Shown piece after piece: positions 1-64,000 of a DNA stretch of 64,000 nucleotides. The notes below the pieces were generated by a model. The model was not told the origin of the DNA. It was given only the letters and a program-made list of their open reading frames with translations, and did no database searches. The DNA lies in the NCBI GenBank assembly GCA_003762875.1, contig RIBL01000002.1:248001-312000 (forward strand), written 5' to 3'. Positions within the stretch are counted from its first letter, which is position 1. Every line of letters starts with the position of its first letter. A program made the translations under genes and the position numbers. The stretch comes from Muribaculaceae bacterium Isolate-110 (HZI). GTDB lineage: Bacteria > Bacteroidota > Bacteroidia > Bacteroidales > Muribaculaceae.

Positions 1-3000
1 TTCTCGATTGACATTTCTGGGCAGGAGTAGGCCCTGAAATCGTTCATATCGCTCTCATAACGGCAATACACGGCACCCCAGGCGGGTGAGTCAGACGACT
101 TGCGGACAGTCAACTCTTTGCCTGAGACGTCCTTGGCAGAAAGCGAAACCTCAAGCTCACCTGTCAGACGCTCATAGCTCTCAGGACGTATGCGTTTACC
201 ACCAATCTTCAACTCAGTCCCTTTGGCTTCAGCGATCCAGCGGCCGGATGTGGCGAGCACAGCCGCCACCACATCGGTAGCCGTGAAGGAGGAACCCCAG
301 TTCTGCGCCCCCTTCTGAATGATGAGCCACTGCCGCAGCAGGTCGATGTCGGCACAACCAGGCTCAATCATATGGAATGTCTCAAGGATGAGTGCCGTGA
401 TGCCGAGTTTATCCATAGGCCCGTACCAGACGTTATCAAGCGAAGGGAAATACATGCCCTTGCCGGGACTTGTGACTCCAAACTGGCGTATGGACTCAAG
501 GATACGTCCGGCCACAGCGCGATAATTGTGACGATAGAGCACTTGCGCATCAACAGCCTTGACCGCGAGAGAAGCAGACTTCCATCCGGAAAGAATCTTC
601 TGCGTGACTGCGTTGACTATCCGGCTGTCGGGTGCGCCGTATGAGGCATTGGCAAACATATCGTGAAGATATACATAGGACGTATAGTCACTGTCGGGAT
701 ATTTGCGGAAATCTTTCAGTGTCATCCTCGTGTCGTGCTCAAGTGCGCTTTGAAGCATGTTTTTAAGCGCACCGTTATCGGGCATAAATCCGAGCTGCAC
801 GAGACGACCCATGTGGACGAGCACTCTGCGTGTGGCCCATTCGGAATAGTCGGGATAGCCGGCACACCAGCTCCATCCACCCTCCTTGCATGAGAGCCGC
901 GAGAGCAGAGCGATGTTGTCTCTGATAGTCTTGTCGATGGTCTTGCGGTCAAAGAGCAGTGACAGACGCGTCATGCGCTCGGTGTCGTTGCGGGCATCAA
1001 GCATCCACGGAGTGGCATTGAGCAGCACAGTCTTCAACTCATCGTTGCGCTCAAGCATGGAGGTGAGCATCCCGGAAGAGCCGTCTCCCCCACTCCACTC
1101 TTTCAGGGCCTCGGCTATAGCCGGATTGTCGCGCAACAGGCCCGCGGCCACAGCAGCCGAGAATATGGCTCGAGAAGCGTCAGGAGCCGTAGACGACTCG
1201 TTCTGAAGCAATCCCGGAAGAGCCGTGACCACATACCACACGGGGTTTTCACAGAATTGAAGTGTGACATGGCCGTCGGAAGGCATCGAAGGCATCGAGG
1301 CCTTATATTCGCTCTGCGAGGGGTCGAGATAGAACGGTATGGTCTCGATGACCGGTGTCACTGACTGAAGCACTGGGATAAGAGCCTGCTCGCCGTCGGC
1401 AAACGCTGATGTGGACGACTTGACACGATAACCCACCATAGTCATGCCCGACGGCACTGTCAGGGTGGTCTCCACGACCGCACTGCCTTGCGGAGCGATG
1501 GTGTCGGGACGATGGAGCGTCAGGATGGTGCTGCCGTCGGTGGGGTTGAATATCTCGACATCTGTCATCACATGCTGCACTTCGGCGGTGGCGTTCATGA
1601 CCGAAGCCCTGATCACAGCGACATCGCCCGTGCGCAGGAAGCGGGGAAGATTAGGCTGCACCATAATATCCTTGGAGGCCACGACATCGCGTGAGAAATT
1701 GGCCGAGAGGAGTGAGTCGGTAAACGCGAGCGCGCGGAATCCCCAGGTGGTGTTGGCATCGGGCAGGGTAAATTTCAGTTCGAGACGTCCTTCGCTGTCT
1801 GTGACAAGCGAGGGGCGGAAGAATGCGAGCGGCACATTTGAATCACGATATGTAAAGGCAGGAGCATTCTCACGGGCGGCACCTCCTTCGGAATCCGCCT
1901 CCGGCATCGCCTCAGCAGCAGCCTCTTCCACGGTAATCACCTCCTTGTGCTCACGTACCGCTCCAGTGAGCACTGCGGCATCGCCCATGTCGGCAACCAT
2001 ATCACTTTCGGCCATAGCGACAGCCCCCATAGCTCTTGACATCTTCATATTGCGTAGCCCCCAGCCTCCGTTGAGATAGGAGGACAGCGGACGGCCGTAT
2101 GTATCAAACGACGGGACTACCAACGAGGGACATCTCAGAGTACGACCCGAACCGACAGGGATACTCATATAGAAATTGCTGCTACCGGCAATGTCAGACA
2201 TGTTGCATCTGAGTCCGGGCTGATAACCTTTGGCGAAATACAGATTCCAGTCAGAGCGGACTATGGCGTCGAGCGCGGTGTTGTACATATCGGCTATTAC
2301 GGCAGCCTCGCGACCATCGCCCCGTGTGTCGACTATACGGAATGTCCAGATTTCGTCGCTTCCTGGGACAGTGCGGTCGCGGAACGACTCGGCCACAATC
2401 TTCAGCCCCAGACCGCCGTCGGCCCGGCTCACCGCTATGTCGCGGCTCTCCGTGCGGTAACCGCCCGTAGCCATGACTGTAAGCGTGGCATTGTCAATAC
2501 CTTCGGGCAGACTCACGTCGAGACGGTTGAAACCCTTGCGGGCCTCAACCCACCGGCGACTCACAACACTGTCGAGCGTCCACACCGTTGCAAGCACATG
2601 AGTGTCACAGCCGGCGGCATAGAGCCACGAGCCGACACCGCCACGGCTATCGACACTGAGCGACCAGTCGGGCGACCATAACAGTTCGTCTTTGACAGGC
2701 GACTCTGTGGCCGAGGGGTTGTAAAGTATGAGCTGGCGACGGAGTGTATCGGCGTCGGCACATGTTATCACGACATTATACACCCCCTGGGCGAGAGCCG
2801 AGACGTGCATATCGTCGCGGCCACGTATGTCTCTGACAGCCACGGCTACCGAATCGGCCCGCTGTATCGAGAGAGTGGCAGAGCGGCCGACGACAGAATC
2901 CTCATAATTGACCACCCTTACATCGACAGGCATACGGCCTTTGGACAAATCGAAGTTCGCGGGAATATCAGCCTTGATGATGTAACGCTCGGAGCGGCCA

Positions 3001-5204
3001 AACGACACACTGCCGGTCTGAGTCTCGCCGGCCGAGGAGAGCACCGACACAGCGGCCGTGTAATAGCCTGCTGGGATAGGCGATGAGGCAAACACGCTAT
3101 CGGGGACCACTATCTCGTAACGGCCCGAAGCATCGGTGCGCGCTTTAGCCGCATAGACATCATAGCTCGACGAGGGATACCACCATCGCGGACGCTCGGA
3201 CACACTGAGGTCCATCGAGACCTCTGCATCGGCAAGCGGGAAGCCGGCATATGTCTCGACCTTGCCGCGAAGGCTCACACAGCCGGGCGCGGGAGCGTTC
3301 TGCTCGACACAAGGAGCCGACACCATGAATGTCGGAAGTTTATAGTCGGAAACTTCAAATCCGAGCACGCCTCGGCCATCGACATTAATCTGAAAACGGC
3401 CTGTAAGACCGTCGGTGGGCAGAGCAAATTCACCCGTAGCGCGTCCGAAGCTGTCGGTGGTCACATCGAGTGTATCGACGGCCACAGAATTGGCGTCATA
3501 GAGCACCGCCTTGACCTGACGGCCGGCATAAGGACGGCTGAGACCTCCTTTATATTCATAGCACACAGCCACCCAGCGGGCCGTGTCACCAAGATGATAG
3601 ACGGGAAGAGATGTGTATCCGTTGAACGCCATAATCCACTTGTCGGGGCGGTCGTAGTTATAGCCGTAGATGTGCAGCGGAAGGGCATATCTGTCCGTTC
3701 CCTTTGACGCAACTATAACACCCTTGCTGTCAGAAACCACGACGGAACCCTCCGCGTCGGTCACGCCCGCCTTGCGGGCCACACTGCCTTTACTGTAAGG
3801 TGCGGTGTTGACACTGACGGTCACATCGGGGAGAGGCGCACCGGTCTCGGCATCGACCGCCCATACGGTGCGGTCAAGAAAACTCGCGGCACACAAGGCT
3901 ATGCCGGTGACATGAATCTTCCGTATATCCCGGCGTCTGATCGTATTACCGGCCACAACCGGCACAGCTATGTAAGTGCCGGGGCGGTCAAAGCTATATG
4001 TCACACTGCGCGTCACATCAAAAGGCACTCGCTCGCCGCTCACCTCGACAGGGAGCGAGGCCACACGGCGCGCACCGGACATGCCGGAAGTGTATGTGAA
4101 GTCTAAGTCTGTCACAGGGGATGACGACACGTCATATATATCGACGGTCAGACGGTCGACATTGGTCAACCGCATCTTCAGCTCCACCTCTCGTCCGGGC
4201 CCCGTGACCATGGGCGAGGTGAGCGACACCTCCCGCTCCTTTATCTGATTGAGTCTACCGAGCAGGCAGTCCTTGCGCCAATATGCTGGACAATCTTTGA
4301 GAAACGCGACAATACAGTCATACAATTCGCGTCTGTAGCTGACGCCATAGACTGGCACTTCAAGAAGTATATCACCCGCATATTGAGTGGCAGGCTTGCC
4401 GGCCGATGTGAGATATGAGCGGTAAAATTCCAGAAAAGGCGACTGCATATAGCCGTCGGAAGAAAGAACGCGCGACTCGGGTCTGCGCTCCATCTCATAG
4501 ATAAAACGGCCGAGGCGGGCATTGACACCGGGAGCCGAGTCGACCGACGAGGCGGCTATCAAAAGGTCATAAAGCGACAATACACGCCCTATGGACACAT
4601 CACCCCAGTCGGTCATCATATCGATGGCCCGCGTAATGACAAAATTATAAAGCGTGGGATAATACACTGTGGTGTAATGGTCCTGGCTCACAACACTCTT
4701 ATAGGAGGCAAGAGGCACGGCACGCAGGGCAACACTGTCGGTCAGCGCACTGTCGACAAGACTGCTTATAGTGTGACGAAACTGCTGTCCGCTCCACTCG
4801 GTGTAGTCGGCAGGAAGAGGGAAAAGCGGTGTGGTGCGCCTGTCATACTTCCATCTCGATGACTGATATACATTATTATATAGCTCAGCCTCGAGAGTCA
4901 GGAGCATGGCGCGGAGCACAGGATCAGAGCTCACGCCGACCACCGAATCGGCCAGATCCAGACTCGCAGGAAGATTGTCGGCCGAGACCGAGTTTCGGGC
5001 CAATGTATAGTCGAGCAGACTGCGCAACACACCTTCGCTGTTGCCGGCGGCAAGGGCCGTAGCAAGATTTTTACGGGCCTGAGTGCTCACGGTCTCCGGA
5101 TAGGCAAAGTCGGGAGTCTTTACCTTACGGGCTGTCTGAGCTACCGCTACACCTGCCCACAGCAATAAAGCTGTAACTGTCAAATATCTGAAGATTCTCA
5201 GCAT
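1..5204 (-). CDS. Alpha-2-macroglobulin family protein, lacking the thioester (3' end outside window)
   Basis: About 1,734 residues are visible and the C-terminus lies beyond the window edge. The start is ATG at 5204, followed by a signal peptide (LTVTALLLWAG, then VAVAQ). A long series of MG-type beta domains follows; 'GYYTAAVSVLSS' and 'PANFDLSKGRMPVDV' are typical. The conserved A2M segment sits near residue 1125 (FFRPSLVTDSEGRL, then TTWGFRALAFTD). A complement-like alpha-toroid with the CKEGGWSW motif lies near residue 1437. Where a thioester member would carry CxEQ (near residue 1330), this protein reads LPGLLQNESSTAPDASR, so no thioester can form. Family members trap proteases or guard the periplasm. 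The thioester-less type is common in Bacteroidetes and its partner is unknown. It appears to be transcribed alone. The family call is secure; the function is inferred. Confidence 0.9.
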   Translation of the reverse strand, partial: MLRIFRYLTVTALLLWAGVAVAQTARKVKTPDFAYPETVSTQARKNLATALAAGNSEGVLRSLLDYTLARNSVSADNLPASLDLADSVVGVSSDPVLRAMLLTLEAELYNNVYQSSRWKYDRRTTPLFPLPADYTEWSGQQFRHTISSLVDSALTDSVALRAVPLASYKSVVSQDHYTTVYYPTLYNFVITRAIDMMTDWGDVSIGRVLSLYDLLIAASSVDSAPGVNARLGRFIYEMERRPESRVLSSDGYMQSPFLEFYRSYLTSAGKPATQYAGDILLEVPVYGVSYRRELYDCIVAFLKDCPAYWRKDCLLGRLNQIKEREVSLTSPMVTGPGREVELKMRLTNVDRLTVDIYDVSSSPVTDLDFTYTSGMSGARRVASLPVEVSGERVPFDVTRSVTYSFDRPGTYIAVPVVAGNTIRRRDIRKIHVTGIALCAASFLDRTVWAVDAETGAPLPDVTVSVNTAPYSKGSVARKAGVTDAEGSVVVSDSKGVIVASKGTDRYALPLHIYGYNYDRPDKWIMAFNGYTSLPVYHLGDTARWVAVCYEYKGGLSRPYAGRQVKAVLYDANSVAVDTLDVTTDSFGRATGEFALPTDGLTGRFQINVDGRGVLGFEVSDYKLPTFMVSAPCVEQNAPAPGCVSLRGKVETYAGFPLADAEVSMDLSVSERPRWWYPSSSYDVYAAKARTDASGRYEIVVPDSVFASSPIPAGYYTAAVSVLSSAGETQTGSVSFGRSERYIIKADIPANFDLSKGRMPVDVRVVNYEDSVVGRSATLSIQRADSVAVAVRDIRGRDDMHVSALAQGVYNVVITCADADTLRRQLILYNPSATESPVKDELLWSPDWSLSVDSRGGVGSWLYAAGCDTHVLATVWTLDSVVSRRWVEARKGFNRLDVSLPEGIDNATLTVMATGGYRTESRDIAVSRADGGLGLKIVAESFRDRTVPGSDEIWTFRIVDTRGDGREAAVIADMYNTALDAIVRSDWNLYFAKGYQPGLRCNMSDIAGSSNFYMSIPVGSGRTLRCPSLVVPSFDTYGRPLSSYLNGGWGLRNMKMSRAMGAVAMAESDMVADMGDAAVLTGAVREHKEVITVEEAAAEAMPEADSEGGAARENAPAFTYRDSNVPLAFFRPSLVTDSEGRLELKFTLPDANTTWGFRALAFTDSLLSANFSRDVVASKDIMVQPNLPRFLRTGDVAVIRASVMNATAEVQHVMTDVEIFNPTDGSTILTLHRPDTIAPQGSAVVETTLTVPSGMTMVGYRVKSSTSAFADGEQALIPVLQSVTPVIETIPFYLDPSQSEYKASMPSMPSDGHVTLQFCENPVWYVVTALPGLLQNESSTAPDASRAIFSAAVAAGLLRDNPAIAEALKEWSGGDGSSGMLTSMLERNDELKTVLLNATPWMLDARNDTERMTRLSLLFDRKTIDKTIRDNIALLSRLSCKEGGWSWCAGYPDYSEWATRRVLVHMGRLVQLGFMPDNGALKNMLQSALEHDTRMTLKDFRKYPDSDYTSYVYLHDMFANASYGAPDSRIVNAVTQKILSGWKSASLAVKAVDAQVLYRHNYRAVAGRILESIRQFGVTSPGKGMYFPSLDNVWYGPMDKLGITALILETFHMIEPGCADIDLLRQWLIIQKGAQNWGSSFTATDVVAAVLATSGRWIAEAKGTELKIGGKRIRPESYERLTGELEVSLSAKDVSGKELTVRKSSDSPAWGAVYCRYESDMNDFRAYSCPEMSIE

Positions 5205-5264
5205 AATAGATATCGGATAGGTTAGTATATTATTGAAATGACGAAGTCCTTTACTTGTCTGAAT

Positions 5265-5325
5265 CACAAAAGGACAAAAGCTCCAAAAGAATATTACTTT
5301 TTTGAAACTTTTGTCCTTTTCGTAT
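5265..5325. repeat. Nonamer-built intergenic palindrome (CAAAAG family)
   Basis: The left arm carries three CAAAAG units in 9-base register (ACAAAAGGACAAAAGC, then TCCAAAAG). The right arm reads CTTTTTTGAAACTTTTG, then TCCTTTTCGTATC. The arms are imperfectly complementary across a short AT-rich loop. It lies between the divergent upstream side of the macroglobulin gene and the 3' end of the 158-residue protein gene, so it could terminate that minus-strand operon. See the finding on the repeat family. Confidence 0.7.
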
Positions 5326-5376
5326 CTTCCTGCAAATATCAGGTAATTGTGATACAACTAAATCAATGTGCAGGAT

Positions 5377-5853
5377 TTATTTCTTATGCCTGTTTTTGTT
5401 TTGCTTTTCGGTATGTTTTTTCATCAGTTCGCGTGAGAAATCCCTCTCGGCTTTTTTAAGTTTAAGCAACTGGCGAGGGCTTAGCACGGTCTTGAACTCC
5501 TTGAAATATTTAATCTCGATCTGAGCCTCTTTGGCTTTGAGTTCAAACTGGGCCTCAGCCGCCTTCTCACACTCAAGGTCAGTGGCGGCATCGCCTTTCT
5601 TTCTCACCTCGCGTTCCATGCGCATGGTCTGGTCGGAAATCTTTCGGATTTCGCTCTCCATGCGGTTATAAATGGGTAAAAACTTAGTCTTCTGCTCTTC
5701 GGAAAGCTCGAGTTTGCGCGAAATATAATCGTTCTTATACTGCTGCATCTCTTTCATCCACATCTGACGCTCACGGTCAGTGGGCTTCTGCGCCGTCATG
5801 GCAATGGGGAGCAGCAATAGCGCGATAAGGATAAATAATAGCTTCTTTATCAT
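5377..5853 (-). CDS. Small periplasmic helical protein (Spy/CpxP-like), sigma-factor operon
   Basis: This 158-residue protein has a signal peptide (LLFILIALLLLPIAMTAQ). The mature part is highly charged and probably all-helical, and it ends in a basic tail (KNRHKK). The pattern 'LELSEEQKTKFLPIYNRM' followed by 'VLSPRQLLKLKKAE' resembles the paired LTxxQ-like helices of Spy/CpxP periplasmic stress sensors. It is the last gene of a minus-strand operon, after an ECF sigma factor and an anti-sigma-like protein. In known systems such proteins either feed back on the sigma pathway or act as chaperones. The fold assignment is inference and no catalytic motif is seen. Confidence 0.7.
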   Translation of the reverse strand: MIKKLLFILIALLLLPIAMTAQKPTDRERQMWMKEMQQYKNDYISRKLELSEEQKTKFLPIYNRMESEIRKISDQTMRMEREVRKKGDAATDLECEKAAEAQFELKAKEAQIEIKYFKEFKTVLSPRQLLKLKKAERDFSRELMKKHTEKQNKNRHKK

Positions 5854-5873
5854 AGTTTTTGCGTGATATTTCG

Positions 5874-6290
5874 TTACAATTCGACCTGAATATTGTCGTC
5901 ATGCTCTCCGGGGGTGAACCCTGTCTCATAGAGCGCGTCCATCAGCTCATACTCGCTCACATCGCCCTGAGTCATGACATAGTCGCTCACAAAATAATCA
6001 TTGCCCACGGCTGCGGCAAGCACGGGATTGGAGTCAAACGACAGACCGCTCGTGTCGGGGCGCATGAGGTCAAACATCTTCATCATGCACCACACGCCCA
6101 TAAACATGGCTGCGAGATAGATATACGGACGCACTTTCTGCCAGAAACTGCGAGGCATCACGCGCGGAGCGGGCTTCTCCCACTCGCGCTCAGGCAACGA
6201 GGCCGCCATACGGGCTGCGAAATCGTCGAAATACCCGTCCGGCACGGTCATACCGTCATTGCGGTTCACTTTTTCGAGTATATCTTTCAT
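5874..6290 (-). CDS. Anti-sigma-factor-like single-pass membrane protein
   Basis: This 138-residue protein has a cytoplasmic N-terminal half with an amphipathic start (MKDILEKVNRND). 'VPDGYFDDFAARMAASLPE' resembles the N-terminus of many Bacteroidales proteins encoded after ECF sigma factors. One membrane segment lies near residues 82-100 (YIYLAAMFMGVWCMMKMF), followed by an acidic periplasmic tail. It sits about 50 bases after the sigma factor gene. The role is inferred from position and topology: to sequester the sigma factor and release it on an envelope signal. No zinc-binding HxxxCxxC motif is present, so it is not a classical ZAS anti-sigma factor. Confidence 0.7.
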   Translation of the reverse strand: MKDILEKVNRNDGMTVPDGYFDDFAARMAASLPEREWEKPAPRVMPRSFWQKVRPYIYLAAMFMGVWCMMKMFDLMRPDTSGLSFDSNPVLAAAVGNDYFVSDYVMTQGDVSEYELMDALYETGFTPGEHDDNIQVEL

Positions 6291-6341
6291 TTCCTGTGTC
6301 TTTTAATTATATATCTTTTGACTCCCTTTGTATGCAATGGT

Positions 6342-6902
6342 TTAGTCATAGGAGGAGAAAAATTGCTCAATTTTTTTCACGGCAAGGTGATAAGACGCTT
6401 TAAGCGCGCCGACGGAGGTGCCGAGAATCTCCGACATCTGCTCGTATTTCATGTCGTCATAGTAGCGCATATTAAACACAAGCCGCTGTTTTTCAGGCAA
6501 TCCGGCTATTGCTTCACGCAACAATTGGGCGAGGCGGTCACCGTCGATGTCCTTGTCGGCCTCAATGAGATTGACCAGATGAGACTCCTCGTCGTCAATC
6601 GACAGACCCTGACGCTTGCGCTCTCGTTCCAGATGCGAGAGACTCTCGTTGACCGCAATCTTGTAGAGCCAGGTCGAGAGCTTGGCGTCGCCACGAAAAT
6701 TCTCGATATTCTGCCAGGCCTTGAGAAAAGTATTCTGCAGAAGGTCATTGGCATCGTCATGGCACTGCACCATACGGCGAATCTGACGATACAGAGGCTC
6801 GGTATAGAGCTTTATCATATCGCCAAAAGCCACACGGCAGGTCGAGGGATCCCTCAGCCGCTCCACAAGCTCTATGTCGTCAAGTGATTTTTCAGTAGCC
6901 AT
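6342..6902 (-). CDS. ECF-type RNA polymerase sigma factor
   Basis: This is a 186-residue sigma-70 family protein. Region 2 is near residues 20-85 (DDANDLLQNTFLKAWQNI, then STWLYKIAVNESL). Region 4 is near 125-180 (LPEKQRLVFNMRYYDD, then MSEILGTSVGALKASYHLAVKKIE). A longer frame opens with TTG at 6932, but that TTG lies inside the promoter -10 element (TAATTTTGC, 6929-6937), so ATG at 6902 is chosen. It leads the operon with an anti-sigma-like protein and a periplasmic helical protein, as expected of an envelope-stress module. Target promoters cannot be read from this window. Confidence 0.92.
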   Translation of the reverse strand: MATEKSLDDIELVERLRDPSTCRVAFGDMIKLYTEPLYRQIRRMVQCHDDANDLLQNTFLKAWQNIENFRGDAKLSTWLYKIAVNESLSHLERERKRQGLSIDDEESHLVNLIEADKDIDGDRLAQLLREAIAGLPEKQRLVFNMRYYDDMKYEQMSEILGTSVGALKASYHLAVKKIEQFFSSYD

Positions 6903-6928
6903 CCGTGAGTGATATTCATGTTTAGTGA

Positions 6929-6937
6929 GCAAAATTA
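6929..6937 (-). promoter_or_regulatory. Bacteroidetes -10 element for the ECF sigma operon
   Basis: On the minus strand the sequence TAATTTTGC matches the Bacteroidetes housekeeping consensus TAnnTTTG. It lies about 27 bases upstream of the sigma factor ATG at 6902 and rules out the TTG start at 6932. No clear TTG -33 box is seen. Confidence 0.6.
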
Positions 6938-6995
6938 GGTATAATTATCCACACTCACCACACAGTTTTTAATAATAGATGTTAAGATTAACGGG

Positions 6996-7133
6996 GATAC
7001 AAAAGTTTCAAAAGGACAGAAGAAACATAAGTTTTTTTATTCAACACTCTCTGAGACGGGAGTAAATTATTTTTACCCTTTGTCTTAGTGTAAAAAACTT
7101 ATGTTTCTTCTGTCCTTTTGGAACTTTTGTATC
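6996..7133. repeat. Nonamer-built intergenic palindrome with 43-bp arms
   Basis: The left arm (6996-7039) starts GATACAAAAGTTTCAAAAGG and continues as ACAGAAGAAACATAAG plus a T run. The right arm (7091-7133) is its reverse complement apart from one mismatch and one single-base length difference. The units ATACAAAAG, TTTCAAAAG, GACAGAAGA and AACATAAGT are each nine bases. The loop is about 51 bases and AT-rich. The right arm ends three bases before the Nudix hydrolase stop codon, so on the minus strand it is placed as that operon's terminator. Confidence 0.85.
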
Positions 7134-7136
7134 TTC

Positions 7137-7643
7137 TTACTCGAAAAGCATCATATATTCTCGCTCGAAGTTGGGCGTGAACACCTCGCGCCCTATCGAT
7201 GAGAGTATCTCTTCGCGACACCAGAAGCGTCCGCCGTCAAGCTCATCGGTAGGCGCGGGGGAGCGGTCGCTCACGAGCATGTAGGCATTGACCAGTTCGC
7301 GCTCGCGGTCGCTCTCAAACACATAGCGTCGCAACAGTCTTGCGTCACCGGCCTCAATCTCCAGGCCAAGCTCCTCGCGAGTCTCACGCACGAGCGCGTC
7401 GGTCACCTCCTCGCCATAATCCACATGGCCACCGACTGCTGTGTCCCATTTGCCCGGCTGTATGTCCTTCCACTCAGGGCGTCGTTGCAGATAGAGGCGT
7501 CCGGCGACATCAAACAGATGAAGATGCACTACGGGGTGGAGCAACATGCTCCCACCATGACACTCTCCGCGCGTGGCTTGCCCTATGACATTGCCTTCTG
7601 TGTCGACAAGCGGGAAGAGTTCCTGACTGTTGTCACTGTTCAT
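7137..7643 (-). CDS. Nudix hydrolase (YfcD-like)
   Basis: This 168-residue protein has a complete Nudix box near residues 72-95 (GHVDYGEEVTDALV, then RETREELGLE). The preceding segment 'FPLVDTEGNVIG', then 'RGECH' and 'LQRRPEWKDIQPGKWDTAV', is typical of the YfcD/IPP-isomerase-like branch. ATG at 7643 is chosen because it overlaps the pectinesterase stop codon as ATGA; the longer frame from 7703 would extend 60 bases into that gene. The substrate is unknown, and members hydrolyse nucleoside-diphosphate-linked compounds. The 4-base overlap implies translational coupling to the pectinesterase, an odd pairing of a cytoplasmic and a secreted enzyme. Confidence 0.88.
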   Translation of the reverse strand: MNSDNSQELFPLVDTEGNVIGQATRGECHGGSMLLHPVVHLHLFDVAGRLYLQRRPEWKDIQPGKWDTAVGGHVDYGEEVTDALVRETREELGLEIEAGDARLLRRYVFESDRERELVNAYMLVSDRSPAPTDELDGGRFWCREEILSSIGREVFTPNFEREYMMLFE

Positions 7644-8938
7644 TTTGCAGCCTCTACTGCGGCTCCGAGACCGCCCATCTGATTGGCCGCACGCACTGAC
7701 CACCGGTCAGTCTTGGCAGCCTTACCTATATTATAGCTGGTATCGACGGTAAAGTCGACCACCTTACCGTTACGGCATATGGCATAGAGCAGAGCGTCGT
7801 CACTGCCGGTCCAGGAGAGACGCCCTTTGACTAGGCGTACATCTCTGACAGGAGTGGCCTCGCCGGTGAGCTGAACGGGCTCCCATTCGCCGAGCACATT
7901 GGCACGGGTATACACGGCTGCCTCAGCGTCGGAAAGCACGGCATGGTTGAGATGGGTCTTGCCATCCTTATCGGTGTAAAGCGAGCGACGTCCGTTGAGA
8001 TCCACAGCTTCGCCCGAGGCCAGGCGGGTACCATTCTCGGCAAATATCGCCGGCCAGCCGCCACTCATGTCGGCCCATCCGTTATATCCGCGTTTGTCCT
8101 TAGTGATAGGAGCAGTGTCGACCTTGGTGTCAATCCATATGGCGCGTGGTGTGCCTTTACCCCAGGGACGGCCGAGATAATAGGTGACATCGGGGTTCTC
8201 GCTCTTTATGTAGCAGCCGAGCATCACGTAGCCGAAATTGCGCGGCACGGAAGGCACGGCAAGATAGCCGCCTTTGCCACACTGCTGAAAGGTGACGCCT
8301 TCATAAACTACGTCTCCCTTGCCGCAGATGTAATCAGTGCGGCCGCGTATGACTCCGCCGTCAAAGTAGAAACGGCCCTGCTGATTATTGCTGACATAGG
8401 TGTCCTGATAGCCCCAGATGCAGATATTTTTGGCCACCGTGAGGTCAGAGCGGTCATGGAGCACGATGTTTCGGCCTGTGTGGTCGGCCATGCCGCTGCG
8501 CATGGTGAGGTCCTGAAGATAGGTGCATGTGGCGGGGCTCTCGATAATGAGCACATCGCCACGACCTATGCCTTCGAGGGGGTTGGCTTTGCCGAAACCG
8601 TTGTCCCACGTAGCCTCGGGCACAGTGTTGGTGAGCACGGTGAGGTCTCGATCTTCGCCTATTATAGATGTGTTGGGGGCTTTGAGATAGGAGCGGGCAT
8701 CGCCATACTCCTTACCGTCGCCGCCGGTAGTGATGCCTTCGGTGGGTATCACATAGTCACCCTGCATTATGAATATACGGAAACGCGCGGTGGTATCCTC
8801 GCGGTTGTTGGCCGCATCGAGGGCCTGACGAAACGAGCCGTCACGCGGCACTACGAAATCATACAGTTGCTTTGACTGCGTCCGGCCGGTCAGACCGAAC
8901 GACACTGCGACAAGCAGAAAAAGGAATAATCGTTTCAT
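7640..8938 (-). CDS. Secreted pectinesterase (carbohydrate esterase family 8)
   Basis: This 432-residue protein has a signal peptide (MKRLFLFLLVAVSFGLTGRTQ) and a right-handed beta-helix pectin methylesterase domain to about residue 335. The catalytic signatures are intact: GYQDTYVSN (Gln and Asp), then GRTDYICGKGDVVYEG (the second Asp, equivalent to VDFIFG), and LGRPWGKG (Arg and Trp). It removes methyl esters from homogalacturonan so that pectate lyases can act. A fibronectin-III-like tail (RLSWTGSDDALLYAICRNG) follows at about 350-425. It probably acts in the periplasm or at the cell surface. A pectate lyase gene lies divergently about 440 bases away, but no SusC/SusD pair is nearby. Confidence 0.93.
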   Translation of the reverse strand: MKRLFLFLLVAVSFGLTGRTQSKQLYDFVVPRDGSFRQALDAANNREDTTARFRIFIMQGDYVIPTEGITTGGDGKEYGDARSYLKAPNTSIIGEDRDLTVLTNTVPEATWDNGFGKANPLEGIGRGDVLIIESPATCTYLQDLTMRSGMADHTGRNIVLHDRSDLTVAKNICIWGYQDTYVSNNQQGRFYFDGGVIRGRTDYICGKGDVVYEGVTFQQCGKGGYLAVPSVPRNFGYVMLGCYIKSENPDVTYYLGRPWGKGTPRAIWIDTKVDTAPITKDKRGYNGWADMSGGWPAIFAENGTRLASGEAVDLNGRRSLYTDKDGKTHLNHAVLSDAEAAVYTRANVLGEWEPVQLTGEATPVRDVRLVKGRLSWTGSDDALLYAICRNGKVVDFTVDTSYNIGKAAKTDRWSVRAANQMGGLGAAVEAAK

Positions 8939-9017
8939 GATATTGTGTGATGTAATAATGATGACGCGATTGGCTACGGATGCTTTATTGCCCTAAGCAG
9001 GCAGGGGTAATAAAAGT

Positions 9018-9050
9018 GAAAGCCGGACTCTCCGTAGAATCCGGCTTTCG
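9018..9050. terminator. Hairpin downstream of tRNA-Glu
   Basis: GAAAGCCGGA and TCCGGCTTTC form a 10-bp stem around an 11-base loop, immediately downstream of the minus-strand tRNA. The following minus-strand sequence is only modestly T-rich, so termination efficiency is uncertain. Confidence 0.55.
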
Positions 9051-9056
9051 GGCTTG

Positions 9057-9129
9057 TAGCGAATCCGGGATTCGAACCCGGGTTTCCGCCGTGAGAGGGC
9101 GGCGTGCTAGGCCTCTACACTAAATCGCC
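9057..9129 (-). tRNA. tRNA-Glu (anticodon CUC)
   Basis: Read on the minus strand from GGCGATT, the 73 bases fold into a cloverleaf. The D-arm is GTGT/GCAC with GG in the loop. The anticodon stem CCGCC/GGCGG encloses CTCTCAC, giving anticodon CTC. The T-arm is CCGGG-TTCGAAT-CCCGG. The acceptor stem ATTCGCT pairs with GGCGATT apart from one G-U and one T-T. CCA is not encoded, so the CCA-adding enzyme found at 14108 would be needed. The anticodon reads glutamate GAG codons. Confidence 0.93.
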
Positions 9130-9190
9130 ATTCAGTGGGCTTTTCTTTCGAGACTCATCATTTAGGAGTGGTGTCCCTCAGAATTGCGAT

Positions 9191-9222
9191 GCAAAGTTAT
9201 GGACTTTTTCTATACCATGCAA
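9191..9222 (-). promoter_or_regulatory. Promoter of tRNA-Glu
   Basis: On the minus strand TTG (9220-9222) and TAACTTTGC (9191-9199) are separated by 20 bases, matching the Bacteroidetes -33/-7 layout. The predicted transcript starts about 55 bases before the mature tRNA. Confidence 0.75.
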
Positions 9223-9302
9223 GAGTTTATATTCATTTTAACATCATTTTAACACTTAACCACCTTTTTCAGCACTGTTCATCACTTTTCCTTATTTAAT
9301 TA

Positions 9303-9333
9303 TTGTATTTATTGGGATTAATTGTTACTTTTG
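9303..9333 (+). promoter_or_regulatory. Promoter of the pectate lyase gene
   Basis: TACTTTTG (9326-9333) matches TAnnTTTG, with ATTG about 20 bases upstream (9302-9305). Transcription would start near 9339, about 40 bases before ATG 9381. This excludes the in-frame ATG at 9303. Confidence 0.65.
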
Positions 9334-9380
9334 CCGAGATTACATGTGAAAGACACAACAACTACACACAAAAAAATATC

Positions 9381-11726
9381 ATGAAAGGAAATCTACTCAG
9401 TAGCTTACTGTTTGCATCATGTATGCTCGTCCCGGGCATAGCCATGTCGCAGCAGCGTGAAGCGTTTCCCGGAGCCGAGGGCTACGGACGCTACACGACA
9501 GGAGGACGCGGTGGCGCAGTGTATCATGTCACCAATCTCAATGACTCGGGTGAAGGTTCGTTCCGCTGGGCTTGCGACCAGAAAGGTCCCCGCACCATCG
9601 TATTTGACGTCGACGGTACAATCCATCTTAAAAGCGAGATCAAGCTGCGCAACGGCAATGTGACCATAGCCGGCCAGACAGCACCCGGCGACGGTGTATG
9701 TATAGCGGAATATCCATTTACCATCTCGGCCGACAACGTAATCATACGCTTCATGCGTTTCCGTCCGGGCAACAAGAACATCACCGAAGAGATGGCCAAC
9801 AGCGGAGCCTGCGACGGCTGGGACGGTCTCGGAGCCATCGACCAGAAGGACATCATAGTCGACCACTGCTCGGTGAGCTGGAGCATCGACGAGTGTCTCT
9901 CATTTGTAGGCTGCTCGCGCACCACCGTACAGTGGTGTATCGTAAGCCAGAGCCTCGTGAAAGGCCACAGCAAGCTCAGTCACGGCTATGGCGGCAACTG
10001 GGGCGGACGCAAGGCTTCATATCACCACAACCTGCTTGCCCACCACACTTCGCGCGCTCCGCGCCTCGGCCCGCGTCCGACCACTCAGCTCAAAGAGCAG
10101 ATGGACATGCGCAACAACGTTATATATAACTATAGCGGCGAAGGATGTTACGGAGGCGAGGGCATGAAGGTCAATATCGTCAACAACGTATATATCCCCG
10201 GTCCCGGCAACAAATACTGGTCAGGTTCAAACTCCAACAAGTTTAAACGCCTCGCCGCCGTAGGTGTGCGCAACAATAAATATGTTACGGACTATCCTGC
10301 CTATGCTCCCGCCCTCCACCTCGTGGGAAAATATTATGTAGACGGCAACTATCACTTCAGCGATCAGAATGTCACCAAAGACAACTGGACCGATGGCATC
10401 TACTCACAGATCACATGGAGCGACTGGGATGACCTTGCCAACACCACGGCCAAGCAGGCTGAGATGAAAAAGGAAATCAAGGCCGAGACTCCCATCGAGT
10501 ATGTCTACACCACCACTCACGGCACTACCGAAGCCTACGCCAATGTAATCAACTATGCCGGCGCGTCACTAAGCCGCGACGAGCTCGACAAGACCATAGC
10601 CACCGAGGCAAGGACCAAAACCTCACGAACTGCCTCACCGGCATCGACAGGCAGCGGACTCGACAAAGGTTTCATCAACACCCAGACCGATGTCAAAGGC
10701 CTCACCGGCGGTGACGGCTGGCCCAAGCTCAATGCCGGCACAGCCAAGACAGACACAGACGGCGACGGTATACCCGACGAGTGGGAAAAGGCAAACGGCC
10801 TCAATCCCAACGATTCCACCGACGGTGCTAAAATCACAGCCGACGGTTACTCCAACCTCGAGCACTATATCAACTCGCTCGTACAGGACATCGTAGACAA
10901 GGGCAACGCCGGCTCTTCGGCCAAGATGCTCAACGGCACACTCACCACTGCCGACGCTGCCGTACAACTCCCCGCCTATGACCCCAACTATGTGCCCGAG
11001 CCCGATCCGGACGATGTAGTCACTCCCGGCCCCGGCGATGAGGGAGAAGAAGATCCCAACGCACCACTTTTCCTCACATATGCAAATGCCACATCAATTT
11101 CTTCTACTGAAAATTATGTGGACCTTTATACCGGCACAGCTACAACAACAGCCAACGATGGTTTATCCTGGACCAACGGAGCAAGCATGTATCTTGTAAA
11201 AGATGGCAAAACATATGGTGGAGGCTCAACCACAGCCGCACATGGAAAGCCCATTAAATTTTCAAACGGTGCACCCAATCTTCTAATATTACCAAATGAC
11301 GTAACGACCGAAAAAATTGAGTTTTACGGTAATAGCCGAGACGGTGGCACATCTTGGATTTCTGACATCAGCATGGAAGTCAACGGAACTCTCAAGAGTG
11401 TTTACTCAAATACCGGTTCTGAAAATGTTGGAACCCTTGAAGAAGATGAATTTAAAGCAACCACAGTAGGTGTTGATATGCCTTGTATAACATGCAATCT
11501 TAGCGAACCTATAAGCGGACGCATATGGTTTAAGAATGGAGGAAAACAACCTCAGTTCTTCATTAAGATATATAAGGCCGACACATCCGGCATCGAGGAC
11601 ATCATCACCGACTCGGAGACCTCGACCGGCAACGGCAAGATTTACAATCTGATGGGTATCGAAGTCAAGGGCAATCTCGCTCCCGGCGTCTATATCCGCG
11701 ATGGTAAGAAATTCCTTGTGAAATAA
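9381..11726 (+). CDS. Secreted pectate lyase (polysaccharide lyase family 1) with Por-like C-terminal domain
   Basis: This 781-residue protein starts at ATG 9381; an upstream in-frame ATG at 9303 lies before the -10 box. A signal peptide comes first, then a parallel beta-helix lyase domain (about 25-440). Its motifs are FPGAEGYGRYTTGGRGG, CDGWDGLGAIDQKDIIVDHC, SVSWSIDE and HHTSRAPRLG; the last holds the likely catalytic Arg and the Asp residues bind calcium. A calcium-binding TSP3-type loop (TDTDGDGIPDEWEKANGL) lies near residue 456. A beta-rich module of unknown family spans about 562-733, and its DNA is visibly more AT-rich than the rest. The protein ends in a Por/type-IX-like sorting tail (IYNLMGIEVKGNLAPGVYI). 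It cleaves de-esterified homogalacturonan by beta-elimination, complementing the pectinesterase nearby. Confidence 0.93.
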   Translation: MKGNLLSSLLFASCMLVPGIAMSQQREAFPGAEGYGRYTTGGRGGAVYHVTNLNDSGEGSFRWACDQKGPRTIVFDVDGTIHLKSEIKLRNGNVTIAGQTAPGDGVCIAEYPFTISADNVIIRFMRFRPGNKNITEEMANSGACDGWDGLGAIDQKDIIVDHCSVSWSIDECLSFVGCSRTTVQWCIVSQSLVKGHSKLSHGYGGNWGGRKASYHHNLLAHHTSRAPRLGPRPTTQLKEQMDMRNNVIYNYSGEGCYGGEGMKVNIVNNVYIPGPGNKYWSGSNSNKFKRLAAVGVRNNKYVTDYPAYAPALHLVGKYYVDGNYHFSDQNVTKDNWTDGIYSQITWSDWDDLANTTAKQAEMKKEIKAETPIEYVYTTTHGTTEAYANVINYAGASLSRDELDKTIATEARTKTSRTASPASTGSGLDKGFINTQTDVKGLTGGDGWPKLNAGTAKTDTDGDGIPDEWEKANGLNPNDSTDGAKITADGYSNLEHYINSLVQDIVDKGNAGSSAKMLNGTLTTADAAVQLPAYDPNYVPEPDPDDVVTPGPGDEGEEDPNAPLFLTYANATSISSTENYVDLYTGTATTTANDGLSWTNGASMYLVKDGKTYGGGSTTAAHGKPIKFSNGAPNLLILPNDVTTEKIEFYGNSRDGGTSWISDISMEVNGTLKSVYSNTGSENVGTLEEDEFKATTVGVDMPCITCNLSEPISGRIWFKNGGKQPQFFIKIYKADTSGIEDIITDSETSTGNGKIYNLMGIEVKGNLAPGVYIRDGKKFLVK

Positions 11727-11754
11727 CAACATACAGATAAGACTGTACTCCTGA

Positions 11755-11926
11755 AAAAAGGACAAAAGTTACAAAAGTTTTTTATTTCAGACATCAGTAT
11801 CGGAGTATTATGAAATTCACTGTGGAAACAAACCCAGTGATATTTTACGGACAAAAAGACTCCAATATTCATGTAAATGAAATAAAAACTTTTGTAACTT
11901 TTGTCCTTTTGAAACATTTGTATCTC
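11755..11926. repeat. Nonamer-built palindrome with a long structured loop
   Basis: The left arm (about 11757-11787: AAAAGGACAAAAGTTACAAA, then AGTTTTTTATTT) is complementary to the right arm (about 11880-11910). The loop of about 90 bases contains further short complementary pieces (GGAGT with ACTCC, CACTG with CAGTG). The right flank continues GAAACATTTGTATCT, the recurring family end. It lies between the pectate lyase and the META lipoprotein gene. Confidence 0.75.
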
Positions 11927-11935
11927 TTTTTTGAG

Positions 11936-11944
11936 TAATTTTGC
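11936..11944 (+). promoter_or_regulatory. -10 element for the META lipoprotein gene
   Basis: TAATTTTGC matches TAnnTTTG exactly and lies 66 bases before ATG 12010. The best TTTG upstream is at a non-ideal spacing. Confidence 0.5.
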
Positions 11945-12009
11945 AGATTATATGCACAAACGCCCTCCGGGGACGTTATAATTCTATAATCATCATATAA
12001 ACGAAAATT

Positions 12010-12891
12010 ATGAAACTGACACATTTTATACCCGCGTTAGCTATTATGGCACTCACAACCACCGGCTGCGGCTCGCTCCGCAACTCCTCCAAGGCTGACA
12101 AGACCCCTGACAGCGTTCCCGCCACCAAGGTCGAGGCCGTAGAGGTCACACCCATAAGCGATATACTCAAGACATTTGACGGCGAATGGTCAATCGTAGA
12201 AGTCAATGGCGAAAACGTAGTGGTCAATGGCGAAAACCATCCCAAACTCACATTTACCATCAACGAGGCCACTCCGGGAATGGTCAGCGTCATCGGATAT
12301 AACGGCTGCAACTATCTCAACGGAGCCTGGAACATCAAAGGCTCGAAGATAGTGCCCGCAGGCGAACTTATCTCGACAATGAAAGCATGTGACAACGCCC
12401 CCTATGAGTATGCCGTCAACCAGGCACTCAACCAGGCCGAATCATATCAGTTTACCGACCCCTCCAATATGGTGCTGCTGTCATCGACATCCACACCACT
12501 CATGAAGCTGCGTCGTCATAACCTCGCGTTTCTCAACGGAGCATGGCGCGTGACTGAAATCGAGGGAGCCGCCATCTCGGCCAACGTCAGAATCGTCATC
12601 GACGTGGACGAGCACAAGATCCACGGCAACGCCGGATGTAACGTGCTCAACGGCGACATCATCGTCAATCTCGACAAAGGCAACGGCATAGAGTTCAAAA
12701 ACCTTGCCACCTCGCGCATGATGTGTCCCGACATCGCGACCGAACAGGCATTTCTGCTCGCCCTCGAGAGCGTTGACAACGCCGCCAAAGGCTCCACACC
12801 CGACACCGCTCTGCTCAAAAACGCCGCAGGCCAGACCATTATCTGGCTCAAACGACTCTCGGCTGCCGAAATAGCTGACATCGACGAATAA
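12010..12891 (+). CDS. Lipoprotein with two META (HslJ-like) domains
   Basis: This 293-residue protein has a lipoprotein signal with lipobox LTTTGC (Cys about 20). Two META domains follow. The first (about 56-172) contains GEWSIVEVNGENV and VIGYNGCNYLNGAW; the second (about 174-285) contains GAWRVTEIEG and IHGNAGCNVLNGD. The paired 'GCN.LNG' motif is characteristic of the family. Related HslJ proteins are linked to heat shock or novobiocin resistance and are outer-membrane-associated; no enzymatic role is established. The next gene begins 13 bases after the stop and may be co-transcribed. Confidence 0.9.
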   Translation: MKLTHFIPALAIMALTTTGCGSLRNSSKADKTPDSVPATKVEAVEVTPISDILKTFDGEWSIVEVNGENVVVNGENHPKLTFTINEATPGMVSVIGYNGCNYLNGAWNIKGSKIVPAGELISTMKACDNAPYEYAVNQALNQAESYQFTDPSNMVLLSSTSTPLMKLRRHNLAFLNGAWRVTEIEGAAISANVRIVIDVDEHKIHGNAGCNVLNGDIIVNLDKGNGIEFKNLATSRMMCPDIATEQAFLLALESVDNAAKGSTPDTALLKNAAGQTIIWLKRLSAAEIADIDE

Positions 12892-12904
12892 TCCGACCCA
12901 CATA

Positions 12905-14092
12905 ATGAAAAATATCCAGGAATCACGCCTGATACTCTGGCCCGAAGACGAATACAACCTGCGTCTCGACCATATACGCAACAGAATGGCCTCAGCCTCG
13001 GTGGAGGCCATTCTGCTCAGCGACAACGCCAACATCTATTATCTCACCGGCCGTGTTTATGCCGGATATGCCTACGTTCCGCTCAAAGGGATGCCGGTGT
13101 TTTTCATACGCCGTCCGGTGGAACTGGAGGGCGACGGCATAGTGTATATACGAAAACCCGAGGATATCACAGGTTCGATAGGCATGAGCACGCCCGACTC
13201 GATAGGTATCGAACTCGACGTGCTCCCCTACTCCACCGTCACACGTCTGATGAAGCTGTTTCCCGGCTCTGAACTGAAAAACGCCTCGGCCGTCATGCGC
13301 GATGTCAGAGCAGTCAAGCCCCCCATGGCTCTGAGGATGCTGCGCGAGTCGGGTGCGAAACAGACACGCGTGTACAAACGCATACCCGGACTCTTTCAAG
13401 AGGGCATGAGCGACTATGACCTTCAGGTGGCCATAGAGCACATGAGCCGCATGCAGGGATGTCTGGGGCAATTCCGCATCAGCGGCGACTCCATGGAGCT
13501 GTATATGGGCAACATACTCGCCGGCGACAACGCCGACGCCCCGTCGCCTTATGACTTCGCCATGGGCGGTGCCGGCATGGACCCTTCGCTCCCTGTAGGT
13601 GCCAACGGCACTCTCATCAAGCCGGGCACCACCGTGATGGTCGACATCAACGGCAACTATAACGGATATATGACCGACATGACACGAGTGTTCGCGCTCG
13701 GCGACATCGACCCGCTCGCCAAGCGCGCCCATCAGTGCTCCATCGACATACATCGCGCGCTCTGCGACATGATGCGTCCCGGGACTGAGGCCAAAAGCCT
13801 GTGGAACAAAGCTGACGAAATAGTCGAGGCCGCCGGACTCAAGCCCTATTACATGGGCCACCGCCAGCACGCCGGCTTCATAGGCCACGGCGTGGGCATA
13901 GAGATCAACGAGCTGCCGGTCATAGCCCCGCGCAGCCGCGACATATTGCAGGAACATAACGTGATAGCTCTCGAGCCTAAGTTTGTGATACCCCACACGG
14001 GAGCCGTAGGCATCGAGAACACCTATATAGTGCACGCCGACCACGTGGAGTGCATTACGACCGCCCCCGAGGAGATGCTTCCTCTCGACTGA
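12905..14092 (+). CDS. M24-family Xaa-Pro aminopeptidase-like metallopeptidase
   Basis: This 395-residue protein has a creatinase-like N-terminal domain (about 15-145) and a pita-bread catalytic domain. All five metal ligands are recognisable: Asp247 (VMVDINGNY), Asp258 (MTDMTRVF), His328 (FIGHGVGIEINE), Glu357 (ALEPKF) and Glu371 (GIENTY). Glycine follows the metal His as in active enzymes. It has no signal peptide and should be cytoplasmic, removing an N-terminal residue before proline or acting on a related substrate. The cca gene starts 15 bases downstream, suggesting co-transcription. Confidence 0.9.
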   Translation: MKNIQESRLILWPEDEYNLRLDHIRNRMASASVEAILLSDNANIYYLTGRVYAGYAYVPLKGMPVFFIRRPVELEGDGIVYIRKPEDITGSIGMSTPDSIGIELDVLPYSTVTRLMKLFPGSELKNASAVMRDVRAVKPPMALRMLRESGAKQTRVYKRIPGLFQEGMSDYDLQVAIEHMSRMQGCLGQFRISGDSMELYMGNILAGDNADAPSPYDFAMGGAGMDPSLPVGANGTLIKPGTTVMVDINGNYNGYMTDMTRVFALGDIDPLAKRAHQCSIDIHRALCDMMRPGTEAKSLWNKADEIVEAAGLKPYYMGHRQHAGFIGHGVGIEINELPVIAPRSRDILQEHNVIALEPKFVIPHTGAVGIENTYIVHADHVECITTAPEEMLPLD

Positions 14093-14107
14093 CAGAGCAA
14101 CAGACCA

Positions 14108-15550
14108 ATGATAATAAACCAGTTAGATAAAGTACTTACAAAAATAGACTCCCCGCTGTTCCACGCCATAGGCGAGGCCGCCGACTCGATCGGACGGCCT
14201 TGTTATGCCGTAGGAGGCTGTGTGCGCGACCTCTTTCTCGAACGCCCCTCCAAGGATATAGACTTTGTGACCGTCGGCAGTGGCATCGAGCTTGCCGAAG
14301 TCGTGGCACAACGCCTCGGCCGAGGCACCCACCTGACGGTGTTTCGCAACTTCGGCACAGCCCAGGTCAAGCGCAAAGACATGGAGCTGGAGTTTGTGGG
14401 CGCACGCAAGGAATCATATCAGCGCGACTCGCGCAAACCCATAGTGGAGGACGGCACTCTCGAGGAAGACCTCTCACGCCGCGACTTCACAGTCAACGCC
14501 CTGGCCCTGCGGGTCAATCGCGAGGGTTTCGGACAGCTCATAGACCTCTTCGGCGGACTCGACGACATGCGGGCCCGTCTGCTGCGCACTCCGCTCGACC
14601 CCGACATAACATTCAGCGACGACCCGCTGCGCATGATGAGGGCCATACGGTTTGCCACACAACTGCAGTTTGAGATATTTCCCGAGACCTTCGAGGCCAT
14701 ACGCCGCAACGCCGAGCGCATACGCATCATATCGCGCGAGCGCATTGTGGACGAGCTGATGAAAATCATGAAGTCGCCCCACCCCTCGACAGGCTGGCAA
14801 CTGCTGCTCGACAGCGGACTGCTGCAACTCATATTTCCCGAACTTGCAGCCATGAAGGGGGTCGACACCGTGAAAGGACGCGGACACAAGGACAATTTCA
14901 TCCACACCCTCGAGGTGCTTGACAACGTGGCTGTAAAGAGCGACAATGTGTGGCTGCGATGGGGCGCACTGATGCACGACATAGCCAAACCCGTCACCAA
15001 GCGTTGGGACGACAAGATAGGATGGACTTTCCACAACCATAATTTTGTAGGCTCCAAGATGGTGCCGCGCATATTCCGCCACATGCGTCTGCCGCAGGAC
15101 CAAAAGATGAAATATGTTGCCAAACTCGTGGAGCTGCACATGCGTCCCATAGCACTGGTGGAGGACGAGGTGACCGACTCGGCCGTGAGACGTCTCATCA
15201 ACGACGCCGGCGAGGATCTGGAGGACCTCATGACACTCTGCGAGGCCGACATCACGTCGAAAAACCGCGAGAAGGTGAAGCGTCTGCTCAACAACTTTGC
15301 CCTCGTGCGCGAGAAGATAGCCGACCTCAATGTGCGCGACGAGATACGCAATCTCCAGCCTCCGGTGGACGGCAATGAAATAATGCAGATATTCGGCATA
15401 ACCGGCGGCCCCGTAATCGGTGTCATCAAGAGCACGATCAAAAACGCGATACTCGACGGCATCATCGCTCCTAACGACCGCGAGGCGGCCATCGAACTTA
15501 TGTACAAAATCGCCGCCGAACAAGGGCTCACCCCAGTTAAGGACTTGTAA
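14108..15550 (+). CDS. cca: CCA tRNA nucleotidyltransferase
   Basis: This 480-residue class II nucleotidyltransferase starts with the head domain YAVGGCVRDLFL and metal-binding DIDF (Asp50 and Asp52). The RRDFTVNALAL motif lies near 125. A polyA-polymerase RNA-binding region follows (DDPLRMMRAIRFATQL), then an HD domain (HTLEVLDNVA, then GALMHDIAKP). The HD domain may supply phosphohydrolase activity. The enzyme adds or repairs the 3' CCA of tRNAs, needed here because the tRNA-Glu in this window does not encode CCA. The C-terminus is about residue 400-480. Confidence 0.94.
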   Translation: MIINQLDKVLTKIDSPLFHAIGEAADSIGRPCYAVGGCVRDLFLERPSKDIDFVTVGSGIELAEVVAQRLGRGTHLTVFRNFGTAQVKRKDMELEFVGARKESYQRDSRKPIVEDGTLEEDLSRRDFTVNALALRVNREGFGQLIDLFGGLDDMRARLLRTPLDPDITFSDDPLRMMRAIRFATQLQFEIFPETFEAIRRNAERIRIISRERIVDELMKIMKSPHPSTGWQLLLDSGLLQLIFPELAAMKGVDTVKGRGHKDNFIHTLEVLDNVAVKSDNVWLRWGALMHDIAKPVTKRWDDKIGWTFHNHNFVGSKMVPRIFRHMRLPQDQKMKYVAKLVELHMRPIALVEDEVTDSAVRRLINDAGEDLEDLMTLCEADITSKNREKVKRLLNNFALVREKIADLNVRDEIRNLQPPVDGNEIMQIFGITGGPVIGVIKSTIKNAILDGIIAPNDREAAIELMYKIAAEQGLTPVKDL

Positions 15551-15653
15551 AGTTGAAAGTTTAGAGGTGAAAGTTTATACATAGCATGGCGGATTCTCAT
15601 CACTGATTCATCTCTAAACTTCCGACAAATCTATGCATAAACTCTAAACTTTA
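15551..15653. repeat. Intergenic palindrome of GTTTAGAG/GAAAGTTTA units
   Basis: The left part has 9-base units (GTTGAAAGT, TTAGAGGTG, AAAGTTTAT) before ACATAG. The right part reads CTATGCATAAACTCTAAACTTT. The arms pair if one unit of roughly 8-9 bases is skipped on the right. It lies between cca and queD and resembles the CAAAAG palindromes in design but not in unit sequence. Confidence 0.6.
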
Positions 15654-15659
15654 AAAGAA

Positions 15660-15995
15660 ATGTACTATATAACCAAAACCTTCGAGGTGGCCGGATGTCA
15701 CCGTCTCAAACTGTCATATCAGAGCAAGTGCAGCAATCTGCACGGACACAACTGGATTGTGACTGTCCACTGTAAGTCGCGCGAACTTAACGCCGACGGC
15801 ATGGTGGCCGATTTCTCACATATCAAGGAACGTATCACAGGCTATCTCGACCACGGAAATTTCAACGAGCTGCTCCCCTTTAACCCCACAGCCGAAAACA
15901 TAGCCCGCTGGATATGCGACCAGATTGATACCTGCTGGCGCGTGGACGTAAAAGAGAGCGAGGGCAATATAGCTTCATATGTAAAAGAGGACTGA
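15660..15995 (+). CDS. queD: 6-carboxy-5,6,7,8-tetrahydropterin synthase (QueD)
   Basis: This 111-residue T-fold enzyme has zinc ligands His14, His28 and His30 (CHRLKLSY, then NLHGHNW) and catalytic Cys24 (SKCSN). The later motifs 'MVADFSHIK', 'LDHGNFNE' and 'PTAENIARWI' complete the family pattern. It converts 7,8-dihydroneopterin triphosphate to 6-carboxytetrahydropterin, the second step of queuosine (7-deazaguanine) synthesis in the cytoplasm. Its stop overlaps the queE start (TGATG), a tight two-gene operon. Confidence 0.95.
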   Translation: MYYITKTFEVAGCHRLKLSYQSKCSNLHGHNWIVTVHCKSRELNADGMVADFSHIKERITGYLDHGNFNELLPFNPTAENIARWICDQIDTCWRVDVKESEGNIASYVKED

Positions 15996-16558
15996 TGAAA
16001 GTCAACGAACTATTCTATTCACTTCAGGGCGAGGGTTTCCATACGGGTACCCCTGCGGTGTTTCTGCGCCTGAGCGGATGCAATCTCCGTTGCGGATTCT
16101 GTGACACGGATCACTTCGCGGGCACCGAGATGGCCGAGGGCGAGATACTCGAACGCGTGCTGCGTTTCCCCTCGCGCCACATAGTCATCACCGGCGGCGA
16201 ACCGTCGCTACAGCTCACCGACTCGCTGGTGGAGATACTCCACAACGCCGGATTTTTCATACAGGTGGAGACCAACGGCACCAATCCGCTGCCCGAGGAT
16301 GTCGACTGGGTAACATGCTCTCCTAAAGATGGTGGTACGGTGCGGCTCAAGCGCATCGATGAGCTCAAAGTGGTCTACACCGGGCAGGATGTCGAGAAGA
16401 TAGCCAACTCCCACGCGGCCATGCACTACTTTCTCCAGCCCTGCTCATCGCCCGACTATGAGGGTGGCAGCAACATAGCCGACACAATAGCCTATATACT
16501 CGACAATCCTCACTGGCGTCTATCGCTCCAGACTCATAAACTAATCAATATACAGTAA
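15995..16558 (+). CDS. queE: 7-carboxy-7-deazaguanine synthase (QueE), radical SAM
   Basis: This 187-residue enzyme binds its iron-sulfur cluster through Cys29, Cys33 and Cys36 (SGCNLRCGFCDTDH), the CX3CX2C radical-SAM motif. 'FYSLQGEGFHTGTPAVF' at the start and the 'ITGGEPSLQ' loop are diagnostic of QueE. It rearranges carboxytetrahydropterin to carboxy-deazaguanine, the step after QueD. It is short for the family but has all motifs. The gene overlaps queD and is followed after 7 bases by a nucleotidase gene. Confidence 0.95.
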   Translation: MKVNELFYSLQGEGFHTGTPAVFLRLSGCNLRCGFCDTDHFAGTEMAEGEILERVLRFPSRHIVITGGEPSLQLTDSLVEILHNAGFFIQVETNGTNPLPEDVDWVTCSPKDGGTVRLKRIDELKVVYTGQDVEKIANSHAAMHYFLQPCSSPDYEGGSNIADTIAYILDNPHWRLSLQTHKLINIQ

Positions 16559-16565
16559 CATCACA

Positions 16566-18098
16566 ATGAAACTCGATAAATTTCTGATAGCAGGTGCCGT
16601 TGTGGCATGCCTTGGACTGTCAAGCGCGTGCAACAGCGATAAAAACGCCGATTCAGACCACCTGGTGATACTCCACACCAACGATACCCACTCGTCCATC
16701 GACCCCGACCTGCGCGACAACGGCGGCATAGCCCGACGCAAGGTCATAATCGACAGCGTTAGAGCCGAACATGCCAATGTGATGCTTGTCGATGCCGGTG
16801 ACGCCGTGCAGGGCTCGCTATATTTCACCATATTCGGCGGCGAGGTCGAACGCGCTCTTATGAACGAGATGGGCTACGACATACGCATACTCGGCAACCA
16901 CGAGTTTGACCGCGGTATGGACGGACTCGCCAAGGAGTGGTCGCAGGTCAACGGCACCCGCCTCAGCACCAACTATGACCTCTCGGGCACCGCGCTCGAA
17001 GACCTTTTTGTACCAACGGTGATAAAAGAAGTGTCAGGCCATAAAATTGGATTTATCGGTCTCAACCTCAACCCTACCGGCATCATAGCTGAGGAAAACT
17101 GCACAGGAGTGAAGTATCTCGACGCTCTCGAGAAAGCCAACGAGGTCGCCGCACAACTGCGCAAGGAGGGTGCCGAGATGGTGATAGCCGTCAGCCACCT
17201 CGGGTATGACGTCACACAGGGAGTGTCGGACACCGACATCGCCAAAGGCAGCAAGGATATTGACATCATCATAGGAGGCCACTCCCACACAGCCATCGAC
17301 CCCTCCGATCCTGCGTCGCCGCAATGGCGCATAGCCAATCTCGAGGGTGATACAGTGACTGTGGTCCAGACCGGCTCACGCGGATCGGCTGTGGGTGAAC
17401 TCGACATCAACCTTGCCACCAAGACTGTATCACCTCGGCTGATCAAGGTCGACAACCGTCTGGACTCGCGCATCGACACACGCTTTGCTGCACTCATCAA
17501 GCCCTATCGTGTGAAAGTCGACTCTCTGCGCGCCTATCGGATAGGCGAGAGCCCCAACGAGTTTGAGCGCGCATCGACCCGCATGCTCAACCTGTTCAGC
17601 GACTTTGTGCGCATGCGCGGTGCCGAGATTTGCGGCAAACCTGTAGACCTCTCTATCATGAACAAGGGAGGCATACGCAACTCCATCACTTCCGGACCGG
17701 TGACCAAAGGTGAAATTATCGACATAGCTCCGTTTGAAAACCGTATCGTGGTGCTCGATATTCTCGGCTCGGACCTGCTCGAAAACATCGGCATCATGTC
17801 GGGTCAGGAAGGCCAGGGCGTGAGTTCAAACGTAAAAGTGCTTTATGACCCGTCCACCCACAAGCTCAACAGTGTTACTATAGACGGACGCCCCATTGAT
17901 CCGACCCGACATTACCGTCTCGCCACCATCGACTATCTTGCCGCCGGAAACGACTATATGACTCCGCTCAAACGCGCCGTGACCATCGCCAAAAGCAAAG
18001 AGATACTCTATGAGGCTCTCATCGGCTACATCGAGGCCGGCCGTCTCGACTCTATCCTCGCCAATCCCGACGACACCCCACGCATGACATCTTTCTGA
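16566..18098 (+). CDS. UshA-like 5'-nucleotidase lipoprotein
   Basis: This 510-residue protein has a lipoprotein signal (lipobox LSSAC, Cys about 22). The metallophosphoesterase domain has ILHTNDTHSSIDP (Asp and His ligands), VDAGDAVQGS, LGNHEFDRG and 'IIIGGHSHTAI'. The C-terminal 5'-nucleotidase domain (about 330-490) includes 'IMNKGGIRNSI' and the substrate-binding 'YLAAGNDY'. It probably hydrolyses extracellular nucleotides or nucleotide sugars in the periplasm or on the outer membrane. Full length for the family. Confidence 0.93.
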   Translation: MKLDKFLIAGAVVACLGLSSACNSDKNADSDHLVILHTNDTHSSIDPDLRDNGGIARRKVIIDSVRAEHANVMLVDAGDAVQGSLYFTIFGGEVERALMNEMGYDIRILGNHEFDRGMDGLAKEWSQVNGTRLSTNYDLSGTALEDLFVPTVIKEVSGHKIGFIGLNLNPTGIIAEENCTGVKYLDALEKANEVAAQLRKEGAEMVIAVSHLGYDVTQGVSDTDIAKGSKDIDIIIGGHSHTAIDPSDPASPQWRIANLEGDTVTVVQTGSRGSAVGELDINLATKTVSPRLIKVDNRLDSRIDTRFAALIKPYRVKVDSLRAYRIGESPNEFERASTRMLNLFSDFVRMRGAEICGKPVDLSIMNKGGIRNSITSGPVTKGEIIDIAPFENRIVVLDILGSDLLENIGIMSGQEGQGVSSNVKVLYDPSTHKLNSVTIDGRPIDPTRHYRLATIDYLAAGNDYMTPLKRAVTIAKSKEILYEALIGYIEAGRLDSILANPDDTPRMTSF

Positions 18099-18117
18099 GA
18101 AACTAAAAAACAATGAA

Positions 18118-18492
18118 ATGAACGGATGGCTTACTGTCGGACTCCTCGTCGTGTCCAACATATTCATGACATTCGCATGGTATGGCCAGCTCAAGCTCCA
18201 GCAGATGAAGGTCATAACCTCGGCAACTCCACTCATAACAGTAATATTGCTGTCATGGGGTATAGCACTGTTTGAATACTGCTTCATGGTGCCGGCAAAC
18301 CGCTACGGATTCCACGAAAACGGCGGAGCATTCTCACTACTGCAACTCAAAGTGATACAGGAGGTAATCTCTCTGATGATATTTACAGTATTCACCATAC
18401 TGTTTTTTCGCGGTGAGGCCCTTCACTGGAACCATTTCCTGGCCTTCTGCCTCCTTATAATCGCTGTCTACCTCGTATTTATGGACAATTGA
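18118..18492 (+). CDS. DMT-superfamily DUF486 membrane protein
   Basis: This 124-residue protein has four predicted membrane helices (about 6-25, 35-55, 75-97, 103-122). The motifs 'FMTFAWYGQLK', 'LLSWGIALFEYCFMVPANR' and 'LQLKVIQEVISL' are those of DUF486. Its function is unknown; distant relatives are small drug/metabolite transporters. Start ATG 18118 lies 19 bases after the nucleotidase stop. A C10 protease gene begins 10 bases downstream. Confidence 0.9.
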   Translation: MNGWLTVGLLVVSNIFMTFAWYGQLKLQQMKVITSATPLITVILLSWGIALFEYCFMVPANRYGFHENGGAFSLLQLKVIQEVISLMIFTVFTILFFRGEALHWNHFLAFCLLIIAVYLVFMDN

Positions 18493-18502
18493 CACCCCAC
18501 AT

Positions 18503-19855
18503 ATGAAAAAGCATATCTTACTCATAGGCTCACTCCTCACAGCCCTTTCAATGACAGCCACCCGCCCCACATCGGTGACACCGCTTATCACCACCGAATG
18601 GGGCCAGACGTCACCCTATAATGACATGTGTCCGGAATATGCCACAGGCAAACGATGCAAGACGAGCTGTGTAGCCACTGCCATGGCCCAGATAATGCGT
18701 TATCACAAATATCCGACCAACGGGGTGGGCTCGAAATCACTCAAATGGAGCTACGGCCAGCTATCGGCAAAACTTACAGCCGATTTCGGAGCCACCACCT
18801 ATCGCTGGGAGGAAATGCTCGATAATTACCGCGGTGAATACACACAGGCTCAGGCCGAGGCTGTAGCCACCATAATGTATCACTGTGGCATAGCGGCCGA
18901 TGCGGAATACACGCCCGACAGCGGCGCGTTTATAGACGATGCGTTCCGAGCCGCAGTCGACCATTTCAGCTATTCGTCCGAATCGGTATTGGCCGACCGC
19001 GAATATTTTGACGATGCGACATGGACAGAACTCGTGTTTGATGCCATTGCAGACGGGTTTCCTGTATACTACGGAGGATATACAGACTACTATCTCGGAC
19101 ACGCATTCGTTATCGACGGCTATGACTCCAACGGCAAGGCCCATGTCAACTGGGGATTCGGAGCTGGAGGAGGCTATTATGACATGTCGTCGCTCGGCAG
19201 CTATGTCTACGGACAATCAGCCATGATTTTCTATCCTCTTGGCCGTCCCGGACAGATGCAGTCGTGGATGGTATGCTCGGAGGGTGTAAGTTCTCCAGAA
19301 AGCTATGTGACACTCGGTGATAAAAACTCATCTTTAACAGTCAAAACCGATATAAAAAACTTCACAGGCAACGCCCCCGCCGTTACTTTCGGACTAAGGC
19401 TCAGCGACGTCGCTGGCAATGTCACCTATGCCGAGGGCGAGACACTATCTCTGCCCGACAACCGCTATGTGTCATTGCCGTCATTCTCCGTTCCGGCCGA
19501 GGCTTTTACGTGTGCAGGGACTTTTGAAGCTGTCCCGGTCTATCGCACATCGGCTGACTCAGAGTGGGTTCCTATCAAAATGTTGCGCAAGGATGCCGAA
19601 ACGTCAATCCATATTACTGTCTCTAAAATGAGCGGACTTGAGACTGTGACGGCCAAAGACACCACAATAGATGTATTGACCATCGGCAATCAGCTCGCAC
19701 TCACCCCCTCGGCCACTCATGAAGCAAATGTCTATGACATGAACGGCTCGCATATCGCCACACTGACACAAGCCACCCCCGTCACTCCCGCTCTTGTTGC
19801 CGGCGTCTATATCATTACCACCGGCAGCCGCTCAGTGAAAATGAGGATAAAATAA
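18503..19855 (+). CDS. Secreted C10 (streptopain-type) cysteine protease without propeptide
   Basis: This 450-residue protein has a signal peptide of about 20 residues. The mature C10 domain starts almost at once (LITTEWGQTSPYNDMCP). The nucleophile is Cys56 (KTSCVATAMAQIMRYH) and the general base is His200 (LGHAFVIDGYDS), with the supporting HVNWGFGAGGGYY near 214. C10 enzymes normally carry a propeptide of roughly 100 residues ahead of this segment, and none is present. A beta-sandwich region follows (about 255-375), and the protein ends in a Por-like sorting domain (NVYDMNGSHIATLTQ, then LVAGVYIITTG). It is probably exported and cell-surface or released. Confidence 0.9.
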   Translation: MKKHILLIGSLLTALSMTATRPTSVTPLITTEWGQTSPYNDMCPEYATGKRCKTSCVATAMAQIMRYHKYPTNGVGSKSLKWSYGQLSAKLTADFGATTYRWEEMLDNYRGEYTQAQAEAVATIMYHCGIAADAEYTPDSGAFIDDAFRAAVDHFSYSSESVLADREYFDDATWTELVFDAIADGFPVYYGGYTDYYLGHAFVIDGYDSNGKAHVNWGFGAGGGYYDMSSLGSYVYGQSAMIFYPLGRPGQMQSWMVCSEGVSSPESYVTLGDKNSSLTVKTDIKNFTGNAPAVTFGLRLSDVAGNVTYAEGETLSLPDNRYVSLPSFSVPAEAFTCAGTFEAVPVYRTSADSEWVPIKMLRKDAETSIHITVSKMSGLETVTAKDTTIDVLTIGNQLALTPSATHEANVYDMNGSHIATLTQATPVTPALVAGVYIITTGSRSVKMRIK

Positions 19856-19878
19856 ATACGACATATCGAAAAACAAAC

Positions 19879-19948
19879 GGACAAAAGATTCAACAGGAAC
19901 AAAAGTTTAGATTGTTATAAACTTTTGTTCCTGTTGAATCTTTTGTCC
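19879..19948. repeat. Perfect 31-bp-arm nonamer palindrome between convergent genes
   Basis: The left arm has units GGACAAAAG, ATTCAACAG and GAACAAAAG plus TTTA. The right arm (19918-19948) is the exact reverse complement, with an 8-base loop. It lies between the convergent ends of the C10 protease gene and pgi and could terminate both. GTATCTTTT follows on the right, as in other members. Confidence 0.85.
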
Positions 19949-19964
19949 TTCTGTATCTTTTAGA

Positions 19965-21308
19965 TTATTTCAGACGTGCCTGGATAGCTTCGGTCTCTTT
20001 TTCATAGCCGGGCTTCTGGAGAAGGGCAAACATGTTGCGCTTGTAGGCCTCGACACCAGGCTGATTGAAAGGATTGACATCGAGTATATATCCACTGATG
20101 CCGCAAGCCTTCTCGAAGAAATAGATAAGCTGGCCGAGATATTTCTCGCGGAGAGCGGGGATAGTGATGAGCATGTTGGGCACACCGCCGTCAACGTGGG
20201 CTATGCGTGTGCCGAGCTCGGCCATCTTGTTGACCTCGTCGATATGCTTGCCGGCGATATAGTTCAGACCGTCAAGGTTGGCCTCGTCAGAGGGGATGAG
20301 CTTCTCATGCTTCTGCTCGAGCACCGAGATAACGGTCTCGAAAATAATGCGCTCGCCCTCCTGTATCCACTGGCCCATGGAGTGAAGATCGGTGGAGTTG
20401 TCGACTGCTGCGGGGAAGATGCCCTTGCCGTCCTTGCCCTCGCTCTCGCCGTAGAGCTGCTTCCACCATTCTCCGAAGTAGTGGAGCTTGGGATTGTAAT
20501 TGACAAGTATCTCCACCTTCTTGCCGGCATTGTAGAGCGCGTTGCGGGTAGCGGCATAGAGATAGGCGGGGTTCTGGTCGTTGGCCTCTGATGTGGCTTT
20601 CTCCATCTCGGCCGCGCCGTCAATGAGCGCGCGGATGTCATATCCGGCCACAGCAATTGGAAGCAGACCTACGGGGGTGAGCACAGAGAAACGGCCACCT
20701 ACATTGTCGGCAATCACAAATGTCTTGTAACCCTCCTCTGTGGCGAGGCTGCGGAGAGCACCGCGCTGGGCGTCGGTGATGGCAACGATGCGCTTGCGGG
20801 CCTCCTCGACTCCGAGCTGACGCTCGAGCTGCTCCTTGAGCAGACGGAATGCGATAGCGGGCTCGGTAGTGGTGCCGCTCTTGGAAATTACGATGATACC
20901 GAAACGCTTGTCCTTGAGATAATCCTGGAGCTCATACATATAGTCCTCACCGATATTCTGACCAGCGAAGAGCACTTTGGGCTCGCCCTGCACACCGGGA
21001 CGATATGCAGCGAAGCTGTCGCTCAGAGCCTCGATTACAGCCTTGGCTCCGAGATAGCTACCGCCGATGCCGATGGCAACCACAGTGTCGCAGGTAGCGC
21101 GAAGCTGGTCGGCGCATGCGATGATGTCGTCAAGAAGAGCCTCGGTGGTGTCGGTGGGAAGGTTTACCCAGCCGAGGAAATCATTGCCGGCTCCTGTGCC
21201 GTTGAGCACCTTGTCAAGAGCTTCAGTAGCTTTGCCGTCAAGGCTGTTGATATCCTCGCGGCTTACGGTCGAGAGGACATCCTTAATGTCGACGTTGATA
21301 GTTTTCAT
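19965..21308 (-). CDS. pgi: Glucose-6-phosphate isomerase
   Basis: This 447-residue protein starts at ATG 21308 ([11 protein letters not shown]). The upstream in-frame start at 21359 would overlap the end of gpsA and is unlikely. Family motifs include [15 protein letters not shown] near 95, '[17 protein letters not shown]' (sugar-phosphate SIS site), and '[10 protein letters not shown]' and '[12 protein letters not shown]' toward the C-terminus. It interconverts glucose 6-phosphate and fructose 6-phosphate. Last gene of a probable lysS-gpsA-pgi operon. Confidence 0.96.
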
Positions 21309-21346
21309 GTTTTTATATTTTTTAGAGTAACATTTTTCGATTTGTG

Positions 21347-22339
21347 TCATATAAACCATTTGCCGAGAGCTCGCATCGAACGCTCGGCGTTGGCGTGACG
21401 GTAGAGTATGTCATAAACGGCATCGAGGATAGGCATCTCCACACAATACTGCTTGTTGATTTCCTTGATACACTTGGCTCCGTAATATCCCTCGGCCGTC
21501 TGTTCCATCTCCATGCGGGCGGTCGACACCGAGTAGCCCTTGCCGATGATGGAACCGAAGTTATGGTTGCGCGAGAACCGCGAGTAGGCAGTCACGAGCA
21601 GGTCACCGAGATAGACCGAGTCGCATATGCAGCGCGGACGCGGACACACCTCGTCGACAAAGCGTTCCATCTCCCTGATGGCGTTGCTCACGAGCATTGC
21701 CAGAAAATTGTCCCCGCCCTTCATGCCGTGGATTATGCCCGAAGCTATTGAATAGACATTCTTGAGCACAGCGGCATACTCGATACCTTCGACATCGCTC
21801 GAGGGTATGGTGCGTGTGGTCGGCGAGTTGAGACATTTGCCAAACTCCTCGGCCAGCGACACGTCATGGCATCCTACAGTCAGGAAGCTGGGACGATCAA
21901 GAGCCACCTCTTCGGCATGACACGGACCGCCGATGACGAGCATCTTCTCGGGATTGACCCCGAAACGTCGGGCCATGTAGTCCGACACAATCTCATTGTC
22001 GCCGGGCACGATGCCCTTGACAGCCGATATGACGGTCTTGGAGGATATATCTACCGTAATCTTGTCGACATGCGTCTTGAAATAGGGCGAGGGCATGACG
22101 AGAAGCAATGCGTCGGCCTGAGAGCAGACATAGTTGATGTCGCTCGAAAACTCTATGCGCTTCACGTCAAACTCCACATCGGTCAGATAGGCCGGATTGT
22201 GGCCTATGCGCTTGAAGTCCTCGATACGGTCATCTCGGCGCATATACCAGAGAATGGAGTCACAGTTGCGCAACAGGAGTTTGGCCAAAGCCGTAGCCCA
22301 GCTTCCGCCACCCATCACTGCTATTTTATTAAAACTCAT
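21347..22339 (-). CDS. gpsA: NAD(P)H-dependent glycerol-3-phosphate dehydrogenase
   Basis: This 330-residue protein has an N-terminal Rossmann loop ([17 protein letters not shown]), the NAD-binding '[12 protein letters not shown]' and '[12 protein letters not shown]', and the catalytic Lys in '[13 protein letters not shown]'. The C-terminal helical domain contains '[16 protein letters not shown]'. It reduces dihydroxyacetone phosphate to sn-glycerol 3-phosphate for phospholipid synthesis. It lies 21 bases after lysS and 38 bases before pgi on the same strand. Confidence 0.95.
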
Positions 22340-22360
22340 TCTTTAGCGGTTGAGTTCATA

Positions 22361-23929
22361 CTATTCGGCCGGCTGAGCCTCCGGTGCGTTGTCAGCAGCC
22401 GCGGCCGATGCCTGAGCCGGTTTCTTTTCGGGACGCATCTGAGGGAAGAACAAAACTTCCTGTATGGTTGTTTGCCCGGTCATAAGCATTACGAGACGGT
22501 CCATGCCTATGCCCATGCCTGAGGTCGGGGGCATGCCATACTCGAGAGCACGTATGAAGTCCTTGTCGATAATCATAGCCTCGTCATCGCCCTTCTCGGC
22601 AAGACGCATCTGGTCGACGAAACGTTCATACTGGTCAATCGGGTCGTTGAGCTCCGAGTAAGCGTTGGCAAGCTCCTTGCCGTTGACCATAAGTTCGAAA
22701 CGCTCGGTCAGCTCGGGATTGTTGCGGTGACGCTTGGTCAGAGGCGACATCTCGATGGGATAGTCGATGATGAAAGTGGGCTGGATGTAGTTGCCTTCAC
22801 ACTTCTCGCCGAAGATTTCGTCAATGAGCTTGCCTTTGCCCATCGACTCGTCCACCTCGATGCCGAGTTCCTTGGCGGTCTTGCGCAGTGCCTCCTCGTC
22901 CATGCCGGTGATGTCTACACCGGTAAAGTCCTTGATGGCCTGAGCCATGGTGACACGCGGGAATGGAGCCTTGAAGCTGATGACATTGTCGCCGACTTTG
23001 ACCTCGGTGGTACCATTGACGTCAAGACAGATTTTCTCGAGCATCTTTTCGGTAAACGACATCATCCAGTTGTAGTCCTTATAGGCCACGTATATCTCCA
23101 TGCAGGTAAACTCGGGGTTGTGAGTGCGGTCCATGCCTTCGTTGCGGAAGTTTTTGGAGAATTCATATACTCCCTCAAATCCACCAACGATCAGACGCTT
23201 GAGATAAAGCTCGTCGGCAATACGCAGATAGAGGGGTATGTCGAGAGCGTTGTGATGAGTGATGAACGGACGGGCTGCCGCTCCGCCGGGTATCGACTGG
23301 AGAATTGGAGTCTCGACCTCCATATAGCCGGCCGAGTTGAAATACTCGCGCATGGAGTTGTAGACCTTGGTGCGCTTGATAAAGATTTCCTTCACACCCT
23401 CGTTGACCACAAGGTCGACATAGCGGCGGCGATAGCGCAGCTCGGGATCGTCAAAGGAGTCATATACCACACCGTCCTTGACCTTTACGACGGGGAGCGG
23501 ACGGAGCGACTTGCCGAGAACGGTAAGCTCGGTGGCATGCACCGAGATTTCGCCGGTCTTAGTGCGGAACACGTGGCCCTTTACACCGACAAAGTCACCA
23601 ATGTCGAGCAGCTTCTTGAACACTACGTTATAGAGGTCCTTGTCCTCGCCGGGGCATATCTCGTCGCGGCTGATGTATACCTGTATACGGCCACACGAAT
23701 CCTGAAGCTCCATAAAGGAGGCTTTGCCCATGATGCGGCGGCCCATCACACGACCGGCCACAGCCACTTCGCGAGCGGGGGCGTCGTCTTTAAAATTTTC
23801 TTTGATTTCAACCGAATAGCCGCTCACGGGGTATTCGGCTGCGGGATAAGGCTCTATGCCACGACGGCGCATCTCCTCGAGACTTGCGCGACGTATAGTT
23901 TCCTGTTCACTGAGCTGTGGTGCGTTCAT
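22361..23929 (-). CDS. lysS: Lysyl-tRNA synthetase (class II)
   Basis: This 522-residue protein has an N-terminal OB-fold anticodon domain (about 55-160: [20 protein letters not shown]). Class II motif 2 is [20 protein letters not shown] and motif 3 is [13 protein letters not shown] low-complexity Ala-rich tail ([14 protein letters not shown]) ends the protein. It charges tRNA-Lys. A minus-strand TAAATTTGC -10 element lies at 23990-23998, about 60 bases upstream, and probably drives lysS-gpsA-pgi. Confidence 0.96.
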
Positions 23930-23989
23930 ATATACTTACTTAATGTATGTATGGTGAGATTTTTGGTATTTTTTTTAACAAATGTATCT

Positions 23990-23998
23990 GCAAATTTA
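23990..23998 (-). promoter_or_regulatory. -10 element for the lysS operon
   Basis: The minus-strand sequence TAAATTTGC matches TAnnTTTG. A TTTTG lies about 24 bases upstream, slightly longer than ideal. Confidence 0.5.
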
Positions 23999-24098
23999 CG
24001 GATTTTTTTCTCTGCATGACAACAAAATGGCCCCAAAAGTTGGAGCCATGTGTTAAATACTACTAAACTTTGCGCATGTCGCAACGTTTTTCAACACT

Positions 24099-25010
24099 CT
24101 ATTTCTGACCAGCGACACAGTCATATACCATGCGGGATATTTCAGCAATCATGGCTGATGTCGACTGCATGTCGAGCGACGAGTCGGAGATGAATACAGC
24201 TATCGAATAGACATGACAGCCCTCCGGCGTATGCACATAACCGACATCGTTTATGGCCTGAAGACGCCCGTCGGTGGTGATGTCGCCCGTGCCGGTCTTA
24301 TGTCCGAGAAGCGCGCCGGCCTCCCGGAGCGGGGGCAAAAGACGATCGGTGCCGGTGGCGCATGTCTCCATAAGACGTTTGATTTCGGCTGTCAGCGCGT
24401 CGTCATCCGCGGCATCAAACCGCGAGAGTAACGCAGCCATAGCGAGTGGCGTGCATGAATTGTCGCGACATCGGGCTGTGTCGGCATGCATCTCGGCCTC
24501 GCTCCAGCGGATGTCGATGTCACCAACTCCGAGCGAACGCACGTATGAGTCAACCCGACCAGCCCCACCGGCACGTTTCAGCAATATGTCGGAAGCATTG
24601 TTGTCGCTCATCTGTAAGGTATAGGCCAACAGTTCGCGGATAGAAATCCAGGTTGTGTCAATATCTGCATAGCTGTCGGTCATAGGACTGTACGTGTCAC
24701 GATGAAGTTCAGATGCAACGACAGTGCACGAGTCGTCAAATGTCATCCCATCGGCACGGCAAACGTCGGCTAAAGCGAGTGAAATCGGAAACTTATAGAC
24801 GCTCATCATCGGAAACCGCTGATGCCCGTTGACCTCAACGGTGTCACGCCCGTCGACGATCACACCTATACCTATGCGGGCTTCCTTGTCGCTGACATAT
24901 TCCTGCAACTCACGCTGCAGATCGGCATAAGTATCATTGTGTGAGTTCCTGTGGCCGGAGCATGATGAAAGTAGCAGCACTGTGGCCGCCAAGGGAAGTA
25001 AGATTTTCAT
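24099..25010 (-). CDS. Class A beta-lactamase, lipoprotein, subclass A2-like
   Basis: This 303-residue protein starts at ATG 25010. The longer frame from 25196 overlaps the LysE gene and lacks a signal sequence, so it is rejected. It has a lipobox (LLLSSC, Cys17). The active-site motifs are all present: Ser70-Val-Tyr-Lys73 (MMSVYKFP), Ser135-Asp-Asn (QMSDNNAS), a Glu in WSEAEMHAD at 171 or 173 (the omega-loop base) and Lys238-Thr-Gly (GHKTGTGDI). The overall pattern is that of Bacteroidales class A enzymes of the CfxA/CepA branch, which favour cephalosporins. It probably acts in the periplasm, membrane-anchored. Spectrum cannot be predicted from sequence alone. Confidence 0.92.
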   Translation of the reverse strand: MKILLPLAATVLLLSSCSGHRNSHNDTYADLQRELQEYVSDKEARIGIGVIVDGRDTVEVNGHQRFPMMSVYKFPISLALADVCRADGMTFDDSCTVVASELHRDTYSPMTDSYADIDTTWISIRELLAYTLQMSDNNASDILLKRAGGAGRVDSYVRSLGVGDIDIRWSEAEMHADTARCRDNSCTPLAMAALLSRFDAADDDALTAEIKRLMETCATGTDRLLPPLREAGALLGHKTGTGDITTDGRLQAINDVGYVHTPEGCHVYSIAVFISDSSLDMQSTSAMIAEISRMVYDCVAGQK

Positions 25011-25042
25011 GGATGGGAAAAAATGAGATAAATGGAAAACGT

Positions 25043-25666
25043 TTACTTTACCAGCAGTTCGCCGAGTGCCGTGATAAGCCCTATCGCACCCATTATCATG
25101 ATGATTCCGGCCAAAATGCGGTTGATGAGCCACATGGAGCGAAGGTTGAAATGACCGCGCACTTTGTTGACAAACCATGTGACGCCAAACCACCACAACA
25201 CTGCACCGGCAAATATCGACACATATCCGGCCACATAATGATAGGCCTCAAACTCGGGAGCAAGGAAGCTAAACCGGGCGAAGAGTCCGATAATGAAGAA
25301 AAGTATCAGAGGATTGGAGAATGTGAACAAAAATCCCGACCCAAAGTCCTTCCAATAGCCCTTGGACAGCACGCCCTTAGACTGAAGCGAACGCGACGGA
25401 TTGGCTCCGAACAGATAGCCCGCATAGACCAGCAGCACCACCGAGCCTATGAGCTGGAGGAGACTCTGGTTGGTCTCAATAAAATCAGTTACAAACGACA
25501 GTCCGAGTCCTGTGAGCAGACAATAGAACAGGTCGCTGACCCCTGCACCCACACCTGTGAAGAACGCCGGCCAGCGTCCGCGGTTGAGTGTACGCTGGAT
25601 ACACAGCATCCCTATCGGTCCCATTGGGGCCGACACAAGAATCCCTATCAGGATTCCACGCATCAT
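25043..25666 (-). CDS. LysE/RhtB-family exporter
   Basis: The protein is 207 residues from ATG 25666 (MMRGILIGILVSAPMGPIGM). The frame opens further upstream at 25717, but a strong promoter (25697-25732) lies over that start, so the transcript cannot include it. Six membrane helices are predicted. The N-terminal 'VSAPMGPIGMLCIQRTLNRG' with 'GVGAGVSDLFYCLL' is the LysE signature. It probably exports an amino acid or similar metabolite; the substrate is unknown. The beta-lactamase gene begins 32 bases after its stop and may be co-transcribed. Confidence 0.88.
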   Translation of the reverse strand: MMRGILIGILVSAPMGPIGMLCIQRTLNRGRWPAFFTGVGAGVSDLFYCLLTGLGLSFVTDFIETNQSLLQLIGSVVLLVYAGYLFGANPSRSLQSKGVLSKGYWKDFGSGFLFTFSNPLILFFIIGLFARFSFLAPEFEAYHYVAGYVSIFAGAVLWWFGVTWFVNKVRGHFNLRSMWLINRILAGIIMIMGAIGLITALGELLVK

Positions 25667-25696
25667 TATGACAGGAAGATGTATCACAACAATTTG

Positions 25697-25732
25697 CAAA
25701 GTTACAAAATCCATCAATAGGATGCAAAAAAA
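25697..25732 (-). promoter_or_regulatory. Promoter of the LysE-family exporter gene
   Basis: On the minus strand TTTG (25726-25729) and TAACTTTGC (25697-25705) are 20 bases apart. Transcription would begin near 25691, some 25 bases before ATG 25666. Confidence 0.75.
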
Positions 25733-25776
25733 GAATCAGAGCCTAACAAAAATAATAATGGCAACGGTAAAATCTT

Positions 25777-26142
25777 TCAGGATTTCAAATGTTGGTCCGA
25801 TATGGCCTGCCGCACCACTACAGCATTGTTATGCAACTCGTCATGAGAGGAATACAGGAGCGTTACATCGTGATGTGACATAATGAGATTGCAGAGCGAT
25901 GCAAAGGCCGGATTGGAGCTCAGCTCCGCGGCATAGCGACGCTGAAATTCAGGCCAGCGGGCGGCACTGTCGGCATGAAACCATTCACGGAGTGGGGTTG
26001 ACGGTGCTATGTTTTTGTCCCAATAGTCGTAATGAAATGTCTCGTGCGAGAGTCCGCGCGGCCACAGACGGTCGATGTACACCCGATAGCCGTCCGATGC
26101 CGAAGCCGGCTCATATGCGCGTTTGATATGTATGGTCGCCAT
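25777..26142 (-). CDS. DUF488 family protein
   Basis: This 121-residue protein has the DUF488 signatures IDRLWPRGLSHE near 24-35, 'WDKNIAPSTPLREWFH' and 'TLLYSSHDELHNNAVV'. It is predicted to be small, soluble and cytoplasmic. The biochemical function is unknown; the conserved Arg and His residues suggest nucleic-acid or phosphate binding. It lies between the LysE exporter gene and the hybrid regulator gene, with gaps of about 60 bases on the left and right. Confidence 0.9.
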   Translation of the reverse strand: MATIHIKRAYEPASASDGYRVYIDRLWPRGLSHETFHYDYWDKNIAPSTPLREWFHADSAARWPEFQRRYAAELSSNPAFASLCNLIMSHHDVTLLYSSHDELHNNAVVVRQAISDQHLKS

Positions 26143-26201
26143 GATATATATACATTTAATATATAATCACAACAATCTGTAACGTCTTGCGGTTGGGTTG
26201 C

Positions 26202-29200
26202 TCAGAGCGATTTCTGGCGATATTCCGAGGGAGTCATGCCGGTCTCTTTCTTGAAACACTTCGTGAAATATTTCGGGTCGGAAAATCCAACTTTAAACGC
26301 AATCTCCGAGAAATTCATACGAGTCTTGACTATCAGTTCCTCGGCCCGCTGCATGCGCATACGTCTCAGGAAGTCCGAGGGAGTCATGCCTACAAGAGCC
26401 TTGATTTTGCCATAAAAGACTGTGCGGCCAAGATTGACGGCATCGGCCAGCTCCTCGATTTTCAGGCCCTCCTCATCAAGATGGTCGTTGATAAAGGCCA
26501 TAAGCGTCGCCATCATCTCCTTGTCGGCATCCACCACCTGGGGTGAGTCAAGGCGATATTCCGCCGGCCCTGCTGTGGCCTCTGACGAGACCTTGGCCAT
26601 CTCTTCAGGCGTCACATCACCCTCATCCGCAGGCAATGGCTCCTGCACAACAGCCGCGACATTGCCGGCTCCAAGCGACTCAAGATAGGACTGCTGGAGC
26701 ATGTGACGCTGGGCTATGATATTGGCTATGCGCTGACGCAGATAGGTGGCACTGAACGGCTTGGTCACATAGTCGTCTATGCCTTCACGGAGTCCGAGCA
26801 CACGGTCCTGCTCGGAAGCCTTGGCCGAAAGCACTATTATGGGTATATGACTGAGATGCTTGTTGCTCTTGATGTTGCGCACCATGGTGAGTCCGTCCAT
26901 CTCGGGCATAGTGACGTCGGTGAGTATGAAGTCGGGCTGACGTGCCTCGGCTGTCTCCAGACCCTCACGGCCGTTGGAGGCTGACAACACATTGTATTGC
27001 GACGAGAGGATGTCGGTGAGAAATGAGCGCAGATCATCGTTGTCCTCCACCACGAGAATCGTATCTCTCGACGGGTCATCGGCCATGTCACTACGACCCG
27101 GCTGAGAAGAAGCCTCCGACACAGCATTGACGCCTGTGTCAGCCGGTGAGGATGGCACATTGACGTTCATTGCGGTCTCGTCGCTTATATACACCCCTTT
27201 GTCGTGACTCTTGCGCAACATCTCGTCGACAAGCGTGAGCATGCGGCCCGAATTGCGTTCCACCATCTCGAGATGTCCGCGTGCGGTGTCGGAAAGGCTC
27301 TCCGAGGCAAGCACCTCCTTGACCGGCGCGCCTATGAGCGTCAGAGGTGTGCGGAGCTTGTGGCTGACATCGGTGTAAAATTCCGACTCCTTATGCCGCA
27401 GATCACTGAGCATGGCATTACGTTTGCGCAGGAAGTAAAAGTGCATGGCCGCCCACACGACAAAAGTCGCTATCAAGACATAGAGCAATATAGCCCACGG
27501 AGTCTCGCTGAAACTCGGCTTGACATATATGTCAATCGCCGACTCATTGTCGAGCCACACGCCGTCGCTGTTGGTGCTCTTGACATGCAGCCGGTGCAGT
27601 CCAGGACCAAGACCAGTGAACTGTACGGTGTTGGAGCCCTGAAGATAGTTCCACTCCTTGTCGTCATCGAGCCTGTAGGCATACTGGAGAAGATATTTAT
27701 CGGAAAAATCCAATGCTGCGAAACTTATGGCGAGATTGCGCCTGTCGACATCCACGTCGATGCGGTCGGTGTTGAGTATATGGTGCTTCTCCGACTCACC
27801 CTGAAACTGCACACCTGTAAACACTATGTTGGGGCTGAAATCGCTCTTGGTGATGTCATTGGGATGAAACGATACGATACCGCCCACCGTCGGAAGCCAC
27901 ATGCAACCCGTAGAGGGGATCAACTCGGGCAACGCTTCGGTAAACTCCAGATTCTCACCGAGGTCATTGGGGCCGTAGACAGTCATGCTGTCGCGGGCCA
28001 CGTCATAGAGCACCAGACTCGTCTCGCGCACTACGCAGATGTTGCCGTCGGCATCCTCTATCATGGAGCGTATGCCGCCCCCCTCGGGAGCGTAATATGA
28101 CATGTGTCGGCCATCGGAGCCACGCGACATCGAGGCAAACTTCAGTCCGTCATGCAGGAGTTCGGTGTCGGTCACACGTTGCATCTCGCCACCCATAGTG
28201 GTGACATAGACAGTGCCGTCACGGGCTGCGAGCACCTGCATCACATCGTTGGTGCGCAGTGAGGTGACATCACCGCTTACATGATTGGTCTTGAAAAACT
28301 TTATCGCCGAGGGCTGCCTCACCGAGTCGCTGAACGTGAGCAGACCTCCGGTAGTCGAGAGCAACAACACTCCGTCGAGTGTATGGGTGATGCGACGGCT
28401 GTTGGCATAGAGGTCGATGGGATAGGAGGTCATGTCGTTGGATGCATTGATAAAGCGTATGCGGCCGTCGGCCGACTCGTCGACATAGTTGACACCGCCC
28501 CCATAGGTGGCTATCCATATGCGGCCCGAAGGGCTCTGGTCCACGTCATAGACATTCTCACTGTTGATGGCATACTTGTCAGCGGCCGAGGGCTCGTAAT
28601 GTCTAACCCTGCCGTCGGTATCGACCATATAAAGTCCATAGCCCTTGGTGCCTATCCACAGGCGGCCGCGAGAGTCCTGATACATTACATATATGCGCTC
28701 GGAAAACTTTACAGGCCTGTCGCTGAGCGACACTTTCTCACCCCGGGCCAGATAGCCCTTGAGACGCCCCTCGGTGTCGAAACATCCTATCACTCCGGTG
28801 TGTGAGCCGGCGAGCACCGTGCCGTCGGCCAGCGCGACAAGCGAGCGTGTGTCGGCATTCTGCACCAGCGGGAGACGCATCACATTGTAACGTCCGAAAT
28901 TGATGAGTATGAGATCATGGGGCGATGTAATCCACATGTTGCACTGCGAGTCGACATAATATTTCTCGATGTCGGGGATGCTTTTGCGGCCAAAACGCGG
29001 CGACTCGAGCGGATAAGGCACTATGCGGCGTGCGTTTTCATCGAAATATCCGAATACACCGCCGACAGGCACCACCCACACAACTCCATACTTATCCTCG
29101 ACCCAGACGGGCTTGATGCTGCCTGTACACGCATCACCCTCGGGCGAGGAAACAAACACCTCGTCCTCGGCCCCGTGAATATCGGTAAGCAATACACCTG

Positions 29201-30134
29201 GAGCATCGGAAAACACCCATATACGCCCCTGCGAATCGACATGTATCTGCCCCACATTGCCACGCGCTATATGTCGCCAGGCGCGCGCCGCCACATTATA
29301 TACTGCAATGCCGTTGTCGGTGCCGAGCAGAAGATTTCGGTCGTCATATCCGACCATACAGTTGACACGGCCCATCCATTGAGGTGAAGGCATGGGCCTG
29401 AGCGAGCGGCCCTGGTGACCGTAGGCATAAAGATGACCGTCGGAAGTGGCCATATAGGCCAGTCCGCCGATAGTGCACACGTCAATAAAACGCCCCCTTT
29501 GCCACACATCCGTGCCATAAAGATGTATGCCCTTGTCAGAGAGCACCCACTCATTGCCGTCGCGATCATATATGACCTTGTTGACAAGCTTACTTCCCGA
29601 ATGGTAGCGCGAGGCATCATACACCTCGAGGCTGTCGGGATTGAGCGGGTCACACACACTTGCCCTCACGGCAAGTGGAGTGCCGTCACCCGTAATCCAC
29701 ATGTGTCCGGCGGCCGCATAACTGTTACGTCCCAGAAATTCCGAGCCGGTCTTACGGGCAATGATGTCACTGAGATTGGTATATCGGCCGGTGTGCATGT
29801 CGAGCACATGGAGCACGCGGTCATAGCTGAACAGCCACACATGTCCGTTGCCATCGGGCTCGACGGTGCGCAGACGGTTGGATGAAAGAGTGCCGTTGTC
29901 GCCTCCGTCGCGATAGGTGGTAAACTGATAGCCGTCATAATAACAGAGTCCGTTCCACGTCGACACCCACAGCAGATTGTCGTGGCTCTGGGCAAGACCG
30001 GCAATGCTGTTGGACGGAAGCCCGTCATGAATGTCAAACGTATGCACCCGGCAATATGGCTGAGCCCGAAGGTAGACACACGCGACAAATCCCATCAATA
30101 TGGCTATAATGACTCTGTATGACTGTCTTATCAT
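26202..30134 (-). CDS. Hybrid two-component system regulator lacking the ATPase domain
   Basis: This 1,310-residue protein has a signal/anchor (about 1-25) and two periplasmic seven-bladed propellers (about 30-700, with repeats such as DSRGRIWV, DSRGRLWIGT and SPSGRIWIATYGGG). A Y_Y_Y domain follows (about 790-870: LLQYAYRLDDDKEW). One membrane helix lies near 880-902. The dimerisation/phosphoacceptor helix pair has His925 (DVSHKLRTPLTLIG). A linker of only about 49 residues (975-1023) follows, then a receiver (1024-1142; Asp1073 in ILTDVTMPEMDG, Lys in VTKPF) and an AraC-type DNA-binding domain (1204-1310). The HATPase_c domain normally between the phosphoacceptor helices and the receiver is absent, and the usual SHELRTP is SHKLRTP. 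It cannot phosphorylate itself in the usual way. The ligand is unknown; such proteins usually control polysaccharide utilisation genes. Confidence 0.93.
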   Translation of the reverse strand: MIRQSYRVIIAILMGFVACVYLRAQPYCRVHTFDIHDGLPSNSIAGLAQSHDNLLWVSTWNGLCYYDGYQFTTYRDGGDNGTLSSNRLRTVEPDGNGHVWLFSYDRVLHVLDMHTGRYTNLSDIIARKTGSEFLGRNSYAAAGHMWITGDGTPLAVRASVCDPLNPDSLEVYDASRYHSGSKLVNKVIYDRDGNEWVLSDKGIHLYGTDVWQRGRFIDVCTIGGLAYMATSDGHLYAYGHQGRSLRPMPSPQWMGRVNCMVGYDDRNLLLGTDNGIAVYNVAARAWRHIARGNVGQIHVDSQGRIWVFSDAPGVLLTDIHGAEDEVFVSSPEGDACTGSIKPVWVEDKYGVVWVVPVGGVFGYFDENARRIVPYPLESPRFGRKSIPDIEKYYVDSQCNMWITSPHDLILINFGRYNVMRLPLVQNADTRSLVALADGTVLAGSHTGVIGCFDTEGRLKGYLARGEKVSLSDRPVKFSERIYVMYQDSRGRLWIGTKGYGLYMVDTDGRVRHYEPSAADKYAINSENVYDVDQSPSGRIWIATYGGGVNYVDESADGRIRFINASNDMTSYPIDLYANSRRITHTLDGVLLLSTTGGLLTFSDSVRQPSAIKFFKTNHVSGDVTSLRTNDVMQVLAARDGTVYVTTMGGEMQRVTDTELLHDGLKFASMSRGSDGRHMSYYAPEGGGIRSMIEDADGNICVVRETSLVLYDVARDSMTVYGPNDLGENLEFTEALPELIPSTGCMWLPTVGGIVSFHPNDITKSDFSPNIVFTGVQFQGESEKHHILNTDRIDVDVDRRNLAISFAALDFSDKYLLQYAYRLDDDKEWNYLQGSNTVQFTGLGPGLHRLHVKSTNSDGVWLDNESAIDIYVKPSFSETPWAILLYVLIATFVVWAAMHFYFLRKRNAMLSDLRHKESEFYTDVSHKLRTPLTLIGAPVKEVLASESLSDTARGHLEMVERNSGRMLTLVDEMLRKSHDKGVYISDETAMNVNVPSSPADTGVNAVSEASSQPGRSDMADDPSRDTILVVEDNDDLRSFLTDILSSQYNVLSASNGREGLETAEARQPDFILTDVTMPEMDGLTMVRNIKSNKHLSHIPIIVLSAKASEQDRVLGLREGIDDYVTKPFSATYLRQRIANIIAQRHMLQQSYLESLGAGNVAAVVQEPLPADEGDVTPEEMAKVSSEATAGPAEYRLDSPQVVDADKEMMATLMAFINDHLDEEGLKIEELADAVNLGRTVFYGKIKALVGMTPSDFLRRMRMQRAEELIVKTRMNFSEIAFKVGFSDPKYFTKCFKKETGMTPSEYRQKSL

Positions 30135-30158
30135 GGATCGGTATCAAATTTTACACCA

Positions 30159-30166
30159 CAAATATA
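30159..30166 (-). promoter_or_regulatory. -10 element for the hybrid regulator gene
   Basis: The minus-strand TATATTTG matches TAnnTTTG and lies 25 bases upstream of the ATG at 30134. No well-spaced -33 box is obvious. Confidence 0.45.
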
Positions 30167-30235
30167 CTAAATGTCAATCTTTCCACCTCGGGCAAAAGTG
30201 TTAAAATCGACCGTTTTACGGTATTATGATAAATG

Positions 30236-30268
30236 TTACCCCTATCTTCGAGAATTTTTACCCCCATC
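30236..30268 (+). promoter_or_regulatory. Two TTACCCC direct repeats, possible regulator operator
   Basis: TTACCCCTATC (30236-30246) and TTACCCCCATC (30258-30268) are direct repeats 22 bases apart, two helical turns. They lie just upstream of a plus-strand TAACTTTGC and divergent from the hybrid regulator gene. Position and spacing suit binding by an AraC-type dimer, but this is inference. Confidence 0.45.
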
Positions 30269-30285
30269 ACGCATGAACAATTAGC

Positions 30286-30294
30286 TAACTTTGC
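30286..30294 (+). promoter_or_regulatory. -10 element of an orphan divergent promoter
   Basis: TAACTTTGC is a perfect TAnnTTTGC match. No TTG lies at the normal -33 position, as expected for an activated promoter. No protein-coding gene of credible length follows on the plus strand. Confidence 0.6.
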
Positions 30295-30299
30295 ACCAG

Positions 30300-30429
30300 A
30301 GAAAGATAACGATATAATTCACGATATCACATACCATGAGAAACGCACAAACAAGATTATGATTTAGGTAGATTACCTAATAGGTAAGGAATAACAAAAG
30401 CCCTGTCGCGATGACAGGGCTTTGTTATT
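30300..30429 (+). ncRNA. Candidate small RNA or relic leader (predicted ~130 nt)
   Basis: The segment runs from the predicted start after the -10 element at 30286-30294 to a strong terminator hairpin (30391-30427). It contains an 8-codon reading frame at 30336-30362 (MRNAQTRL, then TGA) and the short repeats GGTAGATTACCTAATAGGTAAGG. It could be a small RNA or a leader peptide. It could also be the surviving promoter and first codons of a deleted susC-like gene. No homologue is recognised, and the transcript is inferred from promoter plus terminator only. Confidence 0.4.
30391..30427. terminator. Strong bidirectional terminator hairpin
   Basis: AACAAAAGCCCTGTC and GACAGGGCTTTGTT form a GC-rich stem with a 5-base loop. 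T-rich sequence follows in both directions (TTTGTTATTTT on plus, TTTTGTTATT on minus). Confidence 0.85.
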
Positions 30430-30452
30430 TTCTGACAAACGGAGAATGTATA

Positions 30453-30490
30453 ATAAAAAAGTGGAGGAAACGATTTCCCCCACTTTTTTA
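30453..30490 (-). terminator. Terminator of glyA
   Basis: AAAAAAGTGG and CCACTTTTTT flank a loop of about 14 bases, 19 bases beyond the glyA stop on the minus strand. The minus-strand 3' side ends in a T run. Confidence 0.75.
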
Positions 30491-30508
30491 TATTTCCGGA
30501 GTTGCTTA

Positions 30509-31789
30509 TCAATATGCAAACATGGGATAGTCGGCCATGGTGGCGTTGACCTTGGCACGGACAGCAGCAATGGTGTCGGCATCGGCGGGAGCGCGGAGCA
30601 CAGTGTCGATCATCTCAGCTATCTGACCCATGAGCGGCTCTTTGGCACCACGGGTTGTGATGGCCGGTGTGCCGAGACGTATGCCGGAAGTCTGGAAGGG
30701 CGAACGGCTGTCAAACGGCACCATATTCTTGTTGGCAGTGATGTCGGCCTCGACAAGAGCCTTCTCGGCCACCTTGCCTGTGAGGTCGGGGAACTTGGTG
30801 CGGAGATCGACGAGGATGCAGTGGTTGTCGGTGCCTCCCGACACGATGTTGTAGCCCATCGAGATGAGCGCGTCGGCCAGGGCTGCGGCGTTCTTCTTGA
30901 CCTGCATCTGATATTCCTTAAACTCGGGCTGGAGAGCCTCGCCGAACGCCACGGCCTTGGCGGCAATCACGTGTTCGAGCGGGCCACCCTGCACGCCGGG
31001 AAAAACGGCTGAGTCAAGCAGCGACGACATCATGCGCACCACACCCTTGGGAGTGGTCTTGCCCCAGGGATTTTCAAAGTCCTTGCCCATCATGATGACG
31101 CCGCCACGCGGACCGCGGAGAGTCTTGTGGGTAGTGGTGGTTACGATGTGGGCATACTTGACGGGATTGTCAAGGAGTCCGGCGGCGATGAGACCTGCGG
31201 GGTGAGCCATGTCCACAAGGAAGATAGCACCGATTTCATCGGCAAGACGACGCATGCGGGCATAATCCCATTCGCGCGAATAAGCACTCGCACCGCCGAT
31301 GATCAGACGGGGACGCTCGCGACGGGCCACTTCCTCCATCTGCTCGTAGTCTACGAGGCCGGTCTCGGCATTGACATTATACTCGAGAGCCTGAAACATG
31401 AGACCCGAGAAGTTGACGGGGCTGCCGTGGCTCAGGTGACCACCGTGGCTCAGATTGAGGCCGAGAAATTTGTCACCGGGCTTCAGACATGCCATGAACA
31501 CGGCCATGTTGGCCTGTGCGCCCGAGTGGGGCTGAACGTTGGCCCACTCTGCGCCAAACATCTGCTTGAGGCGGTCGATAGCAATAAGCTCTGCTTCGTC
31601 CACCACTTCGCATCCGCCGTAATAACGGTGGCCGGGATAGCCCTCGGCATACTTGTTGGTGAGGCACGAGCCCATAGCCTGCATCACTTGGTCACTGACG
31701 AAATTTTCAGAGGCAATAAGTTCGATGCCTTTCTTCTGACGCTGATGTTCGCGTTCGATGATGTCGAAGATTGCGTTGTCTCTCTTCAT
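30509..31789 (-). CDS. glyA: Serine hydroxymethyltransferase
   Basis: This 426-residue PLP enzyme has [11 protein letters not shown] near residue 20, '[17 protein letters not shown]', '[13 protein letters not shown]' and the PLP-lysine motif [15 protein letters not shown] near 222-236. It converts serine plus tetrahydrofolate to glycine and methylenetetrahydrofolate in the cytoplasm. Standard length. It seems monocistronic: terminators follow at 30453-30490 and 30391-30427, and a hairpin lies upstream at 31811-31855. Confidence 0.97.
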
Positions 31790-31810
31790 AATTATATATA
31801 ATATTAATGT

Positions 31811-31855
31811 GGAATGTTGAATGTGGAGTCTGTGTCACTCCACATCCAACATTCC
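31811..31855. repeat. Palindrome of GGAATGTTG/AATGTGGAG units
   Basis: The 19-bp arms (31811-31829 and 31837-31855) match except at one position, with a 7-base loop. The left arm consists of two near-9-base units. On the plus strand it is followed by TGTTTTTTT. It lies between the flavin reductase stop and the glyA start, and on the minus strand could end the pyrB-pyrI-reductase transcript. Confidence 0.75.
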
Positions 31856-31866
31856 TGTTTTTTTGA

Positions 31867-32433
31867 TTACTGTTTTTTCTTCACACTCCATCCAAACCGT
31901 CCTATCGGCTCTCCCTGCTCGAAATACTGCCCGTGGGAATAGTTGAGCAGTCCGGCCGAGGCGAGATCAAAAGCTCCGGTGTCGGGATTGATAAGGCTCT
32001 CATCGGCAAGCACGTTGACCACATCGGCCACAAACATATCGTGACTTCCCAGGTGTATTATTTCCTTGACTCTGCACTCTATGGCCAGAGGTGACTCGTC
32101 GATGTAGGGACACGCCACCTTGACCCCTGCTACGGGTGTCAGCCCCGTCTCGTGCCATTTGTCATAGTCGGCCCCCGACCTCACGCCGGCCCAGTCGGTG
32201 GCCCGGGCCATCGAGGCGGTGGTGAGATTGATGGTAAACTCCATATTCTCCTTTATGAGCGGATAGGAGTGACGCTCGGGGCGCACCGATATGTAACACA
32301 TCGGCGGATTGGTGCATATGGTGCCGGTCCATGCCACTGTGAGCATATTGGAGTGCTCCATGTTGCCACACGTCACCAACACCGCCGGGAGCGGATAGAT
32401 CATCGTGCCGGGTTTCCAGGATACCTTCTTCAT
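31867..32433 (-). CDS. Flavin reductase family protein (flavoredoxin-like)
   Basis: The protein is 188 residues from ATG 32433 (MKKVSWKPGT). An ATG nine bases further upstream (32442) is possible but the KKVSWKPG start fits the family. It is an FMN-binding split-barrel protein: 'YPLPAVLVTCGN', 'VAWTGTICTNPPMCYISV', 'EFTINLTTASMARATDWAG' and the C-terminal 'LLNYSHGQYFEQGEPIGRFGWS'. It probably binds FMN and passes electrons in the cytoplasm; the partner is unknown. It follows pyrI closely and may be the last gene of a pyrB-pyrI operon. Confidence 0.88.
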   Translation of the reverse strand: MKKVSWKPGTMIYPLPAVLVTCGNMEHSNMLTVAWTGTICTNPPMCYISVRPERHSYPLIKENMEFTINLTTASMARATDWAGVRSGADYDKWHETGLTPVAGVKVACPYIDESPLAIECRVKEIIHLGSHDMFVADVVNVLADESLINPDTGAFDLASAGLLNYSHGQYFEQGEPIGRFGWSVKKKQ

Positions 32434-32458
32434 GGATTGCAAATGAAACGCCTCTCAA

Positions 32459-32923
32459 TCATATTATCTGCGCGTCGCTGCTCTTGACCGTGTGGGAGCA
32501 ATAGTGACATGCGATGGTCACATCCTCGCGGTCGACTACGCTGAAGCGTGTGCGCATAGGCTCGTTGTTGGTGATACACTTGGGGTTGCCACACTTCACG
32601 AGTCCGATGATGGTGTCAGGAAGAGTCACGGGAAATTTCTCCACCACCTCATAGTCGCGTATGATATTGATTACGGCCGAGGGTGCTATGAGAGCGATGC
32701 GGTTGAGCGTAGCCTCGGGAAAGAACACGTCGGCGACCTTGATGATGCCTTTGTGGCCGAGTTTTTTGCTGTCAAGGTTATTGCCGATGGTCACGGCCGA
32801 CTTCAGCCGCTCGATGCCAAGGATTTTAACGGTTTTGAACAGGACCTCCGAGGGTATGTGGTCAATCACTGTGCCGTTGCGCAGAGCAGCCACGGCAAGC
32901 TCCGCCTTTGATATATTAGTCAT
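32459..32923 (-). CDS. pyrI: Aspartate carbamoyltransferase regulatory subunit
   Basis: This 154-residue subunit has an N-terminal allosteric domain (VAALRNGTVIDHIPSEVL) and a C-terminal zinc domain with the four cysteines in CGNPKC and ACHYCSH. It binds nucleotide effectors and joins catalytic trimers into the holoenzyme. It lies 12 bases after pyrB on the same strand, the normal operon order. Confidence 0.96.
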   Translation of the reverse strand: MTNISKAELAVAALRNGTVIDHIPSEVLFKTVKILGIERLKSAVTIGNNLDSKKLGHKGIIKVADVFFPEATLNRIALIAPSAVINIIRDYEVVEKFPVTLPDTIIGLVKCGNPKCITNNEPMRTRFSVVDREDVTIACHYCSHTVKSSDAQII

Positions 32924-32935
32924 AATTTCTGGCTT

Positions 32936-33856
32936 TTAATCATTAACTTCTATACCGAGCGAACGGCATATCAACGCCTGACGGGCGTAGAGACCGTTGC
33001 GGGCCTGCTCGAAATAATATGCTTTGGGATTGTCGTCCACGTCCTGGGCTATCTCATTGACGCGCGGCAGGGGGTGGAGTATGCGCAGATTGTCGCGTGC
33101 GTCGGAAAGCATAGCGTTGTTAAGGTTATAGAGGTCCTTGACACGCTCATACTCCATGATGTCGGCAAAACGCTCGCGCTGCACTCGGGTCATATATATA
33201 ATGTCGCTCGTATTGATGACATCGGCCGAGAAGTCGGTGTGGTCGGTGTAGCGTATGCCGTTCTCCCGACAGAAGGCCTTGTATTCCTCGGGCATATCAA
33301 GCTCCTTGCATGCGACGAAGCGGAATGTGGGGTTGAAATATCTCATCGCCATAATCAGCGAGTGGACCGTGCGGCCATACTTGAGGTCACCCACAAGAGT
33401 GATGGTGAGATTTTCGAGAGTGCCCTGGGTCTTGTAGATGGAGTAGAGGTCGAGCATCGTCTGCGAGGGGTGCTGGTGGGCACCGTCACCGGCATTGATT
33501 ATGGGTATGTCGGTTACCTCGGTGGCATAGAGGGCCGCACCTTCAAGGAAATGACGCATCACTATGAGGTCGGCATAATTGCTCACCATCTTGATGGTGT
33601 CCTTGAGCGTCTCGCCTTTGGAGGTGGAGGTGTTGGAGGCATCTGAAAATCCTATCACACGTCCGCCAAGACGGTTGACGGCTGTTTCAAAACTGAGTCG
33701 CGTGCGGGTTGACGGCTCGAAAAAGAGGGTCGCCACGACTTTCCCTTCAAGCAGACGGCGGTTGGGCCGCTCCTCAAACTTTTGGGCCGTGTCAAGCAGA
33801 CTGAGTATCTCCTCGCGACTTAAGTCGCTTATTGACACAAGACTTTTAGTATTCAT
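32936..33856 (-). CDS. pyrB: Aspartate carbamoyltransferase catalytic subunit
   Basis: The protein is 306 residues from ATG 33856 ([16 protein letters not shown]). The frame continues upstream to 34012, but that extension crosses the promoter. Carbamoyl-phosphate binding is shown by '[15 protein letters not shown]', '[18 protein letters not shown]', '[14 protein letters not shown]' and 'HPLPRVNEI'. It condenses carbamoyl phosphate with aspartate, committing carbon to pyrimidines. A minus-strand TAACTTTGC at 33891-33899 lies 35 bases upstream. Confidence 0.97.
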
Positions 33857-33890
33857 TGCAGTGAAATGTGAAGTGCATCGTGAGTTTACC

Positions 33891-33899
33891 GCAAAGTTA
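33891..33899 (-). promoter_or_regulatory. -10 element for pyrB-pyrI
   Basis: The minus-strand TAACTTTGC is an exact TAnnTTTGC match and gives a leader of about 30 bases before ATG 33856. It supports the shorter pyrB start. Confidence 0.6.
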
Positions 33900-33923
33900 C
33901 TGCGAATTTTTGACATATCAATG

Positions 33924-34484
33924 TCAACTTGCGGAAAAATCCTCACCCAATTCCTTCTTAATCTCACGGAGCAGGCGCGAGGCCCGACGGTTGACAAGCA
34001 GAGCCACCACACATCCGGCCAGCATGCCGGCGATGCAGACAGGCAGCATCAGTGTCCCGTAACTGCTGGTTACGGTAAAGATAATGTAGAGCATCAGCGG
34101 GACACCCATGACAATGCCGGTGACGCGTCTGACGGTGCGTAGTGTCTCGATGCGTAACACTCCGCGCAGAGCGTCGGTGACAGTGGTACCGGAGAGGTCA
34201 AGCGCGCGAAGATTGCGCATCTGCACCAGGTGCATGACACCCATCACAATAAAGAATATGATCACCTTTACGGCCATTGACGTATGGTCGGGGACAAGCG
34301 GAATCATACACAAGGCTCCGGCCAGACACACGAGTGCCCGGCGACGACTTATGCGCATGAGCCTGTCGCGCAACGTCACGGCTCCACGGCCCGATGTCAC
34401 CTCGCGCTCCACGGCTCTGACGCCGCTATCTGGAATGTCGACAGCGTTCCACTGTCTTTTCAGCTCGTCTATATCCATAATCAT
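33924..34484 (-). CDS. Four-helix membrane protein paired with an ECF sigma factor
   Basis: The protein is 186 residues from ATG 34484, which overlaps the sigma factor stop as ATGA; ATG 34478 is an alternative. The cytoplasmic N-terminus ([13 protein letters not shown]) resembles that of Bacteroidales anti-sigma-like proteins. Helices are predicted near 50-65, 71-88, 116-137 and 143-163. The tight overlap argues for sigma regulation through membrane sequestration. No known domain is certain. Confidence 0.7.
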
Positions 34485-34984
34485 GATTCTTTTTCATTCC
34501 GCTCTTTAAGTCGTAGTTTTATCCTGTGGAGTCGGGTCGCCACCGTGTTGCGCGGCAGACCGGTCACTCCGGCTATCTCGTCATAACTCTTCTCGTCAAG
34601 CCACATTAATATAAGGGCCTTGTCCATCTTGTCGAGGCCGCCTATGAGGCGATACATCTGACGCAGTTCGGCAGGACGGTCGCTGTCATCGCTCATGGTG
34701 TCGGCCAGCGTGTCAAGCCCCACCTTGCCGCGGTCGTGCTTACCATTGTGGCGAAAATAGGTCACACAAGTGTTGATGGCCGTGCGATAAAGCCACGTCG
34801 ACAGCCGTGAGTCGCCTCTGAATGAGTCGAGCCCCTGCCACAGATTGGCCAACACCTCCTGATACAGGTCCTTGAAATGCTCGTCGCTGTCGGCATACAT
34901 ATAGCACACCTTGCAGAGCATGCGGCGGTTGTCGTTGACAATCGCCATGAATCGAGATTCTTTTTCGGACGCTACGATAGCCAT
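34481..34984 (-). CDS. ECF-type RNA polymerase sigma factor
   Basis: This 167-residue protein has sigma region 2 (EHFKDLYQEVLANLWQGL, then STWLYRTAINTC) and region 4 (DKALILMWLDEKSYDEIAG, then PRNTVATRLHRIKLRLKE). It overlaps the next gene by four bases, so the two are translationally coupled. It is divergent from the ABC exporter at 35132 across about 147 bases, which may include shared control. The stimulus is unknown. Confidence 0.92.
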   Translation of the reverse strand: MAIVASEKESRFMAIVNDNRRMLCKVCYMYADSDEHFKDLYQEVLANLWQGLDSFRGDSRLSTWLYRTAINTCVTYFRHNGKHDRGKVGLDTLADTMSDDSDRPAELRQMYRLIGGLDKMDKALILMWLDEKSYDEIAGVTGLPRNTVATRLHRIKLRLKERNEKES

Positions 34985-35131
34985 GCGGTCAGAAGATATG
35001 GTGAGGTTATAAACGGATTATTGCCACAATTTTGTAATGTTTGACGCTAAAATTACGGAAAAGTTCCGTCAATGTGAAACTTTTTCTATAATTTCGCGTC
35101 AGATTATTCATCACTAAAAATTTACAACAGC

Positions 35132-36061
<930 letters not shown>

Positions 36062-36063
36062 AG

Positions 36064-36091
36064 TTAAAAATTTAGAGTTGAAAGTTTAAGC
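36064..36091 (+). repeat. Short GTTAAA/TTTAGAGTT tandem units
   Basis: AGAGTTAAAAATTTAGAG followed by TTGAAAGTTTAAG consists of degenerate units similar to those at 15551-15653, here without an inverted partner. It occupies the gap between the ABC ATPase and permease genes. Confidence 0.5.
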
Positions 36092-37405
36092 ATGTCAAAT
36101 ATAGCGATAATCATCGAACGCGAATACTTGGAGCGTGTCAAGAAAAAGAGTTTCATATTCACCACCATACTTATGCCGGTGCTGATGCTGGCACTCATGG
36201 CCCTGCCGGCACTGATAATGACCTATGTCGAGGGCTCGGTGACACAGGTGCTTGTGGTCGACAACAACGGAGCCTTTGCCGACCGTCTGACCGACACCGA
36301 CGACGTAAAGTTCATCCCGCTCAGCGGTGTGACCACCGACTCGGCTCTCAACCGCAGCGACGCAGATGCCATACTGGTAATCCCTGCCAACATCATATCG
36401 TCGCGGCGTGCCTCGCTCCGCCTCGTCAGCAACGGGCCATCGTCGCTCGCCACCGAGTCGGCCATCACCGGCCAGGTCAACAAGATTATCGAAAACGAGC
36501 GGCTAAAGCAATATAACATAGCCGACCTTGACCGCATACTCGAGGATGTCAATGCCTCGGTGTCCATCACCACCGTGCGCAACGACCGCGATGACGACGA
36601 GCAAGTGATGTCGTCAGGACTGAGTTACGGCATAGGTGTGGGTATGTCGTTCATACTCTATATGTTTCTGTTAATATATGGCCAGATGGTGATGACATCC
36701 ATCATCGAAGAGAAAGGCAACAGAGTGCTCGAAGTGGTAGTGTCGTCAGTCAAACCGGCCCAGCTCATGCTCGGTAAAATCATAGGCGTGGCCCTCGTGG
36801 CAGTGACCCAGATGGTGCTTTGGGGCATACTGCTGGCCATAATGTCATCGTGTGTGCTCCCGGCCATCATGCCGGCCGACGCCATGGCCGAGGTGGCCGC
36901 CGTCCGCGCCGGCAACTTCGAGGCAGTGAGCGACGCCGGCTCCATCGACATGCTCAACGCCCTCGCCGCCGTCACTCAGGTGGGCAATCTCATAGGGCTT
37001 ATAGCCATCATGACACTATTTCTGGTGCTCGGATTTCTCATCTACTCGTCGATATTCGCCTCAATAGGCTCGGCTGTCGACAATATACAGGACGCATCAC
37101 AGCTCACATCGTTTGCCGTCTTCCCCATCATCTTCGGCATCATCTTTGCCACAGTAGCCGCCGCCGACCCTATGGGCAGCCTCGCGTTCTGGACCTCCAT
37201 GTTCCCGCTCACGTCACCGATGGTTATGGTGGCCCGCATCCCCTTCGGCATCCCCGCCTGGGAGATATGGCTCTCGCTCGCCCTGCTTGTCGCCGGATTT
37301 ATCGGCATGATATGGGTAGCCGGCAAAATCTATCGCGTGGGCATATTCATGTATGGCAAAAAGCCGTCGCTCAAAGAGATAATACGCTGGATTTCCTATA
37401 AATAA
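36092..37405 (+). CDS. ABC transporter permease (NatB-like)
   Basis: This 437-residue protein has one N-terminal membrane helix (about 22-44), a large extracytoplasmic segment (about 45-170) and about five to six more helices in the C-terminal half. The segment 'IIEEKGNRVLEVVVSSVKPAQLMLGKI' is characteristic of ABC-2 sodium/drug exporters. With the ATPase it should form an efflux system. No substrate information is available from context. Confidence 0.92.
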   Translation: MSNIAIIIEREYLERVKKKSFIFTTILMPVLMLALMALPALIMTYVEGSVTQVLVVDNNGAFADRLTDTDDVKFIPLSGVTTDSALNRSDADAILVIPANIISSRRASLRLVSNGPSSLATESAITGQVNKIIENERLKQYNIADLDRILEDVNASVSITTVRNDRDDDEQVMSSGLSYGIGVGMSFILYMFLLIYGQMVMTSIIEEKGNRVLEVVVSSVKPAQLMLGKIIGVALVAVTQMVLWGILLAIMSSCVLPAIMPADAMAEVAAVRAGNFEAVSDAGSIDMLNALAAVTQVGNLIGLIAIMTLFLVLGFLIYSSIFASIGSAVDNIQDASQLTSFAVFPIIFGIIFATVAAADPMGSLAFWTSMFPLTSPMVMVARIPFGIPAWEIWLSLALLVAGFIGMIWVAGKIYRVGIFMYGKKPSLKEIIRWISYK

Positions 37406-37460
37406 TGACGGCGGGCATCCATTTTTTACCCTATCGCTCCGAGATAAGAGGATTTTTGCG

Positions 37461-37469
37461 TATCTTTGC
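37461..37469 (+). promoter_or_regulatory. -10 element for argS
   Basis: TATCTTTGC is an exact TAnnTTTGC match, 52 bases before ATG 37522. A -33 TTG at standard spacing is not clear. Confidence 0.5.
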
Positions 37470-37521
37470 ACCTCTATATATAAGTATATAAAGTAAACAC
37501 ACGTAATAGTAATAATAAGAA

Positions 37522-39309
37522 ATGTCGATTGATAGCATTATCTCCGAGGCCGTGTCAAAGGCTGTAAAAGCTCTTTATGACTGCGAAACTCCGGCCGACA
37601 AGATTGTTCCCCAGGCTACCCGCAAGGAGTTTGAGGGCAATGTCACCGTGGTAGTATTTCCTTGGGTAAAAGCCGCCCGCAAAGCTCCCGAAGCCGTCGG
37701 AGCCGAGATAGGCGAATGGCTCGCAGCCAATGAGCCCGCCGTTGAGAAATACAACGTAGTGAAAGGTTTTCTCAACATCACCATCTCACCGCGCTTCTGG
37801 AACGGTGTGCTCGCCCATATCGCCGACACACCCCGCTATGGTCTGAAAGACGCTGACGAAAATTCACCTCTCGTGATGGTTGAATACTCGTCGCCCAACA
37901 CCAACAAACCCCTCCACCTGGGCCATATCCGTAACAACCTGCTCGGATTCAGCCTCGCCGAGATACTCAAGGCCTGCGGCAACCGCGTGGTCAAGACCAA
38001 CATCGTCAACGACCGAGGCATACACATATGCAAGTCGATGCTCGCCTGGCAGAAGTGGGGCGAAGGCGTGACTCCCGAATCGGCCGGAAAGAAGGGTGAC
38101 CACCTCATCGGTGACTTCTATGTGCTCTTTGACAAGCATTTCAAGGCCGAGATCAAGGAACTGATGGAGCAAGGCATGACCGAGGACGAGGCCAAGGCCG
38201 CATCACCCCTCATGAAAGAGGCCCGCGAGATGCTCGTGAAATGGGAACAGAAAGACCCCGAAATACGTGCCCTCTGGCAGAGAATGAACGAGTGGGTCTA
38301 CGCTGGTTTTGACGAGACCTACAAGCGCATGGGTGTGGACTTCGACAAGATTTACTACGAGAGCGAGACCTATCTCGAGGGCAAGGACAAGGTGCTCGAA
38401 GGACTCGCCGCCGGCAAGATGTATCGCAAGGAGGATGGCTCCGTATGGGCCGACCTCACCGGCGAGGGTCTTGACCACAAGCTCCTGCTCCGCAGCGACG
38501 GCACCTCGGTCTACATGACACAGGACATCGGCACAGCCAAGCTCCGCTTTCAGGACTATCCCATCGACAAGATGATTTATGTCGTGGGCAATGAGCAGAA
38601 CTATCACTTCCAGGTGCTCTCGATACTTCTCGACCGTCTCGGATTCAAGTGGGGCAAAGACCTCGTGCACTTCTCCTACGGCATGGTCGAACTGCCCGAG
38701 GGTAAGATGAAGTCGCGCGAAGGCACCGTGGTGGACGCCGACGACCTTATGGACGACATGGTGTCGACCGCCCGCACAGTGTCGGCCGAACTCGGCAAAC
38801 TCGACGGACTCTCCGACGAGGAGACTACCGCCATCAGCGAGATGGTCGGACTGGGTGCGCTCAAGTATTTCCTCCTAAAAGTCGACCCCCGCAAAAACAT
38901 CACCTTCAACCCCAAGGAGACTATCGACTTCAACGGCAATACCGGCCCCTTCATACAGTATACCTACGCCCGCATACGCTCGGTGCTCCGCAAGGCTGCC
39001 GACGAGGGCATGACTGTGACCGACTATTCCGACGTGACTCCGGGCGAACGCGAGATTACGCTCATACAGGCTCTTGCCGACTTCCCTTCGGTAGTTGCCG
39101 CCGCCGGACAGAGCTACAGCCCCGCACTCATAGCCAACTATGTGTATGACCTCGTGAAACTCTACAACCAGTTCTATCACGACTGCTCCATACTCAAGGA
39201 GGCCGACCCCGCCGTGCGCTCGCTCCGTCTCACCCTCAGCGAGCAGACCGCCCGCGTGGTCGAGACCGGCATGAAGCTACTCGGCATCAGCGTACCCGAA
39301 CGTATGTAA
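37522..39309 (+). CDS. argS: Arginyl-tRNA synthetase
   Basis: This 595-residue class I synthetase has an N-terminal tRNA-D-loop domain (about 1-90), HIGH-type motif PLHLGHIRNNLLG near 130, and the KMSKS-like GKMKSREGTVVDADDL near 400. The C-terminal DALR helical domain (about 475-595) ends with 'TGMKLLGISVPERM'. It charges tRNA-Arg in the cytoplasm. Normal length; transcribed alone, with a promoter element at 37461. Confidence 0.97.
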   Translation: MSIDSIISEAVSKAVKALYDCETPADKIVPQATRKEFEGNVTVVVFPWVKAARKAPEAVGAEIGEWLAANEPAVEKYNVVKGFLNITISPRFWNGVLAHIADTPRYGLKDADENSPLVMVEYSSPNTNKPLHLGHIRNNLLGFSLAEILKACGNRVVKTNIVNDRGIHICKSMLAWQKWGEGVTPESAGKKGDHLIGDFYVLFDKHFKAEIKELMEQGMTEDEAKAASPLMKEAREMLVKWEQKDPEIRALWQRMNEWVYAGFDETYKRMGVDFDKIYYESETYLEGKDKVLEGLAAGKMYRKEDGSVWADLTGEGLDHKLLLRSDGTSVYMTQDIGTAKLRFQDYPIDKMIYVVGNEQNYHFQVLSILLDRLGFKWGKDLVHFSYGMVELPEGKMKSREGTVVDADDLMDDMVSTARTVSAELGKLDGLSDEETTAISEMVGLGALKYFLLKVDPRKNITFNPKETIDFNGNTGPFIQYTYARIRSVLRKAADEGMTVTDYSDVTPGEREITLIQALADFPSVVAAAGQSYSPALIANYVYDLVKLYNQFYHDCSILKEADPAVRSLRLTLSEQTARVVETGMKLLGISVPERM

Positions 39310-39409
39310 TCGACATGTAATAAAGACGATTGTTTAACATTTGTTGCGATACATGCACTAAACCTTATCTCCCCTTATTTGTCTAACAATTAACCATTCT
39401 TTTAAGCAA

Positions 39410-40135
39410 ATGTACAATAACACTCCCACCCCTCCCCCTTACAATGGCGGAGGTTATAACGACTCCACCCAGACAGTGAGTCTCGCATCAGCCGTAATGA
39501 AGCGTGTCTATCTCAAGATGACACTTGGCCTGCTCGTGACCGCGTTTCTCTCCATGTTCTGCGCCGGCAGCATGTCATACATGCAGTTTATGGCCTCCAA
39601 CTCATGGTTCTACTGGGGCCTTTTCATCGCCGAACTCGTGATCGTGTTCTCCCTCTCGGCCCGTATCAGCAAGATGTCATCGGCCACGGCTACACTGCTC
39701 TTCTATGTGTTTGCCGCGCTCAACGGTCTGGCACTCGCACCTATATTTTTAGTATATACAGCCACATCAATAGCCAAGACCTTCTTCATCTGCGCCGGCA
39801 CATTCGGAGCCATGAGCGTCTATGGCTACTTCACCACACAGGATCTCACCAAGTGGGGCAACTTCCTGTTTTACGCGCTCATAGGCCTCATCATCGCCTC
39901 GGTGGTCAACATCTTTACCCACAGCGACACTCTCGGATGGATTATTTCATGTGCCGGAGTGCTTATCTTCGTAGGCCTCACCGCATGGGATACACAGAAA
40001 ATCAAGCAGATGGCTCAATACGCGCCTTCAGGCATGGCCGGTCACCTCGCCACCATCGGCGCGCTGAGCCTCTATCTTGACTTTATCAACCTGTTTCTCT
40101 ATCTGCTCCGTTTCTTCGGAAGCTCACGCGACTAA
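39410..40135 (+). CDS. Bax inhibitor-1/YccA family membrane protein
   Basis: This 241-residue protein has a Pro/Tyr-rich N-terminus (TPTPPPYNGGGYND) and seven predicted membrane helices starting at about residue 42. The family regions are 'VYLKMTLGLLVTAFLSMF', 'GTFGAMSVYGYFTTQDL' and 'LTAWDTQKIKQMAQYA'. Members are proton-linked calcium channels or act in membrane quality control; the role here is unknown. It is flanked by a structured hairpin downstream. Confidence 0.92.
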   Translation: MYNNTPTPPPYNGGGYNDSTQTVSLASAVMKRVYLKMTLGLLVTAFLSMFCAGSMSYMQFMASNSWFYWGLFIAELVIVFSLSARISKMSSATATLLFYVFAALNGLALAPIFLVYTATSIAKTFFICAGTFGAMSVYGYFTTQDLTKWGNFLFYALIGLIIASVVNIFTHSDTLGWIISCAGVLIFVGLTAWDTQKIKQMAQYAPSGMAGHLATIGALSLYLDFINLFLYLLRFFGSSRD

Positions 40136-40145
40136 TCATCAATTT

Positions 40146-40197
40146 CCGCAGACACGACTCCAAAGCATACAATGCCTACGATGAGTCACGTCTGCGG
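40146..40197. terminator. Hairpin between YccA-like and carboxynorspermidine dehydrogenase genes
   Basis: CCGCAGAC (40146-40153) pairs with GTCTGCGG (40190-40197), and inner GACTC pairs with GAGTC across an AC/AC internal loop. No clear T-run follows, so it may be a terminator or a structured leader for the gene at 40214. Confidence 0.55.
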
Positions 40198-40213
40198 GAC
40201 TTAACTTTATAAT

Positions 40214-41410
40214 ATGGCAAAAGTAGTAATCATCGGAGCCGGCGGCGTTGGTACCGTCGTAGCCCACAAATGCGCCCAGCATCCCGACGTATTCACCGAG
40301 ATAGTCATAGCTTCACGCACACGTTCCAAGTGTGAGGCAGTGGTCGAGGCTATCGGCAAACCCAATATCAGTGCCGACGTAGTTGACGCTGACAGCGTGC
40401 CCCAGCTCGTCGAACTGTTTAACCGCCACAAACCCGCGCTCGTAATCAACGTAGCTCTCCCCTATCAGGACCTCACCATCATGGACGCGTGTCTGATATG
40501 CGGAGTCAACTATCTCGACACCGCCAACTATGAGCCCAAAGACGTGGCACACTTCGAGTATTCATGGCAGTGGGCCTACAAGCAGCGTTTCGAGGAAGCC
40601 GGCCTCACAGCCATCCTCGGCTGCGGTTTTGACCCGGGAGTATCAGGTGTATTCACAGCCTATGCAGCCAAGCATTATTTCTCCGACATGCAGTATCTCG
40701 ACATCGTGGACTGCAACGGAGGTGACCATGGCAAGGCTTTCGCCACCAACTTCAACCCCGAAATCAACATCCGCGAGATCACTCAGAACGGCCGCTACTA
40801 TCAGGACGGCAAATGGGTGACCACCGGCCCGCTCGAAATACACAAGACCCTCACCTATCCCAACATCGGCGAGCGCGACAGCTATCTCCTCTATCACGAA
40901 GAGCTTGAGTCGCTGGTCAAGAACTATCCCTCAATCAAGCGTGCCCGTTTCTGGATGACTTTCGGACAGGAATATCTCACACACCTGCGCGTGATTCAGA
41001 ACATCGGCATGGCCCGCATTGACGAAGTGGAGTATAACGGTCAGAAAATCGTGCCCCTCCAGTTCCTCAAGGCTGTCCTTCCCAATCCCCAGGACCTCGG
41101 AGAGAACTATCACGGCGAGACTTCAATCGGATGTCGCATCTCGGGTCTCGACAAGGAAGGCAAGCCCCTTACCTATTATATATGGAACAACTGCTCGCAT
41201 GAGGAAGCCTACAAGGAGACCGGCATGCAGGCCGTAAGCTACACCACCGGTGTCCCCGCCATGGTGGGCGCAATGATGTTCCTCACCGGAAAATGGGTAA
41301 AACCGGGCGTAAACAACGTCGAGGAGTTTGATCCCGATCCGTTCCTCGCCGAGCTCGCCAAGGACGGTCTGCCCTGGAACGAGAGCTTCAACATCGACCT
41401 CGAAGTATAG
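40214..41410 (+). CDS. Carboxynorspermidine dehydrogenase-like (saccharopine dehydrogenase family)
   Basis: This 398-residue protein has an N-terminal NADP-binding Rossmann loop (VVIIGAGGVGTVVAHK). Its saccharopine-dehydrogenase segments are 'GVNYLDTANYEPK', 'ILGCGFDPGVSGVFTAYA' and 'DCNGGDHGKAFATNFNPE'. The match is to the bacterial LYS1-like branch that reduces the aspartate-semialdehyde/diamine Schiff base, giving carboxyspermidine or carboxynorspermidine. That is the usual spermidine route in Bacteroidetes. The partner decarboxylase gene is not in this window. The specific activity is inferred; the family is secure. Confidence 0.85.
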   Translation: MAKVVIIGAGGVGTVVAHKCAQHPDVFTEIVIASRTRSKCEAVVEAIGKPNISADVVDADSVPQLVELFNRHKPALVINVALPYQDLTIMDACLICGVNYLDTANYEPKDVAHFEYSWQWAYKQRFEEAGLTAILGCGFDPGVSGVFTAYAAKHYFSDMQYLDIVDCNGGDHGKAFATNFNPEINIREITQNGRYYQDGKWVTTGPLEIHKTLTYPNIGERDSYLLYHEELESLVKNYPSIKRARFWMTFGQEYLTHLRVIQNIGMARIDEVEYNGQKIVPLQFLKAVLPNPQDLGENYHGETSIGCRISGLDKEGKPLTYYIWNNCSHEEAYKETGMQAVSYTTGVPAMVGAMMFLTGKWVKPGVNNVEEFDPDPFLAELAKDGLPWNESFNIDLEV

Positions 41411-41436
41411 TTCAGAGAGTTTAGAGTTTAGGACCT
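41411..41436 (+). repeat. Short GAGTTTAGAGTTTAG tandem units
   Basis: AGAGAGTTTAGAGTTTAGGA followed by CCTAAAC is a truncated version of the GTTTAGAG repeat with only a short palindromic end (GTTTAGG/CCTAAAC). It immediately follows the carboxynorspermidine dehydrogenase gene. Confidence 0.5.
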
Positions 41437-41450
41437 AAACCATCTTTTAT

Positions 41451-41506
41451 ACGGGAGAACGGTTTCCCCGGGGCATTGAATCCCGTCAGCGAAACCGCTC
41501 TCCCGT
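41451..41506. terminator. GC-rich hairpin after carboxynorspermidine dehydrogenase gene
   Basis: ACGGGAGAACGGTTTC pairs with GAAACCGCTCTCCCGT with one mismatch. The loop of about 24 bases holds a further CCCGGGG stretch, and CTTTATAAATTT follows. It is a likely terminator. Confidence 0.7.
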
Positions 41507-41543
41507 CTTTATAAATTTAAATATACATCCGTATCAATCTACC

Positions 41544-43982
41544 ATGCTGAAACACCTGTTGCTTGTCCTTTCGGTCATCTCGGCCTTCACTGCCACAGCA
41601 TCCCTGCCACAATCAGTCACGCCCGGTCCGGACACACTGTTGCTGACAACTGAAAAATCATCATCGCCATACGTATTCAACGACGCAGTCAAGGCTCTTG
41701 AGGCCGTCAATGCCTCAGGCCGCAGCCGCATGACACTTATGGTGGCCCCGTCGGTCTACTGGCTTGACAATCCCGACGACCCGGCTGTGCGCCGTGCGCC
41801 CTCGGGCCTCCCCTATGCAGTGGAGATAAAGTGTGACACTCTGTCGATAATCGGACTCGCCGACAATCCGGCCGACGTAGTGTTTGCCGTCAACCGCGGC
41901 CAGACCCAGGGAGCCATCGGCAACTTCACCATGCTCCATTTCACCGGCCACAGCCTCACGGTCGAAAACATGACCATGGGCAATTATTGCAACGTAGACC
42001 TCGACTATCCGCTCAACCCCTCGCTCAACCGTCAGCGACGCCGTGACGCCATAGTCCAGGCCCAGATAGGCATATGCACCGACACTGACAGACTCTTTGC
42101 TCGCAACTGCCGATTTATCAGCCGCCTCAACCTCTGCCCGCTCGTAGGGGCACGACGCTCGCTCTATGACAACTGCTACTTCGAGTGTACCGACGACGCA
42201 CTGACCGGCTCGGCTGTCTATCTGGGATGTCGTTTCACATTTCACAGCGGCAAACCGTTTTACTCCACCCCATCGACAGGAGCCATATTTCTCGACTGCG
42301 ACATCCGTTCGCTCGTCTCGGGCACTCAATATCTCACCAAGGTGCCGGGACCAGTGACCATGATTGACACACGCTTCACGGCCGACAACCCTCTCCAGTT
42401 GCGATGGACTCGCGACGCCTCAGCCACGCGCTGCTATCAGAGCGGTGTCACCCTCAACGGCTCGCCCGTCACCATCGACGCCGACCGTCCACAGTTGAGT
42501 GCCGACATCTCGACATCTCCGTTGCTCCGGGCCTACAAGATTACCATGCCAGACGGCTCGGTCATATATAACACCCCCAACCTCCTCGGAGGCACCGATG
42601 GATGGGACCCTCTCGGCATGCGTCCGGCCATAGCCAAGGCCGAAGACATCCTCGGCGCATCACTGCTGTCGCTTCCCGTGACTCTGCGGCTCACACCATC
42701 GGCCCGCACGCTTGCCCCGCAGGACGAAACACTCACCGTCACCCCCTTACGGCTGCTGTGGGGCGACTATCCCGCTCCGGCACAGGCTACCGATATGTCA
42801 TGGTCGGCATCCTCGACCCTCACTCTTATCTCGGCCGGACAGACACTGACAGCCCGAAGTGCCAACCTGTATCCCCGCGAAGCCGAGTGCATCATTTCGG
42901 CAACAACAGCCTACGGACTGCTCGGAGCCACCGACGTAAAGATAGCCCCATATCTCAAGGATGCCCCGGCATTCACATCATCACCCGCCATCACCAACGT
43001 CAAGACTTCACTTCAGGCCGACTATCGACTCTCGGCCGGAGCCGATGATGACAGTTATATAATATGGTATCGCTCCACACGTCCCGACCGCTCTGACTCC
43101 ACAGCCGTGCGCCACGGCCACGGTCTGTCAGCACGCACCTATCCGCTCACTCCGGCCGACAAGGGATGCTACATCTCGGCCACAATATCGCCGAAGCTCT
43201 CCGACACTCGTGCAGGAGAACCGGTGACGATACATTTCGACAGCAGTGTGAGCCAGAAGATGGTCGGTCTGTTCAATCTCAAAGAGAACAAACTCAACAC
43301 TTCTTTCGCAGAAATCCCCATCCGCAAAGGTAGTGCCGGTCGCCCCGGCTACTGGCATTTCGACACCTACAAGCCGGCCGACACCTCAGAGCACGAATGG
43401 ACTCCCGATCCTGACAAAAGCTGGTATTACGGACAAGGGGTAGACGCCGCCACAGGCATCGGACTCATCCAAGCCTCGCGTGGCGCGCGCTTATCCTACA
43501 CCCCCTCGCGCGGCGACTGCCGGAGCATGACGCTCGAACTCATCACCGAGCCGGCCAAAGGCCCGGGCCAGGGTTTCGGCAGCGCAACCGGCCAATATAT
43601 GGACATATGCGTCAAATTTGACCCGGTGACACTCAGCGGCTATGCCCTGCGCATAGAGCGTACACCCGACTATGACAAGGCTGTCACATTCACGCTTGTA
43701 CGCTACACCGACGGCACAGTCACTCCTATAAGCGAACCGGTAGCCACAAGCTGCTACCGCACACCCTGTCACATCAAGCTCGACATCAACGACAACAACT
43801 TTGTGGCCACGGCAAGCACCGAAGCTCCGGCCGTCACATCGTCCAATCCAGATGTCAAGCCCTATGTGATGCTCTCGGTGCCTGTGGAGACCTCACGCAA
43901 CAGCTCGCTGATGATACAGCACACAGGCTCAACAGGCTCGTCGGCAACACTTCTACGCAACATGAATGTAAACTGGAAATAG
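41544..43982 (+). CDS. Secreted beta-helix protein related to pectinesterases, catalytic motifs degenerate
   Basis: This 812-residue protein has a signal peptide (about 1-20). A CE8-like beta-helix region follows (about 45-320), with segments such as 'LTVENMTMGNY' and 'RNCRFISRLNLCPLVGARR'. Then comes 'LYDNCYFECTDDALTGSAVYLGC', where an active enzyme would have QDT and VDFIFG. The Gln/Asp of QDT are replaced (RLNLC) and no LGRPW is seen, so activity is doubtful. The remaining about 490 residues are beta-rich domains without a recognised family. It may bind or act on a pectin-like glycan. It seems to be transcribed alone. Confidence 0.72.
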   Translation: MLKHLLLVLSVISAFTATASLPQSVTPGPDTLLLTTEKSSSPYVFNDAVKALEAVNASGRSRMTLMVAPSVYWLDNPDDPAVRRAPSGLPYAVEIKCDTLSIIGLADNPADVVFAVNRGQTQGAIGNFTMLHFTGHSLTVENMTMGNYCNVDLDYPLNPSLNRQRRRDAIVQAQIGICTDTDRLFARNCRFISRLNLCPLVGARRSLYDNCYFECTDDALTGSAVYLGCRFTFHSGKPFYSTPSTGAIFLDCDIRSLVSGTQYLTKVPGPVTMIDTRFTADNPLQLRWTRDASATRCYQSGVTLNGSPVTIDADRPQLSADISTSPLLRAYKITMPDGSVIYNTPNLLGGTDGWDPLGMRPAIAKAEDILGASLLSLPVTLRLTPSARTLAPQDETLTVTPLRLLWGDYPAPAQATDMSWSASSTLTLISAGQTLTARSANLYPREAECIISATTAYGLLGATDVKIAPYLKDAPAFTSSPAITNVKTSLQADYRLSAGADDDSYIIWYRSTRPDRSDSTAVRHGHGLSARTYPLTPADKGCYISATISPKLSDTRAGEPVTIHFDSSVSQKMVGLFNLKENKLNTSFAEIPIRKGSAGRPGYWHFDTYKPADTSEHEWTPDPDKSWYYGQGVDAATGIGLIQASRGARLSYTPSRGDCRSMTLELITEPAKGPGQGFGSATGQYMDICVKFDPVTLSGYALRIERTPDYDKAVTFTLVRYTDGTVTPISEPVATSCYRTPCHIKLDINDNNFVATASTEAPAVTSSNPDVKPYVMLSVPVETSRNSSLMIQHTGSTGSSATLLRNMNVNWK

Positions 43983-44079
43983 TTTGTCGACAGATAGACA
44001 TATATTTTTTCACCAAACTGTTTTGGGTTTAAAAAAAAGTTATTACTTTCGCATCATAGAAAAATAACTACATTCAGAT

Positions 44080-44631
44080 ATGATATACAATTTCCGCATA
44101 GTTTCCGATGAAGTGGACAACTTCAAGCGCGAAATACAGATTGACGCCGACGCTACATTTCTTGATCTGCGTAATGCCATCTGCGACAGCGTAGGCTATG
44201 ACAAAACACAGTTCAGCTCGTTCTTCATGTGTGACGAGGGATGGGAACGCGAGCAGGAGATATGCCTCGAGGATATGGGCAGCGACTCCTCTCAGGATGT
44301 CTACCTGATGGAAGACACCCCTCTGAGCGATTTTATCGAAGACGAAGGCCAGCGGCTCGTATGGGTGTTTGACTATCTGACCGACCGCTCGTTCTTCCTT
44401 GAAATGAAACGTTCGGTGCCCGGCAAGCATCTCATTGACCCGCTCTGCTCCATTTCCATGGGCGAAGCCCCCTCACAGTCGGTCGACATGGATGACTTCG
44501 ATGCAAAAATCGACGCCAAGGCCGCCGCTCAGGCAGCAACCGACCTCGACGACGACTTCTACGGCTCGACCGAGTATAACGAAGACGAGTTTGATGCCGC
44601 AGGATTTGACGAAATGACTTTTGACGAATAA
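44080..44631 (+). CDS. pRiA4b ORF-3-like protein with acidic tail
   Basis: This 183-residue protein has an N-terminal ORF-3-like fold (about 1-115): MIYNFRIVSDEVDNFKREI, then 'CDEGWEREQEICLEDM', 'LSDFIEDEGQRLVWVFDYL' and 'DRSFFLEM'. The C-terminal third is Asp/Glu-rich. The family was named after a plasmid ORF and an IS passenger gene, but no transposase or inverted ends surround this copy. It looks like a chromosomal Bacteroidales gene of unknown function. A 40-bp perfect palindrome follows its stop. Confidence 0.85.
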   Translation: MIYNFRIVSDEVDNFKREIQIDADATFLDLRNAICDSVGYDKTQFSSFFMCDEGWEREQEICLEDMGSDSSQDVYLMEDTPLSDFIEDEGQRLVWVFDYLTDRSFFLEMKRSVPGKHLIDPLCSISMGEAPSQSVDMDDFDAKIDAKAAAQAATDLDDDFYGSTEYNEDEFDAAGFDEMTFDE

Positions 44632-44634
44632 TAT

Positions 44635-44730
44635 AGATACAAAAGAATCAAAAAGACAAAAGAAACATCAGTCTAATGTAACCTCATTCAAGACTGATGT
44701 TTCTTTTGTCTTTTTGATTCTTTTGTATCT
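44635..44730. repeat. Perfect 40-bp-arm nonamer palindrome between convergent genes
   Basis: The arms at 44635-44674 and 44691-44730 are exact reverse complements around a 16-base loop. Units are ATACAAAAG, AATCAAAAA, GACAAAAGA and AACATCAGT. It starts AGATAC and ends GTATCT. The right end is two bases from the stop of the gene at 44732, and the left end is four bases past the stop of the gene at 44631. Placement fits a bidirectional terminator. Confidence 0.9.
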
Positions 44731-44731
44731 A

Positions 44732-45664
44732 TTACAGCTCCACTGTAAATTTAGGAGTAAGAATGCATCCGAGCGACGCCTTGAAGTCACATAGACCGGG
44801 TGAGGGTATGCCGTCGGATGAAGATGGCCCTATGTCGAGCTTGCGCCGGCCACATCGGGCAAAATGACAGAACGTCTCATAGGCGAGCTTATTCATTGGC
44901 CGCAGTTCGGAATATCCCGACACATCGCCCCAATAGACCACCTGCGATATGTCATGCGCGACATCATAGGCAAGCACAGCAGCCACATCCGCGCCTTCAT
45001 GCGACAGAACCATAAACGTACACTTTATTATCCGCGAAGTGGCCTTGACGTCATCAAGACTCATGCGCAACGGATAGCCGTGGCTCTCGCGGTTGGCCTT
45101 GATTATGCCATACACCCGCTCTATGTCGGCATCACATCCGTCAAGCACTTCAAAATGCCAGTCATATCTTGAAGCTTTGGCAAAATTCTTACGCGCGGCG
45201 CGGCTGCACAAGTGCTCAAACTCGTCTACTCTATCCAGGTCATAATGATAGTTATAATCTACATACGACGTGCGAGCCCCGCCTGTCATCATGGCGCAAT
45301 ACTGCTTGCCATAGACACTGTGGCTGTCATATAATGCCGGAGGCAGAGACATCACGACTCCACATCCGCAACCGGCCGCATATCGCCTCAGAGCGTCAAC
45401 AGCCCCGACATACCGCTCGACACTCTGAACGCCACGCTCCTCGATGCCTCCGAACGGAGCGGAGAAGGGTGATTTAAGCACTTCGCCTCTTAGTCCGAGT
45501 ACAACGCCAAAGCGCACCTTGCCCTTGTCGTCACAGATTGTGAGATAATGCATATCCTCACACTTGTGACGGTTGAGTTCATTGAACTCTACCGTATTGA
45601 ACACATGCGACGGTGTCGCAAACAGTTCACCATATTCCCGAGGAGTACATCTTACGACATGCAT
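44732..45664 (-). CDS. FemAB/GNAT-like acyltransferase-fold protein
   Basis: This 310-residue soluble protein has an N-terminal half containing 'HVFNTVEFNELN' and 'KSPFSAPFGGIE'. The C-terminal half has a GNAT-like core: 'IIKANRESHGYPLRMSLDDV' then 'MVLSHEGADVAAVLAYD' and 'VVYWGDVSGYSELRPMNKLAYE'. Similar proteins belong to the FemAB-like Acetyltransf_6 group that transfers acyl or aminoacyl groups in envelope polymer synthesis. The substrate is unknown. It is 17 bases downstream of the Sua5 gene and may be co-transcribed with it. Confidence 0.7.
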   Translation of the reverse strand: MHVVRCTPREYGELFATPSHVFNTVEFNELNRHKCEDMHYLTICDDKGKVRFGVVLGLRGEVLKSPFSAPFGGIEERGVQSVERYVGAVDALRRYAAGCGCGVVMSLPPALYDSHSVYGKQYCAMMTGGARTSYVDYNYHYDLDRVDEFEHLCSRAARKNFAKASRYDWHFEVLDGCDADIERVYGIIKANRESHGYPLRMSLDDVKATSRIIKCTFMVLSHEGADVAAVLAYDVAHDISQVVYWGDVSGYSELRPMNKLAYETFCHFARCGRRKLDIGPSSSDGIPSPGLCDFKASLGCILTPKFTVEL

Positions 45665-45681
45665 GGCCTAAACTTTGAACT

Positions 45682-46281
45682 CTATAATAACTCCCCTTTG
45701 CCTTCGCGGATTATCTCGGGATTGCGGCTATCGGTAATATCCACTACGGTCGACGGCACACCGTCGCTCTCGCCACCGTCGATGAGCAGTGACGCAACAT
45801 CCTCATATTCCAGCGCGAGAGTCACAGGGTCGACCCCATCACAATCCTGAGGGATTGACGTAGAGAGTACCGGGTGACCGAGACGCTCGGCAATGGCACG
45901 CGCAATGGCATTGTCGGGCACTCGCACACCCGCCGTGCGCCGTCCCTTGAACACCTTGGGAAGAGTGGTGGATGCAGGAAGTATAAATGTAAAGGGGCCG
46001 GGCAGATTGGTGCGGAGTATACGGAAAGCCTCATTGTCGATGCGCGCATACTCGCTCGCCATTGACAGTCCGTCACATATTATGGAAAGCGTCTGCTTCT
46101 GAGGATTCATCCCCTTGACCTTACACAATCGCTCGATGGCCCCGTTGTTGAGCGCGTCACAGCCGAGCGCGTAGAGCGTATCGGTGGGATAAATGATTAT
46201 TCCACCATTCTGGAGAGTGTCGGCCACCTCATCGAGATAACGGTCATTGAGACTGGAAGGATACATGCGGAGAGTCTTCAT
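45682..46281 (-). CDS. sua5: L-threonylcarbamoyladenylate synthase (Sua5/YrdC family)
   Basis: This 199-residue protein has the YrdC fold: 'GGIIIYPTDTLYALGCDALN', 'KVKGMNPQKQTLSIICDGLS', 'GPFTFILPASTTLPK' and 'RTAGVRVPDNAIA', with 'LSTSIPQDCDG' near the end. It makes threonylcarbamoyl-AMP for the tRNA t6A modification. Its start overlaps the stop of the B3/B4-domain gene by four bases (ATGA), so the two are co-translated. Confidence 0.9.
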   Translation of the reverse strand: MKTLRMYPSSLNDRYLDEVADTLQNGGIIIYPTDTLYALGCDALNNGAIERLCKVKGMNPQKQTLSIICDGLSMASEYARIDNEAFRILRTNLPGPFTFILPASTTLPKVFKGRRTAGVRVPDNAIARAIAERLGHPVLSTSIPQDCDGVDPVTLALEYEDVASLLIDGGESDGVPSTVVDITDSRNPEIIREGKGELL

Positions 46282-46943
46282 GGACGGAAATAATTAATGG
46301 TTATATTATTGGCTTCGGCATATTTTTCAAGAAGGTTCACAGCCATGCCGGCAACATCGTCGGCCGGCATCTCCTCGCCATAAATATTGATGCACATAAG
46401 CAGGCGTGTGGTGGACAGGTCGAGCTTTGTACGCTCGTTGTCACTCGTAGGAGTGCCGATGCCGCCCGTATTGTCGCGATACACCGGCATGCCGCATATA
46501 TTGAGCATCCCGCGTCCGATGGCCTCAAACGGCTCCCCTTCGCGACCGACTCCGAGCGTGAGCACATCACCGTCAATCTTTGACGCGTCAAATCCTCCGA
46601 TGGAGTAGCCCGACAGGAGCGAGAGCACATTGATAAGGTCGACAAGCGCGTTGATGCGATATAGCTCCAAGCCCTTGACAGCACGCCTGCACAGCGCCTC
46701 TGACGACGGACGATAGCGGTTAGGCTCCTTGCCGAGAGCTTTGTAGACATCGCGAGTCGCCTTGATGCCCGGCCGCTTGTTGATGTCAGACAGTTCGGTC
46801 ACCGAACGTATGTCGTCACAGGCCCTGACAAGCAGCGACCACAGTTCGTCGGAAGTCTCGACATTTGTCACATCGGACTCTACCGTCACCACGGTCAGCC
46901 CCGGGGCCGCGCCCCTTATTGTATCGTCAAACCTTATTTCCAT
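46278..46943 (-). CDS. B3/B4 tRNA-binding domain protein
   Basis: This 221-residue stand-alone homologue of the phenylalanyl-tRNA synthetase beta-chain B3/B4 editing module has 'INKRPGIKATRDVYKALGKEPNRYRPSSEAL' (the RPSSEALxRR signature), 'LYRINALVDLINVLSL' and 'GGIGTPTSDNERTKLDLSTTRLLM'. Such proteins may hydrolyse mischarged tRNA, but function is unproven. It overlaps the Sua5 gene. The -10 element is almost on its start codon, implying a leaderless mRNA. Confidence 0.88.
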   Translation of the reverse strand: MEIRFDDTIRGAAPGLTVVTVESDVTNVETSDELWSLLVRACDDIRSVTELSDINKRPGIKATRDVYKALGKEPNRYRPSSEALCRRAVKGLELYRINALVDLINVLSLLSGYSIGGFDASKIDGDVLTLGVGREGEPFEAIGRGMLNICGMPVYRDNTGGIGTPTSDNERTKLDLSTTRLLMCINIYGEEMPADDVAGMAVNLLEKYAEANNITINYFRP

Positions 46944-46949
46944 AGCGTT

Positions 46950-46958
46950 GCAAAATTA
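46950..46958 (-). promoter_or_regulatory. -10 element six bases before the B3/B4 gene start
   Basis: The minus-strand TAATTTTGC ends six bases before ATG 46943. In this promoter class transcription begins only a few bases after the element, so the transcript would have a leader of about 0-3 bases. Confidence 0.65.
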
Positions 46959-46992
46959 GTGAAAAAAGTATGAATATCTCAACAAAAAGTCG

Positions 46993-47000
46993 TAATTTTG
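46993..47000 (+). promoter_or_regulatory. -10 element for the KDO transferase operon
   Basis: TAATTTTG matches TAnnTTTG and lies about 70 bases before ATG 47074, divergent from the promoter of the B3/B4 gene. Confidence 0.5.
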
Positions 47001-47073
47001 TCGGCTGTAATGCATATGCCGCTCTCTCCGCATTGCAGTGTAAATAAAAACCCAACGCCCCCCAGAGCACTTC

Positions 47074-48348
47074 ATGCTACGAAGATATGATTTAATTATG
47101 CGCCTCGCCCGATACGCCACCCTTGGCGCGTCGGCCTTTGTGTCAGATAGCAGCGCGGCCAAAATCATGCGCTTCGCTCGCGGACAGCGGGTGGCGATAG
47201 AGCGTGTGCGCGAGGGTATGGAGACACTCGACCGCAGCAAGCCCACCGTGTGGCTCCACGCGGCATCGCTGGGCGAATATGGCATAGCGCGTCCCATCAT
47301 ATCGGCCATCAAGCGACAGGCCGACTGCAATGTGGTCATCACCTTCTTCTCTCCGACAGGCTATGAAGCCGTAAGCCGCCGCAAGGGCGATATCGACAGA
47401 GTGTTCTATCTGCCGCTCGACACCCGCAGCAACGTCAATCGGTTTCTTGACATAGTGAGGCCCGACTGCGCGGTATTCATGGTGTCGGAATACTGGCACA
47501 ACTATCTCCACGCACTCAAGCAGCGAGGCATACCCTCCTTTCTCATCTCGGCCATCATACGCGACGACGGACCGTTTTTCAAATGGTATGGCAGTCTGTA
47601 TCGCAACTCGATAAAGAGCTTCTCCAAGGTGTTTACCCTTGATGACAATTCGATAAGGAATCTCCGTAAACTCGGCATCGACAACGTCTCGGTCAACGGC
47701 GACCCGCTCTTTGACAACGTGGCCCTCGTAGCCTCGACCCCATGGAAAGACGAGCTTATCGAACGCTTCACGGGCAATGAAAAAGTGTTTCTTGCCGGAA
47801 GCATCCACCACGACCGCGACCTCGAGATGGTGACCGAGCTGGCCAACCGCCATCCCGACACCCGTTTCATCATAGTGCCCCACGAAATCAACGAAAATAT
47901 ACTCAAGGACATCGAGGATAAGGTCAAAGGCCGTTGCGTGCGCTACTCACAGTGTGACGGACAGACCGACATGTCGGACACACAGGTAATGATAGTCGAC
48001 TTTGTCGGTGCGCTGGCCTACATCTACCGCTACGCCGCATGGGCTTATGTCGGCGGCGGCTTCACTCCGTTGCTCCACAGCGTCATCGAGCCGTCGGTCT
48101 ACGGCATCCCCGTATCGTTCGGCCCCAAGATACACCGCAAGGTCACGCCGACCGAGATGGTGCGTCTGGGCATAGGCAAAGTCGTACACGACACCGAGGA
48201 ACTCGACCTGTGGTTCAAACGTCTCAAGCGCGACAATGCCCGCGTGCAGTACATAGCCAAACGTGCCGCCAAATACGTTAAGCAAAACACAGGCGCGACA
48301 CCGCGTGTGGTGCGCCACATCCTTGACATCATATGCGCGAAAAAGTGA
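47074..48348 (+). CDS. waaA: 3-deoxy-D-manno-octulosonic acid transferase
   Basis: This 424-residue GT30 enzyme has 'WLHAASLGEYGIARPI' (with the catalytic Glu), 'SPTGYEAV', 'YLPLDTRSNV', 'FMVSEYWHN', 'GSIHHDRDLEM', 'VPHEINENILKDI', 'YVGGGFTPLLHSVIEP' and 'PVSFGPKIHRKV'. It transfers KDO from CMP-KDO to lipid A precursor at the inner membrane. It overlaps the lpxL-like gene by 16 bases and leads the envelope cluster. Confidence 0.95.
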   Translation: MLRRYDLIMRLARYATLGASAFVSDSSAAKIMRFARGQRVAIERVREGMETLDRSKPTVWLHAASLGEYGIARPIISAIKRQADCNVVITFFSPTGYEAVSRRKGDIDRVFYLPLDTRSNVNRFLDIVRPDCAVFMVSEYWHNYLHALKQRGIPSFLISAIIRDDGPFFKWYGSLYRNSIKSFSKVFTLDDNSIRNLRKLGIDNVSVNGDPLFDNVALVASTPWKDELIERFTGNEKVFLAGSIHHDRDLEMVTELANRHPDTRFIIVPHEINENILKDIEDKVKGRCVRYSQCDGQTDMSDTQVMIVDFVGALAYIYRYAAWAYVGGGFTPLLHSVIEPSVYGIPVSFGPKIHRKVTPTEMVRLGIGKVVHDTEELDLWFKRLKRDNARVQYIAKRAAKYVKQNTGATPRVVRHILDIICAKK

Positions 48349-49205
48349 AATATGCCTTCTACCGCGGGCTTTTCACTTCGCTCGCCCTACTGCCGTTCCC
48401 TGTGCTGTATGCCATCAGTGACGGTCTTAGAATCATACTGTCGAGAGTCATGAAATATCGCCGTAAGGTGATAAGAATGAATCTCCGCAACTCGTTTCCC
48501 GAAAAATCAGAGGCCGAACTGCTTGAAATCGAGAAGGATTTCTACTCACAGTTTGCCGACAACATCGTCGAGACCGCCAAGCTCCTCCATATGAGCGACC
48601 GGCAGGCCGACAGACGCATCGAGGTAACAGGCGGCGAACTCGTGGACCGTCTCATCGATGAAGGTCATCCCGTAGTGCTCTATCTCGGCCATTACGCCAA
48701 CTGGGAATACGTGCCTGGAGTAGTGCGCCACTTCAAGAGCCCGAAGTTGTGTGCACAGGTCTACAAGCCGCTGCACGACAAAGCCTTTGACCGTCTGATG
48801 CTCAAAGTGCGCTCGCGCTTCAACCCCGTGTCGGTCAAGCAGGACAAAGTGTTCCGCACCATGCTGCGCTGGTATCGCGACAAGGTGCCATTCATTATCG
48901 GCTTCATAGCCGACCACCGCTCCAACAGCAGCATCTCGCATCATATCACCACCTTTCTCGGACAGCGCACTCCATTCAGTCCGGGAGGCGAGGAGATAGG
49001 CGACCGCGTCAATGCAGCCTATCTGTATCTCGACGTCGAGAAGACCGGCCGCGGACACTATCGATTCGCTGTCAAACCTATCATCCCCTCCAGCCTCGAA
49101 GGCGACTCGCCCTACACCCGCCGCTATCTCGAAATGCTTGAGGAAACAATACGCCGCCGCCCCGGACTGTGGCTCTGGTCACACCGCAGATGGCTATATC
49201 AATAA
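48333..49205 (+). CDS. Lysophospholipid/lipid A acyltransferase (LpxL/HtrB family)
   Basis: This 290-residue protein has an N-terminal membrane helix (about 12-34), then the catalytic HxxxxE-type motif YLGHYANWEYVPG (His and Glu). Later segments 'GFIADHRSNSSISHHITTFLGQRTPF' and 'YRFAVKPIIPS' match the family, with 'WLWSHRRWLYQ' at the end. It should add a secondary acyl chain to lipid A. It overlaps waaA, consistent with sequential action on lipid A. Confidence 0.93.
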   Translation: MREKVKYAFYRGLFTSLALLPFPVLYAISDGLRIILSRVMKYRRKVIRMNLRNSFPEKSEAELLEIEKDFYSQFADNIVETAKLLHMSDRQADRRIEVTGGELVDRLIDEGHPVVLYLGHYANWEYVPGVVRHFKSPKLCAQVYKPLHDKAFDRLMLKVRSRFNPVSVKQDKVFRTMLRWYRDKVPFIIGFIADHRSNSSISHHITTFLGQRTPFSPGGEEIGDRVNAAYLYLDVEKTGRGHYRFAVKPIIPSSLEGDSPYTRRYLEMLEETIRRRPGLWLWSHRRWLYQ

Positions 49206-49258
49206 GACACGTTAACGAAAAGAAGAAAAAACAACCTATTTAATATCCGAACATCATC

Positions 49259-49984
49259 ATGAAGATTATATGCGTGATTCCGGCCCGTGCCGAGTCAACC
49301 AGATTTTTTGAGAAACCTCTGGCTCTCATCCTCGGCAAACCCATGATACAGTGGGTGTATGAACACTGCAAGGAGGTCGAACTGTTTGAGGAGGTCTACG
49401 TGGCCACCGACAGCGAAAAAATCAAGGCCAAGGCCGAAAGTTTCGGTGCCAAAGTCATAATGACACGCGACGATCACGACACAGCCACCGAACGCCTCTA
49501 TGAAGTGTCGACCCGCATTGAGGCCGACCTCTATGTGATGGTCAACGGTGACGAGCCCCTTCTCACCCGCGACGCCATCGTGCAGTGCATTCCCGACGGG
49601 CTGCAGCCGGGCGACTTTTTCGTGTCAAACCTCATGACCGACTTCTCCAACCCCGTCGAGGTGGTCGACGCAACCAATCTCAAGATTGTCACCGCCGCCG
49701 ACAACCGCTGTCTCTTCATCTCACGTTCACCCATCCCCTATCCCAAAGGAGCGATGGACTACGTGTTCCACAAGTTTGTAGGTGTGGGCGCGTTTACCCG
49801 CAAGGCTCTCGACTTCTATCACAACACTCCACGCGGACCTATCGAGAAAATCGAGGAGAACGACTCGTTCCGTTTCATCGAGAACCATATGCCCATCTAT
49901 TACTACAACTGCCACTGCAAATCGCTCTCGGTCGACAACCGCAAAGACATCGACGGCGTGGAGGCATATCTCCGCTCGTTGTGA
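49259..49984 (+). CDS. kdsB: CMP-KDO synthetase-like cytidylyltransferase, atypical motifs
   Basis: This 241-residue protein has the KdsB fold (VIPARAESTRFFEKPLALIL, then GKPMIQWVYEH and VATDSEKI). The conserved DH.SGTDR segment reads DDHDTATER and the catalytic loop reads VMVNGDEPLLT rather than VQGDEP. The second metal site is present (SVDNRKDIDGVEAYL). It should activate a KDO-like sugar with CTP for waaA. The altered residues raise the possibility of a different eight- or nine-carbon sugar. Symbol is by best family match. Confidence 0.75.
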   Translation: MKIICVIPARAESTRFFEKPLALILGKPMIQWVYEHCKEVELFEEVYVATDSEKIKAKAESFGAKVIMTRDDHDTATERLYEVSTRIEADLYVMVNGDEPLLTRDAIVQCIPDGLQPGDFFVSNLMTDFSNPVEVVDATNLKIVTAADNRCLFISRSPIPYPKGAMDYVFHKFVGVGAFTRKALDFYHNTPRGPIEKIEENDSFRFIENHMPIYYYNCHCKSLSVDNRKDIDGVEAYLRSL

Positions 49985-50007
49985 CCAATCCGTAAGACCG
50001 GAAGTCG

Positions 50008-50088
50008 AAAAAGTTAAAAAAGCTCAAAAAGTTAAGATAATAGCATACATCACACTGAACTATTATCTTAACTTTTTTAACTTTATAG
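50008..50088. repeat. Palindrome of AAAAAGTTA units with one unit missing from the right arm
   Basis: The left arm reads AAAAAGTTA, AAAAAGCTC, AAAAAGTTA, then AGATAATAG. The right arm is the reverse complement except that it lacks a near-unit-length stretch (CTCAAAAA). It lies between kdsB and the heptosyltransferase gene. The length difference is close to one 9-base unit, suggesting unit gain or loss. Confidence 0.75.
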
Positions 50089-50112
50089 AGTCTTTTAACA
50101 AATACAAAATCC

Positions 50113-51108
50113 ATGAGAATAGTACTGCTCCGCTTTTCCGCCCTCGGTGACATAGCCATGACTGTGCCAGCCATCTATTCATTGGCTAAGTCACGTCCTG
50201 ACATGGAGATATACGTGGCCACACGGCCATTTTTCGGCCGTATGTTCATCAACGCGCCGTCTAACGTCAAAGTGTTGACATTTGATCTCAAGGAGGAGTA
50301 CAAAGGCCTCGCAGGCACGTTGCGCATAGCCCGCCAGCTGGCCGACCTGCGTCCTAACTATGTGGCCGACCTGCACAACATGGCTCGCACCGCTCTAATC
50401 ACCACAATCCTGCGGCTAAAGGGGGCAAGGACAGCCACGGTCGACAAGGCCCGGCAGACTCGTCGCAAAGTGTATGGCGGCGGACAACCTCAACGACAGT
50501 ACATCGACCGCTATTTCGACACCCTGAGCCGCCTCGGACTGGAGACTCCCTGCACGTTCACATCAGTCTATCAGTCATCGGGCCTCCCGTCAATGCCGAT
50601 CAAACTGTCACGACCGGCTGTCGGCATAGCCCCCTTCGCGCGCTACGCCACCAAGACCTACCCGCCGGGGCAAATGCGCGAAGTGGCCCGCATGCTCGCG
50701 GCCAAAGGGGTGAATGTCTATCTCTTCGGCGGACGTGGAGCCGAGGCTGAGACACTGGCCTCATGGCAGGAGAAGGGCATAACATCGCTCGCCGGACAAT
50801 ATCCTCTCGAAGAAGAGATAGCCGTCATGGGACATCTCGATCTCATGGTGAGCATGGACTCGGCCAACCAGCATCTGGCCGCACTGGCCGGCACCAAAGT
50901 AGTGTCGGTGTGGGGCGGCACAACTCCCGCATGCGGATTTCTCGGCTTCGGACAGACAGGCGATAACGCCGTGTGTCTCGATCTCCCCTGCCAGCCTTGC
51001 TCGATAGCCGGAAGCAAAGAGTGTCCCAAAGGCCACATGCACTGCCTCACCCGACTCTATCCCGCAACCATAGTTGACAAAGTGATGAGCCTTATCGACC
51101 TACAATGA
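50113..51108 (+). CDS. ADP-heptose:LPS heptosyltransferase-like GT9
   Basis: This 331-residue glycosyltransferase family 9 protein has an N-terminal 'LLRFSALGDIAMTVPAIYSLAK', 'YVADLHNMARTALITTILRLKGA', 'GIAPFARYATKTYPPGQM', 'YLFGGRGAEAETLASW', 'MVSMDSANQHLAALAGTKVVSVWGGTTPACG' and 'PCQPCSIAGSKECPKGHMHCL', the usual C-terminal motif. It transfers a heptose or related sugar to LPS core. It follows kdsB and precedes the sulfatase-like gene by two bases. Confidence 0.92.
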   Translation: MRIVLLRFSALGDIAMTVPAIYSLAKSRPDMEIYVATRPFFGRMFINAPSNVKVLTFDLKEEYKGLAGTLRIARQLADLRPNYVADLHNMARTALITTILRLKGARTATVDKARQTRRKVYGGGQPQRQYIDRYFDTLSRLGLETPCTFTSVYQSSGLPSMPIKLSRPAVGIAPFARYATKTYPPGQMREVARMLAAKGVNVYLFGGRGAEAETLASWQEKGITSLAGQYPLEEEIAVMGHLDLMVSMDSANQHLAALAGTKVVSVWGGTTPACGFLGFGQTGDNAVCLDLPCQPCSIAGSKECPKGHMHCLTRLYPATIVDKVMSLIDLQ

Positions 51109-51109
51109 C

Positions 51110-52957
51110 ATGCTGCATCTCATAATATTCCTGATAACCTATTTTGCCGGACTGGTACTCTACTTCCAACTTCTGCAACGTCCTCTCTTCCTGTTCTACA
51201 ACCGCTCTGAGACAGACTCACGAGTGAGTCCGGCCGACATATTCCGCATGGCGCGCCACGGTTTCCGCTCCGACATTATCGTGGCCTCCTACCTGTCGGC
51301 TCCGCCACTGATTGCCGCAGTGGCGCAGACATTCATCCACCCGCAGTTCTTAGGCGGATTCATGACGGCCTACAATATCGCGGCCGGAATAATCTTAGGA
51401 TTGTCGACAATCGTCGACACCGCTCTCTATCCATTCTGGAAATTCAAGCTCGACGCCTCGATACTCCCCTATCTCCGCTCCATCAAAGGCGCATGTGCAA
51501 GCGTCTCGACTCTCTACATCATCACGGCCGTCATCGCCGTGCTGGTCATGGCTGCGGTCTCGGCCGCATGGCTTCAAGGGACAGTAATACTGTCGGAGCG
51601 GCTCTCCGGCTCTTGCACTCCGTTCATTGCCGACGGTCTCGGACAGTCGATGCTCTCGGTGCTGATATTTCTGCTCTCGGCCGGAGTACTGTTTGCCATG
51701 ATACGCGGCCTCGGCCGACGTCCCAACAATCCGAGTGTATCGTTCTACTCCAACATTCTCTTCTTCAATCACTGCGCCCTCAACCCTCTTTACTCCTTCA
51801 TCTATTCGCTCTCGGTCAACGATAAAATCGAGGGTGCTTTCAGGGCCTTTGATGACGAGACGTGTCACCGCGAGTTTGCACGCCTGTTTCCGGGCGACAC
51901 CTTCCCAACCGACAAACTGCTCAACAACGACCGGCCCAATGTGCTCTTTATCATCTGGGAGAGCCTGAGCGCGCGTTTTGTCGGTGAGCTCGGCGGACAA
52001 GCCGGCATCACCCCCAACATAGATCGCCTCACACGCGAAGGCATACTTTTCTCACGAGTGGACTGCAACAGTTTCCGCACCGACCGCGGACTTGTGGCTC
52101 TGCTCAGCGGCTATCTCGCCCAGCCTACCACCAGCGTGATACGCATGACAAAAAAGGTGCCCAATCTGCCAGCCTTGCCACGCCGCTTCAAGGAAGCGGG
52201 CTATGACACCATGGCGGTGCATGGCGGCGACCTCACCATATTTCACAAAGGCGAATATTACCTCACCGTAGGCCACGACCGCGTGGTGGGTGACAAAGAC
52301 CTGCCCAAAGGACTCCCTTCGGGCAAATGGGGCATACATGACGGAGCTGTACTCGACTGGATATATGACGACATCATGGACAAGACATCCAAAGGGCGCA
52401 GATGGTACACCACATTTCAGACCCTCAGCTCACACGAGCCATGGATTGTGCCTTACACCCGTCTCAAGGACGACGAGATAGCCAACACCTTTGCCTATGT
52501 CGACGATGCCATCGGACGATTTGTCGACCGCCTCAAAAAGACTCCGGCATGGGACTCTCTGCTTATTGTCATCACCGGTGACCACGGATGCAACACCGGC
52601 CAGCACTTGCCGGCCGACCGCTATGCCCACATCCCGCTGCTGATGACAGGCGGAGCCGTCAAGGCCCCGCGGCGCATCGACACCATAATGTCGCAGACCG
52701 ACACGGCGGCCACGCTGCTCGGACAGCTTGGCATCAGTCATGACGAATTTATATTCAGCCGCGATGTCATGTCAGAAAGCTACACCTACCCGTTCGGATT
52801 TCACACGTTTGTCAACGGCTTTATGTTTCGCGACGCCACAGGCTACACCGTCTATGACAACGTGTCAGACACCGCTACCGACTCGCCCGACCCTGACCGC
52901 GAACGCAAAGGCCGCATAATACTCCAATATCTCTATGAGGATCTGGCCCGGAGATAA
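51110..52957 (+). CDS. LTA-synthase-like sulfatase-family membrane protein
   Basis: This 615-residue protein has about five N-terminal membrane helices (to about 215) and a sulfatase/alkaline-phosphatase domain (about 285-580). Metal ligands include the Glu of IWESLSARF, the nucleophile Thr in FRTDRGLVALLSGY, and GDHGCNTGQH. Such enzymes transfer phosphoglycerol or phosphoethanolamine to envelope glycans. It directly follows the heptosyltransferase (two-base gap), so LPS core decoration is a fair inference. Gram-negative members are often annotated as LTA synthase family although no LTA is made. Confidence 0.9.
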   Translation: MLHLIIFLITYFAGLVLYFQLLQRPLFLFYNRSETDSRVSPADIFRMARHGFRSDIIVASYLSAPPLIAAVAQTFIHPQFLGGFMTAYNIAAGIILGLSTIVDTALYPFWKFKLDASILPYLRSIKGACASVSTLYIITAVIAVLVMAAVSAAWLQGTVILSERLSGSCTPFIADGLGQSMLSVLIFLLSAGVLFAMIRGLGRRPNNPSVSFYSNILFFNHCALNPLYSFIYSLSVNDKIEGAFRAFDDETCHREFARLFPGDTFPTDKLLNNDRPNVLFIIWESLSARFVGELGGQAGITPNIDRLTREGILFSRVDCNSFRTDRGLVALLSGYLAQPTTSVIRMTKKVPNLPALPRRFKEAGYDTMAVHGGDLTIFHKGEYYLTVGHDRVVGDKDLPKGLPSGKWGIHDGAVLDWIYDDIMDKTSKGRRWYTTFQTLSSHEPWIVPYTRLKDDEIANTFAYVDDAIGRFVDRLKKTPAWDSLLIVITGDHGCNTGQHLPADRYAHIPLLMTGGAVKAPRRIDTIMSQTDTAATLLGQLGISHDEFIFSRDVMSESYTYPFGFHTFVNGFMFRDATGYTVYDNVSDTATDSPDPDRERKGRIILQYLYEDLARR

Positions 52958-52985
52958 GTCAAAAAAGTAGGGGTAAAACAAAAAA

Positions 52986-53016
52986 TTGCATGCGTTAAAA
53001 GAAAATTGTATTTTTG
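52986..53016 (+). promoter_or_regulatory. Promoter of the small lipoprotein gene
   Basis: TTG (52986-52988) and TATTTTTG (53009-53016) are 20 bases apart, a good Bacteroidetes promoter. Transcription would start about 30 bases before ATG 53050 and after the alternative start at 53014. Confidence 0.7.
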
Positions 53017-53049
53017 TGTGTTAATAAAGGTAACAAAAGTTTATCTGAT

Positions 53050-53436
53050 ATGAATCACTTGCCACTTCCCGCAAAAAAATTGCTTCGCTATCCGGGGCTT
53101 CTTCTTGTCATGCTCCTGACAGTCACAACACTCACGTCATGCGAGCCCGACGATGACAACGTCTTCTACTACGACATCGCAGGCCGATGGATGGAGGTGG
53201 CACCCTACTATGGTGACATCTATGACTTTAACAGCGATGGCACCGGCTACTGCTATTACGAGGACGGAGATTACTCCTACTTTGAATGGGAAGCCGACAA
53301 CTATTATCTGACTCTTTATTTCACTAACGGTTATGAAGAGACAGTCGAATATTACTCATGGTCGTTTCAGGGCAACTCGCTCTACCTCTACCCCAACTAC
53401 GACACCTCCAATCCACTCGTGCTAAAACCATATTAA
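53050..53436 (+). CDS. Small lipoprotein, beta-rich, unknown family
   Basis: The protein is 128 residues from ATG 53050. A start at 53014 lies inside the -10 box of the promoter and is rejected. It has a lipobox LTSC (Cys about 31). The mature part is rich in Tyr/Asp, with alternating strands like 'YYDIAGRWMEVAPYYGDIYDF', 'DGTGYCYYEDGDYSYFEWE' and 'YSWSFQGNSLYLYP', resembling small lipocalin-like domains of Bacteroidales lipoproteins. No specific function is recognised. The GSCFA gene begins seven bases after its stop. Confidence 0.82.
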   Translation: MNHLPLPAKKLLRYPGLLLVMLLTVTTLTSCEPDDDNVFYYDIAGRWMEVAPYYGDIYDFNSDGTGYCYYEDGDYSYFEWEADNYYLTLYFTNGYEETVEYYSWSFQGNSLYLYPNYDTSNPLVLKPY

Positions 53437-53443
53437 CCCGCCA

Positions 53444-54409
53444 ATGGACTTCCGCACCGAAATCAAGCCGGAACCGGGGCATGAGGGTATGATTTCACAC
53501 ACCGGCCCGGTAGTGCTTATAGGGTCGTGCTTTACCGACAACATCGGGACCTGTATGCGCGACGAACTGTTTGACGTCACTGTCAATCCCTTCGGTCCCA
53601 TCTACAATCCCGCATCGGTGAGACGCGCCATCGAGACCATCGTTGACCGTCGGCATGTGGAGACTGACGAGCTTTTCGAGCACGAAGGACATAGTCACAG
53701 CTTCCTGTTTCACTCACGCTACTCGGCCCCGACACGTGCCGAGGCTATGCTCAAAATGAACTCGAGCATCGAGTCGGCATGCGAAGCACTGAAAAATGCC
53801 GATATATTGATAATCACCCTCGGCACAACGCGGGTGTTTTGCCTCACCGATTCAGGCGACGTCGTGGCCAACTGCCACAAACTTCCACCAAAAACGTTTC
53901 ATGAGCGACAGTTGTCGCTCAACGAGTGCGTGACTCATCTGACCGCGCTCACCGACAAGGCCCGCAGCCTCAATCCCGGTGTGCGTCTGCTATTCACTGT
54001 AAGCCCCCTGCGATACCTCAACAACGGCGCGCATACCAACACGCTGTCAAAATCGACACTCTTTCTGGCTATCGACCGACTCATGAAAGAGCGCGACAAC
54101 ATATATTACTTCCCGTCCTACGAAATAATGATGGACGATCTGCGCGACTATCGCTTCTATGCCGAGGACATGAAGCACCCCACACTCCAGGCCGTCGGTT
54201 ACATCTACTCTATATTCAGCGACACCTATTACTCTCCATCCACACGCGAACTCGCCCGTCGGTGCGGACGATTCACCCGCCGTCTGGCCCACCGCCCGCT
54301 CGGTGCGGCTCCTGACGCCAAATTAAACGACACGATAATCAACGAATTTAAACGAACCAATCCCAACCTGTCGTCGATCGTCGACAGGTATATTTCAGAT
54401 GGAATATAG
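53444..54409 (+). CDS. GSCFA family protein (SGNH-type hydrolase fold)
   Basis: This 321-residue protein has the name-giving motif IGSCFTDNIG (residues about 26-35), then 'VNPFGPIYNPASV', 'EHEGHSHSFLFHSRY', 'ILIITLGTTRVF' and 'FTVSPLRYLNNG'. It belongs to the SGNH-like hydrolase group, often beside cell-wall genes; its substrate is unknown. It overlaps the murF-alr gene by 11 bases, so the two are translated together, which suggests a role in peptidoglycan or envelope synthesis. Confidence 0.9.
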   Translation: MDFRTEIKPEPGHEGMISHTGPVVLIGSCFTDNIGTCMRDELFDVTVNPFGPIYNPASVRRAIETIVDRRHVETDELFEHEGHSHSFLFHSRYSAPTRAEAMLKMNSSIESACEALKNADILIITLGTTRVFCLTDSGDVVANCHKLPPKTFHERQLSLNECVTHLTALTDKARSLNPGVRLLFTVSPLRYLNNGAHTNTLSKSTLFLAIDRLMKERDNIYYFPSYEIMMDDLRDYRFYAEDMKHPTLQAVGYIYSIFSDTYYSPSTRELARRCGRFTRRLAHRPLGAAPDAKLNDTIINEFKRTNPNLSSIVDRYISDGI

Positions 54410-56876
54410 CATTACCAAGATAGCCTCACTAATCGGAGCCGACTTACGGGTCCGTCATGACGATACAATCACATCTCTGCTCACCGACAGCCGTTCTCTC
54501 CTCGAGCCGGACAGCACACTTTTCTTTGCCCTGCGCACCCCCTCAGGTGACGGTCACAGATACATCTCGCAGCTCTACCTGCGTGGGGTCCGCAACTTCG
54601 TGGTCGAGCAAGTGCCGGAAGATGCAGTCTCAATGCCCGAGGCTAATTTTCTGATCACAGAGTCTCCGCTCGAGGCATTGCAGACAATCGCCTCACATTG
54701 TCGCCGCGACAGCAAGGCCACTGTCATAGCCATTACCGGCAGCCGCGGCAAGACTACGGTCAAGGAGTGGATATACCGGCTGATAAGTCCCGATAAGCTC
54801 ACCGTGCGCTCGCCACGCAGCTTCAACTCCCAGACAGGCGTTCCACTGTCACTCTGGCAGCTCACCCCCGACACCGAGACCGCAATAATCGAGGCCGGAA
54901 TATCTCAACCCGGCGAAATGGCCAGGCTGGAGAGAATAATCGAGCCGCGGATTGGCGTCTTCACCAACATCGGAGCCGCCCACAGCCGTGATTTCGGCTC
55001 TATCGAAGAGAAGTGCCGAGAGAAGGCACAGCTTATGAAAAGATGCAGCCATGTGGTGTATTGCGCCGACAATGACCTCATAGCATCCTCTCTTCCCGTA
55101 GGGCCTGAACGCGTAGCCTGGACACGCTGTGACGTGCCTGACGCCATGCTCAAGGTCACATCGGTCGAAAGACACAACGGTGTCACAACCATAAGATATA
55201 ACTGGACTCCGACCGCTACCGACGGCGAGACCACCATACCGTTTACCTCCGAGCGCGACATCGAGAATGCCCTGCACACTCTCACCGTGTCGCTTCTCTC
55301 GGGCATCGCTCCGGCCGACATCTCGACCCGCATGGCCTCGCTGCGCCCCGTCAACACCCGCCTCGAGGTGGTCGACGGCGTACACGGATGTCAACTCATA
55401 CACGACACATTCTCATCTGACATCACATCGCTCACGCTGGCCCTCGACTTTGCCCATAGACGCAGCATCCCGGGCCACAGTGTCACACTCATCGTGGGTG
55501 ACCTCTCAGCTCAAGGCTCTGACCCGGCCCGTGCCTATGCTCTCGCCGGCAAACTCGCACGCCAGTATGACATAAACCGCATCATAGCCATCGGGCATGA
55601 AATCAACCGCTATGCCGACCTCCTGCCCCTGAACAAAAGTATATATGCCGACGTCGATGAGTTTCTGAAAACAGAGCACACCGAGTCGTTTCAGGACCAG
55701 CTCGTGCTCATCAAAGGTTCACCCGAAGAGCCGTTCGACTCCATAGCCCGCATGCTTGAGAAGCGTCGCCATGAGACTGTGCTTGAGATAAATCTCGACG
55801 CAGTGGTCGATAATTTCAACTTTTTCCGATCCCACATACGCCCGACTACAGGCATATCCTGCATGATCAAGGCCTCGGGCTACGGAGCCGGCTCACACGA
55901 GCTCGCCAAGACTCTCCAGAGCCAGGGTGCGACATATCTTGCAGTTGCCGTTCATGACGAAGGTGTCGATCTGCGTCAGGCCGGTATCACCATGCCCATC
56001 ATAGTGCTCAACCCCGCCGTCGACGATCTAAGCACCATCTTTGACAACCGTCTGGAACCGGAAATATACTCGCTCGACTTTCTCCGCAGCCTCATCGCCG
56101 AGGCCACCCGACGCGGCATCAAGGGCTACCCTGTACACATCAAAATCGACTCGGGCATGCACCGTCTGGGCTTCCGTCTCGAGACTCTGCCCGAAGTCAT
56201 CGAAGTGCTGCGCGGTGAGGACAGTGTAGTGCCTGCAAGCATCTTCTCTCATCTATGCGCAGCCGACGACCCGCAGGAGGATAACTACACGCGTGGCCAG
56301 TTTGATTACTTCGAAAGTTGCTGCAACATGCTTCTCCAGGCTTTCCCTCAGCATAAAATACTCCGTCACATACTCAACTCCACCGGCATCACGCGCTTTC
56401 CCGAGCGGCAATACGACATGGTGCGTCTCGGCATAGGTCTCTATGGCATACGTACCATGCATGACGGCTCGCAGGACGCCCTGCGCCCTGTGTCATCGTT
56501 GCGCACATCGATTATCTCGCTCAAACACTGGCCGGCCGGCACCACCATCGGTTATAACCGACGCGGACTCCTGTCGCGCAACTCTGTAATAGCCACCATA
56601 CCCATAGGCTATGCCGACGGACTCAACCGCCATCTGGGCTATGGCAACGCATCGTTCAGTGTGAGGGGCGTGAAGTGTCCCACCGTGGGCAGCATATGTA
56701 TGGACGCATGCATGATAGATGTCACCGGTGTCACCGGTGTGGAGACCGGCGACCGCGTGGAAATATTCGGCGAAACCATCCCTGTCGAAACACTCTCCGA
56801 CACCCTCGGCACCATCCCCTACGAAATACTCACCTCCGTGTCACAACGCGTCAAGCGAGTATATTACCGCGAATAA
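54399..56876 (+). CDS. murF-alr: Fused MurF ligase-alanine racemase
   Basis: This 825-residue protein has an N-terminal MurF part (about 1-455): Walker loop ITGSRGKTTVKEW, 'NSQTGVPLSLWQL', 'IIEAGISQPGEMA' and 'HDTFSSDITSLTLALD'. The C-terminal alanine racemase (about 460-825) has the PLP lysine in CMIKASGYGAGSHEL, 'HIKIDSGMHRLGFR', 'HLCAADDPQEDNY' and 'VGSICMDACMIDVT'. It makes D-Ala and adds D-Ala-D-Ala to UDP-MurNAc-tripeptide, supplying a substrate for its own neighbour domain. This fusion is known in Bacteroidetes. It overlaps the GSCFA gene by 11 bases. Confidence 0.95.
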   Translation: MEYSITKIASLIGADLRVRHDDTITSLLTDSRSLLEPDSTLFFALRTPSGDGHRYISQLYLRGVRNFVVEQVPEDAVSMPEANFLITESPLEALQTIASHCRRDSKATVIAITGSRGKTTVKEWIYRLISPDKLTVRSPRSFNSQTGVPLSLWQLTPDTETAIIEAGISQPGEMARLERIIEPRIGVFTNIGAAHSRDFGSIEEKCREKAQLMKRCSHVVYCADNDLIASSLPVGPERVAWTRCDVPDAMLKVTSVERHNGVTTIRYNWTPTATDGETTIPFTSERDIENALHTLTVSLLSGIAPADISTRMASLRPVNTRLEVVDGVHGCQLIHDTFSSDITSLTLALDFAHRRSIPGHSVTLIVGDLSAQGSDPARAYALAGKLARQYDINRIIAIGHEINRYADLLPLNKSIYADVDEFLKTEHTESFQDQLVLIKGSPEEPFDSIARMLEKRRHETVLEINLDAVVDNFNFFRSHIRPTTGISCMIKASGYGAGSHELAKTLQSQGATYLAVAVHDEGVDLRQAGITMPIIVLNPAVDDLSTIFDNRLEPEIYSLDFLRSLIAEATRRGIKGYPVHIKIDSGMHRLGFRLETLPEVIEVLRGEDSVVPASIFSHLCAADDPQEDNYTRGQFDYFESCCNMLLQAFPQHKILRHILNSTGITRFPERQYDMVRLGIGLYGIRTMHDGSQDALRPVSSLRTSIISLKHWPAGTTIGYNRRGLLSRNSVIATIPIGYADGLNRHLGYGNASFSVRGVKCPTVGSICMDACMIDVTGVTGVETGDRVEIFGETIPVETLSDTLGTIPYEILTSVSQRVKRVYYRE

Positions 56877-56887
56877 TCACCATCACA

Positions 56888-58381
56888 TCATCCGGCTGAG
56901 GAATCCTCGGTAATCACAAGCAGTTTGTCTCCGACAAAGAGACGGCGTGTGCCGTTGGGCACCATATATCGGTCGCCGCGCTTGATCATCATCACAAGCG
57001 AACCCTCGGGCAGCGACATGTCACGGAGCGTATTGCCGTCGGCAAGATGACGCTCCGTGAGCACTATGGTGTGGAGCGAGGTAGGAAGCTCGTCGGCAAG
57101 TTCGACACCGAAATCATCCTCGTCGATGCTCTCCTCATCCACAAGTCCCAGCCGTCGGGCCGAACGTATGACCGTAGTGCCCTGAATCAGCAATGACAGC
57201 AGCGTGACAAAAAACACTATATTGAATATGAGTCCGGCTCCTTCGAGTCCGGCCACCACAGGATAGGTGGCAAAGATTATGGGAACAGCTCCGCGCAATC
57301 CCACCCACGAAATCCACACCTTGGAACGGGTGGTTATGTTGCGGAAAGGAGCCAGCGAGAGAAACACGCTGAGCGGACGCCCTACGAGTATCATAAACAC
57401 ACCGATGAGCAGCGAGACGGCCGCCACGTCAAGCATCTCGTGAGGATTGACAAGCAGTCCGAGCATAAGAAAGACCACAATCTGCATGAGCCAGGTCATA
57501 CCGTCCATAAATTTGCTGATGCCGCGATGGTTGGGCAGACGCTCGTTGCCAAGCACTATGCCGCATATATACACGGCCAGATAGCCATTGCCGGCAAGCT
57601 CGGTAGTGGCCGAGAAGGTGAGAAACACCGACCCGAGCACCAGTATCGACAGCATGGCGGTGGCCTGTGAGGGGTCTTCGTCGTGACCGGCCTTGCCACC
57701 CCAACGCCTGTAAAGGTCGATGAGCCTTACAGTCAGCTTGCCCATGGCCCAGCCCATGCCTCCGCCTATGCCAAACTGCATCAGCAACTGGCCGGCCACT
57801 TTCCAGCCCGACAGCTCGCCCCCGAGGGTTATTGTCTCTATAAGTATAATGGTGAGCATATAGGCCATAGGGTCGTTAGAACCGCTCTCGAGCTCCAGGA
57901 GGGGACGCAGATTATGGCGCATACCCACTTTCTGGCTACCGAGTATGCCGAACACCGACGCCGAGTCGGTCGACGACATCGTGGCCGCAAGAAGCAGCGA
58001 CGGCATAAAGGCAAAATGGATATTGGTCCAGCTCAGACCCGAAAGAAACCATATGAACAGACCGGTCACAAGAGCCGTAAGCAGCACTCCGACTGTCGAC
58101 AGCACAAGTCCGGGCGCGATAACAGGACGTATGGCTGAAATCTTGGTGCCCATACCGCCTGAAAACAGTATGACACACAGGGCTATCATGCCTATGAACT
58201 GGGCCGTGTGCATGTCACTGAACTGTATACCGACACCGTCCGTGCCGAAGCCCATGCCCACAAGCAGGAATATAAGCAGCAACGGCAGTCCCACACGATA
58301 GCTCGACTTTCCTATCAGCACGCCCGCGATGAGCAGCACCGAACCGATGAGCATGATGCCCTCAAACGTTAGAATCTCCAT
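56888..58381 (-). CDS. Potassium/proton antiporter (CvrA/NhaP2-like)
   Basis: The protein is 497 residues from ATG 58381. The longer frame to 58468 runs into the opposite promoter region and is rejected. About 12 membrane helices of the CPA1 family lie to about residue 390, with 'TDSASVFGILGSQ', 'LLELESGSNDPMAYML' and 'LRGAVPIIFATYPV'. A TrkA-C domain ends the protein (about 410-495: LPTSLHTIVLTERHL, then NGTRRLFVGDKLLVI). It exports potassium or sodium for protons. Its -10 element ends five bases before the start codon. Confidence 0.93.
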   Translation of the reverse strand: MEILTFEGIMLIGSVLLIAGVLIGKSSYRVGLPLLLIFLLVGMGFGTDGVGIQFSDMHTAQFIGMIALCVILFSGGMGTKISAIRPVIAPGLVLSTVGVLLTALVTGLFIWFLSGLSWTNIHFAFMPSLLLAATMSSTDSASVFGILGSQKVGMRHNLRPLLELESGSNDPMAYMLTIILIETITLGGELSGWKVAGQLLMQFGIGGGMGWAMGKLTVRLIDLYRRWGGKAGHDEDPSQATAMLSILVLGSVFLTFSATTELAGNGYLAVYICGIVLGNERLPNHRGISKFMDGMTWLMQIVVFLMLGLLVNPHEMLDVAAVSLLIGVFMILVGRPLSVFLSLAPFRNITTRSKVWISWVGLRGAVPIIFATYPVVAGLEGAGLIFNIVFFVTLLSLLIQGTTVIRSARRLGLVDEESIDEDDFGVELADELPTSLHTIVLTERHLADGNTLRDMSLPEGSLVMMIKRGDRYMVPNGTRRLFVGDKLLVITEDSSAG

Positions 58382-58386
58382 AATGT

Positions 58387-58395
58387 GCAAAATTA
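58387..58395 (-). promoter_or_regulatory. -10 element five bases before the antiporter start
   Basis: The minus-strand TAATTTTGC ends five bases before ATG 58381, implying a leaderless or near-leaderless mRNA, as at 46950-46958. Confidence 0.65.
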
Positions 58396-58441
58396 GTGAA
58401 ATTATTCGTGAAAGCCTAATGAGGTTTTTTACTTTTTTATG

Positions 58442-58449
58442 TACTTTTG
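58442..58449 (+). promoter_or_regulatory. -10 element for purF
   Basis: TACTTTTG matches TAnnTTTG and lies 21 bases before ATG 58471, giving a short leader. Confidence 0.55.
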
Positions 58450-58470
58450 TGGCGTAATAAGCCAACATAG

Positions 58471-60360
58471 ATGGAGATACTCAAACACGAGTGTGGCGTG
58501 GCAATGATACGCCTGCTCAAACCGCTTGAATATTATAAGCAGAAGTATGGCGCGTATGCCTACGGTCTTAACAAGCTCTACCTCCTCATGGAGAAGCAGC
58601 ACAACCGCGGGCAGGAAGGCGCAGGTATAGGAGTCGTGAAACTACATTCACTCCCGGGCAACGAATATGTCTATCGCGAACGCGCTCTGGGCAAGGACGC
58701 CATCCAGGAGATTTTCGACACGGTCAGAGGCAAAGTGGCCCACTATGATGTCGACTCGCTGTCGGCACGGCAGGTCGAGGAGGATGTGCCGTTTATCGGA
58801 GAAATCTATATGGGCCATCTGCGCTACTCGACCACAGGCAAGAGCGGCATCTCATATTGCCACCCCTTCCTGCGTCGCAACAACTGGCGCGCGCGTAACC
58901 TGCTGATGTGCGGCAACTTCAACATGACCAATGTCGACACCATCTTTCAGGAGGTGATCAAGAGCGGACAGCATCCACGCATCTACAGCGACACTGTGAT
59001 ACTGCTCGAACAGCTCGGTGCGGCTCTCGACAAGGAAAACCACCGCATCTACCGCCAGTATCGCGACTCGCTCGACGAACCGTTGCTCACCAACACCATC
59101 GAGGACAATCTCGACATCACACGAGTGCTCTCATCCACAGCTCCCGCATGGGACGGCGGATTTGTCATCTGCGGAGCCACCGGATCGGGTGACATGTTTG
59201 CCCTGCGCGACCGCCACGGCATACGCCCCGCGTTTTACTATTATGACGATGAAATCGTGGTGCTCGCATCCGAGCGTCCAGTAATCCAGACTGTGCTCGA
59301 CGTAGCGCGCCGCGAAGTCAACGAACTCGCCCCGGGCAGCGCGCTCATCGTCGACAAGGCCGGACGTGTCAAAGTCACCGACATACTCGGCGAAGACACT
59401 AACCAGCGATGCTCGTTTGAGCGCATATACTTCTCGCGAGGAAGCGACGCCGACATCTATCGCGAGCGCAAGCAGCTCGGAGCCAACCTTGTGCCACAGA
59501 TCATGCAAAGCATCGGTGGCGACATAGCCCACACGGCGTTCTCATTCATCCCCAATACGGCCGAAGTAGCATTCATAGGCATGGTGTCAGGATTTGAGGA
59601 CGAACTCAACAAAGTCAAGACTACACAGATACTCAACGCGCAGACTGCCGGCACACTCAACGAACAACGTCTCAACGAAATCATGAGCCAGCGTCTGAGA
59701 GTCGAGAAAGTGGCAATCAAAGACATCAAACTACGCACATTTATCACCGAAGGCGACTCGCGCAACGACCTTGCCGCCCACGTCTATGACGTCACTTACG
59801 GCATCGTCGAAAACAACGTGGACACCCTCGTGGTGATTGACGACAGCATCGTGAGAGGCACCACGCTCAAACAGTCGATACTCCATATGCTCGACCGTCT
59901 GCACCCGCGCAAGATTGTAGTCGTGTCCTCCTCACCCCAGGTGCGCTATCCCGACTACTATGGCATCGACATGTCGCGTATGGGCGAGTTCATAGCCTTC
60001 CGCGCAGCCGTCGAACTGCTCAAAGACAAAGGCATGGACTACATATTGCGCGAGACATATGACCGCTGCCGCCAGCAGGAAGGACTCCTCGACTTTGAGA
60101 TAACCAACTGCGTCAAAGCGGTCTATGCTCCCTTCACACAGGAGGACATCTCACGCAAGATAGCTGACATGCTCACAGCCGACGGCTCCATTTCGGCCGA
60201 AGTCGACATTATCTATCAGTCACTTGACGGACTTCACTCGGCAATCGCCGACCATCCTGGCGACTGGTACTTCTCGGGCAACTATCCGACCCCGGGCGGC
60301 ACACGCCTTGTCAACCGCGCCTTCATAAACTACTACGAAGGCAACGTCGACAAACGCTGA
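58471..60360 (+). CDS. purF: Amidophosphoribosyltransferase (PurF-like, long form)
   Basis: This 629-residue protein has a class II glutamine amidotransferase domain with the nucleophile Cys8 (KHECGVAMIRLLKP), so a seven-residue propeptide must be removed. 'QHNRGQEGAGIGVV' and 'YMGHLRYSTTGKSG' follow. The PRTase domain has 'CSFERIYFSRGSD' and the PRPP loop VIDDSIVRGTTLKQSI near 460. It makes 5-phosphoribosylamine, the first purine step. The protein is over 100 residues longer than classical PurF, with an extra C-terminal part (about 520-629) found in Bacteroidetes. Confidence 0.93.
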   Translation: MEILKHECGVAMIRLLKPLEYYKQKYGAYAYGLNKLYLLMEKQHNRGQEGAGIGVVKLHSLPGNEYVYRERALGKDAIQEIFDTVRGKVAHYDVDSLSARQVEEDVPFIGEIYMGHLRYSTTGKSGISYCHPFLRRNNWRARNLLMCGNFNMTNVDTIFQEVIKSGQHPRIYSDTVILLEQLGAALDKENHRIYRQYRDSLDEPLLTNTIEDNLDITRVLSSTAPAWDGGFVICGATGSGDMFALRDRHGIRPAFYYYDDEIVVLASERPVIQTVLDVARREVNELAPGSALIVDKAGRVKVTDILGEDTNQRCSFERIYFSRGSDADIYRERKQLGANLVPQIMQSIGGDIAHTAFSFIPNTAEVAFIGMVSGFEDELNKVKTTQILNAQTAGTLNEQRLNEIMSQRLRVEKVAIKDIKLRTFITEGDSRNDLAAHVYDVTYGIVENNVDTLVVIDDSIVRGTTLKQSILHMLDRLHPRKIVVVSSSPQVRYPDYYGIDMSRMGEFIAFRAAVELLKDKGMDYILRETYDRCRQQEGLLDFEITNCVKAVYAPFTQEDISRKIADMLTADGSISAEVDIIYQSLDGLHSAIADHPGDWYFSGNYPTPGGTRLVNRAFINYYEGNVDKR

Positions 60361-60363
60361 CAC

Positions 60364-60405
60364 CCTCTATACTCTCTCTATACTTTCCCCTCTATACTCT
60401 ATACT
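60364..60405 (+). repeat. Tandem CTCTATACT units
   Basis: CTCTATACT occurs in tandem with slight variation (CTCTATACTCTCTCTATACT, then TTCCCCTCTATACTCTATACT), again a 9-base unit. It sits directly before ATG 60410, after purF. No inverted arm is seen. Confidence 0.55.
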
Positions 60406-60409
60406 AAAA

Positions 60410-61429
60410 ATGAGACATATAGGCCTTACACTGCTTGGCTGGGTGTGTGTCTGCACATCCGGCCATATGTGTGCCTCGGACGAAATCCGGCGCATCCATC
60501 TCGACTCACCGCTCACACTAAGTGACACCACTCTGTTGCGACACCTCTGCGGTCCGGAAGCCCCGCCGGCAGCAGTCACTGTCGAAGCACGCGCATCGCT
60601 CGGAAAACTCAAGGAGCGCAGAGGCTTGTCAAAGGCCCATTGGGGAGTGTCGCTGACATCACCAGCCGACACAATCAAGGTCACACTTCAATTTGGCAAC
60701 ACCGACTTCGGCGACATTCTTGACCGCCGCATAGCCATTATTACCGTAACACACAACGGCACAGAGCTGTACAGCCACGAAGCCGAGGGCTTCCGCATGT
60801 CGGCCGGCGACCTCAACACCCTGTCGGTCAGTCTCTCCGACAGCACGCTCCACATAGGCGGAGGAGGCACACGCAACCGACAGCTCGCAAACATAAGCAT
60901 CGGTCAACATATATTTCAACCCACCGACGCCAGTGTATGGAGCCAAGGCCACATGTATCTGACATTATTCTCGACCGAAGTACGATCTCATCCGTCATTT
61001 TCACTGTCCACTGAATACACTCACGAGCGACTGGCAGAACGGTTCAAATCGTCACGCGACCCTGTAGAGGGTTACTGGACCTACTTTGACCGTGTCAACG
61101 ACCCCGTATACGCCCGTCCGGGAGGACAATACACCCTGGCCATAGTGCGCAGCGACACCAATGCAGACGACACCGGGGCAACATATGATATAATCTACAT
61201 CTCCGGGGCTGTGACTCTCGGCGACAGTTGGCACCCCATGATGCTCAAAGGCTCACTGCGCCCAACTATATTTCAAGGCCACTATGATATGGAATGGATT
61301 GATTCGACATTCAGCCGGATCAACTCCGACATACATGCCTTGCTCGACAGCAACAACGCTCTGCTCACATTGTCGTTTCCTCTGCTCAAGACCACGCTCC
61401 GATTCTCACGCATACCATTGCGCGAATAG
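60410..61429 (+). CDS. Secreted protein of unknown family
   Basis: This 339-residue protein has a signal peptide (LTLLGWVCVCTSGHMCAS, cleavage about 25). The rest is beta-strand-rich with many Ser/Thr and Asp residues, for example 'GNTDFGDILDRRIAIITV' and 'EGYWTYFDRVNDPVYARPGGQYTLAIV'. No catalytic motif or known domain is recognised. It follows purF after a tandem repeat and ends nine bases from the convergent comEC stop. The function is unknown. Confidence 0.75.
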   Translation: MRHIGLTLLGWVCVCTSGHMCASDEIRRIHLDSPLTLSDTTLLRHLCGPEAPPAAVTVEARASLGKLKERRGLSKAHWGVSLTSPADTIKVTLQFGNTDFGDILDRRIAIITVTHNGTELYSHEAEGFRMSAGDLNTLSVSLSDSTLHIGGGGTRNRQLANISIGQHIFQPTDASVWSQGHMYLTLFSTEVRSHPSFSLSTEYTHERLAERFKSSRDPVEGYWTYFDRVNDPVYARPGGQYTLAIVRSDTNADDTGATYDIIYISGAVTLGDSWHPMMLKGSLRPTIFQGHYDMEWIDSTFSRINSDIHALLDSNNALLTLSFPLLKTTLRFSRIPLRE

Positions 61430-61437
61430 CACCACGC

Positions 61438-63441
61438 TTATCTCCCGACTACATGCAGCGGAGCGTCACGCAGCGAACGGTGAGGAATGAAAGCCTGCGT
61501 AAGTTCGCGCACATACCGGTCGTGACGGCGGCGGTCGAGGTCGCGGCTCAGCAACACCGAGTCGGCACCCACCATCATGGCAAGGGTACACACATCTCCG
61601 CGAAAACCGCGACACACCACGGCATATGAGGGTGTAAAGGCATAATTTCTCACCTGGCTGTCTCGACTCACAAATACAAAACTTTTGCCGCATGCCACCA
61701 CAAGATTGTCCTCACGCACCGTGCGGCCGCTACGCATACCGTCGGCCATCACGGTCAACCGGTCTATGCCGCGTCGTGTCATGTATCCCCCGCAACGTCG
61801 CTCCATACGCGCCTTGACATCATCGACTCGTCCACGTGTAGCAGTAGTGTGGACATACAGACTGTCACCATCCCGCACCACCATAGAGGTCTCAGAAACC
61901 GAACGCACGATGTAGGCCTCATGCTCCGGTAGCCTGCCACCGGTCATAATGCCCCACACCACAGCCGACACCCCTATCGCCCCCATGGCATAGAGTGTCA
62001 CCACACGACGTCGGTAAAGCCACAGACCAAAGAATGAGAGCAGGACAAAATACACGCCCACCATCCATCCCGACAGCCACAGACCGTCAACTGTGGCACA
62101 AGGCAGTGATGCAACGCCTTGCGCCACGCGTTGCATCAGGTCCATAAGGCTGTCGACCGCCGCACCGAGCCACGCTGCTCTCACTCCCGACGCATTGAGA
62201 AGCAACAACACCACTCCGCCGCCGAGCAGCGGAGGCAGCAGCAGCGACACGGCAATATTGGTAATCAGAAAACCGACGGGAAAGATGTGGAAATTATAGG
62301 CACACACCATGCCGGTGCCAAGCATGGCCGCAACCGTCACACTCAGATAGCCGCCCAAAAGACGCAGCCATGGATGACGATAGTCAAACGGATTGATTTT
62401 TCCGGCAAACACTATTATGGAGAGAACGGCAAGAAACGTGAGCATAAAACCGAGCGTATAGACCCGCTCCGGAGCAAACAGGAGTATAAGCAACGCAGCC
62501 GCCCCGAGAGCGTTCAACGGACACCACACCCTCTGGAGCATCGTGCATCCGGCAAAGAGCGTAGCCATGACCACTGCGCGCACTACTGATGGCGACAGCC
62601 CCGTCATTACGGTAAAAATCCATAACACAACCACCGTAACTGTCATGCGCAGATAGCGTCCGCCCGCCATGCCGGTGAACGGAAATAGAATCAAAGTCAC
62701 CACAAAAGAGAGCACACCCACGTGAAGCCCGCTGAGCGCGAGCACATGGGCTATGCCTGTAACAGAAAACAGCTCGCGTGTCTCTGCGGCAAGCCATGAA
62801 CGGTCGCCCGTAAGCGCGGCTATCAGAAAACTACGGGAGTCGACGTCAAGAGGAGCACAGGCTATAAGCCGTTGCACATCGCGTCTCATACGTCTTATGT
62901 CATACAGCACTCCCGGTTCGGGATCTATGACGGTCAAGCTGTCAGGTTCAATAACGGTCGCAGCCTGTATACCAAGACGTCTCAGAGCGGCATTATAGTC
63001 ATCCTCGTCGGGCAGGTCTGTGTTACTGTCAAGAGACTGCATACGGGCGGAAAACCTCACCCTGTCGGTCTCATCGAGAGCAGGCAACATCGACGGAACG
63101 AGACACTTGATCATAAATGACGGACATGCCTCATCCTCACATGTGTCAATCCTCACAATAACCATCTGAGCACCCTCATGCTCTCTGTGCTCGGCCACGG
63201 TGCCCGACCATGAGTACCGTCTCTCGAAACATTTCTCAGGCAACGGCTGCGGAGCGTGGACAAAGGCTACAAAAAATCCGGCCACCGCGCAAAGCGACAA
63301 TATGGCCGGATATATACGTTTACATACAAGCAACACTATGGCCGCCGTAATCAGAGCCACCATCGGCCACACCCCTCCGCCGGCACCCTCCAACAGAATA
63401 CCGACAATGAAAGCGAGAGCCACAGGCAGCAGCGGAGCCAT
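61438..63441 (-). CDS. comEC: ComEC/Rec2-family membrane protein without beta-lactamase domain
   Basis: This 667-residue protein has an N-terminal DUF4131-like part and multi-helix Competence domain (to about 500) with 'GIAHVLALSGLHVGVLSFVV' (the ALSG signature), 'GLSPSVVRAVVMATLF' and 'LTFLAVLSIIVFAGKINPF'. The C-terminal about 170 residues are hydrophilic but lack the HxHxDH motif of the metallo-beta-lactamase domain of full-length ComEC. The family forms the DNA-uptake channel of competence; whether this protein works is unknown. Its start overlaps the upstream gene stop (TGATG). Confidence 0.9.
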   Translation of the reverse strand: MAPLLPVALAFIVGILLEGAGGGVWPMVALITAAIVLLVCKRIYPAILSLCAVAGFFVAFVHAPQPLPEKCFERRYSWSGTVAEHREHEGAQMVIVRIDTCEDEACPSFMIKCLVPSMLPALDETDRVRFSARMQSLDSNTDLPDEDDYNAALRRLGIQAATVIEPDSLTVIDPEPGVLYDIRRMRRDVQRLIACAPLDVDSRSFLIAALTGDRSWLAAETRELFSVTGIAHVLALSGLHVGVLSFVVTLILFPFTGMAGGRYLRMTVTVVVLWIFTVMTGLSPSVVRAVVMATLFAGCTMLQRVWCPLNALGAAALLILLFAPERVYTLGFMLTFLAVLSIIVFAGKINPFDYRHPWLRLLGGYLSVTVAAMLGTGMVCAYNFHIFPVGFLITNIAVSLLLPPLLGGGVVLLLLNASGVRAAWLGAAVDSLMDLMQRVAQGVASLPCATVDGLWLSGWMVGVYFVLLSFFGLWLYRRRVVTLYAMGAIGVSAVVWGIMTGGRLPEHEAYIVRSVSETSMVVRDGDSLYVHTTATRGRVDDVKARMERRCGGYMTRRGIDRLTVMADGMRSGRTVREDNLVVACGKSFVFVSRDSQVRNYAFTPSYAVVCRGFRGDVCTLAMMVGADSVLLSRDLDRRRHDRYVRELTQAFIPHRSLRDAPLHVVGR

Positions 63442-64000
63442 CAGTCAATAGTCTCCATCACCACTATAAAGCTGCTCACGCCTATCACAATCCACAGCAT
63501 CACAGCGAGGACAAAAGGCTTCACACCCACATTTTTTATCATCTTGACCGAGAGTCCGGCCCCTATGAGGAAGAGAGTGAGCACAAGTCCCTTCTTGGCC
63601 AGATACACCAGTGTGGCGGTGAGCCATGCGGGAAGCGGCAGATAGGTATTGACAATCATTGCCGCAACAAAAAGTAATATAAACCAGGGAATTGACACTT
63701 TGCTGCCTTTCTCCCTGAATATGAGCATCGTCATCAGAGCCAGCGGAATAATCCAGAGGGCACGCGTGAGTTTGATGAGTGTGGCAAGCTTAAGAGCGTC
63801 GGCGGCATCGGCGACACCGGCCGAAGCAAGCATGGCTGAATATGCGTCGCCGGCACCTACCACCGACGATGTGTCATGAATGGCTATCGCAGCCCATGTG
63901 CCAAACTGACGGGCCGACATCTCGAAATAAGCACCGATGGGCGGAAATATGAAGAGTGCTATGGCATTGAGAACAAACACCACTCCGAGCGACACGGCCA
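63441..64000 (-). CDS. YeiH-type putative sulfate exporter (5' end outside window)
   Basis: The C-terminal 186 residues are visible and the frame stays open past the right edge. About five membrane helices are seen. The segments 'FVLNAIALFIFPPIGAYF', 'FGTWAAIAIHDTSSVVGAGDAYS' and 'VYLAKKGLVLTLFLIGAGLS' match the YeiH/PSE family. The substrate is not established. A GTG near 63995 is probably internal and not the real start. It overlaps comEC by one base. Confidence 0.85.
   Translation of the reverse strand, partial: AVSLGVVFVLNAIALFIFPPIGAYFEMSARQFGTWAAIAIHDTSSVVGAGDAYSAMLASAGVADAADALKLATLIKLTRALWIIPLALMTMLIFREKGSKVSIPWFILLFVAAMIVNTYLPLPAWLTATLVYLAKKGLVLTLFLIGAGLSVKMIKNVGVKPFVLAVMLWIVIGVSSFIVVMETID

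What the first reader, a model, noticed from the sequence alone, without database searches (positions are those of the whole stretch)
5265..60405. A dispersed family of intergenic palindromes built from degenerate 9-base units
At least five loci (5265-5325, 6996-7133, 11755-11926, 19879-19948, 44635-44730) share NNNCAAAAG units in 9-base register on one arm and their complement on the other. Their right ends are followed by or contain GTATCT. Others use different 9-base units but the same plan (15551-15653, 31811-31855, 50008-50088), and some are half copies (36064-36091, 41411-41436, 60364-60405). Members sit at 3' ends of genes or between convergent genes, and are far more AT-rich than the genes around them. 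The unit sequence differs between loci while unit length and palindromic form are kept, which points to a repeat-copying process rather than simple duplication. I do not recognise it as a named repeat class; it may be described under a name I cannot recall.
Basis: partly seen in the sequence, partly recalled or inferred. Interest (0 to 1): 0.75.

Follow-up and report, generated by a model that had tools for sequence, protein, structure and literature searches.

The report
Word-built hairpins ending bacterial genes
This bacterium has dozens of long hairpin-forming repeats, built from a variable 8-9-letter DNA word, placed just after its genes where transcription should stop; the two arms stay mirror images even as the words change between copies and species.

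Summary
CAAAAGNNNCAAAAG occurs 106 times in this genome against 1 for the reversed control. Of 38 palindromes read, 21 lie between convergent genes, 17 between codirectional genes, none in divergent gaps or inside called genes; all are within 53 nt of a called stop codon. Consensus: GATAC-AAAAGGAC-AAAAGTCTC-AAAAGAAAC-AAAAG-TTTTTT, a loop, then the mirror image. Arms match within a copy (distance 0.065) far better than between copies (0.25), with compensatory changes and mirrored indels. Words differ between species; the degenerate run matches 16 of 198 family genomes. The 5' arm is purine-rich and the 3' arm U-rich, as in bidirectional terminators. Of six informative orthologous sites, three in relatives have a different hairpin, two none, one a dialect version. 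Best reading: a dispersed family of bidirectional intrinsic terminators, spreading by whole-element copying, with arms kept complementary by template switching, selection, or both. Termination and mechanism are inferred. No mobilising enzyme was found. One reader locus (5268) overlaps a called ORF's 5' end.

The parts
5268..5320 (.). CAAAAG-family palindrome, degenerate, 26-bp arms; about 56 nt beyond the stop of the minus-strand ORF 5377-5853 and overlapping the 5' end of the called ORF 3-5357
   Evidence: (z -4.5)
6996..7133 (.). CAAAAG-family palindrome, type B order (GATAC-AAAAGTTTC-AAAAGGAC-AGAAGAAAC-ATAAG-TTTTTT), 42-bp arms, 54-nt loop, 3 nt beyond the stop of the NUDIX gene
   Evidence: z -14.4
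11755..11926 (.). CAAAAG-family palindrome, 27-bp perfect arms, 101-nt loop; right arm keeps outer units (...GAAACATTTGTATC) that the left arm lacks
19873..19954 (.). CAAAAG-family palindrome filling most of the gap between convergent peptidase C10 and PGI genes; called terminator-like on both strands
   Evidence: (z -12.7)
44633..44732 (.). CAAAAG-family palindrome, 42-bp perfect arms, fills the gap between convergent genes
   Evidence: z -16.6
50008..50095 (.). Sister palindrome with 9-nt unit AAAAAGTTA/AAAAAGCTC, between codirectional genes
   Evidence: (z -4.6)
31811..31855 (.). 19-bp-arm hairpin with GAATGT words; other word family, between codirectional genes
   Evidence: (z -6.2)
15551..15653 (.). 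TTTAGAG-type (7-nt unit) imperfect palindrome directly between a stop codon and the next gene; absent at this site in two relatives
   Evidence: (z -2.2)
36064..36091 (+). single-arm TTTAGAG-type half copy, no hairpin
41411..41436 (+). single-arm TTTAGAG-type half copy, no significant hairpin
60364..60405 (-). single-arm CTCTATACT-type half copy, no hairpin

Best explanation
A dispersed family of long palindromic elements (about 40-180 bp) that act as bidirectional intrinsic transcription terminators. The purine-rich 5' arm and U-rich 3' arm fold into a roughly 20-70 bp hairpin in RNA from either strand, right after the stop codon. Each 8-9 nt step of the 3' arm repeats a U-run (CUUUUG), so the hairpin could offer a ladder of stop points. 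Elements arise at new sites by copying the whole element. Within a copy the arms are then kept complementary by hairpin-templated template switching during replication, by selection on the stem, or by both. That lets the words drift together into species dialects. Shown here: placement, polarity, covariation, mirrored indels, whole-element copying. Inferred: termination, the ladder, and the molecular mechanism of copying.
For: Of 38 elements, 21 lie in convergent and 17 in codirectional gaps, 0 in divergent gaps and 0 in called genes. Background gaps >40 nt in 462 kb: 30 convergent, 148 codirectional, 33 divergent (convergent excess p 1.8e-7; divergent lack p 0.004). By one search's table all 38 lie within 53 nt of a called stop; 15 of 17 codirectional ones are nearer the upstream stop than the next start; in 16 of 21 convergent gaps at most 52 nt remain outside the element. 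Polarity: among all inverted repeats of score >=20 the 5' arm is purine-rich in 23 of 25 (this genome; one further tie), 37 of 42 (G117) and 21 of 21 (G034, from stretches chosen for word hits) (copies within a genome are related, so not independent). A relative has another hairpin at the PGI site and at the L149 and 5265 sites. Arms: within-copy distance 0.065 against 0.25 between copies, 11 of 23 identical, 0 of 5000 permutations as low; G034 0.157 against 0.275-0.295, 0 of 5000. Covariation on 15 of the 38: 25 double-change cells against 7.8 shuffled, 0 of 500. Two C79 copies share arms and loop but not flanks (flank identity 11/60 and 21/60) and differ by a mirrored insertion and two mirrored substitutions, among other changes. 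A register change between species at one shared site is mirrored in both arms.
Against: No transcript data. The elements are AT-rich with U-runs inside the stem, not a short GC stem plus U-tail; the terminator scan found one of the five CAAAAG elements in the stretches scanned (19890-19937, both strands) plus a small hairpin inside the loop of 6996, and its totals do not clearly exceed shuffles (17 against 14.8; 9 against 9.3; the scan allows loops of 3-8 only). 5268 overlaps a called ORF. At two of six informative orthologous sites the relative has no strong hairpin (L029, L150). The hairpin near the 6996 site in G117 lies beside a tRNA gene there and is not evidence. In G570 the words form tandem runs; only 3 left runs had a mirrored partner and arm matching was no better than chance (2526 of 5000). 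Many left runs lack a partner (15 in G000, 13 in G034, 10 in G570). The C79 copies also show one-sided changes. Covariation was measured on elements chosen for having both arms. One G034 site has no element here.
Confidence: 0.57

Rival explanations
1. A non-autonomous mobile element (MITE- or REPIN-like) moved by a transposase; 3'-end placement only reflects where insertion is harmless.
For: Whole elements, arms plus loop, are copied to sites with unlike flanks. Hit number differs sharply between species (106 here; 0-20 in 148 family relatives). At an orthologous site the element can be absent (L029 site in G117).
Against: No target duplication is evident by eye at the printed ends (not tested statistically). 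The one Y1_Tnp/RAYT match in the genome has other palindromes beside it and no CAAAAG word in its 3.3-kb locus. Codirectional gaps would receive insertions anywhere, yet 15 of 17 sit at the stop-codon side. Type A loops are mostly unrelated beyond their T-rich ends.
Confidence: 0.25
2. mRNA 3'-end stabilisers or RNase III processing hairpins, with termination done by Rho or by other signals.
For: Very stable hairpins right after stop codons; E. coli PU/BIME and Neisseria/Yersinia palindromic repeats are reported as stability determinants (passages of PMC2267715).
Against: In 16 of 21 convergent gaps at most 52 nt are left outside the element, so there is little room for another signal; purine-to-pyrimidine arm polarity fits termination better than stability alone.
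Confidence: 0.1
3. A short protein-binding or DNA-uptake word that happens to be paired into hairpins, as in Haemophilus and Neisseria.
For: Paired uptake words form terminators in Neisseria and Pasteurellaceae and are enriched in tail-to-tail gaps of N. meningitidis (PMC1852404 passages); uptake words have dialects (PMC3630211, title and start of abstract in the listing).
Against: Here the words come in runs of 3-4 per arm in 8-9 nt register; 0 of 38 palindromes lie in called genes. The single word CAAAAG and competence genes were not tested.
Confidence: 0.05

Closest known systems
Bidirectional intrinsic (Rho-independent) terminators
   Same: Hairpin after stop codons, enriched between convergent genes, A-rich 5' side and U-rich 3' side on both strands
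   Different: Stem is roughly 20-70 bp, AT-rich, repeat-built, and belongs to a dispersed sequence family; U-runs are inside the stem. TransTermHP has a rule against stems made of paired A- and T-tails (passage of PMC1852404), but it needs runs of five; whether it would drop these was not tested
Paired DNA uptake sequences acting as terminators (Haemophilus, Neisseria)
   Same: A short 9-11 nt word in inverted pairs at gene ends; lineage dialects
   Different: Several words per arm in 8-9 nt register, variable words, uptake not tested here
REPINs and RAYTs (PMC3116915, passages)
   Same: Two inverted arms plus spacer forming a hairpin, extragenic, copied within one genome, single-arm remnants
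   Different: No RAYT with these repeats; arms here are long and periodic; the genome's one RAYT match has other palindromes beside it
Template-switch-made hairpins (Monttinen and Loytynoja 2022, PMC8794818; abstract, start of text and outline seen)
   Same: Reverse-complement copies create and repair stems, giving apparent compensatory changes
   Different: Described there on RNA genes; here it would act on a dispersed terminator-like family
PINSR of Prevotella (PMC4755523; passages seen)
   Same: Lineage-specific dispersed repeat of similar size in Bacteroidales
   Different: A 188-bp consensus; no periodic palindrome is described in the passages seen

Membership tests
Bidirectional intrinsic terminator | Stable RNA hairpin directly downstream of stop codons | tested here: met
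   38 elements placed; four CAAAAG window elements folded
Bidirectional intrinsic terminator | U-rich 3' side on both strands | tested here: met
   5' arm purine-rich 23 of 25; 3' arm T 0.45 against A 0.24, all strong inverted repeats
Bidirectional intrinsic terminator | Classical short GC stem followed by separate U-tract | tested here: inconclusive
   one of five elements (19890-19937) fits, on both strands; scan totals do not clearly exceed shuffles
Bidirectional intrinsic terminator | Transcripts end there | not testable with these tools
   no RNA data
REPIN/RAYT | RAYT gene flanked by the same palindrome | tested here: not met
   one match, no CAAAAG word in its 3.3-kb locus
REPIN/RAYT | Inverted doublet with spacer forming a hairpin, extragenic | tested here: met
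MITE of a DD(E/D) transposon | Target-site duplication | tested here: inconclusive
   none evident by eye at the ends printed
MITE of a DD(E/D) transposon | Matching autonomous element | not tested
   IS ends were not searched
Paired DNA uptake sequence | Word abundant as singles across the genome | not tested
   only multi-word runs were counted
Known RNA family (Rfam 15) | Match above gathering score | tested here: not met
   only a tRNA in the window

The most novel reading that the evidence does not exclude
A self-spreading terminator: a hairpin family whose arms are rewritten by template switching (arm to arm, and probably site to site), so that an 8-9 nt 'word' evolves in concert across dozens of gene ends as a species dialect, while terminator function at each site is kept. 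The 9-nt step would match the RNA-DNA hybrid length of RNA polymerase (recalled) and give a ladder of stop points.
Probability: 0.3. Interest if true: 0.75.

Novelty: new variant of a known kind. Interest (0 to 1): 0.55.

Why it matters
It would link two processes usually studied apart, the spread of small repeats and the turnover of transcription terminators, and give a bacterial system with many sites in which template-switch maintenance of hairpins can be separated from selection. It also suggests that many gene ends in such species carry terminators unlike the textbook form, which predictors tuned to short GC stems may miss (not tested here beyond).

Tried and rejected
RAYT/REPIN origin: the one Y1_Tnp match sits in a 3.3-kb locus with other palindromes and no CAAAAG word. 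Virus-borne spread: 26 viral contigs match CANAAGGACANAAGNNNCANAAG, none with a mirrored run within about 280 bases; many look collagen-like or coding by eye. GATACAAAAGRACARAAG: 0 of 392 other genomes of the order, of which five are from this family. CANAAGGACANAAGNNNCANAAG: 0 of 295 other genomes of a phylum draw that held two others of this order and none of this family. Rfam: nothing but a tRNA. Literature for the word itself: nothing relevant; the words are repeats recalled from other phyla, a lead only. A first arm count with overlapping triples confused registers and was replaced. G570 gives words but few mirrored arms. The 6996 site was first counted as an exchanged terminator; one search shows a tRNA-Glu gene beside the relative's hairpin, which resembles the hairpin beside the window's own tRNA, so it was dropped. 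The rho-like site (read as rho by eye; a Pfam check failed on a wrong frame) carries a TTTAGAG-type palindrome here, not CAAAAG.

Order and family are the tool's kinship ranks; Muribaculaceae is only my guess (looked the name up). An enriched TAACTTTGC word fits a Bacteroidota promoter box (recalled).
Full report
What was checked. The letters at all eleven places were printed, inverted repeats in the window listed, and CAAAAGNNNCAAAAG counted in the whole genome: 54 forward and 52 reverse hits against 1 and 0 for the reversed pattern. The five CAAAAG places are genuine inverted repeats. The others differ: one true 9-nt sister (50008), one 7-nt family (15551), one roughly 8-nt hairpin (31811), and three single arms without significant structure.

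Anatomy. Palindromes with at least two CANAAG words in one arm numbered 38 in 587 kb of this genome; part of that sequence was fetched around word hits, so this is not a density. All 38 have the purine word on the left. Two orders of the same words are common. Type A reads GATAC-AAAAGGAC-AAAAGTCTC-AAAAGAAAC-AAAAG-TTTTTT, often with GGGGA outside, then a loop that is mostly unique beyond its T-rich ends. Type B reads GATAC-AAAAGTTTC-AAAAGGAC-ATAAGAAAC-ATAAG-TTTTTT; several B copies hold a nested GACAGGAGTACAGGAG palindrome in the loop. All inverted repeats of score >=20 and arm >=24, picked without regard to words, show lag 9 (z 4.4) and lag 7 (z 3.2) in 462 kb here, lag 8 (z 3.9) in 1.6 Mb of G117, and lags 8 and 9 (z 4.6, 4.7) in 257 kb of G034; the G034 stretches and 40 kb of this genome were themselves chosen for word hits. 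In G117 the amplified word is CAGGAGAA: CAGGAGNACAGGAG has 25 hits there, 19 here, 1 in G150 and 0 in the other 24 genus genomes, with 1 control hit.

Placement. With a home-made codon-score gene caller, 21 of 38 lie between convergent genes, 17 between codirectional genes, 0 between divergent genes and 0 in genes. Gaps over 40 nt in 462 kb number 30, 148 and 33 (Fisher tests: 1.8e-7 and 0.004). From that table all 38 are within 53 nt of a called stop and 15 of 17 codirectional ones are nearer the upstream stop than the next start. Of 34 convergent gaps, 25 hold an inverted repeat of score 13 or more (3 were too long to score); CAAAAG elements are one class among these.

Polarity. Across all inverted repeats of score >=20 the 5' arm is purine-rich in 23 of 25, 37 of 42 and 21 of 21 cases (this genome, G117, G034). 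A DNA palindrome has no need of this; RNA whose 3' arm should be U-rich does.

Arms change together. Pairing each left word run with the nearest right word run, without using complementarity, 23 pairs here have arm distance 0.065 against 0.25 between copies; 11 of 23 are identical, while 4 of 253 pairs of left arms are; 0 of 5000 permutations reach it. G034: 14 pairs, 0.157 against 0.275-0.295, 0 of 5000. G570: 3 pairs, no signal (2526 of 5000). Unpaired left runs were 15, 13 and 10. On an alignment of 15 of the 38 elements, 94.3% of cells pair, with 25 double-change cells against 7.8 in shuffles (0 of 500) and at most 4 when slid. Two copies on contig C79 are alike from AGATAC to GTATCTAT through arms and loop; outside, ungapped identity is 11/60 and 21/60. 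They differ by two mirrored substitutions, a mirrored single-base insertion in the nested palindrome, a longer one-sided stretch near the loop and some one-sided substitutions. One copy (L020) lacks an 8-nt unit in one arm. The longest perfect arm seen is 68 bp (C1:191564).

Relatives. CAAAAGNNNCAAAAG stands well above control in G034 (20 against 2) and G108 (12 against 0) among 148 other family genomes; G128 has 9 against 0, mostly one sequence and not examined; the rest have at most 6. The looser CANAAG run with an 8-nt then a 9-nt step matches 16 of 198 family genomes: G034 110, this genome 77, G570 39, G108 14, G054 6, G146 5, G577 4, G117 3, the rest at most 2; controls total 3. A narrower form (second linker GA) was not found in 295 other genomes of a phylum draw that held no other family member. 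Wording differs between species.

Orthologous sites. Of 41 elements, 7 gave a gap flanked by the same two genes in G117 or G034. L026 (read by eye as a histone-like gene) has an element in both species, with a 44-bp perfect arm in G034, a different dialect and a register change mirrored in both arms. L149 has another word-like hairpin, 5265 a short hairpin, L029 and L150 no strong hairpin; two were coding stretches by eye and uninformative. The PGI side of 19873 has a GC-richer hairpin in G117. That makes six informative sites: three other hairpins, two none, one dialect version. The G117 hairpin near 6996 lies beside a tRNA gene and does not count. For other word families, the TTTAGAG element at 15551 is absent in G117 and G034, and a rho-like gene (by eye) with a 48-bp-arm TTTAGAG-type palindrome here has a GC-rich hairpin in G034, followed there by a CAAAAG-type half run. 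In the reverse direction 2 of 46 G034 clusters resolved: the same shared site and one without an element here. Whether the shared site was retained or filled twice is not settled.

Interpretation. Placement, polarity and hairpins of other kinds at some orthologous sites make bidirectional termination the likeliest function (inferred; no RNA data). Joint arm change can come from selection for pairing or from hairpin-templated template switching, described for RNA genes (PMC8794818; abstract, start of text and outline). Mirrored indels and a 68-bp perfect arm favour templating, but selection and recency are not excluded. Whole-element copying is shown; the agent is unknown. Known parallels are uptake-sequence terminators (PMC1852404, passages) and REPINs (PMC3116915, passages); the RAYT criterion is not met. 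Searches that listed no description of this repeat; the library holds open-licence papers only.

Noticed in passing
L031:1200-2000 (G000 C25 near 191010): A single RAYT-like gene with palindromes such as GATGTCCCGTCGGGACATC and GTATGCATCC...GGATGCATAC beside it, a separate REP-type repeat; CCGTATGCATCC also occurs as an inverted repeat on C57.
   Followed up: partly
L031:520-1160: Small nucleotidyltransferase-like ORF followed by a HEPN-like ORF, which looks like an MNT-HEPN toxin-antitoxin pair (read by eye, no search run).
   Followed up: no
G000 C1:87576-87758: ATTAGTAATTAG repeats: the strongest enriched 12-mer turns out to be one local array.
   Followed up: partly
L154:12792-12971 and L158 (G034): Inverted arrays of a 9-nt unit NNNAATARG, a further word dialect with imperfect arms.
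   Followed up: no
L152, L157, L159 (G034): Repeated palindrome TGTAGGGACGCGCTGTAGCGCGTATGCC, a GC-rich family of its own.
   Followed up: no
L053 (G108): Single arms repeated head to tail about every 61 bp, so half elements may also amplify in tandem.
   Followed up: partly
L099 (G152): PGI 3' site filled by a long inverted array of CGCAGAG/CGCAAAG words, resembling repeats I recall from many phyla.
   Followed up: no
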